Positions 1 through 64,000 of a stretch of DNA of 64,000 bases are shown here, piece after piece. Where the stretch lies: assembly GCF_900091625.1 (NCBI RefSeq), contig NZ_FMIC01000002.1, positions 6,262,001 through 6,326,000 on the forward strand, in the 5' to 3' direction. The notes beneath the pieces are model-generated. The model was not told the DNA's origin. It saw only the letters and a program-made list of their open reading frames with translations, and made no database searches. Origin of the DNA: Micromonospora peucetia. Its GTDB lineage: Bacteria; Actinomycetota; Actinomycetes; Mycobacteriales; Micromonosporaceae. A program made the position numbers and the translations under genes. The first letter of the stretch is position 1. Each line of letters opens with the position of its first letter.

Positions 1-3000
1 CCGGCGCTGCGGGGTGTCCAGGTCCACCGGCTTGGCCCCGGCGGGCGGCCAGGCCGGGGCGAGTGCGCCCCGGCCGCTCTCCGGGTCGACCGGGCCGAGC
101 ACGGCCTCGGCGACCTCCCGCCAGGGCTGCCCGTCACCGGCCCGGACGTGGCAGTGCGCCACCCGGCGCTGGTGCTCGTCCGGCGCGCAGACGCCGACCT
201 GCACCTCGAGGGTCAGCTCGGCGGGCAGCGGCACCGGCTCCGGGACGCGCAGCCGCTGCACGGTCGGGGTGCCGAGCCGTTCGCCGAGGTGGGTGAGCAT
301 GTCCAGCAGGGCGGTGGCGGGCAGCAGCGCGGGCGTGCCGTCACCGGGGGCGGCCAGCCACGGCTGTGCGGCCCCGGAGACCTGACCGGTGCAGACCACC
401 TGCCCGGTACCGGCGACCGGCAGCACCCCGCCGAGCAGCGGGTGCCCGGCGTCGGCCAGCCCGACGCCGACCGGGCCGCCGGCCCCGGCCGAGGCGGGCA
501 GCCAGTAGTGCCGACGCTGGAAGGCGTACGTGGGCAGGTCGACGCGGCGGTGCGGGCCGGGACCGGCGAGGGCGGCCCGGTCCACGGCGACGCCCCGCAC
601 GTGCAACCGCGCCACGGCGGCGAGCAGCGCCGCCGGCTCGTCGGCGACGCCCCGCACGGCCGGGACGAAGGCCAACTCGTCGGCCTCGGCCGCGAGGCAG
701 TCCTGGGCCATCGCGGTGAGCACACCGGCCGGACCGACCTCCAGGAAGGTGGTGACTCCCTGCCCGTGCAGGGCCCGCACGCCGTCGTGGAAGCGGACCG
801 TGCCCCGCACGTGCGCCACCCAGTGGTCGGGCGAGCAGAGCCGGGCCGGGTCGACGGGGTGACCGGTCAGGTTGGACACCACCGGCAGGTCCGGGGTGCG
901 GTACGTGAGGCCGGCCGCCACCGCGCGGAACTCGTCGAGCATCGGCTCCATGCGCGGCGAGTGGAACGCGTGTGACACCCGCAGTCGGCTGGTACGCCGC
1001 CCGGCGGCGCGCAGGGCGGCCTCGACGGCCAGCACGGCGTCGGTGTCGCCGGAGACGACGACGCTGGTCGGGCCGTTGACGGCGGCGAGGCCCACCCGGT
1101 CGGTCAGGTGCGCGGCGACCTCGGCCTCGTCGGCCTCGATGGCGACCATCGCGCCCCCGGCGGGAAGCTGCTGCATCAGCCGGGCCCGGGCGGCGACGAG
1201 CGCTGCGGCGTCGGCGAGGGAGAACACCCCGGCCACGTGCGCAGCGGCCAGTTCGCCGACGGAGTGGCCGAGCACCGCGTCGGGGCGTACCCCCCACGAC
1301 TCCAGCAGGCGGTACAGCGCCACCTCGAAGGCGAACAGCCCCGGCTGGGTGTACAGGGTCTGGTCGAGCAGGCCGGCCGCTTCGCCGCCCTCGTCGGCGA
1401 AGACGACGTCCACGACGGGGTGCGGGGCGTGTTCGGCAAGGCAGCGGTCGAGTTCCGCGCAGGCGGCGTCGAACGCGGCGGCGAAGACCGGGTACGCCGC
1501 GTGCAGTTCGCGGCCCATGCCGGCGCGCTGCCCGCCCTGCCCGCCGAAGAGCAGGCCGAGCCGGCCGTCGACGACCCGGCCGGTCAGCACGGTCGGGACG
1601 TCCGGCTCCGACTCGCTCCGAGTCAGCGCGGTCAGGCCCGCCCGGGCGGCGGTCGGGTCGCCGGCCAGCACCACGGCCCGGTGTTCGAGGGCGGCGCGGG
1701 TGGTGGCGAGCGCGTGCCCGACGTCGGCCGGGTCGGCGTCCGCCCCGGGCCCGTCGAGCCAGCCGAGCAGGCGGGCCGCCTGGTCCCGCAGCGCCTCGCC
1801 GGAGGCCGCGGCGAGCAGCCACGGTACGGGCGGACGCCGGGTGCCGGCGGTGGCGGTCTCAGCCGACGGCTGCCGGTCGGCGGTCCCGGGTCCGGACGGC
1901 AGGTCGGCTGGCGCCTCGACGATGACGTGGGCGTTGGTGCCGCTGATGCCGAACGACGAGATGCCGGCCCGGCGGGGCCGGCGCACCTCGGGCCACGGGC
2001 GGGCCTCGGCGAGCACCTCGACCGCGCCGGTGGACCAGTCCACCTCCGACGTCGGGGCGTCCACGTGCAGGGTGCGGGGCAGCACACCGTGCCGCATAGC
2101 GAGCACCATCTTGATCACCCCGGCGGCCCCGGCGGCGGCCTGGGTGTGGCCGAGGTTGGACTTCAGCGAGCCCAGCCGCAGCGGCTCGGCGTCGCCGCGT
2201 CCCGCCCCGTACGTGGCGAGCAGCGCCTGCGCCTCGATCGGGTCGCCCAGCCGGGTGCCCGTGCCGTGTGCCTCGACGACGTCCACGTCGGCGGTGCGCA
2301 GGCCGGCGGCTGCCAGCGCCCGGCGGATGACCCGCTCCTGGGCGGGCCCGCTGGGGGCGGTGAGCCCGTTGGACGCGCCGTCCTGGTTCACGGCGGAGCC
2401 GCGTAGCACGGCGAGGACGGGGTGTCCGCGCCGGCGGGCGTCGGAGAGCCGTTCCAGCAGCAGCACGGCGACGCCCTCGGACCAGCCGGTGCCGTCGGCG
2501 CCGTCGGCGAACGCCTTGCACCGCCCGTCCGGGGCGAGCCCGCGCTGCCGGCTGAACTCCACGAACGCCTGCGGGGTGCCCATCACCGCCACGCCGCCGG
2601 CCACGGCGAGGGAGCAGTCACCGGCGCGCAGCGCCTGGGCGGCCAGGTGCAGCGCCACCAGCGACGACGAGCACGCCGTGTCGACCGTGACCGCCGGTCC
2701 CTCCAGCCCCAGCGCGTACGCGACCCGGCCGGAGACGACACTGCCGGCGGTGCCGACGCCGAGGTAGCCCTCGGTGCCGGGCGGGGCCTGGCGCAGGTTG
2801 GCGGCGTAGTCGTGGTGCATGACGCCGGTGAAGACGCCGGTGGCGCTGCCGCGCAGGGAGGTGGGGTCGATACCGGCCCGCTCGAACAGCTCCCAGGACG
2901 TCTCCAGCAGCAGCCGCTGCTGCGGATCCATGGCAAGCGCCTCGCGCGGGCTGATCGCGAACAGGGTGGCGTCGAAATCCGCGGCGTCGGTCAGGAAGCC

Positions 3001-6000
3001 GCCCGTCCTGACGTACGAGGTGCCGGGCCGGTCGGGGTCGTCGGAGAACAGGTGCGCCAGGTCCCATCCCCGGTCGGTGGGAAACTCCGTGAGCCCTTCC
3101 CGGCCCTGGTCGACCAGGGCCCACAGGTCCTCGGGGGAGCCGATCCCGCCGGGGAGCCGGCAGGCCATGGCGACGACGACCACCGGATCGTCCATCGTGG
3201 ACGGGAGGGGAGGCCGGTCCAGCACCGTACCGGCCTGCGGGGTGACGCCGCGCAGCCGGTCGGCGAGGTGTCGGGCCAGGGCGTCGGGGCTGGGCCGGTC
3301 GAACGCGGCCGTGGCGGAGAGCCGTACCCCGGTGGCCCGGGCCAGCCGGTCGCGCAGGGCGACCGCGCTGACCGAGGTGAAGCCGAGCTCCTTGAAGGCC
3401 CGGCCCGGGCGGACGGCCGCCGCTCCGGGCAGGCCGGCCACCTCGGCGGTCGCGGCGCGGACCAGGTCGAGCACGAGCCGGTCGCCCTCGGCGGTCGTCA
3501 GGCCGGCCAGCCGGCGGCGCCATTCGGCGGCGTCCCGGTCGTCCTCGGCGGCGCGGGCCGCCGCGACGGGTCTGCGCCAGGCGGGGTGCGCGGCATCGGC
3601 GTGGCCCGCCGGACGGGCGAGCAGCACCAGGTCGTCGCGGTCGTGGGCCACGTCGAACGCGGCGAGGTCAGCGCGCAAGGCCGGCACAGCGAGGTCGGCG
3701 CGCACGGCCGACACGGCGGTCGTGCCGACGAGCCTGGCCGGGAAGCCGGCGGCCCGGCGGCGGGCGGCCAGGGCGTGCAGGGCGCCGATGGCCGAGGCGG
3801 CCCGCTCCTGGCCGGCGGCGCCCAGCAGCAGGGCGGACGGGGCGAGGACGGTGAACGCGGCGGCCGGGTGCCGGGTCCCGGCGTCCAGCGCGGCGGCGAG
3901 GCCGAGCAGCCGGACGACCGCCTCGTCGTCGGCCAGGTCGTCCTCGGACGGGCAGAGGAAGACCCCGCCGAGCGGCTCGTCACCCGACTGGTCGGCGGGC
4001 AGCGCGGCGGCCTCGGCACCGGCGGCGGTGAGTTCGGCGACCAGGTCCGCCAGGCCGGTCCCGGCCGTGGCGCCGGTGGGCAGCAACCGCAGCCGGCGGG
4101 CGCGGTGCGCCGCGACGAGGTGTCGGGCCAGCGCCGCGCCGGTCGGCCCGTCGGCGCCGGTGATCAGAACAGGGCGGGCCGGGTCGACCACCGTGGCCGG
4201 CCGCGCCGGCATGGCCGCCGGGGCGGGTACGAGGACCGCGTGCAGGGCGGTTCCGGCGCGGAGCGCGACCTGCGCGGCGCCGGCGTCCAGCACGGCCGGC
4301 AGCAGGGCGATCGAACTCTGTTCGTTGTCGCGGTCGACCAGCACGATCCGGTCCGGGTACGCGGCCTGCAGGCTGCGCCCGATCGCCGAGACCGCGCCGG
4401 CCGCTGGATCAGGCCCGGCCCATTCGGCGGCGTCGCCCGCGCCGGGGCCGGTGGCCGCGTTGCCGGCCACGCCGGGCGCGTCGCTCGCGCCGGGCTCGGT
4501 TGCCGCGTAGGGCTCAGTTGACGCGCCGGGCCCGGTTGCCGCGTCGCTCGCGGTGGCGTCGCCGGCCGGGCCGGTCAGCAGCAACAGCCGGGTGCCGGCG
4601 AACCGGTCGTCGTCGAGCCAGCCGCGCAGCCGGTCGGCGAGGTCCGCCGCGACGGTGTCGGCCGGGTCGACCAGCAGCACCGTCACGTCGGGCAGGTCCG
4701 GGGCCTCGCGCAGTGCGGCCAGGTCGCGGTGGGACCGGAACCGGTCCTCCGTCGACGCCGCGCGCAGCGGCGCCACCAGCACCTCGCTCCCCCGACCGAC
4801 GATCGCCCAGCGGCGGGCCGGGGCGACGGCGGCCTGGGCGGCCGTCGGGACGGGCGCCCCGACCGGCGGTACGGGGGTCAGGTCCAGCGGCTGCCAGGCA
4901 AGCAGGCTCAGCGCCTCGTGGTGACTGCCGTTGACCGCCCGCAGCCGGGCCGGCCGGCCGAGCAGGAGCCGGCGGGTGGCCTTGCCGGAGGCGGTGCGGG
5001 GCACCTGCGCGATCTCGTACAGCTCTTCCGGGACCTTGTGGTAGGAGAGCTTTTCGCGACAGGCCGCGTACCCGGCCCGGGGGTCGAAGCCCTCCGGGCC
5101 GGGCACCACGAATGCCACCGGCACCTCGCCGAGCACGTCGTGCGGGCGGCCGGTCACCGCCACGTCGGCGACGCCGGGCACCGCGCGCAGCGCCTCCTCC
5201 ACCTCGGCCGGGTGGATCTTCTCGCCACCCCGGATGATCAGCTCCTGGTGCCGCCCGGTGACGAAGATGTTGCCCTCGGCGTCACGGCGGGCCAGGTCTC
5301 CGGTGCGGTACCAGCCGTCGCGCAGCGCGGCGGCGGTGACCTCCGGCAGGCCGTGGTAGCCGAGCATGACGCTCGGCCCGCGGACCCAGACCTCGCCCTC
5401 GGCGCCGGTCGGCACGTCCAGGCCGGTCTGCGGGCTGACCAGGCGCACCTCGACGCCGGGCACCGCGAGCCCGCAGGAGCCCTCGACCCGGGGCCGGTCC
5501 GGCCGGGTGACGGCGATCGAGCCGCAGGTCTCCGTGCTGCCGTACGCGTCGAGCAGCGGCGCGTCGAAGACCTCCTCGAACGCCCGGCGCAGCGCGCCGG
5601 TGGTGATCGCCCCGCCGACCAGGCAGACCCGCAGGGCAGGGGCGCGGAAGCCGGTCTCCCGGGCGGCGGTGACGAGGTGGTGGTACATGGCCGGCACACC
5701 GGCCAGCACGGTGGCCTCGTCCTCGTCGACAGCGCGCAGCACGTCCTCGGCGGAGAATCCGTCGACGAGCCGGGCCGTGGCCCCGACCGCGGTCACGCTG
5801 AGCACGCACCCGATGTGGGAGAGGCTGTGGAACAACGGCAGCGGCCAGACCACCCGGTCGGCGGCGGTGAGCTCGGGGATCGGCACGTAGCAGGCGGCGA
5901 CGGACCAGAGGCAGGTCCGCTGGGTGGAGAGCACGCCCTTGGGCCGGCCGGTGGTGCCGGAGGTGTAGAGCATCCAGGCGACCTCGTCGAGGCCCAGGTC

Positions 6001-6480
6001 GTCACGGGCGTCCACACCCGGTTCGGTGTCGACCAGGTCACGCCACGCGGTGACGCCGTCGGGCACCGGGCCGTCCCCGGTGGACACGACCCGCAGGGCC
6101 GGCCGGTCGGCGCGCAGCCGCAGCAACTGGTCGAGGCGCTGAGGGTCGGTGACCACCAGCACCGCGCCGGAGTCGTCCAGCAGGTGTGCCAGTTCCGCAT
6201 CGGTGCTGTGCGGATTCACCGGTACGCCGACCGCGGCGGCCCGGGTGACGGCCAGCCAGGTCTCCACCGTCTCCACCCGGTTGCCGAGGCAGAAGGCCAC
6301 CCGGTCGCCCCGCCCGACCCCCGACGCCGCCAGGTGACCGGCCAGTCGGCGGGTCCGGGCTGCCAGATCGGCGTATCCGACGGCCCGGTGGTCGTCGCGG
6401 AACGCGACCTTGTTCCCCAACCTGGTGGCGTGGGCCTCGATCAGATCGGGCAACGGCTGGATCAGGTCGCTCCGAAGCAT
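1..6480 (-). CDS. AHBA-type loading module plus first extension module of a modular type I PKS (3' end outside window)
   Basis: The visible 2160 residues run from ATG at 6480 off the window edge. Order seen: acyl-AMP ligase domain (about 1-520; core YTSGTTGRPKG near 170, SGK lysine about 500), KR-like domain (about 765-930), ACP with GFTS serine about 1036, KS (DTACSSS cysteine about 1270, AHGTGT and SNLGH histidines), AT (GHSVG serine about 1740, HAFH about 1837-1840, the malonyl-CoA signature), then the start of a DH. The KR-like part keeps a GxxGxxG nucleotide loop, but its active-site stretch reads APSALLLGAAGQERAAS, without the catalytic Tyr. In the DH the usual HxxxGxxxxP reads PxxxTxxxxP, so it should be inactive. 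A ligase-KR-like-ACP start unit next to AHBA genes is what rifamycin-type synthases use to load AHBA; that the substrate is AHBA is inference. Product and number of later modules are not visible. Confidence 0.93.
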   Translation of the reverse strand, partial: MLRSDLIQPLPDLIEAHATRLGNKVAFRDDHRAVGYADLAARTRRLAGHLAASGVGRGDRVAFCLGNRVETVETWLAVTRAAAVGVPVNPHSTDAELAHLLDDSGAVLVVTDPQRLDQLLRLRADRPALRVVSTGDGPVPDGVTAWRDLVDTEPGVDARDDLGLDEVAWMLYTSGTTGRPKGVLSTQRTCLWSVAACYVPIPELTAADRVVWPLPLFHSLSHIGCVLSVTAVGATARLVDGFSAEDVLRAVDEDEATVLAGVPAMYHHLVTAARETGFRAPALRVCLVGGAITTGALRRAFEEVFDAPLLDAYGSTETCGSIAVTRPDRPRVEGSCGLAVPGVEVRLVSPQTGLDVPTGAEGEVWVRGPSVMLGYHGLPEVTAAALRDGWYRTGDLARRDAEGNIFVTGRHQELIIRGGEKIHPAEVEEALRAVPGVADVAVTGRPHDVLGEVPVAFVVPGPEGFDPRAGYAACREKLSYHKVPEELYEIAQVPRTASGKATRRLLLGRPARLRAVNGSHHEALSLLAWQPLDLTPVPPVGAPVPTAAQAAVAPARRWAIVGRGSEVLVAPLRAASTEDRFRSHRDLAALREAPDLPDVTVLLVDPADTVAADLADRLRGWLDDDRFAGTRLLLLTGPAGDATASDAATGPGASTEPYAATEPGASDAPGVAGNAATGPGAGDAAEWAGPDPAAGAVSAIGRSLQAAYPDRIVLVDRDNEQSSIALLPAVLDAGAAQVALRAGTALHAVLVPAPAAMPARPATVVDPARPVLITGADGPTGAALARHLVAAHRARRLRLLPTGATAGTGLADLVAELTAAGAEAAALPADQSGDEPLGGVFLCPSEDDLADDEAVVRLLGLAAALDAGTRHPAAAFTVLAPSALLLGAAGQERAASAIGALHALAARRRAAGFPARLVGTTAVSAVRADLAVPALRADLAAFDVAHDRDDLVLLARPAGHADAAHPAWRRPVAAARAAEDDRDAAEWRRRLAGLTTAEGDRLVLDLVRAATAEVAGLPGAAAVRPGRAFKELGFTSVSAVALRDRLARATGVRLSATAAFDRPSPDALARHLADRLRGVTPQAGTVLDRPPLPSTMDDPVVVVAMACRLPGGIGSPEDLWALVDQGREGLTEFPTDRGWDLAHLFSDDPDRPGTSYVRTGGFLTDAADFDATLFAISPREALAMDPQQRLLLETSWELFERAGIDPTSLRGSATGVFTGVMHHDYAANLRQAPPGTEGYLGVGTAGSVVSGRVAYALGLEGPAVTVDTACSSSLVALHLAAQALRAGDCSLAVAGGVAVMGTPQAFVEFSRQRGLAPDGRCKAFADGADGTGWSEGVAVLLLERLSDARRRGHPVLAVLRGSAVNQDGASNGLTAPSGPAQERVIRRALAAAGLRTADVDVVEAHGTGTRLGDPIEAQALLATYGAGRGDAEPLRLGSLKSNLGHTQAAAGAAGVIKMVLAMRHGVLPRTLHVDAPTSEVDWSTGAVEVLAEARPWPEVRRPRRAGISSFGISGTNAHVIVEAPADLPSGPGTADRQPSAETATAGTRRPPVPWLLAAASGEALRDQAARLLGWLDGPGADADPADVGHALATTRAALEHRAVVLAGDPTAARAGLTALTRSESEPDVPTVLTGRVVDGRLGLLFGGQGGQRAGMGRELHAAYPVFAAAFDAACAELDRCLAEHAPHPVVDVVFADEGGEAAGLLDQTLYTQPGLFAFEVALYRLLESWGVRPDAVLGHSVGELAAAHVAGVFSLADAAALVAARARLMQQLPAGGAMVAIEADEAEVAAHLTDRVGLAAVNGPTSVVVSGDTDAVLAVEAALRAAGRRTSRLRVSHAFHSPRMEPMLDEFRAVAAGLTYRTPDLPVVSNLTGHPVDPARLCSPDHWVAHVRGTVRFHDGVRALHGQGVTTFLEVGPAGVLTAMAQDCLAAEADELAFVPAVRGVADEPAALLAAVARLHVRGVAVDRAALAGPGPHRRVDLPTYAFQRRHYWLPASAGAGGPVGVGLADAGHPLLGGVLPVAGTGQVVCTGQVSGAAQPWLAAPGDGTPALLPATALLDMLTHLGERLGTPTVQRLRVPEPVPLPAELTLEVQVGVCAPDEHQRRVAHCHVRAGDGQPWREVAEAVLGPVDPESGRGALAPAWPPAGAKPVDLDTPQRR

Positions 6481-6577
6481 GTCACCACATCCGTCCGTCG
6501 GCGAGACTCCTCATCCGCGGCGTAGACCTCGCTCGCCGTAGCGGCCCAAGTCTTCCGAGCACCCTGCCGGCAACCTA

Positions 6578-6592
6578 CCCCTGTCACCCCCT
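6578..6592 (-). promoter_or_regulatory. TAGGGG-type direct repeat upstream of the PKS
   Basis: On the minus strand, TTAGGGG and ACAGGGG stand exactly 10 bp apart (AGGGG cores at 6588-6592 and 6578-6582), about 100 nt before the PKS start. The same core occurs in front of the NRPS genes and the AHBA synthase. A binding site for a cluster regulator is inferred from the shared motif. The 6481-6704 gap is the divergent promoter region for the PKS and the plus-strand gene at 6705. Confidence 0.4.
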
Positions 6593-6704
6593 AAGTCGTC
6601 CCCAGTTCAGAGCACTGATCCGGTGGTGGGAGGCGCCGCAGGTCGATGATGGGGCGACCCCCGCGGACCGTCGAATCCCGTGCTCCACCCGCCCGTCAGC
6701 CGAG

Positions 6705-7541
6705 GTGCCGTCGTTGGAACGCTGCTGGTTGTTCGCCCGTTTGGCCGTGCCGGCCGACGGATGCCCGGACACGCGGGTGGTCGAGCTGGTCGGAACGGTA
6801 CTCACCGATCTGGTCGCCGCCGCCCGCCGGGGCGATCCGGGCACGGACTGGTTCTTCGACCGGGACGACTCCCCCGTCGGTCCGGGACTGAGCCTCGGCT
6901 TCCACGCCGCCCCGGCCGCGCTCGACGCGGTACGGGCGCGGCTGATCGCGTACGACCTGCGGGTCTCCTTCGCCGCCGACCCGTACGCGGTACGCGACGC
7001 CGCCCGGGGCGGCCCGCTCGCCTGGGCGGGCAGCGACCTGGCCCTGTCCCTGCTCGGCGGGAACGCCCCCTGGCTGGCCGGCGTCGAACTGCCGTTGGCC
7101 GTGGCGCACCTGCGGCACCTGACCGGGCTGGTGCCGGCGGGCGACCGGTTGACGTTCCTCTTCCTGCACTGGCAGGACCGCAGCCAACTGCTCACCGGAG
7201 CGCACCGGCGGAACCTGGCCGCGCAGGCGGACGCCGGGGCGGAGAAGATCGTCCTGGCGGCCGGCGACCTGCCGCTGGGCGGGGAGGTCGCCGCCGCGTG
7301 GCAGCTCTACCTGGACCGGGTTGCCGACGTGGTCAGCCGGGAGCAACCGGCGACGCCGCGCGGCTTCCTCCTCGCGCACCACGCCCAGCTCACCCACGAG
7401 CGGTGGGGCATCGGGCCGGACGTCGACTCGCTGGCCGCGCTGGCGCTGCGCCTGTCGATGGTCCGGGACCACCCGGTCGTCTCCCTGCCGATCCCCGTCC
7501 CGCAGAGAAGGCAGCAGCAACATGCACGCGTCGGCACCTGA
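6705..7541 (+). CDS. Lantibiotic-dehydratase C-terminal (SpaB_C / thiopeptide-type) domain-like protein
   Basis: 278 residues from a GTG start; no in-frame start was found further upstream. Two parts resemble the SpaB_C / thiopeptide-type bacteriocin biosynthesis domain. Near residue 50 is WFFDRDDSPVGPGLSLGFH, matching that family's WFFIRY-dpGpHLRlR block. Near the C-terminus is LAHHAQLTHERWGI, matching its HMHHNRLLGI-like block. In class I lanthipeptide and thiopeptide pathways this fold handles elimination of glutamylated Ser/Thr or related chemistry. No precursor peptide or LanB N-terminal glutamylation domain is visible here, so a different role in an AHBA/PKS/NRPS pathway is likely and unknown. 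Its 3' end overlaps the aminoDHQ synthase start by 20 nt, suggesting translational coupling. Assignment is by motif recall only. Confidence 0.55.
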   Translation: MPSLERCWLFARLAVPADGCPDTRVVELVGTVLTDLVAAARRGDPGTDWFFDRDDSPVGPGLSLGFHAAPAALDAVRARLIAYDLRVSFAADPYAVRDAARGGPLAWAGSDLALSLLGGNAPWLAGVELPLAVAHLRHLTGLVPAGDRLTFLFLHWQDRSQLLTGAHRRNLAAQADAGAEKIVLAAGDLPLGGEVAAAWQLYLDRVADVVSREQPATPRGFLLAHHAQLTHERWGIGPDVDSLAALALRLSMVRDHPVVSLPIPVPQRRQQQHARVGT

Positions 7542-8562
7542 CCGTCCCGCCCCCGCCGAACCGGTCCGGGTCGAGGTGGCGCTCGGCGAGCGGGCGTACC
7601 CGGTGCTGATCGGCCCCGGTGTGCGCCACCGGCTGCCGGCGGAGGTGGCCCGGATCGGCGCGCGCCGGGTCATGGTGGTCTCGGCCCGACCACCGGAGTG
7701 GACGCCCGACCCGGGCGTGCCGCACCGGGTGGTGCCGGCCCGCGACGGCGAGCACGACAAGAACCTGGCCACGGTGGAGCAGCTCTGCCGGGCCTTCGCC
7801 GAGTTCGGGCTGACCCGCGCCGACGCGGTGGTCTCCTGCGGCGGCGGCACCACCACGGACGTGGTCGGGCTGGCCGCCGGCCTCTACCACCGGGGTATCG
7901 CGGTGATCCACCTGCCGACCTCGCTGCTCGCCCAGGTGGACGCCAGCGTCGGCGGGAAGACCGCAGTCAACCTGCCGGAGGGCAAGAACCTCGTCGGGGT
8001 GTACTGGCAGCCCCGGGCGGTGCTCTGCGACACCGAGCACCTCGGCACGCTGCCGGAGCGGGAGTGGCGCAACGGGTACGGCGAAATCGCCCGGGCACAC
8101 TTCATCGACGCGGGCGAGCTGCGCGACCGACCGGTGGCGGAGCAGATCGCCGCCTGTGTGGCGCTCAAGGCCCGGGTGGTGGCCGCCGACGAGCGCGACT
8201 CCGGCCTGCGGCACATCCTCAACTACGGCCACACCCTGGGGCACGCGCTGGAGCGGGCCACCGACTACCGGCTGCGGCACGGCGAGGCGGTCGGCGTCGG
8301 CACGGTCTTCGCGGGCCGGCTTGCCGGCGTTCTCGGCCGTATCCCGACTGATCGGGTGGCCGAGCACCACGACGTGGTGGCGGGCTACGGCCTCGACACC
8401 ACGGTGCCCTCCGGTGTCGACGCCGACGAACTGGTCTCGCTGATGCGGCGGGACAAGAAGGCCACCTCGGGACTGTCCTTCGTCCTGGACGGCCCGGCCG
8501 GGCCCGAACTGGTCGCCGGCGTCCCCGAGGCCGCCGTCCGGGTCGCCCTCGCCGGCATGTGA
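7522..8562 (+). CDS. rifG-like: Aminodehydroquinate synthase (AHBA pathway, RifG type)
   Basis: 346 residues from ATG at 7522, with GAGAAGG about ten bases upstream. The protein has the dehydroquinate synthase fold: CGGGTTTDVVGLAAGLYHRG (NAD/phosphate loop, about residues 110-130), PTSLLAQVDASVGGKTAVN, the NGYGEIARAHFI segment where primary-metabolic enzymes usually have an AEVIKYG-like sequence, and metal-binding histidines in NYGHTLGHALE and RHGEAVGVG. AHBA-type enzymes convert aminoDAHP to 5-deoxy-5-amino-3-dehydroquinate. Its place opposite the PKS, with rifJ/K/L/M/N homologues 15-20 kb away, supports the amino-shikimate role over housekeeping AroB. It overlaps the preceding gene and ends before a strong hairpin. 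Confidence 0.88.
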   Translation: MHASAPDRPAPAEPVRVEVALGERAYPVLIGPGVRHRLPAEVARIGARRVMVVSARPPEWTPDPGVPHRVVPARDGEHDKNLATVEQLCRAFAEFGLTRADAVVSCGGGTTTDVVGLAAGLYHRGIAVIHLPTSLLAQVDASVGGKTAVNLPEGKNLVGVYWQPRAVLCDTEHLGTLPEREWRNGYGEIARAHFIDAGELRDRPVAEQIAACVALKARVVAADERDSGLRHILNYGHTLGHALERATDYRLRHGEAVGVGTVFAGRLAGVLGRIPTDRVAEHHDVVAGYGLDTTVPSGVDADELVSLMRRDKKATSGLSFVLDGPAGPELVAGVPEAAVRVALAGM

Positions 8563-8619
8563 GGGCAGCGGGCGCGTCCCGGGCGTGGCGGCGGACGATC
8601 GGTTTGCGCAGCGGGTCGC

Positions 8620-8647
8620 CCCCCGGGCCGCCACCGCGGCCCGGGGG
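8620..8647. terminator. Bidirectional hairpin terminator
   Basis: A 12-bp perfect stem (8620-8631 pairs with 8636-8647) with a CACC loop lies between the converging aminoDHQ synthase and ATP-grasp genes. It has no U-tract, as is common in actinomycetes. Confidence 0.7.
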
Positions 8648-8654
8648 ATGCGCG

Positions 8655-9845
8655 TCAACTTCCCAGCGCTCGCTGGATCTGCGCGATCAGCACTCCGCAG
8701 GCGTAACGGTCAGCGGCGCCGACCATGCCGAGGATGGTCGCCGGCTGCGGGCCGTTGTCCGTCTCCGCCGGGTCGTGGTGCATGAACACGACCAGCTGCC
8801 CACGGTCGATGAACGGGGCGAGGATCGGCTCGGCGTCCACGCCCGGAGCGAGCGAAAAGAACGTGGTCATGGCGCACGGGTGCTGACCCAGCAGCGAACT
8901 GCGGTGCAGCACCGACGTGGTGGCTCCGCTGACCCGGAAGTTCGGGTCGATGACCCGCAGTCTGCCGTCCCGGCTGATCCCGGCGTCGAACGAGCAGTAC
9001 CCCCGGTAACCGAGAGCACTGGCCTTTCGGACCCCTACGGTCAGCGCCTCGATCAGTTCCGCCGGTGGCTGGTCATCGTCCATCACACAACCGACCCACG
9101 TCGAAGTGGGCTGCGGCAGGTGTACGGACGCTCCGAAGTACTGCACCGCCCCGCTCTCCGTCACGCCGAACTGGAGTCCCCAGATCGTCCGGAAGGGGAT
9201 CTCCTCCTCGATGATCCACCGATCGCTCACCTGTTCCAACTGGTTGAACAGTGACCGGTTCAGTCGGTCCTGCAACCGCCTGGTGAAGATCGCGATTCCG
9301 CTGTACACCTCGACACCGGCCGGTTTGATCACCGCCGGACGGCGGTCCTGCTGCACGATCCGGCGCACCTCGGCGGGGGTGGCGACCTGCCGGCGGGGCA
9401 GGTACTCCGGCGCGACCAGTGCCTCCAGGACGGTCTTGTTGTTGAGGCGGGCCAGCAGGTCCGGCGACACCCGGGCTCGCGCGGCCCGCAGTTCCGGATC
9501 ATGCGGAGGGAACTGGAACTCCAGCATCTCGCCCCGCTCGGCAGCTTCCCGGGCGAACCGCACCGCCTGCGCGCCGGAGCGGAACTCGCGCAGATCGCTC
9601 GGCGTCTTGAGACCGCACCGGCTGAGCAGACGCAGTGACTTGTCCGCGCTGGATCCGGTGCTGCAAATGGCCGCCGACTGGTGCGGCAGGGTCAGGTGAA
9701 GACCTGTGATCATGTCCAGCCCGTTGTACAGGGCCGTGCCCGCACCGGCGAGATAACGGCTGTCGGCGGTCGTCACCGGATCGGGCGGCCGGGCCAGCAG
9801 CACCCCATCGTGAGCGAACACCTGTACCTGGATAGGCCTGTCCAT
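8655..9845 (-). CDS. ATP-grasp superfamily ligase-like protein
   Basis: 396 residues. ATG at 9845 was chosen because AGGAG lies 5-6 nt upstream. The N-terminal half resembles the pre-ATP-grasp region of standalone ligases from peptide pathways (SADKSLRLLSRCGLKTP near 85-100). The central part holds the nucleotide-binding stretch RRPAVIKPAGVEVYSGIAIF, the hinge region RWIIEEEIPF, and later YCSFDAGISRDGRLRVIDPNFR, where Asp and Asn would bind Mg-ATP. Such enzymes join a carboxylate to an amine through an acyl-phosphate. Next to two A-T-C NRPS proteins and an AHBA-loading PKS, it could form an amide or release a tethered chain, but no substrate can be read from the sequence. It faces the upstream genes across a hairpin terminator. 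Confidence 0.75.
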   Translation of the reverse strand: MDRPIQVQVFAHDGVLLARPPDPVTTADSRYLAGAGTALYNGLDMITGLHLTLPHQSAAICSTGSSADKSLRLLSRCGLKTPSDLREFRSGAQAVRFAREAAERGEMLEFQFPPHDPELRAARARVSPDLLARLNNKTVLEALVAPEYLPRRQVATPAEVRRIVQQDRRPAVIKPAGVEVYSGIAIFTRRLQDRLNRSLFNQLEQVSDRWIIEEEIPFRTIWGLQFGVTESGAVQYFGASVHLPQPTSTWVGCVMDDDQPPAELIEALTVGVRKASALGYRGYCSFDAGISRDGRLRVIDPNFRVSGATTSVLHRSSLLGQHPCAMTTFFSLAPGVDAEPILAPFIDRGQLVVFMHHDPAETDNGPQPATILGMVGAADRYACGVLIAQIQRALGS

Positions 9846-10534
9846 CGGATCTCCTGACATGCCGGCCCGCAGGGGGCCTCGGGGTGGCGCAGATTCCGGG
9901 TGCGCCACGACCACGAACAGCGGAGAACGTGGACGGGTGCGTGGGCTCCCGGTCCTGGTGAGGCAGCTCGGCCGTGAGGGTCGGGCGTGCCGTGTGCACC
10001 GACCGGACGGCCTCAGGCTGGACCGGCCAGGTAGCGGGCTGACTTGTGACCAGCGCTGCGTCGACGCGGCGCACACCAACAGCCGGTGTCTGATTTGCCA
10101 GTCACCGACTGGATTGCGATCGGGAAAGCATAGTCAGTTCTCATTGCCCTGGGATGGGCCGGTCAGCCGAACACAGCCCGCCCTTTCGCGACCGGAGTCG
10201 CCAATGCTCCGACCTGCCCTCCCGACTCGGGTTGACCAGAAAGGTGTTTTCGGCGGCACCAACGGGATCATCCGCCGTCCAACCAGGACAATCGCCCACC
10301 GACCCTCTCGGAGAGCATGAACCATCTGCTATAGAAAAACTGTGGGACCGTGTGCTTTCACCGAAGACCTGCGGTATCCAATCGACATACATACAGGCGA
10401 TCCCGGGCCGTACGCCGCACCGACCAGCCAACCTGGCCGATCCGGCGGCGACGACACCGCGCGCGACCCGGCTCCGGTCACCACGCCGGACAAACCCCGG
10501 CGGCGACTCAGCCGGGATCTCCGGCTGGCGCACT
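9846..10534. other. Long non-coding stretch upstream of the ATP-grasp and NRPS genes
   Basis: I see no convincing gene. Open frames on both strands are rich in Arg/Pro/Gly and lack a credible start. The stretch around 10115-10145 is relatively AT-rich and could hold the ATP-grasp promoter. A five-codon frame at 10317-10334 follows GGAG, but nothing else supports it. Confidence 0.5.
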
Positions 10535-10591
10535 AGGGGTCGACGCGCACATCTCTAGGGGTGTACGCCACTCCACGAGGCTTCGTAGGGT
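10535..10591 (+). promoter_or_regulatory. TAGGGG half-sites upstream of the NRPS operon
   Basis: CTAGGGGT occurs at about 10533-10540 and again at 10555-10562, with AGGGG cores 22 bp apart. A weaker TAGGGT follows 30 bp later (10586-10591). These spacings are near whole helical turns. The motif matches the repeats before the PKS and AHBA synthase genes, so a shared activator site is inferred. Confidence 0.4.
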
Positions 10592-10681
10592 CGGGCCCCA
10601 TCGGTTCGTCGTTCCCTTTTCATCGCTACGGATCGGGGAAGAAATGTGGGTGCGCGGCGCACTGATGGACAGGAGGTGCCG

Positions 10682-11110
10682 GTGATCGGATCGGGCACCG
10701 ACCTGCTCCTCCCGATCAGCGCCGTGGTCGCGGTGCGGATTCCGGACGGTGACCCCGCCCCGATCGCACCGCTGTTCCCGCGCCACGGCCACACGAGTCG
10801 GCCGCCGGGCCCGCAGACCGACCAGGGCGCTGCGCCGGCCGGAGCCCACCCGGTCGCGCGGCACCGGGGCCACGGCGGACCGGTGGATCCGCCACGGGCC
10901 CCGGGCCGCCGTCCACCGTCCCCCGCGCGGGTGCGGTACGACGGGGTTCGCGGCGCCGAGACGCCGGTCGACCACCCCCGCGAGCGGTCTCGGCGTTCCG
11001 CACCGCCCCGCATCCTCGCGTCACACCATTCCGTCCGGCGTACGGCACCTCGGCTGACCGGCCGCTCCGGCCACGTGCCTTCCGGTCATCCCCTTTCGAT
11101 CGGAGGTTGA
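10682..11110 (+). CDS. Unassigned small ORF just upstream of the first NRPS gene
   Basis: A 142-residue frame opens with GTG at 10682, preceded by a perfect AGGAGG five bases upstream. It closes with TGA overlapping the Shine-Dalgarno region of the NRPS gene, whose ATG comes four bases later. The first 45 residues (VIGSGTDLLLPISAVVAVRI...) look protein-like. The rest is Arg/Pro/Gly-rich and reads like non-coding or frameshifted sequence, so the gene may be decayed. The TAGGGG half-sites end 91 nt before this start, similar to their distance from the PKS start, which slightly favours a real first gene of the operon. I recognise no family. Confidence 0.3.
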   Translation: MIGSGTDLLLPISAVVAVRIPDGDPAPIAPLFPRHGHTSRPPGPQTDQGAAPAGAHPVARHRGHGGPVDPPRAPGRRPPSPARVRYDGVRGAETPVDHPRERSRRSAPPRILASHHSVRRTAPRLTGRSGHVPSGHPLSIGG

Positions 11111-11114
11111 GTTC

Positions 11115-14100
11115 ATGTCTGTCGGGTTCGATGGCGCTCAGGCCGTGGCCGGTGCGGTTGACGCCGAGGCTCTGGATCTGGTGGGTGACCTGCGTCGGCC
11201 GGCGGTGTGGCCGGCCCGGGCGGCCTCGGTGCACCGGGTGCTGCCCTCGTGGCCACCGGATGCCGGGCCGGCCGGTGAAGTCGTGGTGGCGGGGCTCGTG
11301 GCGGTGCTGGCCCGGTACACCGGCCAGGATGAGGTGGTGGTGGGGCTGTCCGCTGGTGGCGGGTCGGTGCTGCGGGTGGACGTGGCGGATGATCCGGGTC
11401 TTGCGGAGTTGGTGACGCGGGTGGGTTCGGCGTTGGGGACGCCGACGGCGGATCGGGGCCGGACTGGTCCGGTGGCGGTGGGGTTGGTCGACGGCCCGGT
11501 GGCGGAGACGGGGCCGGAGGTGGTGGACGTCGACCTGATGGTGAGTGTGGCGTCGGACGGGTCGGCGGCGCGGGTGGACTACGCGGTGGAGGAGTTTTCC
11601 GCGCAGTGGGTGCGGGGCCTGGTGGATCAGCTCGTGGTGCTGGTCTCCGCCGGGGTGCGGGATCCCGGGGTTGGGTTGTCGGGGTTGGTGTTGTTGGGGG
11701 ATGTGGAGCGGGAGCGGTTGTTGGGGTGGGGTCGGGGTGTGGTGCGCGCGGTGCCGGGTGAGCCGGTTCATGAGCTGGTGTTGGGGTGGGCGCGGCGGTC
11801 GCCGGAGGCGGTGGCGGGTGTTGCGGGTGGTGAGGTGTTGACGTATGGGGAGTTGGATCGTCGGTCGGGTGTGTTGGCGGCGTATCTGCGGTCGTTGGGT
11901 GTGGGTGTTGGTGATGTGGTGTCGTTGGTGTTGGAGCGTGGGTTGTGGTCGTTGGTGGCGACGATGGGTGTGCTGCGGACGGGTGCGGCGTACACGCCGA
12001 TGGATGTGTCGTGGCCGGTGGAGCGGATGCGGGTGTTGTTGGCCGATCATGGTGCGCGGGTGGTGTTGACGGTTGGTGCGGTGGCGTCTCGGGTTCCTGT
12101 TGGGGACGGGGTGTCGGTGGTGGCGTTGGATGATGACTGGTCGGTGGTGCAGGCGTGTGAGCCGGTGGGGTTGCCGGTGGTGGAGGCGTCGGAGCCGGCG
12201 TTCGTGATCTACACGTCGGGTTCGACGGGCACGCCGAAGGGCGTGGTGTTGACGCATGAGAAGCTGACGAACTTCCTGTCGTGGATGACCGACGAGTGCG
12301 CCATCGGCCCCGACAGTCGCATGCTGCACTCGGCGGCACCGGTCTTCGACGCCGCATTCGGCGAAATCTTCGCCACGCTCACCGGTGGCGGTTGCGTCGT
12401 CGTCTGTTCCCGCGACGACCTGCTCGACGCCCGCCGGCTCACCGACCTCGTCAACCGGCACGACGTCACGCACACCTTCGGACCGGCCACCAACATCGCC
12501 CCGCTCGACCCAGCCGCCTGCCCCGGCCTACGCTGCATCATCTTCGGCGGTGAGGCCGTCCCACCGCAGCTGGCCCAGCGGTGGTTGACGGCGGGCACCC
12601 GGGTGGTGAACGCGTACGGGCCGGCGGAGATCGCGGTGGCGTGTACGTGGTTCGACGCGTCGGCGGGGTGGGCTGGCGCGTACGTGCCGATCGGATGGCC
12701 GATGCCGAACCGGCAGATCCGCGTCATCGACCCGAAACTGAACCTGATGCCCGCCGGAGTCCCCGGGGAAATCCTGATCACCGGCTTCGGCGTGGCCGAC
12801 GGCTACCTCAACCGCCCCGAACTCACCACCCAACGATTCGTCACCGACCCGTACGGCGGCGGAATCGCCTACCGCACCGGCGACCTGGGCCGGTGGAACA
12901 CCGCCGGGGCACTCGAAATCCTCGGCCGAATGGACCACCAGGTCAAAGTCAACGGCATCCGCATCGAACTCGGCGAAATCGAAACCGTCCTCGCCCAACA
13001 TCCCGACGTGGAAAGCGCCGTCGTCGTACGCCGCGAAGACCGAGGCGTCGCCCGCCTGGTCGGCTACGTCACCGGCCGCGACGGCCGACCCCCGGCCGTG
13101 AGCGAACTACGGGAACACGCCGCGACCGTGCTGCCCTCGTACATGGTCCCGGCCGTGATCATGATCCTCGACCGCTTCCCTCTCGGAAGCACCGGCAAAA
13201 TCGACCGACAGGCACTCCCCGAACCCGACTCACAACGCCCCGACCTCGACATCGAATACACCGAACCGACAACCGACGAGGAACGCCTCGTCGTGGGGGT
13301 GTTCGCCACCGTCCTCGGGCTGGACCGGGTCGGCACCCACGACAGCTTCTTCCATCTCGGCGGCACCTCGTTGCAGTCGGCGGCCGTGGCCACCGGCATC
13401 GACGAGGCCGCGGACGCCGTCGTACCCGTCTCGCAGATCCACCGCACCCCCACACCGCACGCGCTGGCCCAGTGGCTGACCACCGCACCCCGCCGTACGG
13501 ACACCGGCCCGACCGCCGGGCAGACCCGTCAGCGCCCCGGCCCGGTTCCGCTCGCGCAGCAGGTGGCGAAGTGCCTGATGTCGCCGCTGGAGGTCGTCGT
13601 CCCGGTCACCTGGTGGATCGAGGGCGAGCTGGACCTCCGTGCGCTGATGGCGGCACTCGGCGACGTGCACCGGCGACACGAGGCACTGCACGCCCGCTAC
13701 CGGCGGGTCGACCCGCCGGTGGCGCTCGTCGCGCCGAACCCGGGAATGCCCCAGCTACGACTGCTGACCGACGCCACCACCGAACAGGAGGCCCTGGACC
13801 AGCTGGCCGAGGCGGTGCAGCAGCCACTGGACTACACCCAGGGCCGCAACTGGCGGGCGGCGTTGATCCGGGACAGGTCGACCGGGCGGGTCCTGTTCGG
13901 AGTCGGCGTCCACCACATCGCCTTCGACGGATGGTCGTACACGCTGCTGGTGCGGGACCTGAGCCACGCCTACGCGGCGCGGTTGTCGGGAGCTGCTCCG
14001 GTCTGGGCACGGCCCGCGCCGACACTGCGCCAGTCGTACGACGAGTACACCCGCCTGCGGAACGCCGCCGACCTGGAGACGCAGCGGGCCTACTGGCGCG

Positions 14101-14807
14101 AGGAGCTGCGCGGCCTGCCCCGACAGGGCCAGCCCCAACCCCAGGCGTCGTTGGAACAGGCGCTGGCGTGGGGCCCGAAGGCCGGGCACACTGTCACCGT
14201 CGCCCCCGAGGTCGTGCAACGCTGGGACCGGGCCGCCCGGGAACAGCGGTTCAGCCGGTCCAGCTACTTCGTCGCGGCGTTCGCGTCCGCGCTGCGCGCC
14301 ATCCACCGGCAGGACGACATCGGCCTGCTGATGGTCGTCGCCAAGCGCGGCAGCCGCGTTCTCGACTCCGCCTTCACCACCCGGCTCAACCTCAACTGCG
14401 TCCGGGTCCGGTTCGACGGGCCGGAGGACGACAAGCTCGTCCTCCGGATCAACGAGACGATCAGCGACCTCATGCGGGCCCAGGACGTCCCCTTCGCGGA
14501 GACCGCCGACGATCCCGCCGCCGGGCTCTCCGGCGAGGTGGTCGCCAGCCTGCCGACCTTCGTGTTCCAGGACAACGTCGTGCTTCCGCTGGAGTTGCCC
14601 GGCTGCCGGGCCGAGGAGGTCGTCGACCCGTACGCCCGGGAGGTGCCCAACGGGCTCACGGTCGAGGTGCTGCCCCGCACCGACCATGCCCTACTGCGCG
14701 TCACCATCCGCACCGACTACCTGCCGTACAGCTTCGCCGAGGAGCTGAACGGGCACATGCTGCGTTTCCTCGAAGCCGGGCCCGCGACGGGCCCCACCGC
14801 TGACTGA
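11115..14807 (+). CDS. NRPS protein with C-remnant, A, T and C domains (first of tandem pair)
   Basis: 1230 residues; ATG follows GGAGG. Residues 1-215 resemble only the C-terminal lobe of a condensation domain and lack HHxxxDG. The A domain (about 215-700) has YTSGSTGTPKGV, YRTGDLGRW and GSTGKIDRQ. Aligning by eye to GrsA gives pocket residues about D-A-G-F-I-G-A-V-A-K, which I cannot match to a known substrate. The carrier domain serine is residue 752 (LGGTSLQS). A full C domain follows (about 800-1215) with HHIAFDG at 933-939. There is no thioesterase, reductase or epimerase. The order suggests activation of one building block and its condensation with a partner from another protein. Codon choice changes sharply inside the gene: G/T-rich third positions up to about 12270, C-rich after, and another G-rich patch at about 12570-12710. 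Confidence 0.9.
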   Translation: MSVGFDGAQAVAGAVDAEALDLVGDLRRPAVWPARAASVHRVLPSWPPDAGPAGEVVVAGLVAVLARYTGQDEVVVGLSAGGGSVLRVDVADDPGLAELVTRVGSALGTPTADRGRTGPVAVGLVDGPVAETGPEVVDVDLMVSVASDGSAARVDYAVEEFSAQWVRGLVDQLVVLVSAGVRDPGVGLSGLVLLGDVERERLLGWGRGVVRAVPGEPVHELVLGWARRSPEAVAGVAGGEVLTYGELDRRSGVLAAYLRSLGVGVGDVVSLVLERGLWSLVATMGVLRTGAAYTPMDVSWPVERMRVLLADHGARVVLTVGAVASRVPVGDGVSVVALDDDWSVVQACEPVGLPVVEASEPAFVIYTSGSTGTPKGVVLTHEKLTNFLSWMTDECAIGPDSRMLHSAAPVFDAAFGEIFATLTGGGCVVVCSRDDLLDARRLTDLVNRHDVTHTFGPATNIAPLDPAACPGLRCIIFGGEAVPPQLAQRWLTAGTRVVNAYGPAEIAVACTWFDASAGWAGAYVPIGWPMPNRQIRVIDPKLNLMPAGVPGEILITGFGVADGYLNRPELTTQRFVTDPYGGGIAYRTGDLGRWNTAGALEILGRMDHQVKVNGIRIELGEIETVLAQHPDVESAVVVRREDRGVARLVGYVTGRDGRPPAVSELREHAATVLPSYMVPAVIMILDRFPLGSTGKIDRQALPEPDSQRPDLDIEYTEPTTDEERLVVGVFATVLGLDRVGTHDSFFHLGGTSLQSAAVATGIDEAADAVVPVSQIHRTPTPHALAQWLTTAPRRTDTGPTAGQTRQRPGPVPLAQQVAKCLMSPLEVVVPVTWWIEGELDLRALMAALGDVHRRHEALHARYRRVDPPVALVAPNPGMPQLRLLTDATTEQEALDQLAEAVQQPLDYTQGRNWRAALIRDRSTGRVLFGVGVHHIAFDGWSYTLLVRDLSHAYAARLSGAAPVWARPAPTLRQSYDEYTRLRNAADLETQRAYWREELRGLPRQGQPQPQASLEQALAWGPKAGHTVTVAPEVVQRWDRAAREQRFSRSSYFVAAFASALRAIHRQDDIGLLMVVAKRGSRVLDSAFTTRLNLNCVRVRFDGPEDDKLVLRINETISDLMRAQDVPFAETADDPAAGLSGEVVASLPTFVFQDNVVLPLELPGCRAEEVVDPYAREVPNGLTVEVLPRTDHALLRVTIRTDYLPYSFAEELNGHMLRFLEAGPATGPTAD

Positions 14808-14931
14808 CCGTCAGCCCCGTCCACACCGAACTGCTCCACATGCCATGGGTGCGCGAGGCCGCGTCCACAGGTTCCTGGTTCCACTGACCGCCGTACCCGT
14901 ACAGGTGGCGGTCCTGATCGGAGGTTGGCTC

Positions 14932-18642
<3,711 letters not shown>

Positions 18643-18662
18643 GACTCCCGCCGGACGCCGCC

Positions 18663-18689
18663 CCGGCCGGCCAGCGTCACGCCGGCCGG
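18663..18689. terminator. Hairpin between converging NRPS and VWA genes
   Basis: CCGGCCGGC (18663-18671) pairs with GCCGGCCGG (18681-18689) across a 9-nt loop, 20 bases after the NRPS stop and ahead of the converging gene that ends at 18779. Confidence 0.55.
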
Positions 18690-18778
18690 CGCGGTCCGGT
18701 CGGCGTCGACCAGGGCACGGCCTGTTGAAGCGCGGTCACCTGCTCCCGGTCAGTTGCGGGGCCAGACGCGGACCGGCA

Positions 18779-20539
18779 CTAGAAGCTACTGACCAGCTTG
18801 ACGAACGCGTCGTCGATCTTCGCCGGGTCGCGGGCGTCGAACGCCTTGCCCGCGGATGCCTTGGCGATCCGGTCCAGCGTCGCGAAGTCGGACCTCTCGT
18901 CAAAGGCGACGCAGAAGATCTTGATCGGCCGGTCCGGATCCAACGCGACATCTTTGAGCAGCCGGGCGAGATTGTTGTCCTTGTTGTACTCGTTTGTGCC
19001 GTCGGTCAGGACGACCACCGCGTTGATCCGGGACTGGTCATAGCGATCGAGCATGTGACGGTGTGCCGCCCGTACGGTGGCGTACAGCGCGGTGCCGCCC
19101 TCGACGTGGAGATTGTTGATCTCCTTGGTGAGCACCTCCGGCTTGAAGGCCGACAGCCGGACCTCCTCGCTGTACGGCGACTTCGGCCGCTGTCCGGTCT
19201 CGGACGAGAACGACCAGAGCGCCACCTGGTCCTCGGAGTTCAAGAGGCCGAAGCCCTTGACGGCGGCCCTGGTCGCCACCTGGAACCTGGTCAGGTCACC
19301 GATCTTCGCGTTCATCGAACCGGACGTGTCGACGGCCACGAGAATGTTCGCCTTCTTGCGCAGTGTGCCCCAGCCGGTGAGGATCGCCTTGACCACGGTG
19401 GGATCCGGCGGGTCGAAGTAGGTGAGGTCCCCGCCCCCGCCCCCGCCGACGGAGGCGGCCAGTGGGTCGGACGCCTTCCGCTCGTGGTCGCGGAACCCGT
19501 GCCGACCGAGGCTCTGCTGCTGCGGCGACTCCTGGAGGAACTTCAGGAAGTCGGCAGCGGCGTCACGTTGCTCCGGGCTGGCCGAGGGAAGCACCACGTA
19601 CGGGTGGTCCAGGTTGAACGTGCCCTCCTTCGGATATATCGCGACCAGCGGGACCCTCGGCTTCTCGCCCCGGGTCGGGCTCAGCTCCCCTTCGTTGTAC
19701 TGGTAGACCAACTCCTCCTGCGTCACCACCGCGCTCATGTCCGTCGGGGTCGCCGTGCCGGCGGCGGACAGGTCCGCCTCGGCGCGGTCCTTCAGCAGAT
19801 CCACGATGTCGTCGCTGTAGTGGGACACGTTGGCCTCGATGCGGCGGACGAACTGGGTCACCGCCGGATTCGCGACGTCGTTCTCGGTCAGGTCGCTGGC
19901 CCGGTTGATGGCCGCGTAGTAGCTCGCGATCGTGGCCGCCAGCCCCGAGGTGGACAGGTTCGGGTTGACCTTGCCGAAGGTGAACCGCCCCCACTCGGGG
20001 CGTCCGAAGGCGGCCCAGCCCGTGCGCCCGGACGAGCCCAGGATCTCACCCCAGCCGAGTGGGCCCTGCTGTTGGAGCACCTTTCCCTTCGGCTGCGGCA
20101 TGGCGATGACCAGCGGGCTGTTCGCGATCGACGGGTACTGGCCGGGGGTCTGCGCCGGACGTCCGGCGGCCTCGTCCAGCAACCTCAGCTGCCCGGTCCA
20201 GAGGGTCGACGTCGGCAACCACACCTGCGGCCGTGGCAGGCTGGGCTGCTTGGCCGCCCAGTCGCCGGCCAGCGCTTCCGTCGACGCACCGGAGGCGAGG
20301 CCATGTACGGTCACCACGGCGCACCGGTCGCCGTACCGCCGATCGCTCTTGTTGTAGCGTTCTGCCAGCTCGCCGAGCAGCACGTCCTTCTCGATCGACG
20401 AGCTGACCTCCAGCGGCGTGCACCCGACATCCGCTGCCGGCCGGACGATCAGGTAGGCCGCCGCGATGACCGCGAATCCGGCCACGATGGCTGCGGTGTA
20501 CGGCAGCCACGGCCGGGCAGTCGGTCGACCTGAAACCAT
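18779..20539 (-). CDS. Membrane-anchored solute-binding / von Willebrand factor A domain protein
   Basis: 586 residues; ATG at 20539 has GGAGGG upstream. One N-terminal transmembrane segment (about 14-32, AIVAGFAVIAAAYLIV) is followed by an extracellular region resembling ABC-transporter solute-binding proteins. The C-terminal VWA domain (about 390-580) has a complete MIDAS signature: DTSGSMNAK, a Thr in GGTALY, and an Asp in VVLTDGTNEY. Such fusions are common in actinomycetes and probably bind divalent metal and a protein partner at the cell surface; the ligand is unknown. It has no evident link to AHBA or peptide synthesis and, with the next three genes, separates the two parts of the biosynthetic locus. 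Confidence 0.85.
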   Translation of the reverse strand: MVSGRPTARPWLPYTAAIVAGFAVIAAAYLIVRPAADVGCTPLEVSSSIEKDVLLGELAERYNKSDRRYGDRCAVVTVHGLASGASTEALAGDWAAKQPSLPRPQVWLPTSTLWTGQLRLLDEAAGRPAQTPGQYPSIANSPLVIAMPQPKGKVLQQQGPLGWGEILGSSGRTGWAAFGRPEWGRFTFGKVNPNLSTSGLAATIASYYAAINRASDLTENDVANPAVTQFVRRIEANVSHYSDDIVDLLKDRAEADLSAAGTATPTDMSAVVTQEELVYQYNEGELSPTRGEKPRVPLVAIYPKEGTFNLDHPYVVLPSASPEQRDAAADFLKFLQESPQQQSLGRHGFRDHERKASDPLAASVGGGGGGDLTYFDPPDPTVVKAILTGWGTLRKKANILVAVDTSGSMNAKIGDLTRFQVATRAAVKGFGLLNSEDQVALWSFSSETGQRPKSPYSEEVRLSAFKPEVLTKEINNLHVEGGTALYATVRAAHRHMLDRYDQSRINAVVVLTDGTNEYNKDNNLARLLKDVALDPDRPIKIFCVAFDERSDFATLDRIAKASAGKAFDARDPAKIDDAFVKLVSSF

Positions 20540-20747
20540 CTGGTCCCTCCAGGGTGTCGGCTGGCGGCGTCGAGATCAGCCACCCGTCCCTGCCCCGGTG
20601 GACGACGCCCTGGCCGCCCGCACCCGACCGCCCGACGAACGGCGTCGATGCGACGGACGACAGAGGCATGGTGTCACGCCCCGCCGGCACGAAGGTCACT
20701 CGCCTTCGGCGTGTCGTATCGTCTTGCGCCGTCAGAATCGATCCGGA

Positions 20748-21580
20748 TCAGGTCACGCTCAGCGTCGCCGCGAGTTGGATGATCCTGCTCGGGGCCACCG
20801 GATACCGGGCGACCTGGGCGACGGCCTCCCGGGCGGCGGGGCGGTGGTGGATCTCGGTGGGTGCGGTGCGCTCCGCCTCGACCAGCGCTCGGCCGGCACT
20901 CACCGGATCGTCGGCCTGAAGGTACGCACGAGCCGCGTTGATCAGATGCTCCGCCCGGTGCTCGGCGGGCAACCATCGCCACGCGGGCCGATCGCCCGGT
21001 CGGCCGCCAGCCACGCCAGGTCGGCCTCACCGAGCTTGACCAGCAGTGCGGCGGTGACCCGGTAGGCGTCGACCAGCGGAGCCCGCCCCGGACCGGGGTA
21101 CCGAGCATGGGCGCGCTGCGCGTGGGCGAGAAGGTCCGGCACGAGGGCCGTCAGGCTCGGGTACCGGGCGTGCTGGTAGGTGGTCCAGGCGTGCGCGACC
21201 ATGCCCGCCACCCGCTCGACCGGCGCCACGACCCTTCCGGCCACCGGCGGGGCCAGGGCGATCTCGTACGTGCTCAACGTCGCCCGGACCTGGTCGACGC
21301 CCAGCATCCGGTGGCCGACGTCGGCCGGTTGCAGCTCCCGACCGAGAAGCGCTGGCACCTCGACCCGCAGCACGGTGGCGATCTCCTGAATGATGGACAG
21401 CCGGTCGAGGGACCGCACATCGGGTACATCGTGTACCCCACGTACGTGCCGCGACCGGGGGCGGGGAAGAACTGTCACACGGTGGGTTGTGGACGTAGCC
21501 TGGGATCTGGCGATGCCGCGTGCCACAGCGTGGCCTAGGGCCTCGTCATGCAGCCTTGAACGGGGAATCCGCGTTCCGTG
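20748..21580 (-). pseudogene. Decayed XRE-family helix-turn-helix regulator
   Basis: Two frames on the minus strand carry pieces of the long XRE-type regulators common in actinomycetes. The upstream piece (about 20942-21580) begins with ERGVHDVPDVRSLDRLSIIQEI-like sequence, the end of the DNA-binding domain, then an alpha-helical sensor region up to LGEADLAWLAADRA. The downstream piece (20748-21014) has the usual C-terminal helices (INAARAYLQADDPVSAGRAL...). The recognisable N-terminal HTH is broken, and roughly 100 residues seem to be missing at the frame change near 20950-21010. I read this as a relic with an internal deletion plus frameshift. The endpoint at 21580 is approximate. Confidence 0.6.
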
Positions 21581-21645
21581 GGGCGGTGGTGGCCGCCGGG
21601 CCGGCCCCGCGGGTGGAAAGGGTCGTACGACGCCGTCGAGCTGAG

Positions 21646-21718
21646 TCGTCTGCGACATCAGACGGCATCCGGCGCCATTGTGTGGGACCAGACGGCCCTG
21701 AATCGTCTGCGACATCAG
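21646..21718. repeat. 16-bp direct repeat with internal dyad
   Basis: TCGTCTGCGACATCAG occurs at 21646-21661 and again at 21703-21718. The first copy extends into an inverted repeat CGTCTG-N6-CAGACG (21647-21664). It lies in the gap between the decayed regulator and the lower-GC gene at 21968. Possible operator or recombination scar. Confidence 0.5.
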
Positions 21719-21967
21719 CTCGACAGGTCCGGCGCGGAGATCCTCCGCCAGCCGGCACCGTGGCGGATCCTGCCGCTCACCGCGAACCCAGATCTCGGTC
21801 GGGGCATGCCGGCCGCGCCAGAACAGTGGATCACCCGGTCAACGTTCTCAATCAAACGAACTCGACAGCCAGTATGGCGTCCACCGTTCGGCCATCTGGC
21901 GCAAGGTCCACTCGGCTGATCGAATCTGAGACTCAGCTGGGACGAGACGGCCTAAGGAGTTCAACGC

Positions 21968-22654
21968 ATGGCAACAGATGCCCACGACAGACCGGTTCCA
22001 GAAGCAGGCGTACGTGGGCAGCAGGTCCTCGACCTCCTGCATAAGGCAATCGACATCCAAGGCCCACTGGTGCGCAAGAACATCGCCAGGGCCCGTCAGC
22101 GGAACCCAGAAGCGACACCAGCAGAGGTAATCCGCAATCTGGAGCGGATGTACGTCAGCGCCTTGACCGGGACGGGTGCTGCAGTTGGCGGAGCTGCAGC
22201 AGCGCCCGGCGTCGGCACGGGCGTCGCACTGGCACTGTCGGCCGGCGAGGCCTTCTCATCTCTTGAGCTGAGCGCCCTCTTCGCGCTCTCGATCGCCGAA
22301 GTCCACGGAGTCCCCATCGACGAGATCGAGCGCCGCCGAACGATCGTGCTGGGAATCATGCTCGGCGGCTCCGGCTCCGCCACCATTACTAAGGTCGCCG
22401 AGCGTACGGGGCAACACTGGGCACGTCAGGTTGTCGCCAAGGTGCCTGGCGAGACGTTGAAGCAAATCAACAAGATCTTGGGGAGACACTTCATCACGAA
22501 GTACGGGACCAAGCAGGGAATCATCGTTCTCGGTCGGGTGGCACCGTTCGGTATCGGCGCTGTGATTGGTGGTGGCGCCAACGCTGCCCTCGCCACTCTG
22601 GCTGTGCGGGCCGGTCGTCGCGCATTTGGCCCACCCCCGACGTCGTGGCCATAG
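21968..22654 (+). CDS. Hypothetical membrane-associated protein, possibly EcsC-like
   Basis: 228 residues; ATG at 21968 with AAGGAG about ten bases upstream. The N-terminus is polar and helical. The middle has a Gly/Ala-rich hydrophobic stretch (about 65-85, GTGAAVGGAAAAPGVGTGVALAL). The C-terminal part (GTKQGIIVLGRVAPFGIGAVIGGGANAALATLAVRAGRRAF) resembles the end of EcsC-family proteins, which are associated with membranes but poorly understood. Base composition is visibly less G/C-rich than the neighbours, as is the preceding 250 nt, consistent with acquisition from elsewhere. No link to the biosynthetic genes is evident. Confidence 0.65.
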   Translation: MATDAHDRPVPEAGVRGQQVLDLLHKAIDIQGPLVRKNIARARQRNPEATPAEVIRNLERMYVSALTGTGAAVGGAAAAPGVGTGVALALSAGEAFSSLELSALFALSIAEVHGVPIDEIERRRTIVLGIMLGGSGSATITKVAERTGQHWARQVVAKVPGETLKQINKILGRHFITKYGTKQGIIVLGRVAPFGIGAVIGGGANAALATLAVRAGRRAFGPPPTSWP

Positions 22655-22771
22655 CTGACTCGCAGCACACTCCAGTCAGGACAGATGGGGCGCGGACGCC
22701 GGTGGGGACAGCGGCTCAAGCAGTTGCGGCGGCGGCTGAAAAGTGTCGGTGCCCGGCACTACGGTGACCCG

Positions 22772-23284
22772 ATGACCGATGTATCCGTCGCGCCCGTGGT
22801 CCGCAGCCGCCCTCCAGAGGACGGCGGCGAGCGCGAGATCCTGTCCGGCCTGCTCGACTTCCTGCGTGCCTCGGTCGTGAACAAGGTCGCCGGGCTCACC
22901 GACGAGCAGGCGTTCGGCCGGCCGGTGCCCGCGTCCGGGCTCACCCCCGCGGGGCTGGTCAAGCACCTGACCGGGGTGGAACGGTACTGGTTCAGCATCG
23001 ACTTCGCCGGCCACGATCTGCCCCCGCCGTGGACCGACGACCAGCCCGGCGCGTTCGCTCTCGTCCCCGAGGACTCGCTGGCTGAGATCGTCGAGGCGTA
23101 CCTGGCTGAGTGCGCGCGGTCCGCCGCGGTCGTTGTGGGCGCGACGCTCGACGACCGCGCCCGGGCCGCCGACGTTTCCTTCACACTGCGGTACGCGCTG
23201 GCGCACATGGTCCAGGAGACCGCGCGTCACTGCGGCCACCTCGATCTGCTGCGCGAGAGCATCGACGGGCAGGCCGGCGAATAG
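22772..23284 (+). CDS. DinB / DUF664-family protein
   Basis: 170 residues from ATG at 22772, the usual length for this family. Conserved positions of the metal-binding four-helix bundle are visible: LVKHLTGVERYWF (first His), AHMVQETARHCGHLDLLRE (later His residues) and a Trp/Phe-rich middle. Actinobacterial members are often thiol-dependent (mycothiol) transferases or of unknown function. It ends 19 nt before the converging phosphatase gene. A detoxification role is possible but not shown. Confidence 0.75.
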   Translation: MTDVSVAPVVRSRPPEDGGEREILSGLLDFLRASVVNKVAGLTDEQAFGRPVPASGLTPAGLVKHLTGVERYWFSIDFAGHDLPPPWTDDQPGAFALVPEDSLAEIVEAYLAECARSAAVVVGATLDDRARAADVSFTLRYALAHMVQETARHCGHLDLLRESIDGQAGE

Positions 23285-23303
23285 TCGGGCTCCCCGGTGC
23301 GGG

Positions 23304-23999
23304 TCAGTGGACGAGGGCCGCCGGGCAGTGCGCGAGCAGCTCGGTCGGGGCGTGGATGACCAGGTCCGGGCCGGCTGCGAGCAGCGCGGCGACGTCCCCG
23401 CCGTGCCAGGTGGTGGCGACCGAGGTCGCTCCGGCGTCCCGGCCGCTGAGCAGGTCGATCACCGCGTCGCCGACCATCATGGCCTCGTGCGGCGGCACGT
23501 CGAGGTGGCCCAGCGCCTGGAGCACGATGTCCGGGGCGGGCTTGGGGCGGGCCACCTCGTCGGAGCCGATCACCTGGTCGAAGAGGTAGAGCACGCCGAG
23601 CTGGTCGAGCAGCGAACGGGCCCGGGGGCCGGCCTTGCCGGTGGCAACCGCCATCCGGATGCCGCGCGCGTGCAGGGCCTCCAGGGTCTCGCGTACGCCG
23701 GGGAAGAGCGGCACCAGGTGCGCCATCCGGTAGCTCTCCCGGACGAAGGGCTCCTCCATCGCCAGCGGCAGGCCCATCAGCCGCATGATGTCCGGGAAGT
23801 ACCGGCCCATGTGCCGGTTGTACTCCTCGAACGGCGCCGGACCGTCGCCCACCACCTCGGCGTACGCGATGCTGAACGCCTCCCGCATGACGGCGGAGCT
23901 GTCGACGATGACGCCGTCGAGGTCGAACACGACCGCGCGGATCGGACCACGGGCCGGCGACTGCGGGGTCACCTCGACGGTGGCTGGTGGATGGCTCAT
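23304..23999 (-). CDS. rifM-like: HAD-superfamily phosphatase (AHBA pathway, RifM type)
   Basis: 231 residues. HAD motif I is VVFDLDGVIVDSS (about residues 24-36), motif II the ATGK region (about 120), and motif IV MVGDAVIDLLSGRDAGATSVA near 175-195; a small cap lies between. RifM-type phosphatases are among the AHBA-specific genes thought to act in making the kanosamine-derived precursor of the amino-shikimate pathway. It lies downstream of AHBA synthase and the oxidoreductase on the same strand with a 37-nt gap, matching the K-L-M order of known AHBA clusters. Confidence 0.88.
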   Translation of the reverse strand: MSHPPATVEVTPQSPARGPIRAVVFDLDGVIVDSSAVMREAFSIAYAEVVGDGPAPFEEYNRHMGRYFPDIMRLMGLPLAMEEPFVRESYRMAHLVPLFPGVRETLEALHARGIRMAVATGKAGPRARSLLDQLGVLYLFDQVIGSDEVARPKPAPDIVLQALGHLDVPPHEAMMVGDAVIDLLSGRDAGATSVATTWHGGDVAALLAAGPDLVIHAPTELLAHCPAALVH

Positions 24000-24036
24000 G
24001 GCTGCTCCCGGAAGCGAGTGAGGTCGACGGTGGTTC

Positions 24037-25170
24037 TCACCGGTCGCGATGGCCCGCCAGCACGTGCTGCCGCTCCGGCTCGGTGGGCCGGGCGGACTGG
24101 TAGATCCGTTCGATGATGTCGATGGTCCGGCGCGTCTCGGCGACGGCCGCGCCCCGGCGTGTCGGGTCGGCGAGCAGCCCGGGGAGGGCGTCGAGTTGGC
24201 GGTCGTACTCGACGCCGATCGGCTCCTCGGGCAGCGGCAGCCGGACGGTCTCGCCGTCGCGGGTGCGGGTCAGCACCGGCGTCGGCTCCCGGTTGGGGCT
24301 GAACCCGAACGTGCAGCGCAGCGTCGCCGACCCGGTGGCGCCGTGCACGGTGATGGTGGTGCGGTCCAGCGACTCGTGCGAGGCCCAGCAGGCGTGCAGG
24401 GCGACCGACGCCCCGTCGGCGGTGAGCAGGAAACCCCGGGCGGTGTCCTCGACGTCCCCGCGGGCGCGGCCACCGGTGCCGGCATCGCTGCGCCAGGCGG
24501 CGTGCGCGGCGCTGTCGTTGACGAAGTCGTCGGAGACGCTGCCGATGGCGTGGGTGACCCGGGTCGGGCCGAGCATCGGCAGCACCGTGTCGAGCAGGTG
24601 CCAGCCGAGGTCCACCAGCGCACCCCCGCCGGAGAGGTCGCGGCGGGTGAACCAGCCGCCCGCGTCGGGCACGCCCCGGGCGCGGACCCAGGCCACGTCG
24701 ACGTGCCGGATCGGGCCCAGCTCGTCGGCCGCCTCGGCCAGCGCCCGGATGTCGGCGCGCCACCGGGCGGCACTGCCGGCCAGCAGCAACGACCTGCCGT
24801 CACGTTCCGCGTCGGCGAGCACCTCCGCCTCGGCGGAGGTGAGGCAGACCGGCTTCTCCAGGAACACCGGCACACCCCGGCGCAGCAGCCGGGCGGCGAC
24901 GGTCGCGTGCAGGTGGTTGGGGACGGCCACCACCACCAGGTCGACCGCGCCGACGGGCAGGTCGTCGACGTCGGCGTACGCGAAGGGCACCGCGTGGGTG
25001 TCGCGGGCGGCGTCCCGGACGGCCGGTTGCGGGTCGACCAGGGCGGTCACCTCGAAGCCCGGATGCGCGGCGAGCCGGGGCAGCCAGATCTCGCGCCCGG
25101 CCCACCCGAGGCCGGCCACCGCGACCCGTACCGGCCGGTCGGGCGCGGCGGCCGGGGGCAGGGCCGTCAT
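24037..25170 (-). CDS. rifL-like: Gfo/Idh/MocA-type oxidoreductase (AHBA pathway, RifL type)
   Basis: 377 residues. The N-terminal Rossmann fold begins VRVAVAGLGWAGREIWLPRL (residues 14-33); an EKPVC segment near 100 carries the family's conserved lysine. The C-terminal alpha/beta domain follows. RifL homologues are proposed to oxidise UDP-glucose to the 3-keto sugar that AHBA synthase (RifK) then aminates on the way to kanosamine. The start codon overlaps the AHBA synthase stop (ATGA, 25167-25170), so the two are translationally coupled. Confidence 0.9.
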   Translation of the reverse strand: MTALPPAAAPDRPVRVAVAGLGWAGREIWLPRLAAHPGFEVTALVDPQPAVRDAARDTHAVPFAYADVDDLPVGAVDLVVVAVPNHLHATVAARLLRRGVPVFLEKPVCLTSAEAEVLADAERDGRSLLLAGSAARWRADIRALAEAADELGPIRHVDVAWVRARGVPDAGGWFTRRDLSGGGALVDLGWHLLDTVLPMLGPTRVTHAIGSVSDDFVNDSAAHAAWRSDAGTGGRARGDVEDTARGFLLTADGASVALHACWASHESLDRTTITVHGATGSATLRCTFGFSPNREPTPVLTRTRDGETVRLPLPEEPIGVEYDRQLDALPGLLADPTRRGAAVAETRRTIDIIERIYQSARPTEPERQHVLAGHRDR

Positions 25171-26330
25171 CCGGCGAGGATGTCGGCCAGCACGGCGGCG
25201 ATGTCGTGCATCTGCTGCTCGGTGCCGAGCAGCGTGCGGTGGTGCAGCCAGATGCAGTCGGAGTGGATCAGCTCGGTGTTGGGGCAGCGGGCGGCGACCG
25301 ACTCGACCGACTCGTCGGGCGCGCCGGCCTTCCAGAAGCCGTCGCAGCGGTAGATCGCTCGGAACGCCACGAACGCCGGCACGCCCCGGGCGATGAGGGC
25401 GTCCACGACCTCGCGGCGGCGCGCGACGTCCATGCCGGGGACGCGGAACATCGCCATGTAGTGCGGGTTGCGGTCGGTCCGGGGGTCGGCGGACTGCGGG
25501 ACGACGCCGGGGATCTCGGCGAGCAGGCTCGACAGCAGCGGCCAGCGCTGCTCGCGCAGCGCGATCTGCTCATCGAGGCGGGCCAGTTGGGCGCGCAGCA
25601 CGGCGGCGGTGAACTCACCCATCCGGTAGTTCGAGCCGGTGGTGCTGTGCAGGTAGTCCCGGTCGGTGCGGGGGCGACCGCAGCTGTGCACGAGGAACGC
25701 CCGCTCGCGCAGCTCCTCGTCGGGGAAGAGCACCGCCCCGCCCTCACCGGCGGTCATCAGCTTGCCGTTCTGGAAGCTGAACGCGGCCACCGAGCCGAGC
25801 GCCCCGGCCCGCTTGCCCTGCCACTGCGCGCCGTGGGCGTGCGCGGCGTCCTGGAGCAGCGCCACCCCGGCGTCGGCGGCGAGCTTGTCCAGTGCGTCCA
25901 TGTCGGCGAACTGGCCGGCCATGTGCACCGGCATGATGACCCTGGTACGGGGGGTGATCGCGGCCTCGACGGCGGCCGGGTCGATGCAGTAGGTGTCCAG
26001 GTCGACGTCGACCGGCACGGCGACCGCACCGAGGCGCTGCGCCGCCAGCGAGGACGAGATGAACGTGAAGGCCGGCACGATGACCTCGGTGCCCGGACCG
26101 ACGCCGAGCACCTCCAGGGCCACCTCCAGCGCGTGCGTGCCGTTGGTGACGGCGAGCGCGTGCGGCGTGCCGTGGTACGCCCCGAACTCCGCTTCGAAGG
26201 AGTCGACCTCGCTGCCACCCATCCGCCACCACTGGCCCTGCTCGAGGGCGCGGATCAGGCCGGCGCGCTCCTCGTCGCCGAACTGCGGCCACGCGGGGAA
26301 CTCCGGCACCGTCGAGGGCTGACCACTCAT
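25167..26330 (-). CDS. rifK-like: AHBA synthase (RifK type, DegT/DnrJ/EryC1 fold)
   Basis: 387 residues from ATG at 26330, preceded by GGGAAG; RifK has 388. PLP-enzyme features: TNGTHALEVAL (about 58-68), the Asp in LLQDAAHAHGAQW, and the Schiff-base lysine about residue 190 in FQNGKLMTAGEGG, followed by SNYRMGEFTAAVLRAQL. AHBA synthase aromatises 5-deoxy-5-amino-3-dehydroshikimate to 3-amino-5-hydroxybenzoate and also serves as an aminotransferase in precursor supply. It heads a K-L-M operon driven from the divergent region at 26331-26665. It is the best single marker that the PKS uses AHBA. An upstream ATG would add 16 residues but has no ribosome-binding site. Confidence 0.95.
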   Translation of the reverse strand: MSGQPSTVPEFPAWPQFGDEERAGLIRALEQGQWWRMGGSEVDSFEAEFGAYHGTPHALAVTNGTHALEVALEVLGVGPGTEVIVPAFTFISSSLAAQRLGAVAVPVDVDLDTYCIDPAAVEAAITPRTRVIMPVHMAGQFADMDALDKLAADAGVALLQDAAHAHGAQWQGKRAGALGSVAAFSFQNGKLMTAGEGGAVLFPDEELRERAFLVHSCGRPRTDRDYLHSTTGSNYRMGEFTAAVLRAQLARLDEQIALREQRWPLLSSLLAEIPGVVPQSADPRTDRNPHYMAMFRVPGMDVARRREVVDALIARGVPAFVAFRAIYRCDGFWKAGAPDESVESVAARCPNTELIHSDCIWLHHRTLLGTEQQMHDIAAVLADILAG

Positions 26331-26525
26331 GACTTCCCACTTCCCAACTCGGGCAGACCAGGGGCTTCGCCGGACCATCGGGCGGGACGGCCCGGGACCG
26401 CCGGTACGCGGTCCGGGCGCACCGGGGCGTCGGATGGCCGGTTCGAGGTAGGTGACGCACCGGTTGGAGCCGGCGGCATCGCTTCAGCAGGGAGGACGGT
26501 AACCGAAGCGGACACACGGTCACCG

Positions 26526-26550
26526 CCCCTAACAGCCCCTAGCCACCCCT
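26526..26550 (-). promoter_or_regulatory. Triple TAGGGG repeat, 10-bp phased, upstream of AHBA synthase
   Basis: On the minus strand AAGGGG, TAGGGG and TAGGGG have AGGGG cores at 26546-26550, 26536-26540 and 26526-26530: three copies at exact 10-bp period, about 200 nt before the AHBA synthase start in the divergent intergenic region. The same core precedes the PKS and NRPS genes. An array on one helix face fits binding by an oligomeric activator such as a SARP or LuxR-type regulator; the identity is not known. Confidence 0.5.
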
Positions 26551-26665
26551 TAGTCCGCCCGTGCCACGGCCGCCGCCGGGTCGCCCGACGCCGTAGGCGT
26601 AGTAAGACTGCGGTGGACCAGTCATCGGTCCTGCCGCGACAGGACCGCGCCCCGCGAGGTGAAGC

Positions 26666-27097
26666 GTGCCGGACGTGCTGCTGTTGAACGGCCCGAACCT
26701 GGGCATCCTCGGCCAACGGGAGCCGGAGATCTACGGCACCGACACCCTGGACGACATCGAACGGGCGGTCGGCGAGGAGGTCGCCGCCCGGGGTTGGCGG
26801 GTGGTGGCCGAGCAGCACGACTGCGAGGGCGCGCTGATCCGCGCGATCCAGAACAACTACGACACCGTGGGTGCCATCGTCAACCCGGGCGCGCTGATGA
26901 TCGCGGGCTGGAGCCTGCGCGACGCGCTGGCCAACTATCCCCGGCCCTTCATCGAGGTGCACCTGTCCAACGTCTGGGCCCGGGAGAGTTTCCGCCACGA
27001 CTCGGTGATCGCCCCGCTGGCCAGCGGTCTCATCGCTGGGCTCGGGGCGCTGGGGTATCGGTTGGCCGCCCGAGCCCTCGTCGCGACCGTCCGATGA
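26666..27097 (+). CDS. rifJ-like: Aminodehydroquinate dehydratase (type II fold, RifJ type)
   Basis: 143 residues, the usual size of type II dehydroquinases; GTG start with AGGTGA upstream. LNGPNLGILGQREPEIYGT carries the catalytic Arg and Tyr loop (about 6-24), IVNPGALMIAGWSLRDAL is the substrate loop, and FIEVHLSNVWARESFRH the active-site His region. Housekeeping enzymes usually have Thr-His-Thr/Ser after NPGA; here that loop reads LMIAGWS, consistent with an amino-substituted substrate. It should dehydrate 5-amino-3-dehydroquinate to 5-amino-3-dehydroshikimate, the AHBA synthase substrate. It is transcribed divergently from AHBA synthase and leads the DoxX, ROK kinase and flavin reductase genes. 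Confidence 0.9.
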   Translation: MPDVLLLNGPNLGILGQREPEIYGTDTLDDIERAVGEEVAARGWRVVAEQHDCEGALIRAIQNNYDTVGAIVNPGALMIAGWSLRDALANYPRPFIEVHLSNVWARESFRHDSVIAPLASGLIAGLGALGYRLAARALVATVR

Positions 27098-27188
27098 CGA
27101 CCCACCACGTCACCGTCCGGCTCCGTGGGAGTCGATCCGGCACCGGTATGGTCGTCCGCACCCTCCGCCTCTTCCCGAAGGACCTCAC

Positions 27189-27542
27189 GTGCGCATTCCC
27201 ATCCTCGTCCTGACCCTCATCCTCGCCGCGGTGTTCCTGGGCACCGCCGTACCGAAGCTCACCGGGCAGACGCAGATGCGCGAACGGATGGACCACCTCG
27301 GCGTCTCCACCGGGCTGACCCGCCTGCTCGGGGTGCTGGAGATCGCCGCAGTCGCCGGGTTGCTGCTCGGCCTGCTCTGGCCGCCGCTGGGCATCGCGGC
27401 GGCGATCGGTCTCACCCTGCAGATGGCGGGTGCGGCGGTCTACCACGCCCGCGCGAAGGACCCGGCCGGAATGACCCTGACGCCGGTGATCTTCGCCGTG
27501 GCCACCGTGGCGCTCGTGGTCCTGCACGTGCAGCAGGGCTGA
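27189..27542 (+). CDS. DoxX-family small membrane protein
   Basis: 117 residues from GTG at 27189, with GAAGGA eight bases upstream. Four hydrophobic segments are visible (about 3-20, 43-62, 66-86 and 95-113), with the conserved TAVPKLTGQ motif after the first, as in DoxX proteins. Relatives act in membrane redox or oxidative stress processes, but most lack a known reaction. It sits between the aminoDHQ dehydratase and the ROK kinase with gaps of 91 and 7 nt, so it is co-transcribed with AHBA genes; its role there is unknown. Confidence 0.8.
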   Translation: MRIPILVLTLILAAVFLGTAVPKLTGQTQMRERMDHLGVSTGLTRLLGVLEIAAVAGLLLGLLWPPLGIAAAIGLTLQMAGAAVYHARAKDPAGMTLTPVIFAVATVALVVLHVQQG

Positions 27543-27549
27543 GGCCGGC

Positions 27550-28485
27550 GTGCCTGGTCCGCAGTGGCGCGACGGCGTGCTGGGCGTCGACGTCGGCGGT
27601 ACCAAGGTGGCGCTACGCGCCGAGGCGGGCGGGCGCCCGGCGTACGACCGGATCTTCCGCTGGCCACGCGGTGCCGACCCGGCCGCCGACCTGGCCGCCC
27701 TGGCCGCCGAGGTGGACCGGCTGCGCGACGAGTGGGGGCCGGTCGGCGCGGTCGGGGTGGCGATGCCGGCGACCACGGACCCGGCGGGCACCGTCACGAC
27801 GTGGCCCGGCCGGCCGGGCTGGGCAGGCCTGGATTTCGCCGGCGCGCTGCGCCGTATCTTCCCCGACGCGGTGACCGCGGTCGCCGACGACGGCGACCTC
27901 GCCGCGCTGGCCGAGGCCCGGCACGCCGGCCGGGACGACGTGGTCTATCTGGGCGTCGGCACCGGGATCGGTGGCGGCGTGGTGCTGGCGGGGCGGTCGG
28001 TGCCCGGCCGCTCCTCCGCCGAGGTCGGACACATGGTCGTCGCCCTCGACGGCGAGCCCTGCGACTGCGGCCGGCGCGGCTGCCTCCAGTCGATCGCGTC
28101 CGGCCCGGCCACCCTGCGCCGGGCGGGTGCCGGTCGGGGCGCCGAGGTGAGTTTCGACGACCTGCGGGCGGGGCTGGACGGGGGCCTGCCCTGGGCGGTG
28201 GCGGCGGTCGACGCGAGCTGCCGGGCGCTGGCGGCGGCGGTGGTCAGCCTCGGCGAGCTGCTGGACCCGACGCTGGTGGTCGTCGGCGGCGGGTTCGCCG
28301 CCGGGCTGCCCGGCTTCGTCCCGCTCGTCGCCGAGCGGGCGCGCTCCGCCGGCCGGCCCGGGCGGCCGGCGCCGCCGGTGCGGGCCGCCGCCCTCGGCGC
28401 GTTGTCGTCCCTGCACGGCGCGGTGGAGCTGGCCCGCAGTCTGACCGAAGCGCCGTCCACCGTACATCCCATCCCCACCCCCTAG
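27550..28485 (+). CDS. rifN-like: ROK-family sugar kinase (AHBA pathway, RifN-type kanosamine kinase)
   Basis: 311 residues from GTG. The N-terminal ATP-binding loop reads GVDVGGTKVALRAE (about 10-23). The second loop is GVGTGIGGGVVLAG (about 136-149). The catalytic and zinc-binding part is AEVGHM followed by CDCGRRGCLQS, the ROK CxCGxxGC signature. RifN phosphorylates kanosamine at C6, the entry step to aminoDAHP. It lies 7 nt after the DoxX gene and 12 nt before the flavin reductase gene, so it is part of one operon. A glucokinase role is the alternative, less likely here. Confidence 0.9.
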   Translation: MPGPQWRDGVLGVDVGGTKVALRAEAGGRPAYDRIFRWPRGADPAADLAALAAEVDRLRDEWGPVGAVGVAMPATTDPAGTVTTWPGRPGWAGLDFAGALRRIFPDAVTAVADDGDLAALAEARHAGRDDVVYLGVGTGIGGGVVLAGRSVPGRSSAEVGHMVVALDGEPCDCGRRGCLQSIASGPATLRRAGAGRGAEVSFDDLRAGLDGGLPWAVAAVDASCRALAAAVVSLGELLDPTLVVVGGGFAAGLPGFVPLVAERARSAGRPGRPAPPVRAAALGALSSLHGAVELARSLTEAPSTVHPIPTP

Positions 28486-28497
28486 AGGAGATCAACC

Positions 28498-29058
28498 ATG
28501 GTCAGGATTGGTGTCATCGTCGGCAGCACGCGGCCCGGCCGCAAGGCCGACGCCGTGGCCCGTTGGGTGACCGACGTCGCCGCCAAGCGGAACGACGCCA
28601 CGGTCGAGCTGGTCGACATCGCCGACTACGAACTGCCGCACTTCGACGAGGTGCTGCCGCCGTCGATGGCGCCGTCGAGGCGTCCCGCCGTACGCCGGTG
28701 GGCGTCGACCGTCGCCGGGTTCGACGGCTTCGTCTTCGTCACCCCGGAGTACAACCACTCGATCCCGGGCGCGCTGAAGGACGCCGTCGACTTCCTCTTC
28801 CAGGAGTGGCAGCACGCGTCCGCCGGCTTCGTCAGCTACGGCGTGCACGGCGGCACCCGGGCGGCGGAGCACCTGCGGCTGGTGCTCGGGCAGCTCGGGG
28901 TGGCCGACGTCCGGTCCCAGGTCGCGCTCTCCCTGATGACCGACTTCGTCAACTTCCGCGACTTCCGGCCGGCGGCACACCACGAGCAGGCCCTCGGCAC
29001 CATGCTCGACGAGGTGGTCACCTGGGCCGGCGCGCTGCGGACGCTCCGCCGGGGCTGA
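28498..29058 (+). CDS. NADPH-dependent FMN reductase family protein
   Basis: 186 residues; ATG preceded by GAGGAG. It has a flavodoxin-like fold: GVIVGSTRPGRKAD (FMN phosphate loop, 5-18) and VTPEYNHSIPGALKDAVD (FMN ring contact, about 81-98), the hallmarks of the NADPH-dependent FMN/quinone reductase family. It could supply reduced flavin or reduce a quinone or nitroso intermediate of an AHBA-derived compound; this is inference from its place as last gene of the plus-strand AHBA operon. No matching flavin monooxygenase is visible nearby apart from the siderophore hydroxylase. Confidence 0.85.
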   Translation: MVRIGVIVGSTRPGRKADAVARWVTDVAAKRNDATVELVDIADYELPHFDEVLPPSMAPSRRPAVRRWASTVAGFDGFVFVTPEYNHSIPGALKDAVDFLFQEWQHASAGFVSYGVHGGTRAAEHLRLVLGQLGVADVRSQVALSLMTDFVNFRDFRPAAHHEQALGTMLDEVVTWAGALRTLRRG

Positions 29059-29142
29059 CGCCGACCCCGCCCCTCCCGATGCCGGCCCGCCGGGCGTGAC
29101 GACGACCTTGGCTCGGGAGGAGGAACCGGGTGCGGGTCGTCG

Positions 29143-30651
29143 TCAGTCGGCCCGCTCGGCCCGGAGCAGCAGCGCGGCGGCGACACAACCGCCCGCGAAG
29201 ACCGCCAGGGCGCCGACCGTCTGACCGGTCTCCAGGGCGGAGCGGAACGAGTCGGAGACGATCGCTCGCTCCGACTCGCTCCGCGCGGCGGCCAGCGCGG
29301 CGGGGAACGATCCGGCGCCGGCCAGGGCGGCGGGCAGCAGGGCGGCGAACCGGGCGTTGAGGATCGCGCCCAGCACGGCGATGCCGAGGCTGCTGCCGAC
29401 CTCCGTCATGGTGCCGTCCACCCCCGCACCGGCCCCGGCCTTCTCCGGCGGGATCGCGCTCATCACGGCCTCGACGATGGCCGGGTTGGCGACGGCGCAG
29501 CCGGCGCCCATCACCAGCAGACCCGGCAGCAGCACCCCGTAGCCGTCCGACGGGGCGTGGGTGATCAGGGTGAGACCGCCGGCGAGCAGCGTCATGCCGA
29601 GGGCGATCGACCAGGCCAGCCCGAGCCGGCGGATCACCCGTGCGGCGACGCCGCCCACGTTGAGCAGGACGATGGAGAGCGCGAACGGCATCATTCGCAG
29701 CCCCGCCTCCCAGGCCGGGTAGCCGCGTACGAACTGCAGGTGCTGGGTCAGCAGGAACAGTGCACCGGTGGCGCCGAAGGTGATCAGGACGACCCCGGAG
29801 ACCGCGCCCACGAAACGGGGGTTGCGGAAGAAGTGCATGTCCAGCATGGGGTCGGCTGTCCGCCGTTCCCAGACCACGAAGGCGGCGAGCAGGAGCACCC
29901 CGGCGACCGCCGCGCCGAGGACCGGGGTGGCCAGCCAGCCGTGCTCCGGCCCGGCGATGATCGCGTAGACGACCCCGGTCAGGCCGGCCGTGGAGAGCAG
30001 CACCCCGCCCAGGTCGAGGCGGCCACCGGCCGGCTGGCGTGACTCCGGCACCAGCACCCACGCCGCCACCAGGCAGACCAGCACGATCGGGACATTGACC
30101 AGGAAGATCGCTCCCCACGGGAGGTGGGCGAGGACGAGCCCACCGAAGGGCGGCCCGGCCGCGAACCCCAGTGCGCTCGCCGCCGCCCAGAGGCCGATCG
30201 CCCGGGACCGCTCGGCATCGTCGAAGACCTGCATCGCCACCGCCAGGGTGGCGGTGACCAGGAGCGCCCCGCCGATCCCCATGCCGGCACGGGCCGCGAT
30301 CAGCTGACCGCCGGACTGGGCGAGCCCGGCGGCCAACGATCCGAGCCCGAACAGCACGAGGCCGGCCAGCAGCATCCGGCGGCGGCCATACCGGTCGGCG
30401 GCGCTGCCGGCGCTGAGCAGCAGTCCGCACTGGACCAGCGCGTACGCGTTGATCATCCACTGCACGTCGGCGGTGCTGGCGGCCAACTCCGTCGTGAGCA
30501 CCGGGATCGCCACGGTCAGCACCGTGTTGTCGAGCACCACGGTGACCTGGGCGAGGCAGAGCACGGCGAGGATCAGCCACCGACCCGGCACCCGGGTGTC
30601 CGCGCCGTCGGCCGGTGCCCCGGCGGGAGGCTCGATCGCCGCGGTCGTCAT
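29143..30651 (-). CDS. MFS drug/siderophore exporter (DHA2, 14-TM type)
   Basis: 502 residues from ATG at 30651, which overlaps the desD stop by 4 nt (ATGA). The open frame continues far upstream, but that part is a shadow of desD. About 14 hydrophobic segments are visible, starting at residue 25 (WLILAVLCLAQVTVVLDNTVLTVAIP, DHA2 motif D1), with the AADRYGRRRML motif A near 85. Translational coupling to the siderophore synthetase argues that it exports the hydroxamate product. It is also next to the AHBA cluster end, so a role in efflux of that product cannot be excluded. Confidence 0.88.
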   Translation of the reverse strand: MTTAAIEPPAGAPADGADTRVPGRWLILAVLCLAQVTVVLDNTVLTVAIPVLTTELAASTADVQWMINAYALVQCGLLLSAGSAADRYGRRRMLLAGLVLFGLGSLAAGLAQSGGQLIAARAGMGIGGALLVTATLAVAMQVFDDAERSRAIGLWAAASALGFAAGPPFGGLVLAHLPWGAIFLVNVPIVLVCLVAAWVLVPESRQPAGGRLDLGGVLLSTAGLTGVVYAIIAGPEHGWLATPVLGAAVAGVLLLAAFVVWERRTADPMLDMHFFRNPRFVGAVSGVVLITFGATGALFLLTQHLQFVRGYPAWEAGLRMMPFALSIVLLNVGGVAARVIRRLGLAWSIALGMTLLAGGLTLITHAPSDGYGVLLPGLLVMGAGCAVANPAIVEAVMSAIPPEKAGAGAGVDGTMTEVGSSLGIAVLGAILNARFAALLPAALAGAGSFPAALAAARSESERAIVSDSFRSALETGQTVGALAVFAGGCVAAALLLRAERAD

Positions 30652-32504
30652 CGGGGCGGGGCGAAGCGGGCGAGCGGGTTGGTCAGGGTGCCGACCAGTT
30701 GCAACGCGGCCGACGGGTCGGCGAGGTCGACCATCTGCTGGTTGTTGCGCAGCTGGAGCCGGTTCAGGCAGGACAGCGCGAACTCCGGGGCGAAAAGGTC
30801 GTAGCGCCGCAGCCGATCGGCGAGGTGCGGGACGCTGTCGGCGTAGTCGGCCGCGCACTCGGCGACCGTCCGCCAGAAGGCGTCCTCGTCCAGGACACTC
30901 TCGGTGACGAGAATGGCGCTGAGGTAGCGCAGGAAGCAGTCGAAGACGTCGGTGAAGATGGACAGCAGCTTCATGTCCTCCGGCACCTCGGCCCTGACCC
31001 GCCGGACCTGCGGGGGCAGGTCGGCGTCCGGGTCCATCACCACGATCTCCTCGGCGATGTCCTTGAAGATCGCCCGTTCGACCGTACCGCCGTCGAGGAC
31101 GAGGATGACGTTCTCGCCGTGTGGCATGAAGGCCAGGTCGTGGGCGTAGAAGCTGTGCAGCAGCGGGGTGAGGTAGGCGTCGAGGTAGCGGCGCAGCCAC
31201 ACCCTCGGAGCCAGCCCCGACTCCGCGATCAGCGCTGCGGCGAACGAGCGGCCGTCGCGGTCGGTGTGCAGCAGCGACGCCATGGTGGCCAGTCGCCGGC
31301 CCGGCTCCAGGGCGGGCACCGGGCTCTCCCGCCACAGTGCGGCCAGCATCTTCCGGTACGGGGAGTACCGGTCGGTGGCCGCCTCGTACTCCAGGTGCCG
31401 GTAGCCGACGGCGGCCCGCTCGCGGATGATCGTCAGCCCGGTGCGCTTGAGAACCTCGTCGCCGTCGATGAGGTCGGCCAGCCAGTCGTTGATGGCCGGG
31501 GTGGCCTCCATGTACGCGGCCGACAGCCCCCGCATGAAGCCCATGTTCAGCACGGACAGGGCCGTCTTGACGTAGTGCCGGGACGGGTCGGTGACGTTGA
31601 AGAAGGTGCGGATGGACTGCTGGGCGAGGTACTCGTCGGGGCCGGGGCCGAGGCACACCAGCCGGTGCTGCGCCACCTCGGCGGCGAAGGTGACGGAGAT
31701 CTTGTTCCACCACTGCCACGGGTGCACCGGGATGAGCAGGTAGTCGGCCGGGTCGACGCCGAGCCCGGTCAGGGTCTCCGCGAACCCGGCGAGGACGTCG
31801 TCGCCGAGTTCGGCGCGGATCAGCGTGTCGTAGTCGAGGTCGGCGGCGCAGGTGAAGGTCGTCCGGTCGCGGTGCGCGGCCAGCCAGATCAGCCGTACCG
31901 GGTTGCCGGCCTCCGGGGCGTACCCGTGGTATTCGTGGATGCCGAAGCCGATCCGCCCGTTGTTCGCGACGAAGCCCGGATGGCCCTCGGTCATGCCGGT
32001 CTCGATGGCCTGGAAGTCCGCGCCGGCAAGCTCGGCGGCGCTTACCGCCGGCTTGTCGAGCTTGTACGCGGTGCTGGCCAGGGTGGCGCTGATCTCCTCC
32101 AGATAGACGGGGAGGATCTGGTCGGTGAGGCCGAGCGCGCCCCGCAGGTCGAGGCAGAACTCCAGGGCGTCCAGCGGCAGGTCGGTGTCGCCACGGTGGC
32201 GGGTGATGCTGTCGGCGTCGATCCGCCAGTGGTCGAGGGCCAGCAGGCTCGCGGTGAACCGGTAGACGACCTCGCCGTCGTCGCCGCGGACCTGGTACCG
32301 CCGCTCCCCCTTGGCCGGGCCGGCGGTAGCGGGCTCACCGTCCGGGTTGGCGGGGACGGGCTCACCGGCCGGGTCGGCGGGGACGGGCTCGGGCGCGAGG
32401 AGACGCTCGTGGGCGAACTCGGCCAGCGCCTTGCGGACCAGCAGCCGGTTGGCGTGGGCCCAGTTCGCGGGCGTCAGGTGGGCCACGGATGCGAGCGGGT
32501 TCAC
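30648..32504 (-). CDS. desD: NRPS-independent siderophore synthetase (IucA/IucC, DesD type)
   Basis: 618 residues. Typical family blocks: HPGF near 175, LIPVHPWQWWNKI near 255, SIRTFFNVTDPSRHYVKTALSVLNMGFMRG near 295-325, and HGENVILVLDGG followed by KDIAEEIVV in the C-terminal FhuF-like part. DesD uses ATP to oligomerise and cyclise N-hydroxy-N-succinyl (or acetyl) cadaverine into desferrioxamines. A Pro/Ala/Gly-rich insertion lies at about residues 40-67. Start and stop overlap desC and the exporter gene by 4 nt each, so this is a tight iron-regulated operon. Confidence 0.94.
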   Translation of the reverse strand: MNPLASVAHLTPANWAHANRLLVRKALAEFAHERLLAPEPVPADPAGEPVPANPDGEPATAGPAKGERRYQVRGDDGEVVYRFTASLLALDHWRIDADSITRHRGDTDLPLDALEFCLDLRGALGLTDQILPVYLEEISATLASTAYKLDKPAVSAAELAGADFQAIETGMTEGHPGFVANNGRIGFGIHEYHGYAPEAGNPVRLIWLAAHRDRTTFTCAADLDYDTLIRAELGDDVLAGFAETLTGLGVDPADYLLIPVHPWQWWNKISVTFAAEVAQHRLVCLGPGPDEYLAQQSIRTFFNVTDPSRHYVKTALSVLNMGFMRGLSAAYMEATPAINDWLADLIDGDEVLKRTGLTIIRERAAVGYRHLEYEAATDRYSPYRKMLAALWRESPVPALEPGRRLATMASLLHTDRDGRSFAAALIAESGLAPRVWLRRYLDAYLTPLLHSFYAHDLAFMPHGENVILVLDGGTVERAIFKDIAEEIVVMDPDADLPPQVRRVRAEVPEDMKLLSIFTDVFDCFLRYLSAILVTESVLDEDAFWRTVAECAADYADSVPHLADRLRRYDLFAPEFALSCLNRLQLRNNQQMVDLADPSAALQLVGTLTNPLARFAPPR

Positions 32505-33076
32505 GCGGGCACGTCTCCTCGGGTTGCGGCGTGGAACTGGTCACGGGTGCAGACGCTGAGCAGCGCGTCCTTCTCGGGCTTGCGGATCGGGCCGACGACG
32601 GTGAAGCCGACGGCCGCGTTGAGCGCGTGCACCGCGGTGTTGTGCACGTCCGGCTCCACGACGACCCGCCGGGTGGCCGGGTCGGCGAAGAGCCACGCCA
32701 TCACGGTGGTGATCACCGCAAGGGTGAAGCCGTGCACCGGCTCGTCGGCGGGCGCGCAGAGGAAGTGCATGCCGACGTCGCCGTCGGCCGCGTCGTGCAG
32801 GCCGACGAGTTCGACGTGGGCGGGGTCGTACCGCTCGGCGAGGAACGCCGGCCGGCCCTCGTGTAGGCCGAGGAACGCGTCGTGGTGCGGGTGCGCGGCG
32901 ATCCGCCGGTACTCGTCGGCGACCTGGGCCACGTCGGCGTCCTGCATCAGCCAGAACGCCGCCTTCGGGTGGGTCACCCAGCGGTGCAGCAGCGCGGCGT
33001 CGCCGTCCGGGTCGAGGGTACGCAGGGCGAATTCGCCGAGCCGGTCGTCGACCCGACGGTGGACCACCTCGGTCAC
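32501..33076 (-). CDS. desC: GNAT acyltransferase of hydroxamate siderophore synthesis (DesC type)
   Basis: 191 residues from a GTG whose last bases form the desB stop (GTGA, 33073-33076). It has the AlcB/IucB-like GNAT fold: [15 protein letters not shown] near 32-46, [11 protein letters not shown] near 108-118, and [25 protein letters not shown] near 145-169. DesC transfers succinyl or acetyl groups from CoA onto N-hydroxycadaverine made by DesA and DesB. Its stop overlaps the desD start. It is distantly similar to the second acyltransferase at 40215-40775. Confidence 0.92.
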
Positions 33077-34371
33077 GAGCCGGCCCCGGCCGGCACGCCG
33101 AACTCCTGGAAGGCGATGCCCTTCTCGATCGGGTAGTGCTCGCGACCCAGCATCTCGCGGATGATCCACGAGTTGCGGTAAGGGCCCATGCCCAGGTCGG
33201 GCGAGGTGATGCTGTGCGTGTGGGTGCCGGCGTTCTGGAGGAAGATGCCCCGCCCGGTGTGGTCGATGCTGTAGTTGCGGGCCACGTCGAAGCGCCCGTG
33301 CGCGTCCCAGCGGATCCGGTCCCGCACCGGCGCCAGGAACTCCGGGACCCGGTAGTGGTAGCCGGTGGCCAGCACCAGCCCCTCGGTGTCCAGCGTGAAG
33401 TCGCGTTCCTGCTCGACGTTGCGCAGGCCCAGCGTGTACGTCCCGCTCGGCTCGTCGTAGGCGGCGGTGGTCAGCGTGGTGTTGGTCAGCAGCCGGGTGC
33501 GGACCGGACCGGAGATGCTCCTGGCGTAGAGCAGGTCGTAGATCTCGTTGATCAGGTCGGCGTTGATGCCCTTGAACAGGCCCTTCTGCTCGGACTCCAG
33601 CCGGTAGCGGGTGGGCTCCGGCAGGGCGTGGAAGTAGTCCATGTAGTCCGGCGAGGTCATCTCCAGGGTGAGCTTGGTGTATTCGAGGGGGAAGAACCGG
33701 GGCGAGCGGGTCACCCAGTTGAGCTGGTAGCCGCCGGCGTCGATGTCGCCCAGCAGGTCGTGGTAGATCTCGGCCGCGCTCTGTCCACTGCCGACCACCG
33801 TGATGCTCCGCTTCGCGCGCAGCGCCGCCCGGTGCTCCAGGTACCGCGAGTTGTGGATCACGTCGCCGCCGAGCCCCGCGCAGGCGTCCGGCACGTACGG
33901 CGGGGTGCCGGTGCCGAGCACCAGGTGCCGGGCCCGGTAGGTGACCGACTCCCCCGTGGCGGTCACCGTGACCCGCACCGTGTAGTGCTCGTCGGCCGGG
34001 TCGAACCCGACGTCGGTGACCCGCTGTCCGAACCGGACGCCGCGCAGCTTGCCGGCCGCCCAACGGCAGTAGTCGTCGTACTCGCTGCGCAACGGGAAGA
34101 AGCTCTCCCGGATGTAGAACGGGTACAGCCGCCCGGACTCCTTCAGATAGCTGAGGAAGGAGTACGGCGAGGTCGGGTCGGCGAGCGTGACCAGGTCGGC
34201 GATGAACGGCGTCTGGAGCCGGGTCGCCTCCAGCAGCATCCCGGGATGCCAGCTGAAGTTGTCCCGCGCCTCCAGGAAGAGCCCGTCGAGCTCGTCGATC
34301 GGCTCGGTCAGGCAGGCCAGGCCCAGGTTGTACGGGCCCAGCCCGACAGCGATGAAGTCGTGCGTCGACAT
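33073..34371 (-). CDS. desB: Lysine/cadaverine N-hydroxylase (DesB type, flavin monooxygenase)
   Basis: 432 residues. FAD site [14 protein letters not shown] (8-21), NADPH site [15 protein letters not shown] (about 190-204) and the ATG-type motif [14 protein letters not shown] near 335-350 are in place, as in IucD and SidA relatives. It hydroxylates cadaverine at one amine to give the hydroxamate precursor. A 28-nt gap separates it from desA, and its stop overlaps the desC start. Confidence 0.94.
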
Positions 34372-34399
34372 GTGGTTCTCCAGAGCGGGGGGCGGATCG

Positions 34400-35956
34400 T
34401 CAGCCGACCGGGCAGGACAGCTCGGCGGTGGCCCTGGTCTGCGCGTACCAGCCGGCGTGTTCGGCGATGAGGTCGAGGACGTGGGCGATGTCGTCCAGCG
34501 TGGTCTCGGGGTTGAGCAGGGTGAACTTGAGGTAGTGCGCGCCGTCGACCTTGGTGCCGGCGACGAGGCCGGCGCCGGAGGCCGCCAGCGCGTCGCGGGC
34601 GTACAGGTTGGCGTCGTCGACGACCTCCCGGCCGGCGGCGGTAGGCAGGTAGCGGAAGACCACGGTGCTCAGCTGCGACCGGGTCACCACCTCGAAGCGG
34701 GGGTCCTCGGTGAGCATCTGCCAGGCGCCGGCGGCCCGGTCGACCACCTCGTCGAAGAGCGCGCCGATCGCGTCCGGCCCCATGATCCGCAGGGTCAGCC
34801 AGAGCTTGAGGGCATCGAAGCGGCGGGTGGTCTGGATGCTCTTGTCGACCTGGTTGGGGATCCGCTGCTCGACCATCCGGGCCGGGTTGAGGTAGTCGGC
34901 GTGCCAGGTGGCGTGCCGCAGCACGCGCCGGTCGCGCACCAGCAGGGCGCTGGAGCTGACCGGCTGGAAGAACGACTTGTGGTAGTCGACGGTGACCGAG
35001 TCGGCCCGCTCGATGCCGTCGAGCAGGTGCCGCCGGGTCGGCGACACCAGCAGCCCGCAGCCGTACGCGGCGTCGACGTGCAGCCAGACGCCGGCCGCCG
35101 CGCAGATGTCGGCGATCTGCGGCAGCGGGTCGATGGTGCCGAAGTCGGTGGTGCCGGCGGTGGCGACCACGGCCATCACCACCAGCCCGTCCTCCCGACA
35201 CCGGGCGATCTCCCGGGCCAGGTCGGAGGTCCGCATCCGTCGGTCGGCGTCGGTGGGCACGGTGACCACCGCGTCGGCGCCGAAACCGAGCAGCTTGGCC
35301 GCCTTCTGCACGCTGAAGTGGCCGGCCGCCGAGGTGATGATGCGCAGCCGGGACAGCAGCTCCGGGCGGGACTGCCGCTCCGTCGCCCGCCCGACGAGGT
35401 TCGCGCAGGTCTCCTCGCGGGCCAGCAGCATCGCCTGGAGGTTGGACTGGGTTCCGCCGCTGGTGAAGATGCCGTCGGCGGCCGGTCCCAGGCCGATCCG
35501 GTCGGCGGTCCAGTCGACGATCCGGCGCTCGATCAGCGTGCCGCCGGCGCTCTGGTCCCAGGTGTCCAACGAGGAGTTGACGGCGCTGAGCACGGCCTCG
35601 GCGAGCAGCGCGGGGATCACCACCGGGCAGTTGAGGTGCGCGAGGTAACGGGGGTGGTGGAAGTAGACGGCGTCGCGCAGGTAGACGTCGTGGAGCTCGT
35701 CGAGCGCGGCGTCGCTGTCGCCCAGCGGGCGGTCCAGGTCGATGCCGGCGATCCGCGGCGCCAGCTCGTCCGGTGTCACGCCCGTGAAGGGCCGGTCCAC
35801 CTCGGCCACCCGGGCCGCCACCCGGCCGACCCCGGCGGCCAGCACGCGCCGGTAGTCCTCGACCGTGCCGGCGGTGAACAGGTGGGCGCGGGCGCCGTCG
35901 GACCCGGGGGTCACCCCGGTCGAAGGCACCTGGACGGTGGATCCGGGCAGGCTCAT
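34400..35956 (-). CDS. desA: PLP-dependent lysine decarboxylase (DesA type)
   Basis: 518 residues from ATG at 35956, chosen because GAGG lies at the right distance; an earlier ATG at 36013 lacks one and sits close to the iron box. Group II decarboxylase features: [12 protein letters not shown] (about 165-176), [11 protein letters not shown] (PLP Asp, about 287) and [10 protein letters not shown] (Schiff-base Lys, about 322). It makes cadaverine from lysine, the first step to desferrioxamine. It heads the desABCD-exporter operon, with the iron box 85-103 nt upstream of the start. Confidence 0.94.
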
Positions 35957-36040
35957 GCGGGTCCTCAACGGTCGGGAGTGGACGGTGGGGCGGGGACGTC
36001 GGGACGTGACCATCCGCCCGCAGTCCGTGATCGAGCTAGA

Positions 36041-36059
36041 TTAGGTTACCCTAACCTAA
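36041..36059. promoter_or_regulatory. Iron box (IdeR/DmdR operator) for desA operon
   Basis: TTAGGTTACCCTAACCTAA is a 19-bp near-perfect dyad matching the actinobacterial IdeR/DmdR1 consensus (TTAGGTTAGGCTAACCTAA) at 17 of 19 positions. It should repress the desA operon when Fe(II) is plentiful. Confidence 0.92.
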
Positions 36060-36100
36060 GGATCTGTCAACATCGCTGCCCCGGGTGTGAACGAGGTCGC

Positions 36101-37342
36101 TCAGCCGGGCACCTCCGCCAACTTCCGCCCGCCCGGCAGCACATCGGACGGACGCCGGAACCGCCGCTGGTGCCCGAGGCCCAGCAGGACGCCGAGCGCC
36201 ACCAGGACGACCGAGGCCACCGCGACCGTGGGGTAGCCGAACGCGTCGGCTGCGGCCAGCGCGACGGCGGCCGCCACGAACGAGCAGACCAGCCCGAACG
36301 AGGACAGCACCGTGAAGTCCGTGCCGCCCGTGCCGGGCCGGGAGTAGTCCATGTTGACCGTGTAGAGCACGACGTTGGCGATCGTGTAGGCGGCCATGAA
36401 GCAGCAGAGGGCGGCGACCGTGCCGCCGAGCGGGGCCCGGCCGTTCATCAACGGCAGCAGCATCGCCGTGGACAACGCGAGCGCCACTCCCCCGGCGACG
36501 AGCACCCGGCCGCGCCCGAGCCGGCCGATCGCCGCCCCGGCGACCAGACCGGCCACGATGGCCGGCAGGCTGGTCACCACGCCGGTCACCACACCGACCC
36601 GCGCCAGCGACCAGCCAGCGTCGACCAGCGCCGGCGTCACGAGGGCGTACGTCGCGCCGGCTCCGACGTAGACCAGCGGCACCACGCCGAAGGTCCACCG
36701 GCGACAGCCGGGCTGACCGAGCACGGACAACAGCGCCCGGTAGGCCTGCCCGGCGCTGGCGACCCGGTCGGTGCGCTCCGGCTCCCGGAACCGCCACACC
36801 ACCAGCAGGCCGACGGCGGTCAGCCCGGCGAGCAGCAGGATCGCGGGCACCCAGCCGAACCGGTCGTAGACGACCACGCAGGCGCCGCCACCGAGCAGGT
36901 TGCCGACGTAGCTCGCGGCGACCTGGATGCCGTTTCCGGTCCCCCGCGACCGCTCGGACAACAGCCGGACGGCGACGGCGTCGACGGCGATGTCCTGCGT
37001 CGCGGAGAGGAACACGTACGCGACGCAGATCGCGACGACCGGGCCGAGCTGCCCGGCCGGGCGGTCGAACGGCAGCAGGGCCAGTAGGGCCAGCACCAGG
37101 CCACCCTGAAGCGCCAGCAGCCACGACCGGTAGTGGCCGCGGTGGCGGGAGCCGTACCGGTCGAGGAGCGGCGCCCAGAGGAACTTGACCGGCCAGACCA
37201 GGCCGACGAACTGGAGCAGCGCCAGCGTGTCGAGGGAGGTGCCGCCGTCGCGCAGGATGGCGGTCAGCCCGACGGTGATGAAGCCGATGCCGAGGTACTG
37301 CGTGACGTAGAGCGCGGTGAGGGTACCGAGCCGACCTCTCAC
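36101..37342 (-). CDS. MFS transporter next to the siderophore genes
   Basis: 413 residues from GTG at 37342, overlapping the stop of the siderophore-interacting protein (GTGA, 37339-37342). About 12 hydrophobic segments are visible. The first is ALYVTQYLGIGFITVGLTAIL, and LGRGRVLVAGGVALAL near 270 marks the second half. LDRYGSRHRGHYRSW (about 58-72) is the cytoplasmic motif A position. It resembles AmpG-like or siderophore importers or exporters of the 12-TM class. The gene pair is driven from the double iron box at 38063-38097. Direction of transport cannot be read; uptake of ferrioxamine or export are both possible. Confidence 0.85.
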   Translation of the reverse strand: MRGRLGTLTALYVTQYLGIGFITVGLTAILRDGGTSLDTLALLQFVGLVWPVKFLWAPLLDRYGSRHRGHYRSWLLALQGGLVLALLALLPFDRPAGQLGPVVAICVAYVFLSATQDIAVDAVAVRLLSERSRGTGNGIQVAASYVGNLLGGGACVVVYDRFGWVPAILLLAGLTAVGLLVVWRFREPERTDRVASAGQAYRALLSVLGQPGCRRWTFGVVPLVYVGAGATYALVTPALVDAGWSLARVGVVTGVVTSLPAIVAGLVAGAAIGRLGRGRVLVAGGVALALSTAMLLPLMNGRAPLGGTVAALCCFMAAYTIANVVLYTVNMDYSRPGTGGTDFTVLSSFGLVCSFVAAAVALAAADAFGYPTVAVASVVLVALGVLLGLGHQRRFRRPSDVLPGGRKLAEVPG

Positions 37343-38049
37343 CTGGCGCTCCAGTAGGCGAGCGAGGTGAGCTGGTGCTTGCCGACGCCCAGGTTCCGCC
37401 GTACGTGCCTGGTGATGCCGCGCGTGCTGGCCGCCTCGCAGGCCACCCAGTAGTGGGCGTCCTCGGCGGCGGGCAGGGCCGCGCAGACGGTCTCGACCAG
37501 GTGCTGGCCCTCGTCGCGGCGCGGCACCCAGGTGACGTCGTGCCCGGCCTGGGCACGCGGCGCCAGCTCCTTCTCGCCCTCGTGGGCATACTCCAGCCAG
37601 ACCGTCGCCGGGACGTCCGGGGCCGCGGCGAGCAGGCTGTTCACCGCCGGAAGCGAGGCGGCGTCGCCGATCAGGTACAGGTGCCGCGGGGCGGGGTCCG
37701 GCAGGCTGAACGTGGTGCCCTGCACGGTGGCGTCGATGGTGTCGCCGACCTGCGCGGCGGCGGCCCAGCGGGCGGCGCACCCGTCGTGGATGGCGAACTC
37801 CAGGTCGAACCGGCCGGTCTCCGGGTCCGGGTCGACAAGGGTGTACGCGCGCTGGTGCGACCTGCCGTCGTTGTCGAACCACAGCCGGACCCACATGGTG
37901 GGGTGCACGCCGCACGCCTCCAGCAGCCCGCCGCCGTCCACCCGCAGCCGGCGGTAGTGCTCGCCGACGGCCTCGGTGCCGAGCACCGTCAGCCGGAAGT
38001 CGCGGCCCCCCATCGCCTTGAGCACCAGGGCTTCCCAGTTTCGCTTCAC
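37339..38049 (-). CDS. Siderophore-interacting protein (FAD-dependent ferric-siderophore reductase)
   Basis: 236 residues from GTG at 38049, with GGAGGGG just upstream. It has the ferredoxin-reductase-like fold of the SIP/ViuB family: RAYTLVDPDPETGRFDLEF (FAD site RxYT, about 80-98), LYLIGDAASLPAV (about 128-140) and a C-terminal WVACEAASTR segment. Such enzymes release iron from imported ferric siderophores by reduction in the cytoplasm. It is the first gene of a two-gene operon with the MFS transporter. Confidence 0.92.
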   Translation of the reverse strand: MKRNWEALVLKAMGGRDFRLTVLGTEAVGEHYRRLRVDGGGLLEACGVHPTMWVRLWFDNDGRSHQRAYTLVDPDPETGRFDLEFAIHDGCAARWAAAAQVGDTIDATVQGTTFSLPDPAPRHLYLIGDAASLPAVNSLLAAAPDVPATVWLEYAHEGEKELAPRAQAGHDVTWVPRRDEGQHLVETVCAALPAAEDAHYWVACEAASTRGITRHVRRNLGVGKHQLTSLAYWSAR

Positions 38050-38062
38050 GCACCCCTCCAGG

Positions 38063-38097
38063 TAAGGTCTGCCTAACTTAAGGGAGGGTAACCTAAG
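38063..38097. promoter_or_regulatory. Two overlapping iron boxes in a divergent promoter
   Basis: TAAGGTCTGCCTAACTTAA (38063-38081) and TTAAGGGAGGGTAACCTAA (38079-38097) each match the 19-bp IdeR consensus at about 14 positions and share three bases. They lie between the reductase gene on minus and the acylase gene on plus, so one regulator could control both directions. The second ends right before the TTG start at 38098, covering that gene's ribosome-binding site GGGAGG. Confidence 0.8.
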
Positions 38098-40218
38098 TTG
38101 ACATTCCCTGTGGCAGGCGGCACGACCGCCCATCCGCCCCACGCGGCGACGACCGGTATCCATCGTGACCGGTGGGGAATCCCGCACCTGCGCGCCGGCA
38201 CCGTCGACGGCCTCGCCCGATTGCAGGGACGGGTCGCCGCCGTCGACCGGGCCTGGCAGATCGAGGTCGAGCGGTGGCGCTCGGAGGGCCGGCTCGCCGA
38301 ACACGTCGGCCCCGCCGAGCTGGGCTGGGACAGGTTCGCCCGCCGGGCCCGCCTCGACGACACCGCCCGGCGCTGCTTCGAGCGGCTCGCCCCCGCCACC
38401 CAGCGGTGGGTCACCGCCTATGTGGACGGGGTCAACGACGGGCTCGCCGAGGGTGCCGCAGCGGCACCCGAGTTCGCCGCGGTCGACTGCACCCCGGGCC
38501 GGTGGCGGCCGTGGTCGCCGCTTGGTGTCTTCCTCGTCCAGCACGTGCTCTTCTCCACCTTCCCCAACAAGCTGTGGCACGCCCACGTCGCCGCCGCCCT
38601 CGGCCCGTCGGCGACCGAACTGTTCGCCGTCGAGGGCCCCGGCGGATCGGGCAGCAACGCCTGGGCCGTGCCCGGCGACCCGGCCACCGGGCGGGCGCCG
38701 GTCGTCGCCGGCGACCCGCACCGCATCCTCGAACTTCCCGGCATCTACCAGCAGGTGCGCCTCGCCTGCCCCGAGTTCGACGTGCTCGGCTTCGCGTTCC
38801 CCGGGGTCCCCGGCCTCCCCCACTTCGGACATGCCGGCGAGGTCGCCTGGGCCGTCACCAACGCCATGGCCGACTACCAAGACCTCTACCGCGAGGAGTT
38901 GCGCCACGACGGCGAGCGGGTCCTGGTCCGCGAGGCGGACGGCTGGGCGCCGGCACACCGCCACGTCGAGCGGATCGAGGTCCGCGGCGGCGAGCCGGAG
39001 TCCGTCGAGGTGATCGAGACGCCGCGCGGCCCGGTGGTCGACCACGACCGGGGCACCGGCGAGGCGATCAGTCTGCGCACCCCCAGCCGGGTCGAGCAGC
39101 GGCTGGGCTTCGACGCGCTGCTGCCGCTGCTGCGCGCCCGCAGCGCCGACGACGTCGCCGACGCGCTGCGCGACTGGGTCGAGCCGGTCAACAGCGTCCT
39201 CGTCGCCGATCGGGGCGGAACGGTCCACCAGTTGGTGGCCGGGCTCGTCCCGCTGCGCGACGACCGGTGCCGCCGGGAACCGGTGCCCGGCGGGGATCCG
39301 CGGTACCGGTGGCAGGGCGGCTACGCCGAGCCACGGCGCACCGCCGTCGACGGGCTCGCGGTCTGTGCCAACGACCGTCGCCCCGACGTCACGGACCTCG
39401 GCACCGGCTTCGCCCCGCCGCACCGCGCCCGCCGCATCCGCGCCCTGCTCGCCGACGGCGCCCGGGCGGACGCCGTACACATGGACACCCGGCTGGAGGC
39501 CGGGGCGCTGCGCGGCGTGCTCGACCGGGTCGACCCCGACGGGCTCAGCCAGCCGGCGCGGCGCCTGCGGGACCGGCTGACCAGGTGGGACGGGCACATG
39601 CGGGCTGACAGCGCCGACGCCGGCGCCTGGGCCGCCTGGCGTGCGGCCCTGGCCCGCCGGCTGTACGACCACCCCTGCCTGCGCCCGCTGCGCGACACCC
39701 CGAGCGCGTTCGACGGCCTGTTCGCGCCGTGGACCGACCCGCTGTCCCGCATCGGCCACGCCCTCGACGGGGTGGCCACCGGGCTGCACCGCCTCGGCGG
39801 CGACATCGGCCCGGTGGCGGCCGGGGCACTCGAGGACGTCGCTGCGGGCGACCCACCCGGGCCGTGGGGCGGGCGACACGTGCTGCACCCCGTCCACCTC
39901 GGGGTGGAGGCGGCGGTCGACGAGGCGGTGCGGGCCATGCGGGAGCGGGTCAAGCTGGCCGGCGACTCCGACTGCGTACTGGCCACGTCGAGCGTGCCCG
40001 GGGTGTCCGACACGTGCTGGCGGGGCCCGGTGGCCCGCTACGTGTGGGACCTGACCGACCGCGCGGACAGCCGCTGGATCGTCCCCTTCGGTGCCTCCGG
40101 GCGCCCCGGCGACCCGCACTTCGACGACCAACTGCCACTGTGGGCCGACGGCGAACTGGTCCCGGTGGTCACCGACTGGCGAGAACTCACCCGAGAACCA
40201 GGAGACGCGACACCGTGA
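38098..40218 (+). CDS. desG: Penicillin-acylase family Ntn hydrolase (DesG type)
   Basis: 706 residues; TTG at 38098 with GGGAGG ten bases upstream was preferred over GTG at 38110. It is a penicillin amidase: an alpha part to about residue 185, then the autocatalytic site GSGSNAW with Ser186 as predicted N-terminal nucleophile of the beta subunit, and later FPGVPGLPHFGHAGEVAWAVTN and an Asn near 447. No signal peptide is seen, so it probably acts in the cytoplasm. In some desferrioxamine loci a penicillin amidase (desG) accompanies a second acyltransferase (desH) and is linked to altered acyl groups on the siderophore. Its stop overlaps the next start by 4 nt. Confidence 0.85.
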   Translation: MTFPVAGGTTAHPPHAATTGIHRDRWGIPHLRAGTVDGLARLQGRVAAVDRAWQIEVERWRSEGRLAEHVGPAELGWDRFARRARLDDTARRCFERLAPATQRWVTAYVDGVNDGLAEGAAAAPEFAAVDCTPGRWRPWSPLGVFLVQHVLFSTFPNKLWHAHVAAALGPSATELFAVEGPGGSGSNAWAVPGDPATGRAPVVAGDPHRILELPGIYQQVRLACPEFDVLGFAFPGVPGLPHFGHAGEVAWAVTNAMADYQDLYREELRHDGERVLVREADGWAPAHRHVERIEVRGGEPESVEVIETPRGPVVDHDRGTGEAISLRTPSRVEQRLGFDALLPLLRARSADDVADALRDWVEPVNSVLVADRGGTVHQLVAGLVPLRDDRCRREPVPGGDPRYRWQGGYAEPRRTAVDGLAVCANDRRPDVTDLGTGFAPPHRARRIRALLADGARADAVHMDTRLEAGALRGVLDRVDPDGLSQPARRLRDRLTRWDGHMRADSADAGAWAAWRAALARRLYDHPCLRPLRDTPSAFDGLFAPWTDPLSRIGHALDGVATGLHRLGGDIGPVAAGALEDVAAGDPPGPWGGRHVLHPVHLGVEAAVDEAVRAMRERVKLAGDSDCVLATSSVPGVSDTCWRGPVARYVWDLTDRADSRWIVPFGASGRPGDPHFDDQLPLWADGELVPVVTDWRELTREPGDATP

Positions 40219-40775
40219 CCCACCAGGAGAAGATCCCCGACTTCGGCGAGCTGTCGCTCGTCGTGCTGGACCCGAAGGCCCACGCGGAACTGGTGCACGG
40301 TTGGGTGACCGAGCCCCGGGCGGCGTTCTGGGGCATGGGGTCACACTCGGTCGACGAGGTGCGGGAGATCTACGAGTTCGTCGACAGTCTCGCCACCCAC
40401 CACGCGTACCTGATCATGCTCGACGGCACACCGATCGGCCTGTTCCAGACCTACCAGCCGGAGGCGGACCCGGTCGGCGAGCGCTACGTCGTACGGCCCG
40501 GTGACGTCGGGATGCACCTGCTGCTCGCCCCCGGCAGGCGCCCGCCGAAGGGCCTCACCACGGCCATCGGTCCCGCGCTCGCCCGCTTCCTGTTCGCCGA
40601 CCCCACCCGGCTGCGGATCGTCGTCGAGCCCGACGTGCGCAACGAGCGCGCGCTGGAGCGGCTGCGGCGGGAGGGCTTCACCTTCGCCGACGAGATCGAC
40701 ATGCCCGACAAGCGGGCCCAGCTGGCGTTCCTGACCCGGGACCGGTTCGAGTCGGACCACACCGTACCGGCCTGA
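40215..40775 (+). CDS. desH: Second siderophore GNAT acyltransferase (DesH type)
   Basis: 186 residues from a GTG overlapping the acylase stop (GTGA, 40215-40218). It has the same GNAT layout as DesC: WVTEPRAAFWGMGSH (about 27-41), GDVGMHLLLAPGRRPPKG (about 96-113) and VVEPDVRNERALERLRREGF (about 136-155). It probably acylates a hydroxylamine or amine of the siderophore precursor with a different acyl-CoA than DesC, giving capped or arylated variants. A long hairpin terminates the operon. Confidence 0.87.
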   Translation: MTHQEKIPDFGELSLVVLDPKAHAELVHGWVTEPRAAFWGMGSHSVDEVREIYEFVDSLATHHAYLIMLDGTPIGLFQTYQPEADPVGERYVVRPGDVGMHLLLAPGRRPPKGLTTAIGPALARFLFADPTRLRIVVEPDVRNERALERLRREGFTFADEIDMPDKRAQLAFLTRDRFESDHTVPA

Positions 40776-40873
40776 GGCGACCTTCCCGGTGCCCCCGCGC
40801 AGGCCTGATCGGGTGGTCCTGCTACGCCGCGTGATCAGTGACGCACTGCGGTCGAGGGAAGCCGGGACCACGG

Positions 40874-40905
40874 GCGAGGCCCCGCCGGGGGCGGCGGGGC
40901 CTCGC
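40874..40905. terminator. Hairpin terminator between desH and cellulase
   Basis: GCGAGGCCCCGCC (40874-40886) pairs perfectly with GGCGGGGCCTCGC (40893-40905) around a 6-nt loop. It serves both converging genes. Confidence 0.8.
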
Positions 40906-40921
40906 GCGGGGACGGGGTCGA

Positions 40922-42379
40922 TCAGGCGGTGGGGAAGTTGTCCGGGGTGCGGATGCGGTCCCGGATCAGGGCGCCCGACTGGGTGAGCACGTTCGGGCCG
41001 GTGTACGTGCCGCCGGCGCAGGTGCCCGGCCGTAGCGCGGCGCTGCCCTCGGCCTTGTCCGAGTAGGTCCAGTTCGCATAGCTGATCTTCAGGCGGTCCA
41101 GCAGGTCGAGCCAGGCGTTGCTGCTGGCGACGTCGACCCCGCCGTCACCGGTGTAGTCCACCGTGCCGAACTCGGTGACGAACAACGGCAGCCGGGCGGC
41201 GGCCCGCTCCACCTCGGCACGGTAGTTGTCCCGGTGGGACGCGGCGTAGAAGTGGAACGTGTACATGACGTTGGCGGCGTTCACCGGGTTGTTGATGATC
41301 TCGTTGGCGTTGGAGCCGTCGGAGACGCCCAGCGAGGACCAGCCGCGGGTGCCGACCACGACCACCGCGTCCGGATCGTTGGCGCGGATGACCGGGATGA
41401 CCTGCTCGGCGTAGCTCTTGATGGTCCCCCAACTGACGCCGTTGGGCTCGTTGGCGATCTCGTAGATGACGTTCTTCTTGGCGGCGTTGCGGGCGGAGAC
41501 GGCGGCGAAGAAGGTCTTGGCCCGGTCCAGGTTGTGCATCGGGTCGCCCGGCGTCAGGGTGTGGAAGTCGATCAACGCGTACATGCCCCGCTGCTCGGCC
41601 TCGTCGACCAGGGCGTTGACCCGGTTGGTGAACCCGGCCGGGTCGGTCTCGTAGCCGTCCTCCTGGACGTACATGGCGATCCGCAGCAGGTCGGCCCGCC
41701 AGTCGTCGGCCAGCGCGTCCAGTGAGGCGTCGTTGTAGCAGCGGGCGAACCACTGGATGCCGTGGGTGCTCATGCCGCGCAGTTGGATCGGCCGGCCGTA
41801 CTGGTTGCACAGGTTGACCCCGCACACCCGCAGTTGTCCGTTGATCGCGACCGGGGTCGCACCGCCCGGCGGCGGAGTGGTCGGCGGCGGGGTCGTGGGG
41901 GGTGGGGTCGTCGGCGGCGGCGTCGTGGGGGCCGGCGGGGTGGTCGGCGTGGTCGCGCCGGTGCACGCGGTGCCGTTGAGGGTGAACGCCGTCGGCGCGG
42001 GGTTGGCGGCGGTCCAGGTGCCGTTGAACCCGATGCTGGTCGACGCGCCGGTCGCCAGCGTGCCGTTCCAGCTCACGTTGCGCGCGGTGACGGCGGTGCC
42101 GGTCTGGCTCCAGGTCGCCGACCAGCCCTGGCCGACCCGCTGGCCGGCGTCGGGGAAGGTGAAGCCGAGCGTCCACCCGTCGACCGCGTCGCCCAGGTTC
42201 TTGATCGTGATGTTGGCGGTGAAGCCGCCCTGCCACGAGTTGGCGCTGTACGTGACGGCGCAGCCGCTGGCGGCCTGCGCGGCAGGGGCCGGGACGAGGG
42301 ACGACGCCGCGATGGTCAGCGCGCCGACTGCGCCGACCATGACCAGGTTGCGCCGGGACAGGCGCGGACGGAATTCCAT
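40922..42379 (-). CDS. Secreted GH5 endoglucanase with N-terminal CBM2
   Basis: 485 residues. A Tat-like signal (RLSRRNLVMVGAVGALTIAASSLV) ends near APAAQAAS. A family 2 cellulose-binding module (about 37-140: CAVTYSANSWQGGFTANI, WTLGFTF) is followed by a Thr/Pro linker of PTTPP repeats (about 143-172) and a GH5 catalytic domain. The acid/base is Glu311 in IYEIANEPNG and the nucleophile Glu403 in LFVTEFGTVDY. It hydrolyses beta-1,4-glucan, most likely cellulose. A CebR/CelR-like operator lies about 150 nt upstream, suggesting induction by cello-oligosaccharides. Confidence 0.94.
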   Translation of the reverse strand: MEFRPRLSRRNLVMVGAVGALTIAASSLVPAPAAQAASGCAVTYSANSWQGGFTANITIKNLGDAVDGWTLGFTFPDAGQRVGQGWSATWSQTGTAVTARNVSWNGTLATGASTSIGFNGTWTAANPAPTAFTLNGTACTGATTPTTPPAPTTPPPTTPPPTTPPPTTPPPGGATPVAINGQLRVCGVNLCNQYGRPIQLRGMSTHGIQWFARCYNDASLDALADDWRADLLRIAMYVQEDGYETDPAGFTNRVNALVDEAEQRGMYALIDFHTLTPGDPMHNLDRAKTFFAAVSARNAAKKNVIYEIANEPNGVSWGTIKSYAEQVIPVIRANDPDAVVVVGTRGWSSLGVSDGSNANEIINNPVNAANVMYTFHFYAASHRDNYRAEVERAAARLPLFVTEFGTVDYTGDGGVDVASSNAWLDLLDRLKISYANWTYSDKAEGSAALRPGTCAGGTYTGPNVLTQSGALIRDRIRTPDNFPTA

Positions 42380-42531
42380 GTGGGTGCCTTCGCTTCCGAT
42401 CGGGGGTCAGGTGGTGGTGCGGCGACACAGGACGGGACGCCACGTCCGCCCGGACAGGTCGGCGGCTGGCGCGTCGGCGCCCGACGCCGGTCAGCCGCCC
42501 GGAGGCTCACGGAAATCCCTGCCCACAGGAC

Positions 42532-42545
42532 CGGGAGCGCTCCCA
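42532..42545. promoter_or_regulatory. CebR/CelR-type operator upstream of the cellulase
   Basis: CGGGAGCGCTCCCA matches the 14-bp palindrome TGGGAGCGCTCCCA, the known site of LacI-family cellulose-utilisation repressors in actinomycetes, at 13 positions. It is about 153 nt ahead of the GH5 start. Confidence 0.8.
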
Positions 42546-42642
42546 CAGCTCGCAGCTTATGCCTGCCACCAGTTCCCCGCAACATGGACACCCATCAAAC
42601 TCCCCCACTCCCCCACCGCCCGCCCCCGCACGCCTGTCAGAC

Positions 42643-42692
42643 AGATCTTGGTGCGGATCGGCCCCTGGCTGGGCCGAACCGCACCAAGATCT
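42643..42692. repeat. Long dyad: 14-bp stem with nested 5-bp stem
   Basis: AGATCTTGGTGCGG (42643-42656) is the exact reverse complement of 42679-42692. Inside, GGCCC (42660-42664) pairs with GGGCC (42671-42675). It is placed upstream of the cellulase and not directly after any gene, and differs in style from the GC-only terminators. Candidate REP-like intergenic element. Confidence 0.5.
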
Positions 42693-42764
42693 CCAGCGCC
42701 GCCGGCGGCGAGCCGCAGCGCGCCGCGGCGCGGTCGAGCGCGGGCGGTTTCGGCGCAATGGTGG

Positions 42765-42810
42765 CGGCGCACCGGCCCCCGGGCAGGGTCACCCGGGGGC
42801 CGGTGCGCCG
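42765..42810. terminator. Hairpin terminator of the S8 peptidase gene
   Basis: A 19-bp perfect stem: 42765-42783 pairs with 42792-42810, loop of 8 nt, eleven bases beyond the stop of the minus-strand peptidase. Confidence 0.85.
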
Positions 42811-42820
42811 ACGGAGTCGG

Positions 42821-44056
42821 TCAGAAGGTGGGAGCCAGGTAGAGCAGGCGGTTCGGCGAGCCGGTGCCGGGGCTGGTGATCACGTTGGGCGTGGCCTGGC
42901 CGACCAGGTACGAGTGCACCTGGGCGGGCGTCCAGCCCGGGTTGACGCTGAGCACCCGGGCAGCCGCACCCGCGACGTGCGGCGCGGCCATCGAGGTGCC
43001 GCTGATGGAGTTGGTGGCGGTGTTGCTGGTGTGCCAGGCCGACAGGACGCCCACGCCCGGCGCGAACATGTCGGTGCAGGTGCCCCAGTTGGAGAACGAG
43101 GCCCGCGCGTCGTTGTTCTGCGACGCGTTGACGGTCAGCGCCGTCGGCACGGAGGCCGGCGAGAAGTTGCAGGCGTTGGCGTTCGAGTTGCCGGAGGCCA
43201 CGGCGTAGCTGATGCCGTCGGCGATCGAGTTCGCCACCGCGGTGTTCAGGGCCGTGTTGGTGGAGCCGCCGAGGCTCATGTTCGCCACCGCCGGCTGACC
43301 CGCCTGGTGGTTCGACGTCACCCAGTTGATGCCGGCGATGACCTGCGCCCAGGTGCCGCTGCCCTGGCAGTTCAGCACGCGGACGGCGACCAGTTGGACG
43401 TTCTTCGCCACGCCGTAGGTGTTGCCGCCGACGGTGCCCGCGACGTGCGTGCCGTGGCCGTTGCAGTCGGCGGCCGGCAGCGCGTTGTCGATCGCGTCGT
43501 AGCCGTCGACGGCCTGGCCGGCGAAGTCGGCGTGCGAGGTCCGGATGCCGGTGTCGATGATGTACGCCGTCACGTTGGCGCCGGTGCTGTTGTAGGTGTA
43601 GCTACGGCTGAGCGGCAGGGCCCGCTGGTCGATGCGGTCCAGGCCCCACGGCGGGTTGTTCTGGGTGGCCATGGTCGACACGCTGTGGTTCTGCTCGACG
43701 TAGTCGACGTCGGGGTGCGCGGCGAGGCGCTTGGCGGCCCGCTCCGACAGCTTCACCTCGAAGCCGTTGAGCGCGTCACCGTAGACGTGGCCGACGCTGC
43801 CGCCGAAGCGGGCGGCGAGCGAACCCGCGGTGCTCTTCACCTCGCCCTGCCGGGTGCCGGCGCTTCCGCCGACGCTGGTGTCCTTGAGTACCACGATGTA
43901 GCTGTCGGCCACGGCGGTCGCGCCACCGGCGCTGAGGATCTCGCCGGTGGCCGAGGCCGCCGCCGGGGCGCCGATCATGGTGGTGACCATGGCGGCGCTG
44001 GCGAACACGCTGGCCGCAGCGGCGAGAGTACGCCGATGAGTGCGGGGGAATGTCAT
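42821..44056 (-). CDS. Secreted subtilisin-family (S8) serine peptidase with I9 propeptide
   Basis: 411 residues. The signal peptide is about 1-36 (cleavage near AAASA). An inhibitor I9-type propeptide (about 50-122; SYIVVLKDTS through DYVEQNHSV) precedes the catalytic domain. Catalytic Asp is in AYIIDTGIRTSH (about 167), His in CNGHGTHVAG (about 198) and Ser in SISGTSMAAPHVAG (about 350), with the oxyanion Asn in AVASGNSNANAC. This layout matches aqualysin/proteinase K-like enzymes. It is an extracellular protease with its own terminator, divergent from the esterase gene; the 268-nt gap is AT-richer near 44140-44180. Confidence 0.94.
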   Translation of the reverse strand: MTFPRTHRRTLAAAASVFASAAMVTTMIGAPAAASATGEILSAGGATAVADSYIVVLKDTSVGGSAGTRQGEVKSTAGSLAARFGGSVGHVYGDALNGFEVKLSERAAKRLAAHPDVDYVEQNHSVSTMATQNNPPWGLDRIDQRALPLSRSYTYNSTGANVTAYIIDTGIRTSHADFAGQAVDGYDAIDNALPAADCNGHGTHVAGTVGGNTYGVAKNVQLVAVRVLNCQGSGTWAQVIAGINWVTSNHQAGQPAVANMSLGGSTNTALNTAVANSIADGISYAVASGNSNANACNFSPASVPTALTVNASQNNDARASFSNWGTCTDMFAPGVGVLSAWHTSNTATNSISGTSMAAPHVAGAAARVLSVNPGWTPAQVHSYLVGQATPNVITSPGTGSPNRLLYLAPTF

Positions 44057-44324
44057 ACCCCGGTCCTCCTACTGTGGTGGCCCCCGGGTGGCTCGTGGCG
44101 CACCCGACAGGCGGTCTGGACGATGAGCAAACCTTAGCCGCAACATTCATGGTCGTAAATTTTGTTGATGTTCACGATATGAGGACGATGTTGGGAAAGA
44201 CTGCCGTGAATGCCTTGCGTGAAAGGTGATTCCATTGAGATAGGTCGACTTTTCTGGTTGACTGCCGGGGGAGCACCGGGCCGTCACACCTCGCACCTCG
44301 ACCTGTGACAGGAGTTCCTCCACC

Positions 44325-45401
44325 ATGCTCCGAAGGCCCCTGATCCATGCCCTGCTCGCCGCGCTGGCGGCGCTCCCCCTCGCCCTCGTCGTCGGGCTCA
44401 CCGCCCCCTCCCCCGCCCTGCCGGCGTCCGCCGCACCGGTGCGGGTCATGCCGCTGGGCGACTCGATCACCGGCTCGCCCGGCTGCTGGCGTGCCGCGCT
44501 CTGGAACCGCCTCCAGTCCACCGGCCACACCGACGTCGACTTCGTCGGCACACTCGGCCCGCAGGGCTGCGGCCAGCCGTACGACGGCGACAACGAGGGA
44601 CACGGCGGCTACCTGGTGACCAATGTGGCCAACCAGAACCTGCTACCTGGTTGGCTGGCCGCCACCCGGCCCGACATCGTCCTGATGCACTTCGGCACCA
44701 ACGACGCGTGGAGCGACATCCCGCCCGCCACGATCCTCGCCGCGTACGGCAGGCTGGTGGAACAGATGCGGGCCAGCAACCCGGCGATGAGGGTCCTCGT
44801 CGCGAAGATCATCCCCATGGCGCCGCCCACGTGTCCGGCATGCGGCCAGCGGGTGGTGGCGCTCAACGACGCGATCGACGGCTGGGCGGCGGCGACCGGC
44901 ACCCCGGCCTCGCCGGTGGTGGTGGTCGACCAGTGGACCGGGTTCAGCACGGCCACCGACACCTACGACGGCGTGCACCCGAACGCGACCGGCGACCAGA
45001 AGATGGCTGACCGGTGGTACCCGGCGCTGGCCGCGGCGCTGGGCGGCGTCACCCCGACCCCCACCGCGAGCCCCACGCCGACCCCCACCGGCCCGTCCAT
45101 CGGTTGCACCGCCAGCTACCGGGTGGTCAACCAGTGGCAGGGCGGATTCCAGGGCGAGGTGACGGTCCGCAACTCCGGCGCCACGCCGGTCTCCGGCTGG
45201 ACCGTGCGTTTCGTGTTCGCCGACGGCCAGCGGATCAGCCAGTCGTGGAACGCCCAGCTGGCGCAGAGCGGAGCCGAGGTCACCGCCCGCAACACGGCCT
45301 GGAACGGCGCCCTCGCCCCCGGCGCGCAGGCCACCTTCGGCTTCCTCGGCAGCACCGCCGGGAGCACGAACGTGGGGGCGGTGAGCTGCACCGCCACCTG
45401 A
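44325..45401 (+). CDS. Secreted SGNH-fold esterase with C-terminal CBM2
   Basis: 358 residues; ATG after AGGAG. Signal peptide about 1-36. The SGNH hydrolase domain has Ser47 in MPLGDSITGSPG, Gly in the EGHGGY block, Asn in MHFGTNDAW and the Asp-His pair in YDGVHPNATG near 215. A short PTPTASPTPTPTG linker follows, then a CBM2 (about 258-358; YRVVNQWQGGFQGEV, WNAQLAQSG). This resembles acetyl xylan esterases of family CE3 or related, acting on plant cell-wall polysaccharide, in keeping with the neighbouring cellulase. The exact substrate is not shown. Confidence 0.88.
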   Translation: MLRRPLIHALLAALAALPLALVVGLTAPSPALPASAAPVRVMPLGDSITGSPGCWRAALWNRLQSTGHTDVDFVGTLGPQGCGQPYDGDNEGHGGYLVTNVANQNLLPGWLAATRPDIVLMHFGTNDAWSDIPPATILAAYGRLVEQMRASNPAMRVLVAKIIPMAPPTCPACGQRVVALNDAIDGWAAATGTPASPVVVVDQWTGFSTATDTYDGVHPNATGDQKMADRWYPALAAALGGVTPTPTASPTPTPTGPSIGCTASYRVVNQWQGGFQGEVTVRNSGATPVSGWTVRFVFADGQRISQSWNAQLAQSGAEVTARNTAWNGALAPGAQATFGFLGSTAGSTNVGAVSCTAT

Positions 45402-45615
45402 GACCGGCCAGCCCCGACCGCCCGGGCGGCGTGGTCTGCCCGGATACCCACGTCGGGCGTCCGGGCCGACCGGCCACCACCCGCCGACGGTCGGATCAGG
45501 GCCCAGCGGCCAGGTGTCACCCACGTCTCGGTCCACCAGCACGTGATCTTCGCCACACGCGGTGGCCCCTTGACCCCTCGGACCCACACCCGGGGCGTAA
45601 CAACAGAATTCCCTT

Positions 45616-45641
45616 CCGGCGGCCCGGATTCGGGCCGCCGG
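45616..45641. terminator. Hairpin in the gap after the esterase gene
   Basis: CCGGCGGCCCG (45616-45626) pairs perfectly with CGGGCCGCCGG (45631-45641) around GATT. It lies 215 nt after the stop, so it is either a distal terminator or another element. The rest of 45402-45831 shows no gene; it must hold the promoter of the next one. Confidence 0.5.
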
Positions 45642-45831
45642 CACAACGGACCATCCAGCGGCCCCGGACACGTACCGAGCCGTAACTCGTACTGAGAGTG
45701 ATGTGTCGCCCCGTTGGTGCGGGGCATCGGGGCCAGCCGGTTCGACTGCCCATCGTCGCGGTTTGCGGCGCTCACTACCCTGATCGTTGATCCCGTGCCT
45801 GGGCACACGTCGACAGCGATAAGGGCTTCAC

Positions 45832-46692
45832 ATGAGCGACAGTTACCCTCCGTACGGAGGGCAGCAGCCGGACCCGAACGTCACCCCCTGGAGCGGGCCA
45901 CCCGCGCCGCAGCAGGGCGGGTACCCGGGATACGGGCCGCCAGCGCAGGCGCCGCAGTTCGGCGCCCCTATCCCGCCGCCGAAGAAGTCGAACAAGGGCC
46001 TGATCATCGGGCTGGCCGCCGGCGCGGTGGTCCTCGTGCTCGCCATCTGCGGCGCCGGCATCGGCCTCGTGCTCGTCAACGGTGACGACGACGAGCCCAC
46101 CACGGTCGCGACCTCCGGCCCCAGCCCCGATGCCGGCGGCACGCCGGGCACGGACGCCTCCCCCACGCCGGGGCAGGACGACACCGAAAAGCCGAGCAAC
46201 AACGCGGTGACCGCCCGCTACTCCAGCGACCTGTCCAACGTCTGCGAGGGCGGCCAGATCCTCAACGCGGCGGCCTACAACGGCCCGTCCGGCGCCAAGG
46301 CGTACACGTTCTCGAACAACCCCGACCGGCCGACCTCCTGGTCGTCGAAGTCGGTCGGCTCGAACAAGCCGTACTACGCCAAGAGCGCGGACTTCGAGAC
46401 GGTGTCGGTGGTCGGCTGCCTGAAGTTCGTGGAGGGCAGCGAGGGCGCGCCCAAGGCGTGCCAGTACAAGGACAGCTCGGACAAGCAGGTCACCGTCAAC
46501 TACATCTCGTCGCGCTACACCCTGACCTTCTACGCCGCGAAGACCGGCGAGAAGATCGGCGACGGCGGCACCGTGAACGCCCCGGCCGCGAAGTGCCCGA
46601 GCTTCATCTCGTACAACAAGACCACCATGAAGTCGTACGCGGCGCCGGACTCCGGCAGCATCGAGGCCGCCCTGGACAAGTTCCTGTCCTGA
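45832..46692 (+). CDS. Membrane-anchored hypothetical protein with Pro/Gly-rich cytoplasmic tail
   Basis: 286 residues. The N-terminal 50 residues are rich in Pro, Gly, Gln and Tyr (SYPPYGGQQPDPN...), as in many actinobacterial envelope proteins. One transmembrane helix follows KKSNKG (about 57-82, LIIGLAAGAVVLVLAICGAGIGLVLV), then an acidic/Ser/Thr linker. The outer domain (about 120-286) has four cysteines (NVCEGG, VVGCLKF, KACQYKD, AKCPSF) that could form two disulfides. I know no function. It is followed by one of the strongest hairpins in the window. Confidence 0.8.
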   Translation: MSDSYPPYGGQQPDPNVTPWSGPPAPQQGGYPGYGPPAQAPQFGAPIPPPKKSNKGLIIGLAAGAVVLVLAICGAGIGLVLVNGDDDEPTTVATSGPSPDAGGTPGTDASPTPGQDDTEKPSNNAVTARYSSDLSNVCEGGQILNAAAYNGPSGAKAYTFSNNPDRPTSWSSKSVGSNKPYYAKSADFETVSVVGCLKFVEGSEGAPKACQYKDSSDKQVTVNYISSRYTLTFYAAKTGEKIGDGGTVNAPAAKCPSFISYNKTTMKSYAAPDSGSIEAALDKFLS

Positions 46693-46703
46693 GCGGCTCC
46701 GTC

Positions 46704-46743
46704 GACGGCGGGGAGGGACGGAATGCCGTCCCTCCCCGCCGTC
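46704..46743. terminator. 18-bp perfect hairpin terminator
   Basis: Arms 46704-46721 and 46726-46743 pair without mismatch around AATG, eleven bases after the stop of the preceding gene. Confidence 0.9.
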
Positions 46744-46791
46744 GTCTCTGCTCCGGACGCCCCGACGCGACGGTGGTAGAACTACACGCCT

Positions 46792-46808
46792 TGTACACGC
46801 GAAGTACA
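46792..46808. promoter_or_regulatory. TGTAC inverted/11-bp-spaced repeat upstream of the LuxR regulator
   Basis: TGTAC-N7-GTACA forms a dyad. Read in one direction, the GTAC cores are 11 bp apart. A similar set of TGTAC repeats precedes the StrR-like gene at 60451-61482. It lies about 200 nt ahead of the LuxR gene; function is inferred. Confidence 0.35.
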
Positions 46809-47003
46809 GGCGCCCGACGGCCGATCCGGGCCTGCCGCGCGGCTTGGCCCGGTCAGCGTGGCCGCCGGCCGCCGCTTCGTCCGCCGTGCGGAGATCGACG
46901 ACGGCAACGACGCCGCCGCGCCGTCCCCGGCATGTGCCCGCCTTGTATCCACCCGCCCGTACGGTGGCCGGGTCTGCCAGAGCAGACCACAGGGAGGTGG
47001 AGG

Positions 47004-47648
47004 ATGACTGTCACCGTGGGTGTGGTGGACGACGGCTCGCTGGCCTTCCGAGGCGTCGTCGAGGTCCTCAACGGCGCCCCGGACGCGACCCTCGTGGGCG
47101 TCTTCCCGTCGCTGGGTGCCGTGCTGGCCCTGGAGGTCGTGCCCGACGTGCTCATCACCGACCGGTACTGCGCCGACGCGGCGCAGCAGGTGCGGCAGGC
47201 GCGGCAGGCGCGGCAGTTCGTCGCATGTCCGGGCGTCCTCGTCGTGTCGGGGTCCGCCGACCTCGGTCCCGCGCAGGTGGCGCTCTCCGCCGGCGCCCTC
47301 GGCTACCTCGGCCCGTACGCCAGCGCGGACACCCTGCTCAGGGCCGTCGACACCGTCGGCAGCGGGGACTGCTACGTCACCGGCAGGTACCGCGAGGCCA
47401 TCCACCCGCCCCGCCCCGTCCCGGCGACGCGCGACGACGCGACGGTCGGCGCGCGCCCGCTGAGCGAGCGGGAGCGGGACGTCCTGACGCTGGTCGCACA
47501 GGGCCTGACGCACAAGCAGATCGCCAGCCGGCTCAGCCTGTCCAAGGCGACCGTCGACACCTACGTGCACCGACTGCGGCAGAAGACCGGCATGTCGAAC
47601 AAGGCCGGCCTGACCCGGGTCGCGATGGGTTTCGACGCGCCGGGTTGA
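47004..47648 (+). CDS. LuxR-family response regulator (NarL type)
   Basis: 214 residues; ATG at 47004 after GGAGG. The receiver domain begins VTVGVVDDGSLAFRGV (acidic pair 8-9), has the phospho-acceptor Asp in DVLITDRY (about 52) and a YLGPYASADTLLRAV block near 100. The GerE/LuxR HTH lies at about 150-210: PLSERERDVLTLVAQGLTHKQIASRL, then SKATVDTYVHRLRQKTG. No histidine kinase gene is adjacent, so it is an orphan regulator within the window. It converges with the SARP gene. Confidence 0.9.
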   Translation: MTVTVGVVDDGSLAFRGVVEVLNGAPDATLVGVFPSLGAVLALEVVPDVLITDRYCADAAQQVRQARQARQFVACPGVLVVSGSADLGPAQVALSAGALGYLGPYASADTLLRAVDTVGSGDCYVTGRYREAIHPPRPVPATRDDATVGARPLSERERDVLTLVAQGLTHKQIASRLSLSKATVDTYVHRLRQKTGMSNKAGLTRVAMGFDAPG

Positions 47649-47724
47649 GCCGCCACGACCGGCAGCCGACGGAACCCGGCCAGGTCGACCGGGTCGGGCC
47701 GTCGACGGGCCCGGTCCCGGGAGT

Positions 47725-50631
47725 TCAGAGCTGGCCGAAGTACTCGACGTACTGCGGCTCCCGGTAGCCCGGCAGCGAACTGATCGCCTCCCGCGCCTCG
47801 GCCTCCAGGGCGGACGCGGCGCTCCGGTCGCCGGCCGCCCGGGCGATCCCGCCCCGGGCCTGCCGGGCAACGGCCAACAGGTAGCGGTCGCCGATCCGGA
47901 CGGCCGCCGTCCCCGCCTCGTCGGCGTCGCGGGCGGCGGCGGCGTGGTCCCCCAGCCGGAGGTGGGCCGCCGCGCGGGACAGCAGGGCCTCGCAGCGCGA
48001 CGGCAGGTCGCCGGACCGGCCGGTGGCCACCATCGCCTCGTCGAGGCACTCGCGGGCCTCGGACCAGCGGCCGGTGCGGCACAGCAACTGTCCCCGCATG
48101 CTGAGTGCGGCGCCTTCCAGGCCGATGGCGTCGATGTCGCGGGCGATGCGCAGCGCCTCCTCGACGTCCGCGAACGCCTCCTTCTCGGCCCCCGCCGACA
48201 GGCGCACCTGCGCGGCGTTGCTGAGGGTCGCGCCGACCGGGAGCGGTCGGCCCGACTCCCGGCGTAGCGCGAGCGTCTCGTCGTGGTAGGCGAGCGCACG
48301 CGGCACGTCGCCCATCCGGTAGCGCAGGTTGCCGAGGGCCTCCAGGCAGCTGGCGATCCGGTTCCGGTCATCGAGCGGCTGGAGCAGGTCGAGGCAGCGC
48401 AGCAGATCCGCCTCGACCACCGACGGATCAGCGGTGCCCTTGTTGAACGCCGCCCGGTAGAACAGCGCGGCGCAGTGTTCGAGGGTCAGGCCGAGCCGCT
48501 CGGTGGTGGCGACGGCGCCGTCGACGAGGGTGAGGGCCTCCTGCAGGTAGCCGTGCCGATGCAACGAGGCGACGCTCGCCCAGGCCAGTGTGGCGGCGAG
48601 CTTCGCGGTGGCCGGAGCGGAGGTGCAGGCCTGCCGGAAGGCCGCCAGGATGTTGGGATGTTCCTCGGCCAGCCACCGGGCCGCCTGCGCGAGGTTCTCC
48701 GGCAGGTCGTGCCAGGCGGGCCGGGCCTGGTCGCCGGGTCCGATCGGCGCCCAGCCGGCGTTGGTTATCCGCTCGAGTTCCCGGGCGCCCTGCACGTACA
48801 TCTCCAGCAGCCGCCGCAGCGCGGTCTCCCGCTCGTCCGCCGGCTCGTCCTCCGCCCGTTCGACCGCGTACAGCCGGACCAGGTCGTGGATGCCGTAGAC
48901 GCCCGGTTCCCGCGGCTCCACCAACCGCTCGTCGGCAAGCCGGTCGAGGGCGCTCTCGGCCCGCGCGAGCGACTCGCCGAGGAGGGCGGCGACGGCGCGG
49001 ACGGTGACGTCGGGCAGGCGGGTGCTGCCGATCATCCGGAAGACCCGGGCGCAGAGTTGCCCAGGGGCACCGCCGTCGCACAGCGCGGCGTAGGTGAGCG
49101 AGATGGACGGCCGGACACTGAGGTCGTCGAACTCCAACTCGCTGAGGCGCAGCCCAGGGTCGGCGAGACGCTCGACCAGCCGGGCGATCGGCCAACCGGG
49201 CCGGCTGGCCAGCCGGGCACCGACGATCCGAATCGCCAGCGGCAACATGCCGCAGAGCTCCACCAGGCGGGCCGCCGCGTCCGGCTCGGCCGCCACCCGG
49301 CCGGCCCCGCACTCGCCCGCGAGCAGCCCGACCGCCTCGGTACGGGACAGCAGCCCCACCGCCAGGTGCCGGCCGTTGGGCAGCGTGGCGAGCATCCGCC
49401 TGCTCGTCACCACGACACCGCACGACCCGTCCGCCGGCAGCAACGCCCTGACCTGGGCGGCGTCCCGGGCGTTGTCGAGGACGACGAGCACCCGCCGGCC
49501 CGCGATCTCCGACCGGTAGGCGACGGTGGCCTCGCCGACGTCGGACGGCACGGCACCGCCCGGCACGCCGAGCGCCCGGAGGAACCGGCCGAGGACGTCG
49601 ATGGGCCTCAGGGGTGGCAGGTCGACGTCCGACCCCTGGAGGTCCACATAGAGGGTGCCGCCCGGGTACCGGTCGGCGAGATGGTGGGCGAGCCGGACGG
49701 CCAGCGCCGACTTGCCGGCCCCACCCGGACCGTGCAACGCGACCACCGGGCTCGTCGTGGGTCCGTCGAGCCAGCCGCGTACGGCGTCGATCTCTTCCCG
49801 CCGACCGACGAAGGTGTCGACGGCAGGGGGCAGCCCACGGATCACCACCCGCGCGGGCAGCGACCGCTGCGGCTCGCCGGTCAGATGAGGGCTGTGGTCG
49901 AGGATGTCCCGGTAGAGCGCCTCCAGCCAGGGGCTGGGATCGATGCCGAGCTGGTCGGCCAGCACCCGGCGGGCCCGCAGGTACGCGTCGACCGCGCCGG
50001 CGATGTCGCCGGTGCGGTAGAGCGCGGTCATCAACTGGCCCCAGCCGCGTTGCCGGAGCGGATGGGTCTCGACGTGCCCCCGCAGCCGTCCGACCAGTTC
50101 GGCGGACGCGCCCAGGTCGAGTCTGGCCTGGACGTGTTCCTCCTCGACCATCAGCCGCTGCTCGTGCAGGCGCGTCAGGCGCACGGCGATCGTGCGGGGC
50201 AGGGGCAGCCCGGCCAGCGGCGAGTCGCGCCAGAGGGTGAGCGCGTGGGCCAGGCTCGCCTCGGCCTGCCGCAGCTCACCCCGGGTACGGGCGTCGCGGC
50301 CCTGCTGTGCCGCCTCCTCGAACTCGTCGAGGTCCCGTTCACCCGGGCGCACCTCGAGCAGGTAGCCGCCGGTGCCGGTGTGCAGCCGGCTCGCGCCGTC
50401 CGGCTGGTCGCGCAGGCCCTGACGCAGCCCGTGGGCGTACGTCCTCAGGTTGGCCGCCGCGGAGGCCGGCCGGGGTTCGTCCCACAGCATCTCGGCGAGG
50501 TGTTCGGTGTGCAGCACCTCGTTCGGGTCCAGCAGCAGGGTGGCGCAGAGCAACCGTTGCTTCACCGTGCCGAGGGGCACGCGCCGGCCGTCGGCCCACA
50601 CGTCGAGCGGCCCCAGAAGTTGGAATCGCAT
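47725..50631 (-). CDS. SARP-family regulator with NB-ARC and TPR domains (AfsR type)
   Basis: 968 residues from ATG at 50631; a GTG three codons earlier is also possible. An OmpR-like winged helix (about 1-90: RFQLLGPLDVWADGRRVPLG, LRTYAHGLRQGL) and bacterial transcriptional activation domain (about 95-240) are followed by an NB-ARC ATPase. Its P-loop is LHGPGGAGKSALAVRLA near 300 and its Walker B-like region is RRVLVVLDNARDAAQV near 380. The C-terminal half is TPR-like. AfsR/SARP activators bind heptameric direct repeats and often switch on antibiotic genes. It is more than 18 kb from the AHBA locus, so its target is unknown; the TAGGGG or TGTAC repeats in this window are candidates. Confidence 0.92.
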   Translation of the reverse strand: MRFQLLGPLDVWADGRRVPLGTVKQRLLCATLLLDPNEVLHTEHLAEMLWDEPRPASAAANLRTYAHGLRQGLRDQPDGASRLHTGTGGYLLEVRPGERDLDEFEEAAQQGRDARTRGELRQAEASLAHALTLWRDSPLAGLPLPRTIAVRLTRLHEQRLMVEEEHVQARLDLGASAELVGRLRGHVETHPLRQRGWGQLMTALYRTGDIAGAVDAYLRARRVLADQLGIDPSPWLEALYRDILDHSPHLTGEPQRSLPARVVIRGLPPAVDTFVGRREEIDAVRGWLDGPTTSPVVALHGPGGAGKSALAVRLAHHLADRYPGGTLYVDLQGSDVDLPPLRPIDVLGRFLRALGVPGGAVPSDVGEATVAYRSEIAGRRVLVVLDNARDAAQVRALLPADGSCGVVVTSRRMLATLPNGRHLAVGLLSRTEAVGLLAGECGAGRVAAEPDAAARLVELCGMLPLAIRIVGARLASRPGWPIARLVERLADPGLRLSELEFDDLSVRPSISLTYAALCDGGAPGQLCARVFRMIGSTRLPDVTVRAVAALLGESLARAESALDRLADERLVEPREPGVYGIHDLVRLYAVERAEDEPADERETALRRLLEMYVQGARELERITNAGWAPIGPGDQARPAWHDLPENLAQAARWLAEEHPNILAAFRQACTSAPATAKLAATLAWASVASLHRHGYLQEALTLVDGAVATTERLGLTLEHCAALFYRAAFNKGTADPSVVEADLLRCLDLLQPLDDRNRIASCLEALGNLRYRMGDVPRALAYHDETLALRRESGRPLPVGATLSNAAQVRLSAGAEKEAFADVEEALRIARDIDAIGLEGAALSMRGQLLCRTGRWSEARECLDEAMVATGRSGDLPSRCEALLSRAAAHLRLGDHAAAARDADEAGTAAVRIGDRYLLAVARQARGGIARAAGDRSAASALEAEAREAISSLPGYREPQYVEYFGQL

Positions 50632-50973
50632 GGCGGCCACCGGGGGTTTCTATCACAGGGACGACGCCGGCATCCGATCGTCGCCGGCTTCGTCCCGGCA
50701 GACGGAAACGGCGCGCGCGATGTCACTCCGGATGACTTCTCCGGCTACTACGCACCGTGATCATCCTGACACTCCGATTCGGTCGTCATCCGTGGCGCCT
50801 GGGCGGCACGTGGGTGTCGCTGCCACTCCCACCGGTCCGCAGGCTGATGACGAAGATCCATGGTGGCCGGTGCCGCCGGCACACCGCGTGACGGCACGAC
50901 GCCATTGATGGATCTTCACAGGGGAGAGCCAGGTGGGATAGCTTCTCGATCCACTAGGTACCAGGAGGTGTCA
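50632..50973. other. Intergenic region between SARP and large S8 peptidase
   Basis: No gene seen. The divergent promoters of the two flanking genes must lie here; no clear repeat or hairpin was found. Confidence 0.5.
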
Positions 50974-53900
50974 ATGTCCACTGTGCAGGTGGCGCGTTTA
51001 CTCGTCGCCGCTACGGCCGGCGCAACGCTCGTGCTGACCTCGACGCAGATCGCGGTCGCTTCGCCTGATTCACCCGCTCCTACAGGTGATCGAACACCGT
51101 CCGCCACATCGACCCCGAAGGCCACCCCCGAGGAGGTCGGCACACACCGGGTGCCGCTGCTGACCGGTGACACCGTCACCGTGACGACCGGGGCCGACGG
51201 CCGGTCGACCTACGCGGTGGACGCCGCCGACGACCCGAACCGGTCGGTCACGTTCACCACTCAAGGCGACGGCGACGACCTCTACGTCATCCCGTCCGAC
51301 GCCGCGCGGTACGTCACCGCCGGGGTCCTCGAACGTGACCTCTTCAACGTCCGTGAACTGGTCCGTCAGGGCATCACCGGCACGGCCAAGAGCCTGCCGG
51401 TGATCGTCACCTTCGACGGCGACCCGACCGCCAAGGCGCTCACCCGACAGGCCGACGCGCTGCCGGCCAGCGACAACGTCCGCACCTTGACCAGCATCGG
51501 CGGGGCGGCACTGAGCGTGTCGACGGCGAACGCCCGCCAGTTCTGGGACTCGCTCGAACCGTCGGCGAACACCCGCAGCGCCCGGAGCGTGTTCGGCAAG
51601 GGTGTCGAGAAGGTCTGGTTGGACCGCAAGTTCAAGGTCAACCTGGCCGAGAGCGTGCCCCAGGTCGGCGCGCCGGTGGCCTGGCAGGCCGGTGTCACCG
51701 GCACCGGCATGAAGGTCGGCGTGATCGACACCGGCATCGACCCGACCCACCCGGACCTGGCCGGCAACATCGCCGGTATCGCGAACTTCACCCCCGAGGC
51801 TGATGGCGTCGACCGCCACGGTCACGGCACCCATGTGGCATCCACCGTGGCGGGATCGGGCGCGGCCTCCGGCGGACGCCACAAGGGCGTCGCACCCGGT
51901 GCCCAGGTGCTGTCGGCGAAGGGCCTCGACACCGGCGGCTCCGGCCAGGACTCCTGGATCATCGCCAGCATGGAGTGGGCCGCCGCTCAGGGCGCCGACG
52001 TGGTCAACATGAGCCTGTCGTCACCGATCACCACCGACGGCAGCGACCCGATGAGCGAGGCGGTCAACAGCCTGACCGAGGCCACCGGCACGCTGTTCGT
52101 GGTCGCGGCCGGCAACAACTACGGCGACATGGCGATCGGCGCCCCGGGCGCGGCGAGTTCGGCGCTGACCGTGGGCGCGGTGGACGTCAACGACGCGCTC
52201 GCCGGGTTCTCCAACCGAGGCCCCCGCTACGGCGACGCGGCGGTCAAGCCGGAGATGACGGCACCGGGTGCGGCGATCGTGGCAGCCCGCGCGACCGGCA
52301 CCGCTCTCGGGCCGATCGTGGATGGGCAGTACACCCGGATCGGCGGCACCTCGATGGCCACGCCGCACGTCGCTGGTGCCGCCGCCCTGCTCGCACAGGC
52401 CAACCCGGACTGGACCCCGGCGCAGCTCAAGGACGCCCTGGTGTCCGCCACCAAGCCCGGCAACTACGCCTGGTGGCAGGGCGGCACCGGGCGACTGGAC
52501 ATCCCGCGCGCACTCAACCAGCACGTCTACGGCCCGGCCACGCTGAACGTGGGCCGGTTCGTCAGCGGCGACCAGACCCCGAGCGACCGGAAGGTCACCT
52601 ACCGCAACACCGGCAGCACGTCCGTCACGCTCCAACTCGCCCTGGATGTCAAGGCGTTCGACGGCAAACCGGTGCCCACCGGCTCGGTTGCCCTCTCCGC
52701 GACCAGCGTCGAGGTGCCGGCCCGGGGCAGCGCCGAGGTGACCCTCACGGTCGACCCCGGTGTCGGACCGCAGGGCGGATACGGCGGGCTGCTGCTGGCG
52801 AAGTCCGGCGACGGATCGGTGTCGGTGCGCACGGGTGTCTCCTGGTACAAGGAGACCGCGACGTTCCCGGTGACCGTGCGGCTGATCGGTTCGCGGGGTG
52901 ACACGCCCCGCCCGCAGTCGGTCGGCGCGATCCGGATCGACAACCCGGTCGACAACGACCCGATGACGCAGCCGGCGTACTACGACACCGCCCGTAACGG
53001 CGTGGTGACGATGCGCCTGCCGGTCGGGGTGTACGACATCCAGGTGGCGATGACCGAGCACGAGGAGGACATCCGGCGGGCGACGCTGATGACGGAGACC
53101 GAGTTCGCGGTGACCGGGCCGGCCGAGGTGACCCTGGACGCCCGCAAGGCGGTCAACGTCCGGCCACCCACCTCGGCGCCGACCGACATGCCGAGCGTCT
53201 CCTTCGGCACCCTGCGTGGGTTGGCGGACGGCACCGTGCTGCCCTTCTCGATGCTGATCGGCGGCAGCCAGTACGAGGGCTACGCCACCCCGACCAAGCC
53301 GGTGAAGATCGGTTTCTTCGAGTTCCACAACCAGTGGACGCTCTCCGAGGCCCTGGTGGACCTGCGGGTCAGGGGCGGCGGCAGGCTCAGCCCGGACTAC
53401 GACCTTCTCACCGTCTCGTCGCACCTCGACGGGAAGCAACGCAGCCTGCCTGTGGTGTTCGCCGGTGCCGGTAAGCCGGAAGAGCTGGCGGCGGCAGGGG
53501 TCAAGGGCAGGGCGGCACTGGTCCGGATCCAGATCCCGGCCGACATGACGTGGCCCTGGCGACATGTCCAGGCGCTGAACGAGGCGCGGGCGGCGCGGGA
53601 CGCCGCCGCAGCGGCCGGGGCGGCTCTGGCACTGGTCTACGTGGACGTCGCGAACGCACCCGCGCTGCTGGGCAACTCCGTGCCGAGCACCGACGACATC
53701 GTCGCGCTGACCCTGTCCCGCACCGAGGGTGAGGCGCTGCGCAAGCGCGGCCGGACGACCCTCACCCTGGGCGGTGAGAGCAATCCGTCCTACGTCTACC
53801 ACCTGCGTCGGGACCACCTCGACGGCGTGCCGTCGACGCCGGAGCGTCCGGTGAACCCGAAGGCCATGGTGAAGCTGGAGACGGAGTACCACGCCGACAA

Positions 53901-54879
53901 GCCGCACATGTTCGACTCGATCTGGGGGGTGCTCGGTCCGAAGGACCCGTTCTCGTCCCAGACGACCTGGCGGTTCCCCGGTCCGACCGCGCGCACCGAG
54001 TACGTGGGCGAGGGCGATGACCTGCGATGGCTGCGGTACATCATCCAGGTCGGCACGACGCCGCAGGGCGGCCAGGAACAGTTCTGGTGGACGTCGGACG
54101 ACTACTTCCGCCAGGGCACGCGTCGGGCGCCCGAGAAGTGGTTCGCCTCGCCCCTGCGCGTCGGTGCGATCGAGGTGACGAGCCCGGTGGTCCGGGAGAA
54201 CACCTGCGGATTCTGCCGCGACGGCGACTACTTCATCGCCGGGCAGTACTGGCTGGACGGGACCAACGGGCACAGCATGACCGCCGGCAGTGGTGACAGC
54301 ACCTGGAAGCTGACCCGCGACGGCGTGGCAATTCCGCCGCTGGCCACGTCCCCGCGACGTTTCCAGCTCCCGACCGAACCCGGCGTGTACCGGCTGGAGA
54401 CCTCGGACACGGCGTACGGACTCGACTCGGTCCGGGCGCTGGCCCCCAGAACGGACACGGTCTACACCTTCCGGTCCAAGGCCCCGCAGCCGGGTCGGCC
54501 CAGCGGGTACGCCTGTCCGATGGGCACCGGTTCCTGCGCCTTCCAGCCAGTGTTGGCGCTGGACCACGACCTGAACCTGGACCTGCTCAACCGGGCCAAG
54601 GCCGGGAAGCCGCACGTGTTCACCGTCACCGCGGCCCCGCACGGGCTCACTCCGGACAAGGCCAAGGTGAAGGGCATGTCCGTGTGGACCTCGACCGACG
54701 GCGGTGCGTCCTGGCGTCAGGCGATGGCAGTACCCACCGGCAACGGTCGGTTCCACGTCGTCGCCGGCCACCCGACGCTGTCCCGCACCGACGGCTTCGT
54801 CTGGCTGAAGGTGCACGCCTGGGACGCGGACGGTAACCGGACGGAACAGGTCATCCAGCGGGCGTACGCCCTGAAGTAG
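50974..54879 (+). CDS. Large secreted subtilisin-family peptidase with PA domain
   Basis: 1301 residues; ATG at 50974 with AGGAGG a few bases upstream, which rules out the open frame further up. Signal peptide about 1-30. A propeptide of about 190 residues precedes the S8 domain: Asp near 250 (VGVIDTGIDPTHPDL), His near 285 (DRHGHGTHVAST), Asn near 385 (VVAAGNNYG), Ser near 460 (IGGTSMATPHVAGAAALL). Fn3-like regions follow, then a PA-type insert (about 820-930; GVKGRAALV...LALVYVDV) in the C-terminal half. Such proteins degrade or process extracellular proteins. Ends at a hairpin; a small secreted protein is encoded next on the same strand. Confidence 0.92.
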   Translation: MSTVQVARLLVAATAGATLVLTSTQIAVASPDSPAPTGDRTPSATSTPKATPEEVGTHRVPLLTGDTVTVTTGADGRSTYAVDAADDPNRSVTFTTQGDGDDLYVIPSDAARYVTAGVLERDLFNVRELVRQGITGTAKSLPVIVTFDGDPTAKALTRQADALPASDNVRTLTSIGGAALSVSTANARQFWDSLEPSANTRSARSVFGKGVEKVWLDRKFKVNLAESVPQVGAPVAWQAGVTGTGMKVGVIDTGIDPTHPDLAGNIAGIANFTPEADGVDRHGHGTHVASTVAGSGAASGGRHKGVAPGAQVLSAKGLDTGGSGQDSWIIASMEWAAAQGADVVNMSLSSPITTDGSDPMSEAVNSLTEATGTLFVVAAGNNYGDMAIGAPGAASSALTVGAVDVNDALAGFSNRGPRYGDAAVKPEMTAPGAAIVAARATGTALGPIVDGQYTRIGGTSMATPHVAGAAALLAQANPDWTPAQLKDALVSATKPGNYAWWQGGTGRLDIPRALNQHVYGPATLNVGRFVSGDQTPSDRKVTYRNTGSTSVTLQLALDVKAFDGKPVPTGSVALSATSVEVPARGSAEVTLTVDPGVGPQGGYGGLLLAKSGDGSVSVRTGVSWYKETATFPVTVRLIGSRGDTPRPQSVGAIRIDNPVDNDPMTQPAYYDTARNGVVTMRLPVGVYDIQVAMTEHEEDIRRATLMTETEFAVTGPAEVTLDARKAVNVRPPTSAPTDMPSVSFGTLRGLADGTVLPFSMLIGGSQYEGYATPTKPVKIGFFEFHNQWTLSEALVDLRVRGGGRLSPDYDLLTVSSHLDGKQRSLPVVFAGAGKPEELAAAGVKGRAALVRIQIPADMTWPWRHVQALNEARAARDAAAAAGAALALVYVDVANAPALLGNSVPSTDDIVALTLSRTEGEALRKRGRTTLTLGGESNPSYVYHLRRDHLDGVPSTPERPVNPKAMVKLETEYHADKPHMFDSIWGVLGPKDPFSSQTTWRFPGPTARTEYVGEGDDLRWLRYIIQVGTTPQGGQEQFWWTSDDYFRQGTRRAPEKWFASPLRVGAIEVTSPVVRENTCGFCRDGDYFIAGQYWLDGTNGHSMTAGSGDSTWKLTRDGVAIPPLATSPRRFQLPTEPGVYRLETSDTAYGLDSVRALAPRTDTVYTFRSKAPQPGRPSGYACPMGTGSCAFQPVLALDHDLNLDLLNRAKAGKPHVFTVTAAPHGLTPDKAKVKGMSVWTSTDGGASWRQAMAVPTGNGRFHVVAGHPTLSRTDGFVWLKVHAWDADGNRTEQVIQRAYALK

Positions 54880-54888
54880 TGGATGTCA

Positions 54889-54930
54889 GGCGGTGGGGCC
54901 GGGGACTTGAGCTTTCCGTGCCCCACCGCC
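54889..54930. terminator. Hairpin after the large peptidase gene
   Basis: GGCGGTGGGG (54889-54898) pairs with CCCCACCGCC (54921-54930) around a 22-nt loop, ten bases after the stop. Confidence 0.65.
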
Positions 54931-55113
54931 CGATCCGTTGGACGCGTGCTCGGCGCCCGGGTCAGAATCCGGCATCCGCCCAGCTCACCAGGGATCGACC
55001 AGAGCGCATGTGGTCCGGATTCGTGTGACCGGCTCGTGACCGGGTCGGTATTGACCTCACCCCCGGTCTCGATCACGCTCGCAGCATCCGACGGAAAACT
55101 CCCTGGAGGTCAC

Positions 55114-55374
55114 ATGCGGACCGTAGTCAACGGTCGCCTCGGTGCGCGGCTGCTCGTGCCGGGCGCGCTCCTGTTCATGGCCCTCGGATCGCCGGCGGTG
55201 GCCGGGTCGGCCGCCGACAGCTCCGACAGCCGTACCGTCGCCGGGTCGTCGACCATCGACCTGTCGACCGTCAACGGGGGCGGCCTGCTCCTGCCGCCTT
55301 CCGCTACGCCCTGTCCGGACGGACACGGAGTCCCGGGGTTGTGGGACAACCTGTTCCCGATGTGCGGCCGGTAG
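55114..55374 (+). CDS. Small secreted protein of unknown function
   Basis: 86 residues from ATG at 55114, preceded by GGAGG at ideal distance. The signal peptide spans about 1-33 (RLGARLLVPGALLFMALGSPAVAG). The predicted mature part is about 53 residues: a Ser/Thr/Asp-rich stretch, then a Gly/Leu/Pro-rich segment and a C-terminal loop bounded by two cysteines (CPDGHGVPGLWDNLFPMC) that could close into a disulfide ring. I recognise no family. It follows the 1301-residue peptidase on the same strand but has its own upstream region after a hairpin. Confidence 0.65.
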   Translation: MRTVVNGRLGARLLVPGALLFMALGSPAVAGSAADSSDSRTVAGSSTIDLSTVNGGGLLLPPSATPCPDGHGVPGLWDNLFPMCGR

Positions 55375-55467
55375 ACCGGTCCGGCGACGACGGGCGGCGG
55401 CGTTCCCTGAACGCGTTCCTCCGGTCGGTGCCGTCCTGGTCGTGACACACGACCCGGAGTGCCCAGG

Positions 55468-55513
55468 CAGAGCGGGGCCGCCGCCGTCGGAGGACGGTGG
55501 CGGCCCCGCTCTG
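55468..55513. terminator. 21-bp hairpin terminator of the DHA2 exporter gene
   Basis: 55468-55488 pairs with 55493-55513 with one G-T wobble and a GGAG loop, 12 bases beyond the stop of the minus-strand transporter gene. Confidence 0.88.
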
Positions 55514-55525
55514 TTCGGTCCGGCG

Positions 55526-57166
55526 TCAGCGGCGCGCTGGCGTCTCCTGCCCGGCAGCGCCCACGCTCACCTGGTCGAAGGCGGGAGCGCCGTCGACGGC
55601 GTCGGCGGCCACGGCCGTCGACGTGGCGGTGTCGGGCAGGTCCAGGCTGGCTCGCAGGGCGACCGGCTTGAGCAGCACCGCGGCGATGACGCCGACGACG
55701 GCGATCGCGGCGGAGATGATGAAGATGTGGCCGGTGGCGTCCCCGTACGCGGCGCGGACGATCTGCTGGACCGCGGCGGGCATGGCGTCGAGGTTGAGGC
55801 TGCCGGCTCCCGCGCTGGCGGAGGCGGGGACACCGGCGGCGGAGAGATCGGCGGTGATCTGGTCGGCGACCTGCCGGGCGAGGACGGCACCGAGCACCGA
55901 GACGCCGATGGTGCCGCCGAGCGAACGGAAGAACGCCACGGTCGAGCTGGCCGCGCCGATGTCCTTGAGCGAGACGGTGTTCTGCACGGCGAGAACGAGG
56001 TTCTGCATCGTCATGCCGACCCCGACGCCGACGATGAGCATGGCCGCGCCGACCAGCACCAGTGAGGTGTCGTGGTCGATGGTGCCGAGCAGGGCGAACC
56101 CGATGACGAGGACGACCGCGCCGAAGACGATGTACGGCTTGATCTTCCCGGTCTTGGTGATCAGCCGGCCGGCGATGATCGACGAGATGAGGACGCCGGC
56201 CATCATCGGGATGGTGAGCAGCCCGGCCTCCGTGGGGCTGTAGCCGCGGCCGATCTGGAAGTACTGGCCGAGGAATACGGCGCCGCCGAACATCGCCATG
56301 CCGACGGCCAGGCTGCCCAGGATGGCCAGGGCGGTGGTGCGCTGACGGACGAGGCCGATCGGGATGACCGGCTCGTCGGCCCGGGATTCCACCCAGACGG
56401 CCAGCACGAGCAGCGCGACCGCGCCGCCCACCATGGCCGCGGTCTGCCAGGAGGCCCAGGCGAACGAGTTGTCGACGAAGGAGATCCAGATGAGCAGCAC
56501 GCTGACCCCGGCGGCGATCAGGGTCGCGCCCAGGTAGTCGATCTTCACGTTCTCGCGGCGCACCGTCGGCAGGCGCAGAGTGAACTGCAGCAGGACCAGC
56601 GCGATGGCGGCGACGGGGACCCCGACGAAGAAGCACCAGCGCCAGCCGAGCCAGGACGTGTCGACGATGAGCCCGCCCAGCAGCGGGCCACCGACCGTCG
56701 CCACCGCCATGACGCCGCCGAGGTAGCCGTTGTACCGGCCGCGCTCCCGGGGCGGGATCATCGCGGCGATGGCGACCTGGACGAGGGCCTGGAGCCCGCC
56801 GACGCCGATGCCCTGGAACGCGCGGGCGGCGATGAGCTGGCCGGCGGTCTGGGCGAAGCCGGCGATCACCGAGCCGACCAGGAAGACGACGATGGCGACC
56901 TGCACCAGGAGCTTCTTGTTGAACAGGTCGGCGAGCTTGCCCCAGATCGGGGTGGTCGCGGTCGCCGTGAGCAGGGTGGCGGTGACCACCCAGGTGTACT
57001 GGTTCTGCGACCCGTTCAGCGCTCCGATGATGTTCGGCAGCGCCGTCGAGACGACGGTGCCGCTCAGCATCGCGACGAACAGCACCAGCAACAGACCGCT
57101 GAGGGCCTCCAGTGTCTGCCGGTGCGTCATCGGCGCGTTGCCGGCCGTGGTGGTGGGTGCGCTCAT
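55526..57166 (-). CDS. DHA2-family multidrug efflux MFS transporter
   Basis: 546 residues with about 14 hydrophobic segments. Early motifs: LSGTVVSTALPNIIGAL (motif D1-like, about 38-54), GKLADLFNKKLLVQVAIVVF (motif A, about 76-95) and GVGGLQALVQVAIAAMIPPRERGRYNGYLGG (about 120-150). The start overlaps the MarR stop by 4 nt (ATGA, 57163-57166), so regulator and pump form an operon. Substrate unknown; a toxic or antibiotic compound is typical for this arrangement. Confidence 0.92.
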   Translation of the reverse strand: MSAPTTTAGNAPMTHRQTLEALSGLLLVLFVAMLSGTVVSTALPNIIGALNGSQNQYTWVVTATLLTATATTPIWGKLADLFNKKLLVQVAIVVFLVGSVIAGFAQTAGQLIAARAFQGIGVGGLQALVQVAIAAMIPPRERGRYNGYLGGVMAVATVGGPLLGGLIVDTSWLGWRWCFFVGVPVAAIALVLLQFTLRLPTVRRENVKIDYLGATLIAAGVSVLLIWISFVDNSFAWASWQTAAMVGGAVALLVLAVWVESRADEPVIPIGLVRQRTTALAILGSLAVGMAMFGGAVFLGQYFQIGRGYSPTEAGLLTIPMMAGVLISSIIAGRLITKTGKIKPYIVFGAVVLVIGFALLGTIDHDTSLVLVGAAMLIVGVGVGMTMQNLVLAVQNTVSLKDIGAASSTVAFFRSLGGTIGVSVLGAVLARQVADQITADLSAAGVPASASAGAGSLNLDAMPAAVQQIVRAAYGDATGHIFIISAAIAVVGVIAAVLLKPVALRASLDLPDTATSTAVAADAVDGAPAFDQVSVGAAGQETPARR

Positions 57167-57630
57167 CGCGCGGCCTCCAGGTTGTCGTGGTGTCCGAGGG
57201 CGGTCTCGATGTCGCGGGTGAAGCGGCCGAGCGCGGTGGACAGCGCTGCCACCTCCGCGGGGGTCCAGTCGGCGAGCGCGGTGTCGAGGACCTGGCCGTA
57301 CCAGTCGTAGGTGTCGGTGAGGGCGGCCTGTCCGGCCGGGGTGACGGTGAGCAGGCTGGCCCGTTTGTCGGCGGGGTCGACGCGCCGCTCGACCAGGCCG
57401 TGGCTGACGAGCGTGGCGACGGCGCGGCTGACGGTGGACGGGTCGAGCCCGCTGCGGGCCGCCAACTCCCGGGCGTGGCAGTCCACCGGAAGCTTCTCGA
57501 TCTGCATGAGGAGGCCGGCCAGGCCGACCGGCACGCCCGGCCGGACGTCGGCCCGGCGCCGTTTGATCAGACGTACGCTCCGGACCAGCTCTGACAGCCT
57601 CGCACCAAGCTCGCGGCCGACAGTTTCCAC
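57163..57630 (-). CDS. MarR-family transcriptional regulator
   Basis: 155 residues from GTG at 57630, preceded by GGGAG; an ATG at 57663 would add 11 residues. The winged HTH is at about 50-110: CHARELAARSGLDPSTVSRAVATLVSHGLVERR, then a wing with DPADKRASLLTVTPAG. The flanking helices form the usual dimer interface. It probably represses its own operon and the coupled DHA2 pump and releases on ligand binding. The intergenic repeats at 57680-57696 are a candidate operator. Confidence 0.9.
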   Translation of the reverse strand: METVGRELGARLSELVRSVRLIKRRRADVRPGVPVGLAGLLMQIEKLPVDCHARELAARSGLDPSTVSRAVATLVSHGLVERRVDPADKRASLLTVTPAGQAALTDTYDWYGQVLDTALADWTPAEVAALSTALGRFTRDIETALGHHDNLEAAR

Positions 57631-57679
57631 CCTGTTCTCCCCCGTCTCAGATGGTTGCCGCATGCAAGCATCTGCCGAT

Positions 57680-57696
57680 CTTGCCCAGAGTGCAAG
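57680..57696. promoter_or_regulatory. Possible MarR/TetR operator in a divergent promoter
   Basis: CTTGC-N7-GCAAG is an inverted repeat in the 109-nt gap between the MarR and TetR genes; another TGCAAG lies at 57663-57668. Position and symmetry suggest an operator; which regulator binds is unknown. Confidence 0.35.
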
Positions 57697-57739
57697 TTTG
57701 CGCGATGAGAAATGAGTCACCGACCCGTAGGCTGTCGCC

Positions 57740-58369
57740 ATGGAGGAGACCACCGGCCTGCGGGAGCGGAAGAAGGCAGCCACCCGCCTCGCCCTGCACG
57801 AGGCGGCGCTGCGCCTAGCCACCGAACACGGGCTCGATCGCGTCACCGTGGAGGCCATCGCCGACGCCGCCAACGTCTCCCGCCGGACGTTCTCCAACTA
57901 CTTCTCCAGCAAGGAGGAGGCGATCTTCCACGGCGACGCCGTACGGCTGGTCCGACTGCTGGAACTGGTCCGCCGGCAACCGGCCGACGCGCCGCCGTGG
58001 GCCGTGCTGAGCGGGGCCGCCGAACGCCTCGCCGTCGAGGCGTACGGCAACGCCCCGCCCTCCTGGCTGGTCCGCCGCCGGCAGCTACGCGGGCACCCCG
58101 GCCTCGTCGCGCACCAGATCGCGGCCTACACCACCATCGAACGCGAACTGGCCGACGACATCGCCCACCGGTCGACCGGTCCCGACCTGGCGCTGCGGTC
58201 CCGGGTCCTGGCAGCGACCTTCCTGACCACCCTGCGCGTCGCCATCCAGCACTGGATCGACCACCCCGAAGGGCCGCTGCTCGACATCCTCCGGACCGCG
58301 CTCGCCGAGATCGCGTCCACCCCCGCCGTCACCTGTGCGCCATCGACGAACGGCAGCGGCACCGGCTGA
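57740..58369 (+). CDS. TetR-family transcriptional regulator
   Basis: 209 residues. N-terminal HTH (about 10-60): RERKKAATRLALHEAALRLATEHG, then TVEAIADAANVSRRTFSNYFSSKEEAI, a clear TetR signature. The C-terminal ligand domain is helical, with ATFLTTLRVAIQHWIDHPEGPL near 165-190. It is divergent from the MarR-pump operon and could co-regulate it. The target is not shown. A bidirectional hairpin follows. Confidence 0.92.
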   Translation: MEETTGLRERKKAATRLALHEAALRLATEHGLDRVTVEAIADAANVSRRTFSNYFSSKEEAIFHGDAVRLVRLLELVRRQPADAPPWAVLSGAAERLAVEAYGNAPPSWLVRRRQLRGHPGLVAHQIAAYTTIERELADDIAHRSTGPDLALRSRVLAATFLTTLRVAIQHWIDHPEGPLLDILRTALAEIASTPAVTCAPSTNGSGTG

Positions 58370-58418
58370 CGCCCGTCCACCGCGCCAACCGGATGCATAC
58401 CGCCGCCGGTACGCGGGC

Positions 58419-58456
58419 GCTCCCCGCCGGGCGGTCGTCGCCGCCCGACGGGGAGC
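58419..58456. terminator. Bidirectional hairpin terminator
   Basis: 58419-58434 pairs with 58441-58456 (16 bp, one mismatch) around TCGTCG, between the converging TetR gene and the BNR-repeat protein gene. Confidence 0.8.
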
Positions 58457-58463
58457 CCTGCTG

Positions 58464-59747
58464 TCAGGGCAGGTCGGGTGCGCTCACATAGGTCCAGGTC
58501 TCCCCGTCGGCGGAAAACCACAGGCCGGAGGCGTTCGGCCAGGTCTTCTGCACGTAACCGCTCGTACCGGGCACGGGATCCGCCGCGGCGCCCGGCGCGG
58601 GTGCCACCGGGGACAGGCTCTCCCCCTCGTCGCGGCTGGTGAACATCAGCGGGCGGTCGCCCGCGACGACACCGGCCTGGACGACCAGGGCCCCGTCGGG
58701 TCGGACGGACGCCCGGACCGACCGCTCACCCACGACCGCGGTGCCGGCGGTGCGCCGCCAGGTCCGCCCTCCGTCGGCGCTGCGGTGCACGACCAGTGCC
58801 GCGCCGACGCGGCCGACGGCGTAGACGGTCCGCCCGTCCCGCGTCGCGATGTCCAGCGCGACGTCGTCGCCGGCGGTGAGCGCCCCGGCGAAGACGTGCC
58901 GGTCCCAGGTGCGGCCTCCGTCGCGGCTCACCGCGACCGCGCTGCCCTGACCGACGAGCCGGCCACCGGAGACCGTCCGCTGCTCCTCGTACCCGCTCGC
59001 CCAGATGCCCGCCCCGGCCGGCACGTCACCGGTGAACTCGGACATCTTCAACCCGGAGGTCTGCGGCACCAGCACGACGTCACCGGTCACCGGGTCCGCC
59101 GCCACGATCTCGTCGAACCGGGGCCCCAGCCAGTGGTTCACCACCCGCCATCCCTCGGGCACCCGGGCAGCCGTGCCGGGCGTCACCTCCCGCCACTGCT
59201 CGCCGCCGTCGACGCTCGCGAGCCAGCCCTGACGGGTCGGGGCGGCCCTCCCGTCGCCGTACTGGTAATTGACGACAAGGGTCCGCTGTCCCGCCGCTGC
59301 CAAGACGAACCCCGCGTTGCGCGGCAGCGGAAGGGGGAAGGTGCGCCAGGTCGCCCCCCGGTCGGCGGTGCCGCCCACCTTCATCGCGCAGTCCTCCCCC
59401 TGGCAGTCGTACCAGCGCAGGTAGAAGTGGTCGAGGTCGCCCGCCACCAGCGGACCGCTGTGGGCGTTGCGCCCCACGCGGGGGCTGGGAGACGCGGTCG
59501 CGCTGGGCCCCGGGGACGGGACGAAGGCCGGCGTCGGGATCACGTCGGAGCCGGGCACCGGCACCGGTGGCTCGCCGGTGCGCAGGCCGACGGTCCCCGC
59601 TGCCGCGACCAGCGCCAGCGCCGTCAGCGACACGGCGGCCGTACGGGTCCGCCGACGACGGCGTGCCCGGTGCTGCACCGCGGCGAAGTCGGGCTTGAAC
59701 GCCGCCTGGGCGGCCCGGTCGAGCCCGGCGAAGTCCAGATCAGGCAT
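58464..59747 (-). CDS. Membrane protein with BNR/sialidase-like repeats, coupled to an ECF sigma factor
   Basis: 427 residues. A short cytoplasmic N-terminus ending in HRARRRRRTRT is followed by one membrane helix (about 36-55, AAVSLTALALVAAAGTVGL), a Pro/Ser linker, and a beta-propeller-like outer domain. The Asp-box (BNR) repeats include ADRGATWRTF, SVDGGEQWREV, SRDGGRTWDRH, SADGGRTWRRT and SADGETWTYV. The start overlaps the sigma factor gene by 8 nt. This places it where anti-sigma factors usually sit, but no zinc-binding or ASD-like motif is visible. No sialidase FRIP arginine motif or catalytic set was found, so a binding/sensing role is more likely than an enzymatic one. Confidence 0.82.
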   Translation of the reverse strand: MPDLDFAGLDRAAQAAFKPDFAAVQHRARRRRRTRTAAVSLTALALVAAAGTVGLRTGEPPVPVPGSDVIPTPAFVPSPGPSATASPSPRVGRNAHSGPLVAGDLDHFYLRWYDCQGEDCAMKVGGTADRGATWRTFPLPLPRNAGFVLAAAGQRTLVVNYQYGDGRAAPTRQGWLASVDGGEQWREVTPGTAARVPEGWRVVNHWLGPRFDEIVAADPVTGDVVLVPQTSGLKMSEFTGDVPAGAGIWASGYEEQRTVSGGRLVGQGSAVAVSRDGGRTWDRHVFAGALTAGDDVALDIATRDGRTVYAVGRVGAALVVHRSADGGRTWRRTAGTAVVGERSVRASVRPDGALVVQAGVVAGDRPLMFTSRDEGESLSPVAPAPGAAADPVPGTSGYVQKTWPNASGLWFSADGETWTYVSAPDLP

Positions 59748-60282
59748 GGCGACGTCCTCCCTCGTTCACGGTTGCTGGCAGGACACTCGTCAGGTGGGCG
59801 GTGTCGTCGAGGTCGGCGGCGAGAGCGCGGCGGGCCCGGACCAGCCGGGTCTTCACCGCCTCCACCGAACACCCCAGGGCCGCCGCCACATCGACGACCG
59901 AAAGGTCCGCGATGTGGTAGAGGACCACGGCCTCACGGGCCGGTCGCGGCAGCCGCTGGAGGGCGGCGACGAGGGCGACGTGGTCGGGCGACAGGCCCGC
60001 GCTTCTCCCCCGCTCGGGATCGAGCCGGCCGGAGCGCGCCAGCCGGGCGAAGACCGCCTTGCGGCGGTACCGGCTGCGGGCGATGTTCAGGGCCACCGTA
60101 CGCAGCCACGCCTCCGGATGCTCCACCTCGCCGAACCGGCCCGGCCGGGCGAGTGCCCGCACGAAGGCGTCCTGCACGACATCCTGGGCTTCCGCGTGGT
60201 CACCGGTGATGGCGAACAACTGCGACACCAGACGCGGTGCCGCAGCGGCGTACAACTCCCGGATCTGGTCCTGGGTCGTCAC
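59740..60282 (-). CDS. ECF-subfamily RNA polymerase sigma factor
   Basis: 180 residues from GTG at 60282, with GGAGGAG upstream. Region 2 is at about 10-75 (AITGDHAEAQDVVQDAFVRAL, EAWLRTVALNIARSRYRR). Region 4 is at about 110-165 (LPRPAREAVVLYHIADLSVVDVAAALGCSVEAVKTRLVRARRAL). SigE/RpoE-like; it likely directs its own operon and a small stress or surface regulon. The downstream BNR membrane protein is probably its regulator or target. Confidence 0.94.
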   Translation of the reverse strand: MTTQDQIRELYAAAAPRLVSQLFAITGDHAEAQDVVQDAFVRALARPGRFGEVEHPEAWLRTVALNIARSRYRRKAVFARLARSGRLDPERGRSAGLSPDHVALVAALQRLPRPAREAVVLYHIADLSVVDVAAALGCSVEAVKTRLVRARRALAADLDDTAHLTSVLPATVNEGGRRHA

Positions 60283-60450
60283 ATCGTCTCCTCCTCCTCG
60301 ACCTGTGCACCCTTAGGACCAACCAGCCCCCGGCCCGGTGACACCCTCGGCCCGCCGAACCGCAGCGACTGTGGGGCTGCGATCGCGGTCGGCCTCTCCG
60401 GGCTGCGGGCAGTACGCCGCGATGCAGCAGGTCAGACACCCGGCGGCCCC

Positions 60451-61482
60451 TCAGGCCATCCGCGACGGCGCCTTGTCGTCGCCGAACTGATCGGCGAGAT
60501 CGAGCCAGCCGCCGGCGCAGGCGCGTGCGACCGCGTCCAACGAGCGCCGGCAGTGCTCGGGTGCCGCGTCCACCATCGGGCCGGACTGTTCGAGGAAGGC
60601 CAGCGTGGCGGACACCAGTCGGAGCAGCGCCCGGCCGCGATCGGTGTAGCGCAGGGTCGGCTCCCGAGCCAACCACTCCAACTGCTCGCGAATTCGCTGC
60701 ACGGTCAGTTGCCCGGCGTCTTCCTCGGCCCACTGCCCTGCCGCGGGCCGGGCCGCGCCGCTGGTGTGACTGATCATCTCGGGGATCCCGGTCCCCAGGC
60801 GCCGCCGTACGTCCAGGGCGGTGCCGACGGACACGCCAGCGCGGCGAGCCACCTCGCGCAGGCTGGCGTCCGGTTCCTCGCACATGATCTGCTCGGCCAT
60901 CCGGCGTCCCTCCCGGGCGGAGAGCGGATGGCGTCGGCCGTCGCGGCCGATCCGGGTGTCGAGCCGTGGGCTGTCGTCGGCCGAATCCTGTCGTAACGCG
61001 GCGACAGTGCGCGGCGCGACCCCGCACACCGAGGCGATCCAGCGGTCCGAACAGTGCGGATGCGTGGCGAGAATGCGCCGCACCGCCGCCGCGCGGTCCT
61101 TCGCGCGCAGCGCCTTGCCGTGGATCGCGTTGAGCCGTACCGCGACGACGAAGGCCTGCTCGGAGGTGCCTTCGAAGTACACCACGGGCACCTGCCGCTG
61201 ACCGCGGCTGCGGGCCGCGGCGAGCCGGTGCAGCCCGTCCATCACGCGCATCGTGGCCCGATGCACCACCAGGGGCGGCAGATCCTCCGCCAGCTTGGCC
61301 AGGTGCCGCGCGTGGGAGCCGTCGATCCCGTCGATCCGGGGAGACAAACCATCCCGCAGCAGGGCGACATCCACCCACTCGACCTCGCCGGGGATGCGCT
61401 CGAGCACCTCCTCGATCCGCGTTCCCGCCAGCTCGTTCTGCCGTGCCGCGACAGTGTTGGTCGCCCCCGGTTCAGGACGCAT
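60451..61482 (-). CDS. ParB-N-domain transcriptional regulator of StrR type
   Basis: 343 residues from ATG at 61482 (AGGGAC upstream; an ATG five codons earlier lacks this). The N-terminal ParB-like part (about 35-105) has VEWVDVALLRDGLSPRIDG, LPPLVVHRATMRVMDGLHRL and VVYFEG. A middle HTH region has DRWIASVCGVAPRTVAALR, and a second lies at SLREVARRAGVSVGTALDVRRRL near 215-240. This layout is that of StrR/KasT/NovG-type pathway activators, not chromosome partition proteins. Its target cluster may lie beyond the right edge or elsewhere. Phased TGTAC repeats stand 90-116 nt upstream. Confidence 0.87.
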   Translation of the reverse strand: MRPEPGATNTVAARQNELAGTRIEEVLERIPGEVEWVDVALLRDGLSPRIDGIDGSHARHLAKLAEDLPPLVVHRATMRVMDGLHRLAAARSRGQRQVPVVYFEGTSEQAFVVAVRLNAIHGKALRAKDRAAAVRRILATHPHCSDRWIASVCGVAPRTVAALRQDSADDSPRLDTRIGRDGRRHPLSAREGRRMAEQIMCEEPDASLREVARRAGVSVGTALDVRRRLGTGIPEMISHTSGAARPAAGQWAEEDAGQLTVQRIREQLEWLAREPTLRYTDRGRALLRLVSATLAFLEQSGPMVDAAPEHCRRSLDAVARACAGGWLDLADQFGDDKAPSRMA

Positions 61483-61571
61483 CGTCCCTGCTCCCATCAG
61501 ACAACAGCTACCCGAACGACCGTGTCGGCCAGGTCGGCGGACAGAAGTTACCGCTCCATCGACAGGCATGG

Positions 61572-61598
61572 GTACAGGCGACGTACACGGTGCGTACA
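61572..61598 (-). promoter_or_regulatory. Three TGTAC repeats at 11-bp period upstream of the StrR-like gene
   Basis: GTACA cores at 61572, 61583 and 61594. On the minus strand they read TGTACG, TGTACG and TGTACC, each 11 bp apart, the spacing used by SARP heptamer sites and PhoP boxes. They are about 90-116 nt ahead of the regulator start. Confidence 0.45.
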
Positions 61599-61680
61599 TG
61601 CCGCTCACCGCACGGGGTCGATGCCACGGTCACCGTTCGCCGACCTACCGGCACGCCACCGGTCGACGCCTTCGCACGAC

Positions 61681-61722
61681 GCGAAAGGGGCCCGCGGGCT
61701 ACGAACCCACGGACCCCTTCGC
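61681..61722 (-). terminator. Imperfect hairpin terminator of the beta-propeller protein gene
   Basis: GCGAAAGGGGCCCGCGGG (from 61681) pairs with CCCACGGACCCCTTCGC (to 61722) with a few mismatches, ten bases beyond the minus-strand stop at 61732. Confidence 0.6.
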
Positions 61723-61731
61723 GGCCTTCGA

Positions 61732-63732
61732 TCAGTCGGAGACGGGAGGCGGTGGGGGAAGTACGTGCCGACGGAAGACCGGACTCGGGACCGATCCGCT
61801 GCTCAGGCGGGCACTGTTCGCGCCGGCCGTCCAGGAGGCCGGCTCCTGGACGGTGTACAACCGCAGCGATCCGGCGGGGGTACGGGCGAGGTAGGCCACG
61901 TTCGGACCGTTGGCGTTGACGAAGCTGAACGCGGTCGGGTCGGTGGCGTAGGTCTCGAACGCGTCCTGGGCCGGAATCCAGTTTCCCCAGGTGCCGCTGC
62001 CCTGCGCCGTCTCGGCGGCGTAGTGGATGTAGCCGTCGGTACCGCGCACGTAGACCCCGATCCGGCCGGTGACCGGGCTCAACAGCGCGCTCGGCACACC
62101 CGCAGGAACGACGGCGGAGCCGCCGACCGGCGTCCACGTCCCGGTGAAGGTGCCGTCGACACGACGTTCCGTGGCCACGATCCGGCCTGCGCCGTTGCGG
62201 GCGAAGATCCGCAGCCGGTAGCCGGGCAGCAGCACCACGGCCGGGGTCCCGGTGAAGCCGCTGCCGCCGAGGCTCTGCCACGCCTGCAGCGTTCCGCCCG
62301 CGTACCGTGCCGCTCGCAACGTCCCGGCGCTGTCCGCGACGACGACCAGGGCGCTCGCGTCGGCCAGCGGCACCGCCACCGGGGTACCGGTCAGGTTGCT
62401 GCCGCCGAGCTTGCGCCAGGCCAGCAGGTCCGGGTGCACCGGGTCCTGCCAGCGGGCCCACAGGGCACCGCCCGCGTCCACCGCGAACATTGCCTCACGT
62501 TGGTTGGACAGGCGCACGGTGGCGGGTGCGGACGCCATCCGGCCGCCCAGGTCGGCCCAGCCGCTCCAGCCGGGGCTGCCGGCGGCGGACTGGGTACGGG
62601 TCCAGACATCGCTGTTGATGTTGCGAGCCGTGATCCGCACCAGGTTCTGCGTGGTCTCGGACAGTGCCGGCACCCCGCTGAACCCCTCGCTGCCAGAGAC
62701 CGCGGTGAGCTGCAGCGAGCTGAAGTTGTCCGGATTCATCCGCCCGTGCAGCAGCCGGCCGATGTTGTCGGAGTGGGCGAGCTCGATGTTGTTGGAGGTG
62801 GCCTGCGTCACGGCTGCGGGCGCGTGCTGGGCCACCGGTACCGGCGGTCGGGCCGGCACGTGCGACGCGGTGAGCCTGCAGGCGTCGGTGATGGCGACCA
62901 CGTTGCTGAAGACGTTCCAACCGCTGCCGACCGTCCGTCGCAGGATCGCCCAGGTGCGGGTGTCCTCGCGGAAGCGGTACTGCGACAGGATCCCGCTGTT
63001 GTCGATGCCGAACAGAGTGTCGCCGCCGGCCGAGAAGATGCCCCTGCTGAAGGCGTTCCAGCCGGTGCCGAGGGCCTCGTGGTACTCGAGCCAACGCTGG
63101 CTGTCCGGCTCGTAGCGGTAGCGGAACAGCCGGCCGTCGGTGGCGTCCCGGGCGTACAGCACACCCGGGCCGGCGGCGACGACAAGGTCGAAACGACCCC
63201 AGCCGGTGTCGAGCAGCCGGCCCGAGAAGAGCCACTTGCCCGCAGCCTCGTCGTACCGGTAGACGCGCAGCCTTCCCTCGCCGTCGACGAGGTAGAAGTC
63301 GCCCCGCTCGTCGACGGTGATCTTGTTCCGGAACCCGGCGGTGGCGTACTGGGTGAAGCTGGTGCTGATCCGCTGACCGCCGACGCCGTTGGTCGTCTCC
63401 CAGCCACTGCTGGTCCAGCGGTAGCGGTACAGGCCGTTGGCGTTGATGCCGTAGAGCCGGCCACCCGGGCCGCCGATGACCCGGCCGAAGGCCTGCCAGC
63501 CCGTACCGCCGGAGACGGGAGCCGACCAGGTGGAGTTCGCGCTGCCGGGCGCGTTGAGGGGGTAGCGATAGATCGTGCCGCCGGCGTCCGCGCCGAAGAC
63601 CGACGTCTGGGCGACGCAGCTCACGGTGTCGGCAGCCCGCGCGGGTGCCGGCTGGGCCATCGCAAGCAGCGTCGCTGCCAGCGCCGCGACCTGCGCGGCG
63701 GCCAGCCGGGCACGCCATCGTGACCGATTCAT
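61732..63732 (-). CDS. Secreted tachylectin-like beta-propeller protein
   Basis: 666 residues from ATG at 63732, with AAAGGA upstream. Signal peptide about 1-35 (LAAAQVAALAATLLAMAQPAPARA). The first half (about 40-270) has repeats of the form GTGWQAFGRVIGGPGGRLYGI, DTGWGRFDLVVA, GTGWNAFSRGIFSAGGDTLFGID and GSGWNVFSNVV, like tachylectin-2 propellers. The second half has a different propeller-like set (GWSGWADLGG, AWRKLGGSNLTGTPVAV, AWQSLGGSGFTGTPAVV, TWTPVGG). Such proteins often bind carbohydrate; ligand unknown. No catalytic motif seen. Confidence 0.8.
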   Translation of the reverse strand: MNRSRWRARLAAAQVAALAATLLAMAQPAPARAADTVSCVAQTSVFGADAGGTIYRYPLNAPGSANSTWSAPVSGGTGWQAFGRVIGGPGGRLYGINANGLYRYRWTSSGWETTNGVGGQRISTSFTQYATAGFRNKITVDERGDFYLVDGEGRLRVYRYDEAAGKWLFSGRLLDTGWGRFDLVVAAGPGVLYARDATDGRLFRYRYEPDSQRWLEYHEALGTGWNAFSRGIFSAGGDTLFGIDNSGILSQYRFREDTRTWAILRRTVGSGWNVFSNVVAITDACRLTASHVPARPPVPVAQHAPAAVTQATSNNIELAHSDNIGRLLHGRMNPDNFSSLQLTAVSGSEGFSGVPALSETTQNLVRITARNINSDVWTRTQSAAGSPGWSGWADLGGRMASAPATVRLSNQREAMFAVDAGGALWARWQDPVHPDLLAWRKLGGSNLTGTPVAVPLADASALVVVADSAGTLRAARYAGGTLQAWQSLGGSGFTGTPAVVLLPGYRLRIFARNGAGRIVATERRVDGTFTGTWTPVGGSAVVPAGVPSALLSPVTGRIGVYVRGTDGYIHYAAETAQGSGTWGNWIPAQDAFETYATDPTAFSFVNANGPNVAYLARTPAGSLRLYTVQEPASWTAGANSARLSSGSVPSPVFRRHVLPPPPPVSD

Positions 63733-63850
63733 AGCGATCCTTTCGATCATTCCGGCGATGTGGTCACCGCCGGTTCCCCAAGGGAGCGACGATCCGGTCG
63801 ACGGTCAGCTGATCAATGTCGAGCAGTGGCGTTACCGGTGTGTCGGTGTC

Positions 63851-63880
63851 GGGTGGGCGCGGATCTGGCCGCGCCCACCC
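63851..63880. terminator. Hairpin terminator of the gene at the right edge
   Basis: GGGTGGGCGCGG (63851-63862) pairs perfectly with CCGCGCCCACCC (63869-63880), loop ATCTGG, nine bases after the stop of the minus-strand gene that continues out of the window. Confidence 0.85.
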
Positions 63881-63888
63881 GGGTGGTG

Positions 63889-64000
63889 TCAGGCCGGTGG
63901 GGCGGGGAGGGTGTGCGCGGCGAAGGCGCCGCGCGCGGCCGAGGTGGGGGCGGCGGCCCCGGTCTGGTCCGCCGCTGCGGTCGAGTTACGGCTGGCCACG
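63889..64000 (-). CDS. C-terminal end of a gene continuing past the right edge
   Basis: An open minus-strand frame of 37 codons enters from the edge and stops with TGA at 63889-63891. The visible tail is Ala/Ser/Thr/Pro-rich and ends in AHTLPAPPA. A hairpin directly after the stop supports a real gene end. Too short to identify. Confidence 0.5.
   Translation of the reverse strand, partial: VASRNSTAAADQTGAAAPTSAARGAFAAHTLPAPPA

Follow-up and report, generated by a model that had tools for sequence, protein, structure and literature searches.

The window, a 64,000-nucleotide stretch of the Micromonospora peucetia genome (G000:C2:6262001-6326000; genome size 7.37 Mb), was analysed by means of an ORF list, coding composition, and Pfam and NCBIfam searches, and coding composition was found for all named genes except the ATP-grasp frame, which failed this filter and was taken from the ORF list. 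Its left end encodes the N-terminal portion of a QnmA1-like protein, the first of the PKS (1-6480, minus strand), in which an AMP-binding ligase, a KR-like domain and an ACP are followed by module 1 (KS-AT-DH) and which runs on to the left of the window. An Rfam match to the ASpks antisense RNA at 2161-2235 lies inside this gene and probably reflects just shared PKS coding sequence. Next come the genes for a SpaB_C-like protein (6705-7541, plus strand; 21.6 bits, under the Pfam cut-off of 24.4) and an aminoDHQ synthase-like protein (7522-8562, plus strand; Pfam and NCBIfam), the start of the latter being set by eye at the methionine of MHASAP in a longest ORF from 7321. An ATP-grasp ligase gene (8655-9845, minus strand) and two NRPS genes (NRPS1, 11115-14807, and NRPS2, 14932-18642, both plus strand) diverge across a conserved spacer (9846-11114) and form an accessory cassette, defined here as the ATP-grasp gene plus one to three divergently transcribed A-T-C NRPS copies.

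The remaining starter-end genes lie further right. On the minus strand they encode an AHBA-synthesis phosphatase of the RifM type (23304-23999; TIGR01454, 327 bits against a cut-off of 247), a GFO/IDH/MocA oxidoreductase with a putative RifL role (24037-25170; Pfam, NCBIfam) and AHBA synthase (25167-26378; 617 bits to the solved AHBA synthase 1b9h). On the plus strand follow a type II dehydroquinase, the putative aminoDHQ dehydratase (26666-27097; Pfam, NCBIfam), a DoxX-like membrane protein (27189-27542; Pfam), a ROK kinase that may act as kanosamine kinase (27550-28485; Pfam, NCBIfam) and an NADPH-dependent FMN reductase-like protein (28498-29058; Pfam). The AHBA-synthesis roles of the oxidoreductase, the DHQ synthase-like protein, the dehydroquinase and the ROK kinase are presumed by analogy with the rifamycin pathway, and on this analogy AHBA would be supplied by the local operon. 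No gene is assigned to the aminoDAHP synthase step, since the lone class II DAHP synthase detected in the genome lies far from the cluster, at G000:C2:3915481-3916764. The sequence-only reading of the locus had named an AHBA operon, an acyl-ligase PKS loading module, two A-T-C NRPSs, an ATP-grasp protein and a SpaB_C-like protein, and all of these are present, the last as a weak match.

That reading held that no known AHBA family fits the gene set and advised extending the sequence left of position 1; the extension showed that one does. The PKS, read whole over contig C2 positions 6070001-6270000, covers ~179 kb (G000:C2:6089256-6268480) in 15 minus-strand frames and consists of a ligase-KR-ACP loading module and 33 KS modules, the last frame ending in a TE (C-terminal GHSGG, read by eye from the sequence). 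The first PKS gene is adjoined by a FAD monooxygenase gene. Set against the qnm order in Table 3 of PMC8698034, the reductive-domain sets are equal in 31/33 modules and the AT types in 30/30 modules callable on both sides; the departures from that table are module 4, which has no detectable DH, and module 33, which has no KR. Beyond the TE lie two LAL-type regulators (AAA_16 plus GerE proteins; G000:C2:6078905-6085275), and a table of PMC9697125 assigns quinolidomicin A1 to a 213.7 kb region with LAL regulators, naming qnmRI and qnmRII. The fourth PKS gene (modules 8-11; G000:C2:6200685-6223365) is present as three overlapping frames, while in the relatives G103 and G031 it is a single frame of ~7,540 codons, which points to two frameshifts or assembly errors in this strain.

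The AHBA starter genes and acyl-ligase loading module, the 33 modules in published order, the TE and the adjacent LAL-type regulators place this PKS in the quinolidomicin type, and we are nearly certain that the locus is the starter end of such a cluster. Since module order, reductive sets and AT types match qnm, this AHBA-primed PKS belongs to a system already known, and the chain that it starts from AHBA most probably becomes quinolidomicin or one of its congeners, insofar as the qnm cluster is portrayed in secondary papers (reference entry MIBiG BGC0002520, as given in PMC11965639). According to the passages available of PMC9054317, quinolidomicin A1 is a macrolide whose quinone bears an amino group; these passages make no mention of a peptide part. 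An ordinary ansamycin was ruled out by reading the PKS to its end at 33 modules. A DNA search also located two more modular PKS regions in the genome (G000:C2:642862-676979 and 6407507-6415213).

Clusters of this type are described as widespread in Micromonospora in the parts available of PMC8698034 and PMC9967187. Across 160 Micromonospora genomes, among them that of the window, three markers (AHBA synthase at no less than 84% identity, SpaB_C-like protein at no less than 66% and the qnm TE at no less than 78%) coincided in the identical 27 genomes. Looser matches outside these 27 comprised AHBA synthase in five genomes (71-74%), the SpaB_C-like protein in one (G013, 40%) and the TE in 16 (38-48%). 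The TE and AHBA synthase share a contig in 17/27 genomes, 178-204 kb apart; the PKS span was measured for those 17, the other ten having the two ends on separate contigs. In a midpoint-rooted tree of three core proteins, the 27 genomes split into clade I (support 1.0) and clade II (support 0.99). The SpaB_C-like gene was found in 27/27 of them, in two as partial matches, and is a core gene of qnm-type clusters. Among its aligned members, 13/17 matched Lant_dehydr_C (best 1.2e-7), and no solved-structure relative was found. In G013 (L221), outside the qnm type, the 40%-identity relative lies ~3 kb from an AHBA synthase of 72% identity, and the link of this protein with AHBA may therefore be wider.

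The two NRPS proteins of the window have the order remnant C, A, T, C in Pfam searches, with ~200 aa upstream of each A domain that resemble the second half of a C domain when read by eye; the start of NRPS2, whose longest ORF runs from 14845, was placed by eye as homologous to MSVGF of NRPS1. Both end in a C domain, as the sequence-only reading had noted; this domain carries HHxxxDG, and Pfam found no PKS-type domain in either protein. HHxxxDG in the C domain and LGGTS in the T domain are kept in 27/27 NRPS proteins from 12 genomes; frames were chosen partly by the C motif, yet every counted copy was recovered, the G043 fragments apart. The A-domain lysine pattern was matched in 14/27. With A-code positions set by GrsA numbering and two positions unread in 8/27 codes, the code starts DAGF in 11/12 first copies, and DVGF in the first copy of G019 and in 15/15 later copies; we know of no substrate that fits either beginning. 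The C domains fall into about three types by position in a comparison of 14 proteins, and the final C domains in G012 and G065 look like the middle one of a genome with three copies; C type is thus not strictly tied to end position. In M. marina the single NRPS joins, in frame, a first-copy remnant C-A-T (99% over A to the first G034 NRPS) to a last-copy C domain (90% overall and 93% near the end to the C of the last G034 NRPS). Relative to the window genome, dN/dS was 0.22-0.31 for NRPS1 (9/10 pairs; the G024 cell, >2, dropped as misaligned), 0.15-0.25 for AHBA synthase (8/9 pairs; the G065 cell, >2, dropped likewise) and about 0.13-0.27 for the ATP-grasp gene (10 pairs).

The ATP-grasp protein gave no Pfam match at E 0.5, and its database relatives carry PF27267. 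All 15/15 aligned members, the window protein included, matched the NCBIfam LdmS model (NF047900) at ~94 bits against a cut-off of 475, and their profile matched PDB 7r8p (5.6e-18, residues 44-321 of 396). By these family and profile matches the protein appears to contain an ATP-grasp domain distantly related to LdmS, below the cut-off for membership in the LdmS model; a literature search for a paper on LdmS found none. Among 20 database proteins retrieved as relatives, with the best 8000 candidates scored, 11/11 named ones are from Micromonospora, M. chalcea among them. The spacer between the ATP-grasp gene and NRPS1 is conserved to 79% over 1037 bases in G103. It shows no frame bias that would indicate a coding gene (76, 65 and 73 mismatches of ~336 each), and Rfam returned no known RNA at gathering score, the one match being at chance level (E 0.55).

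The cassette is an optional part of these clusters. Its ATP-grasp gene occurs in 16/27 qnm-type genomes versus 0/133 other Micromonospora genomes, and in 17/354 genomes of the family, the additional one at 28% identity. With four candidates scored per genome, relatives of NRPS1 of at least 65% identity were found in at least 15/16 of the ATP-grasp genomes, and the sixteenth, G102, has an NRPS piece in record L122. The ATP-grasp gene adjoins NRPS genes in 12/12 other genomes inspected (in G043 as two pieces). Besides the window, 10 of these 12 carry the cassette in the slot flanked by the genes for aminoDHQ synthase and AHBA phosphatase, and the remaining two carry it off-site: G012 about 1 Mb from the cluster, beside two-component, MerR and DUF6194 genes, and G043 on other contigs. 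These two are sister genomes with a common site. Contig coordinates place the ATP-grasp gene by the SpaB_C-like gene in G015, G044 and G102, and in all 14/16 cassette genomes carry the cassette at the starter end of their cluster. Leaving out G015, G043, G044 and G102 owing to contig breaks, and with the window included, four genomes have three NRPS copies, seven have two and one has one. When 18 window genes were sought in the 50 kb around the G012 off-site copy, the ATP-grasp and NRPS genes were the sole matches, and hence no partner gene was seen travelling with the cassette. The window also holds, at 30648-36013, IucA/IucC, acetyltransferase, Lys/Orn monooxygenase and PLP decarboxylase genes, which we take by gene order to be a desferrioxamine-type siderophore set. 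Assignment of the NRPSs to these right-hand genes was rejected, as the IucA/IucC and MFS genes tested for were absent beside the off-site cassette.

The slot (window 8562-23304; also L082, L084, L085 and L087) is a variable site. In 11 named Micromonospora loci, among the 45 of 110 loci inspected, NRPS sequence lies beyond the phosphatase gene in five (C31, M. chalcea DSM 43026, M. marina, M. halophytica and MW-13) and is missing from five (M. rubida, M. okii, M. haikouensis, RP3T and NBS 11-29), the contig of M. maritima ending too early to show it; that of M. chalcea DSM 43026, a strain of the species to which the quinolidomicin producer belongs, ends within a region of NRPS gene pieces. Read by eye, slots without a cassette differ in content: M. 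okii and M. rubida have a phosphotransferase-like gene there, M. okii and M. haikouensis a methyltransferase gene, and the slot of RP3T is nearly empty. The window genes at 18779-23284 are outside the conserved set; a VWA/solute-binding gene and one with a weak EcsC-like match lie in the slot here as well. A mycothiol-S-transferase family gene at 22685-23284, seen also in G103 and partly in G031, is located near what is a quinone-antibiotic cluster and possibly serves self-protection.

By clade, the cassette is found in 0/9 genomes of clade I versus 16/18 of clade II, the two exceptions being G068 and G088 (by contig coordinates M. okii and M. rubida). Cassette-free genomes of both clades retain both PKS ends; where measured, the distance between these is 178-186 kb (six clade-I genomes) or 200 kb (G068). 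The ATP-grasp tree follows the core tree broadly, not exactly, and the history, judged by eye, is most simply explained by a single gain, two losses and one relocation. Since the tree shows almost one evolutionary event, the count of 16/27 versus 0/133 is weak proof of coupling, and the Fisher value of 3e-15 for cassette against qnm type was set aside as independent evidence. A description of the cassette in a qnm-type cluster was not found in the portions available of the quinolidomicin literature, the original qnm paper lying outside the search. No A-T-C gene appears alongside the qnm PKS in the tables of PMC8698034 and PMC9967187; for TP-A0316 these give an incomplete A/T-C and A/T pair on another scaffold, which may be a relocated cassette.

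The cassette appears intact, although the macrolide seems not to need it. Our preferred hypothesis is that it makes an aminoacyl group of one to three residues and joins it to the quinolidomicin scaffold, a proposal to which we give about even chances. As suggested by the chemistry of the characterised qnm cluster, the acyl ligase would load AHBA, the 33 PKS modules would extend it and the terminal TE would release the product. Every NRPS copy would charge its own T domain with one amino acid, and the growing acyl chain would be handed on by the C domain of that copy. Since no TE gene is seen in the cassette, the final C domain, alone or together with the ATP-grasp enzyme, may release the chain by transfer to a free amine or hydroxyl; as an LdmS-like amide ligase, the ATP-grasp protein could form one further amide bond. 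The likeliest acceptor would be the quinolidomicin scaffold or the AHBA-derived arylamine; the scaffold is suggested by the location of the cassette and by an ATP-grasp gene unseen in qnm-free genomes of the genus. The products would be aminoacyl or short peptidyl congeners with a length following NRPS copy number. It is conceivable, and we put it forward tentatively, that a relocatable cassette adds one, two or three residues according to the number of NRPSs, so that the clade holds a graded peptidyl-quinolidomicin series.

Tailoring of the scaffold is favoured by the confinement of the cassette ATP-grasp gene to qnm-type genomes (16/16 among the 27), and by NRPS motifs kept in 27/27 proteins, low dN/dS and the in-frame M. 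marina fusion. Against it, clade I (0/9) and two clade-II genomes keep both PKS ends without a cassette, the off-site cassettes of G012 and G043 could work alone, the genomic association amounts to almost one evolutionary event, and quinolidomicin A1 has an amino group on its quinone with no peptide part mentioned in the passages of PMC9054317. The main rival, a somewhat doubtful one in our view, is that the cassette is an independent small unit making a di- or tripeptide or an amide and merely occupies a permissive slot of the qnm cluster. Its presence off-cluster in G012 and G043 at a common site, its absence from clade I and the quite different genes that fill the slot in M. okii, M. rubida and M. 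haikouensis would all fit such a unit, but the ATP-grasp gene is in 0/133 genus genomes without this cluster type; the named relatives among the 20 database proteins (11/11, best 8000 candidates scored) are all Micromonospora, and no partner gene accompanies the G012 copy (18 window genes, 50 kb).

Alternatively, the cassette could protect the AHBA amine transiently during chain building, with the group removed later, as in vicenistatin-type macrolactams, where an aminoacyl group protects the amino starter according to the sections available of PMC11284099. The cassette lies beside the genes for AHBA and the loading module, the line terminates in a TE, and quinolidomicin as portrayed in PMC9054317 is a macrolide that bears an amino group on the quinone, all of which would agree with protection. 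This explanation is nevertheless improbable, given that 11/27 qnm-type genomes do without the cassette, NRPS number varies from 1 to 3, and the conserved starter-end genes include no recognisable amidohydrolase, though a penicillin-acylase gene does lie at window 38098-40218. The sequence-only reading had called a hybrid of an AHBA-started chain and amino-acid-derived units plausible and possibly a new chemotype, which can be taken as an AHBA-PKS-NRPS line with the NRPSs in one assembly line with the PKS. The position of the cassette at the starter end in 14/16 cassette genomes speaks for it, but the PKS is the known qnm line with its own TE, the cassette is missing from 11/27 clusters and elsewhere in two, and the NRPSs have no PKS-type domain. 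The locus is not among hybrid lines in which an NRPS is needed for or joined to the PKS chain; this reading is very improbable and has been largely refuted by the module match and the cassette-free clusters.

What survives of the earlier idea, that amino-acid-derived units join the AHBA chain, is the proposed scaffold tailoring in a narrower form. With 9/9 clade-I genomes lacking the cassette, the NRPSs do not seem necessary for the AHBA-started chain; an aminoacylated congener is plausible in that the NRPS/ATP-grasp set is undescribed for this cluster type in the quinolidomicin papers as far as these were available and its ATP-grasp gene occurs, in the genus, only in qnm-bearing genomes. The claimed novelty of the gene set likewise shrinks to this set, the PKS and the SpaB_C-like gene being of known type. 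The apparent new chemotype becomes a known giant macrolide cluster, and what is new here is the accessory NRPS and ATP-grasp cassette, optional and tied to one lineage, a novelty that is real but modest. If the cassette acts on the macrolide, strains with one, two and three NRPSs would be natural variants for finding new congeners, and would offer a way to learn how a terminal C domain passes a peptide to a large acceptor.

In relation to known systems, the vicenistatin-type protection of PMC11284099, as far as that source was available, shares with our proposal the principle that the amine of a polyketide starter is aminoacylated; however, those clusters use separate adenylation enzymes common to them, whereas here an optional A-T-C NRPS cassette would do so. 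With the LdmS L-aspartate--L-methionine ligase (NF047900; PDB 7r8p) the window protein has the ATP-grasp region in common, as a distant relative. Rifamycin-type ansamycin clusters resemble the locus in AHBA synthase, oxidoreductase, phosphatase, DHQ synthase-like protein and the ligase-KR-ACP loading module, but differ in that the line here has 33 modules and a TE at its end. Rifamycin-type lines have about 10 modules, and in ansamycin clusters a RifF-type amide synthase releases the chain. The closest counterpart is the qnm cluster of Micromonospora chalcea AK-AN57 as tabulated in PMC8698034: relative to it the window strain lacks the module-4 DH and the module-33 KR and has a fourth PKS gene split by two apparent frameshifts, while both clusters have an AHBA-type loading module, 33 modules in the same order, a TE and LAL-type regulators alongside.
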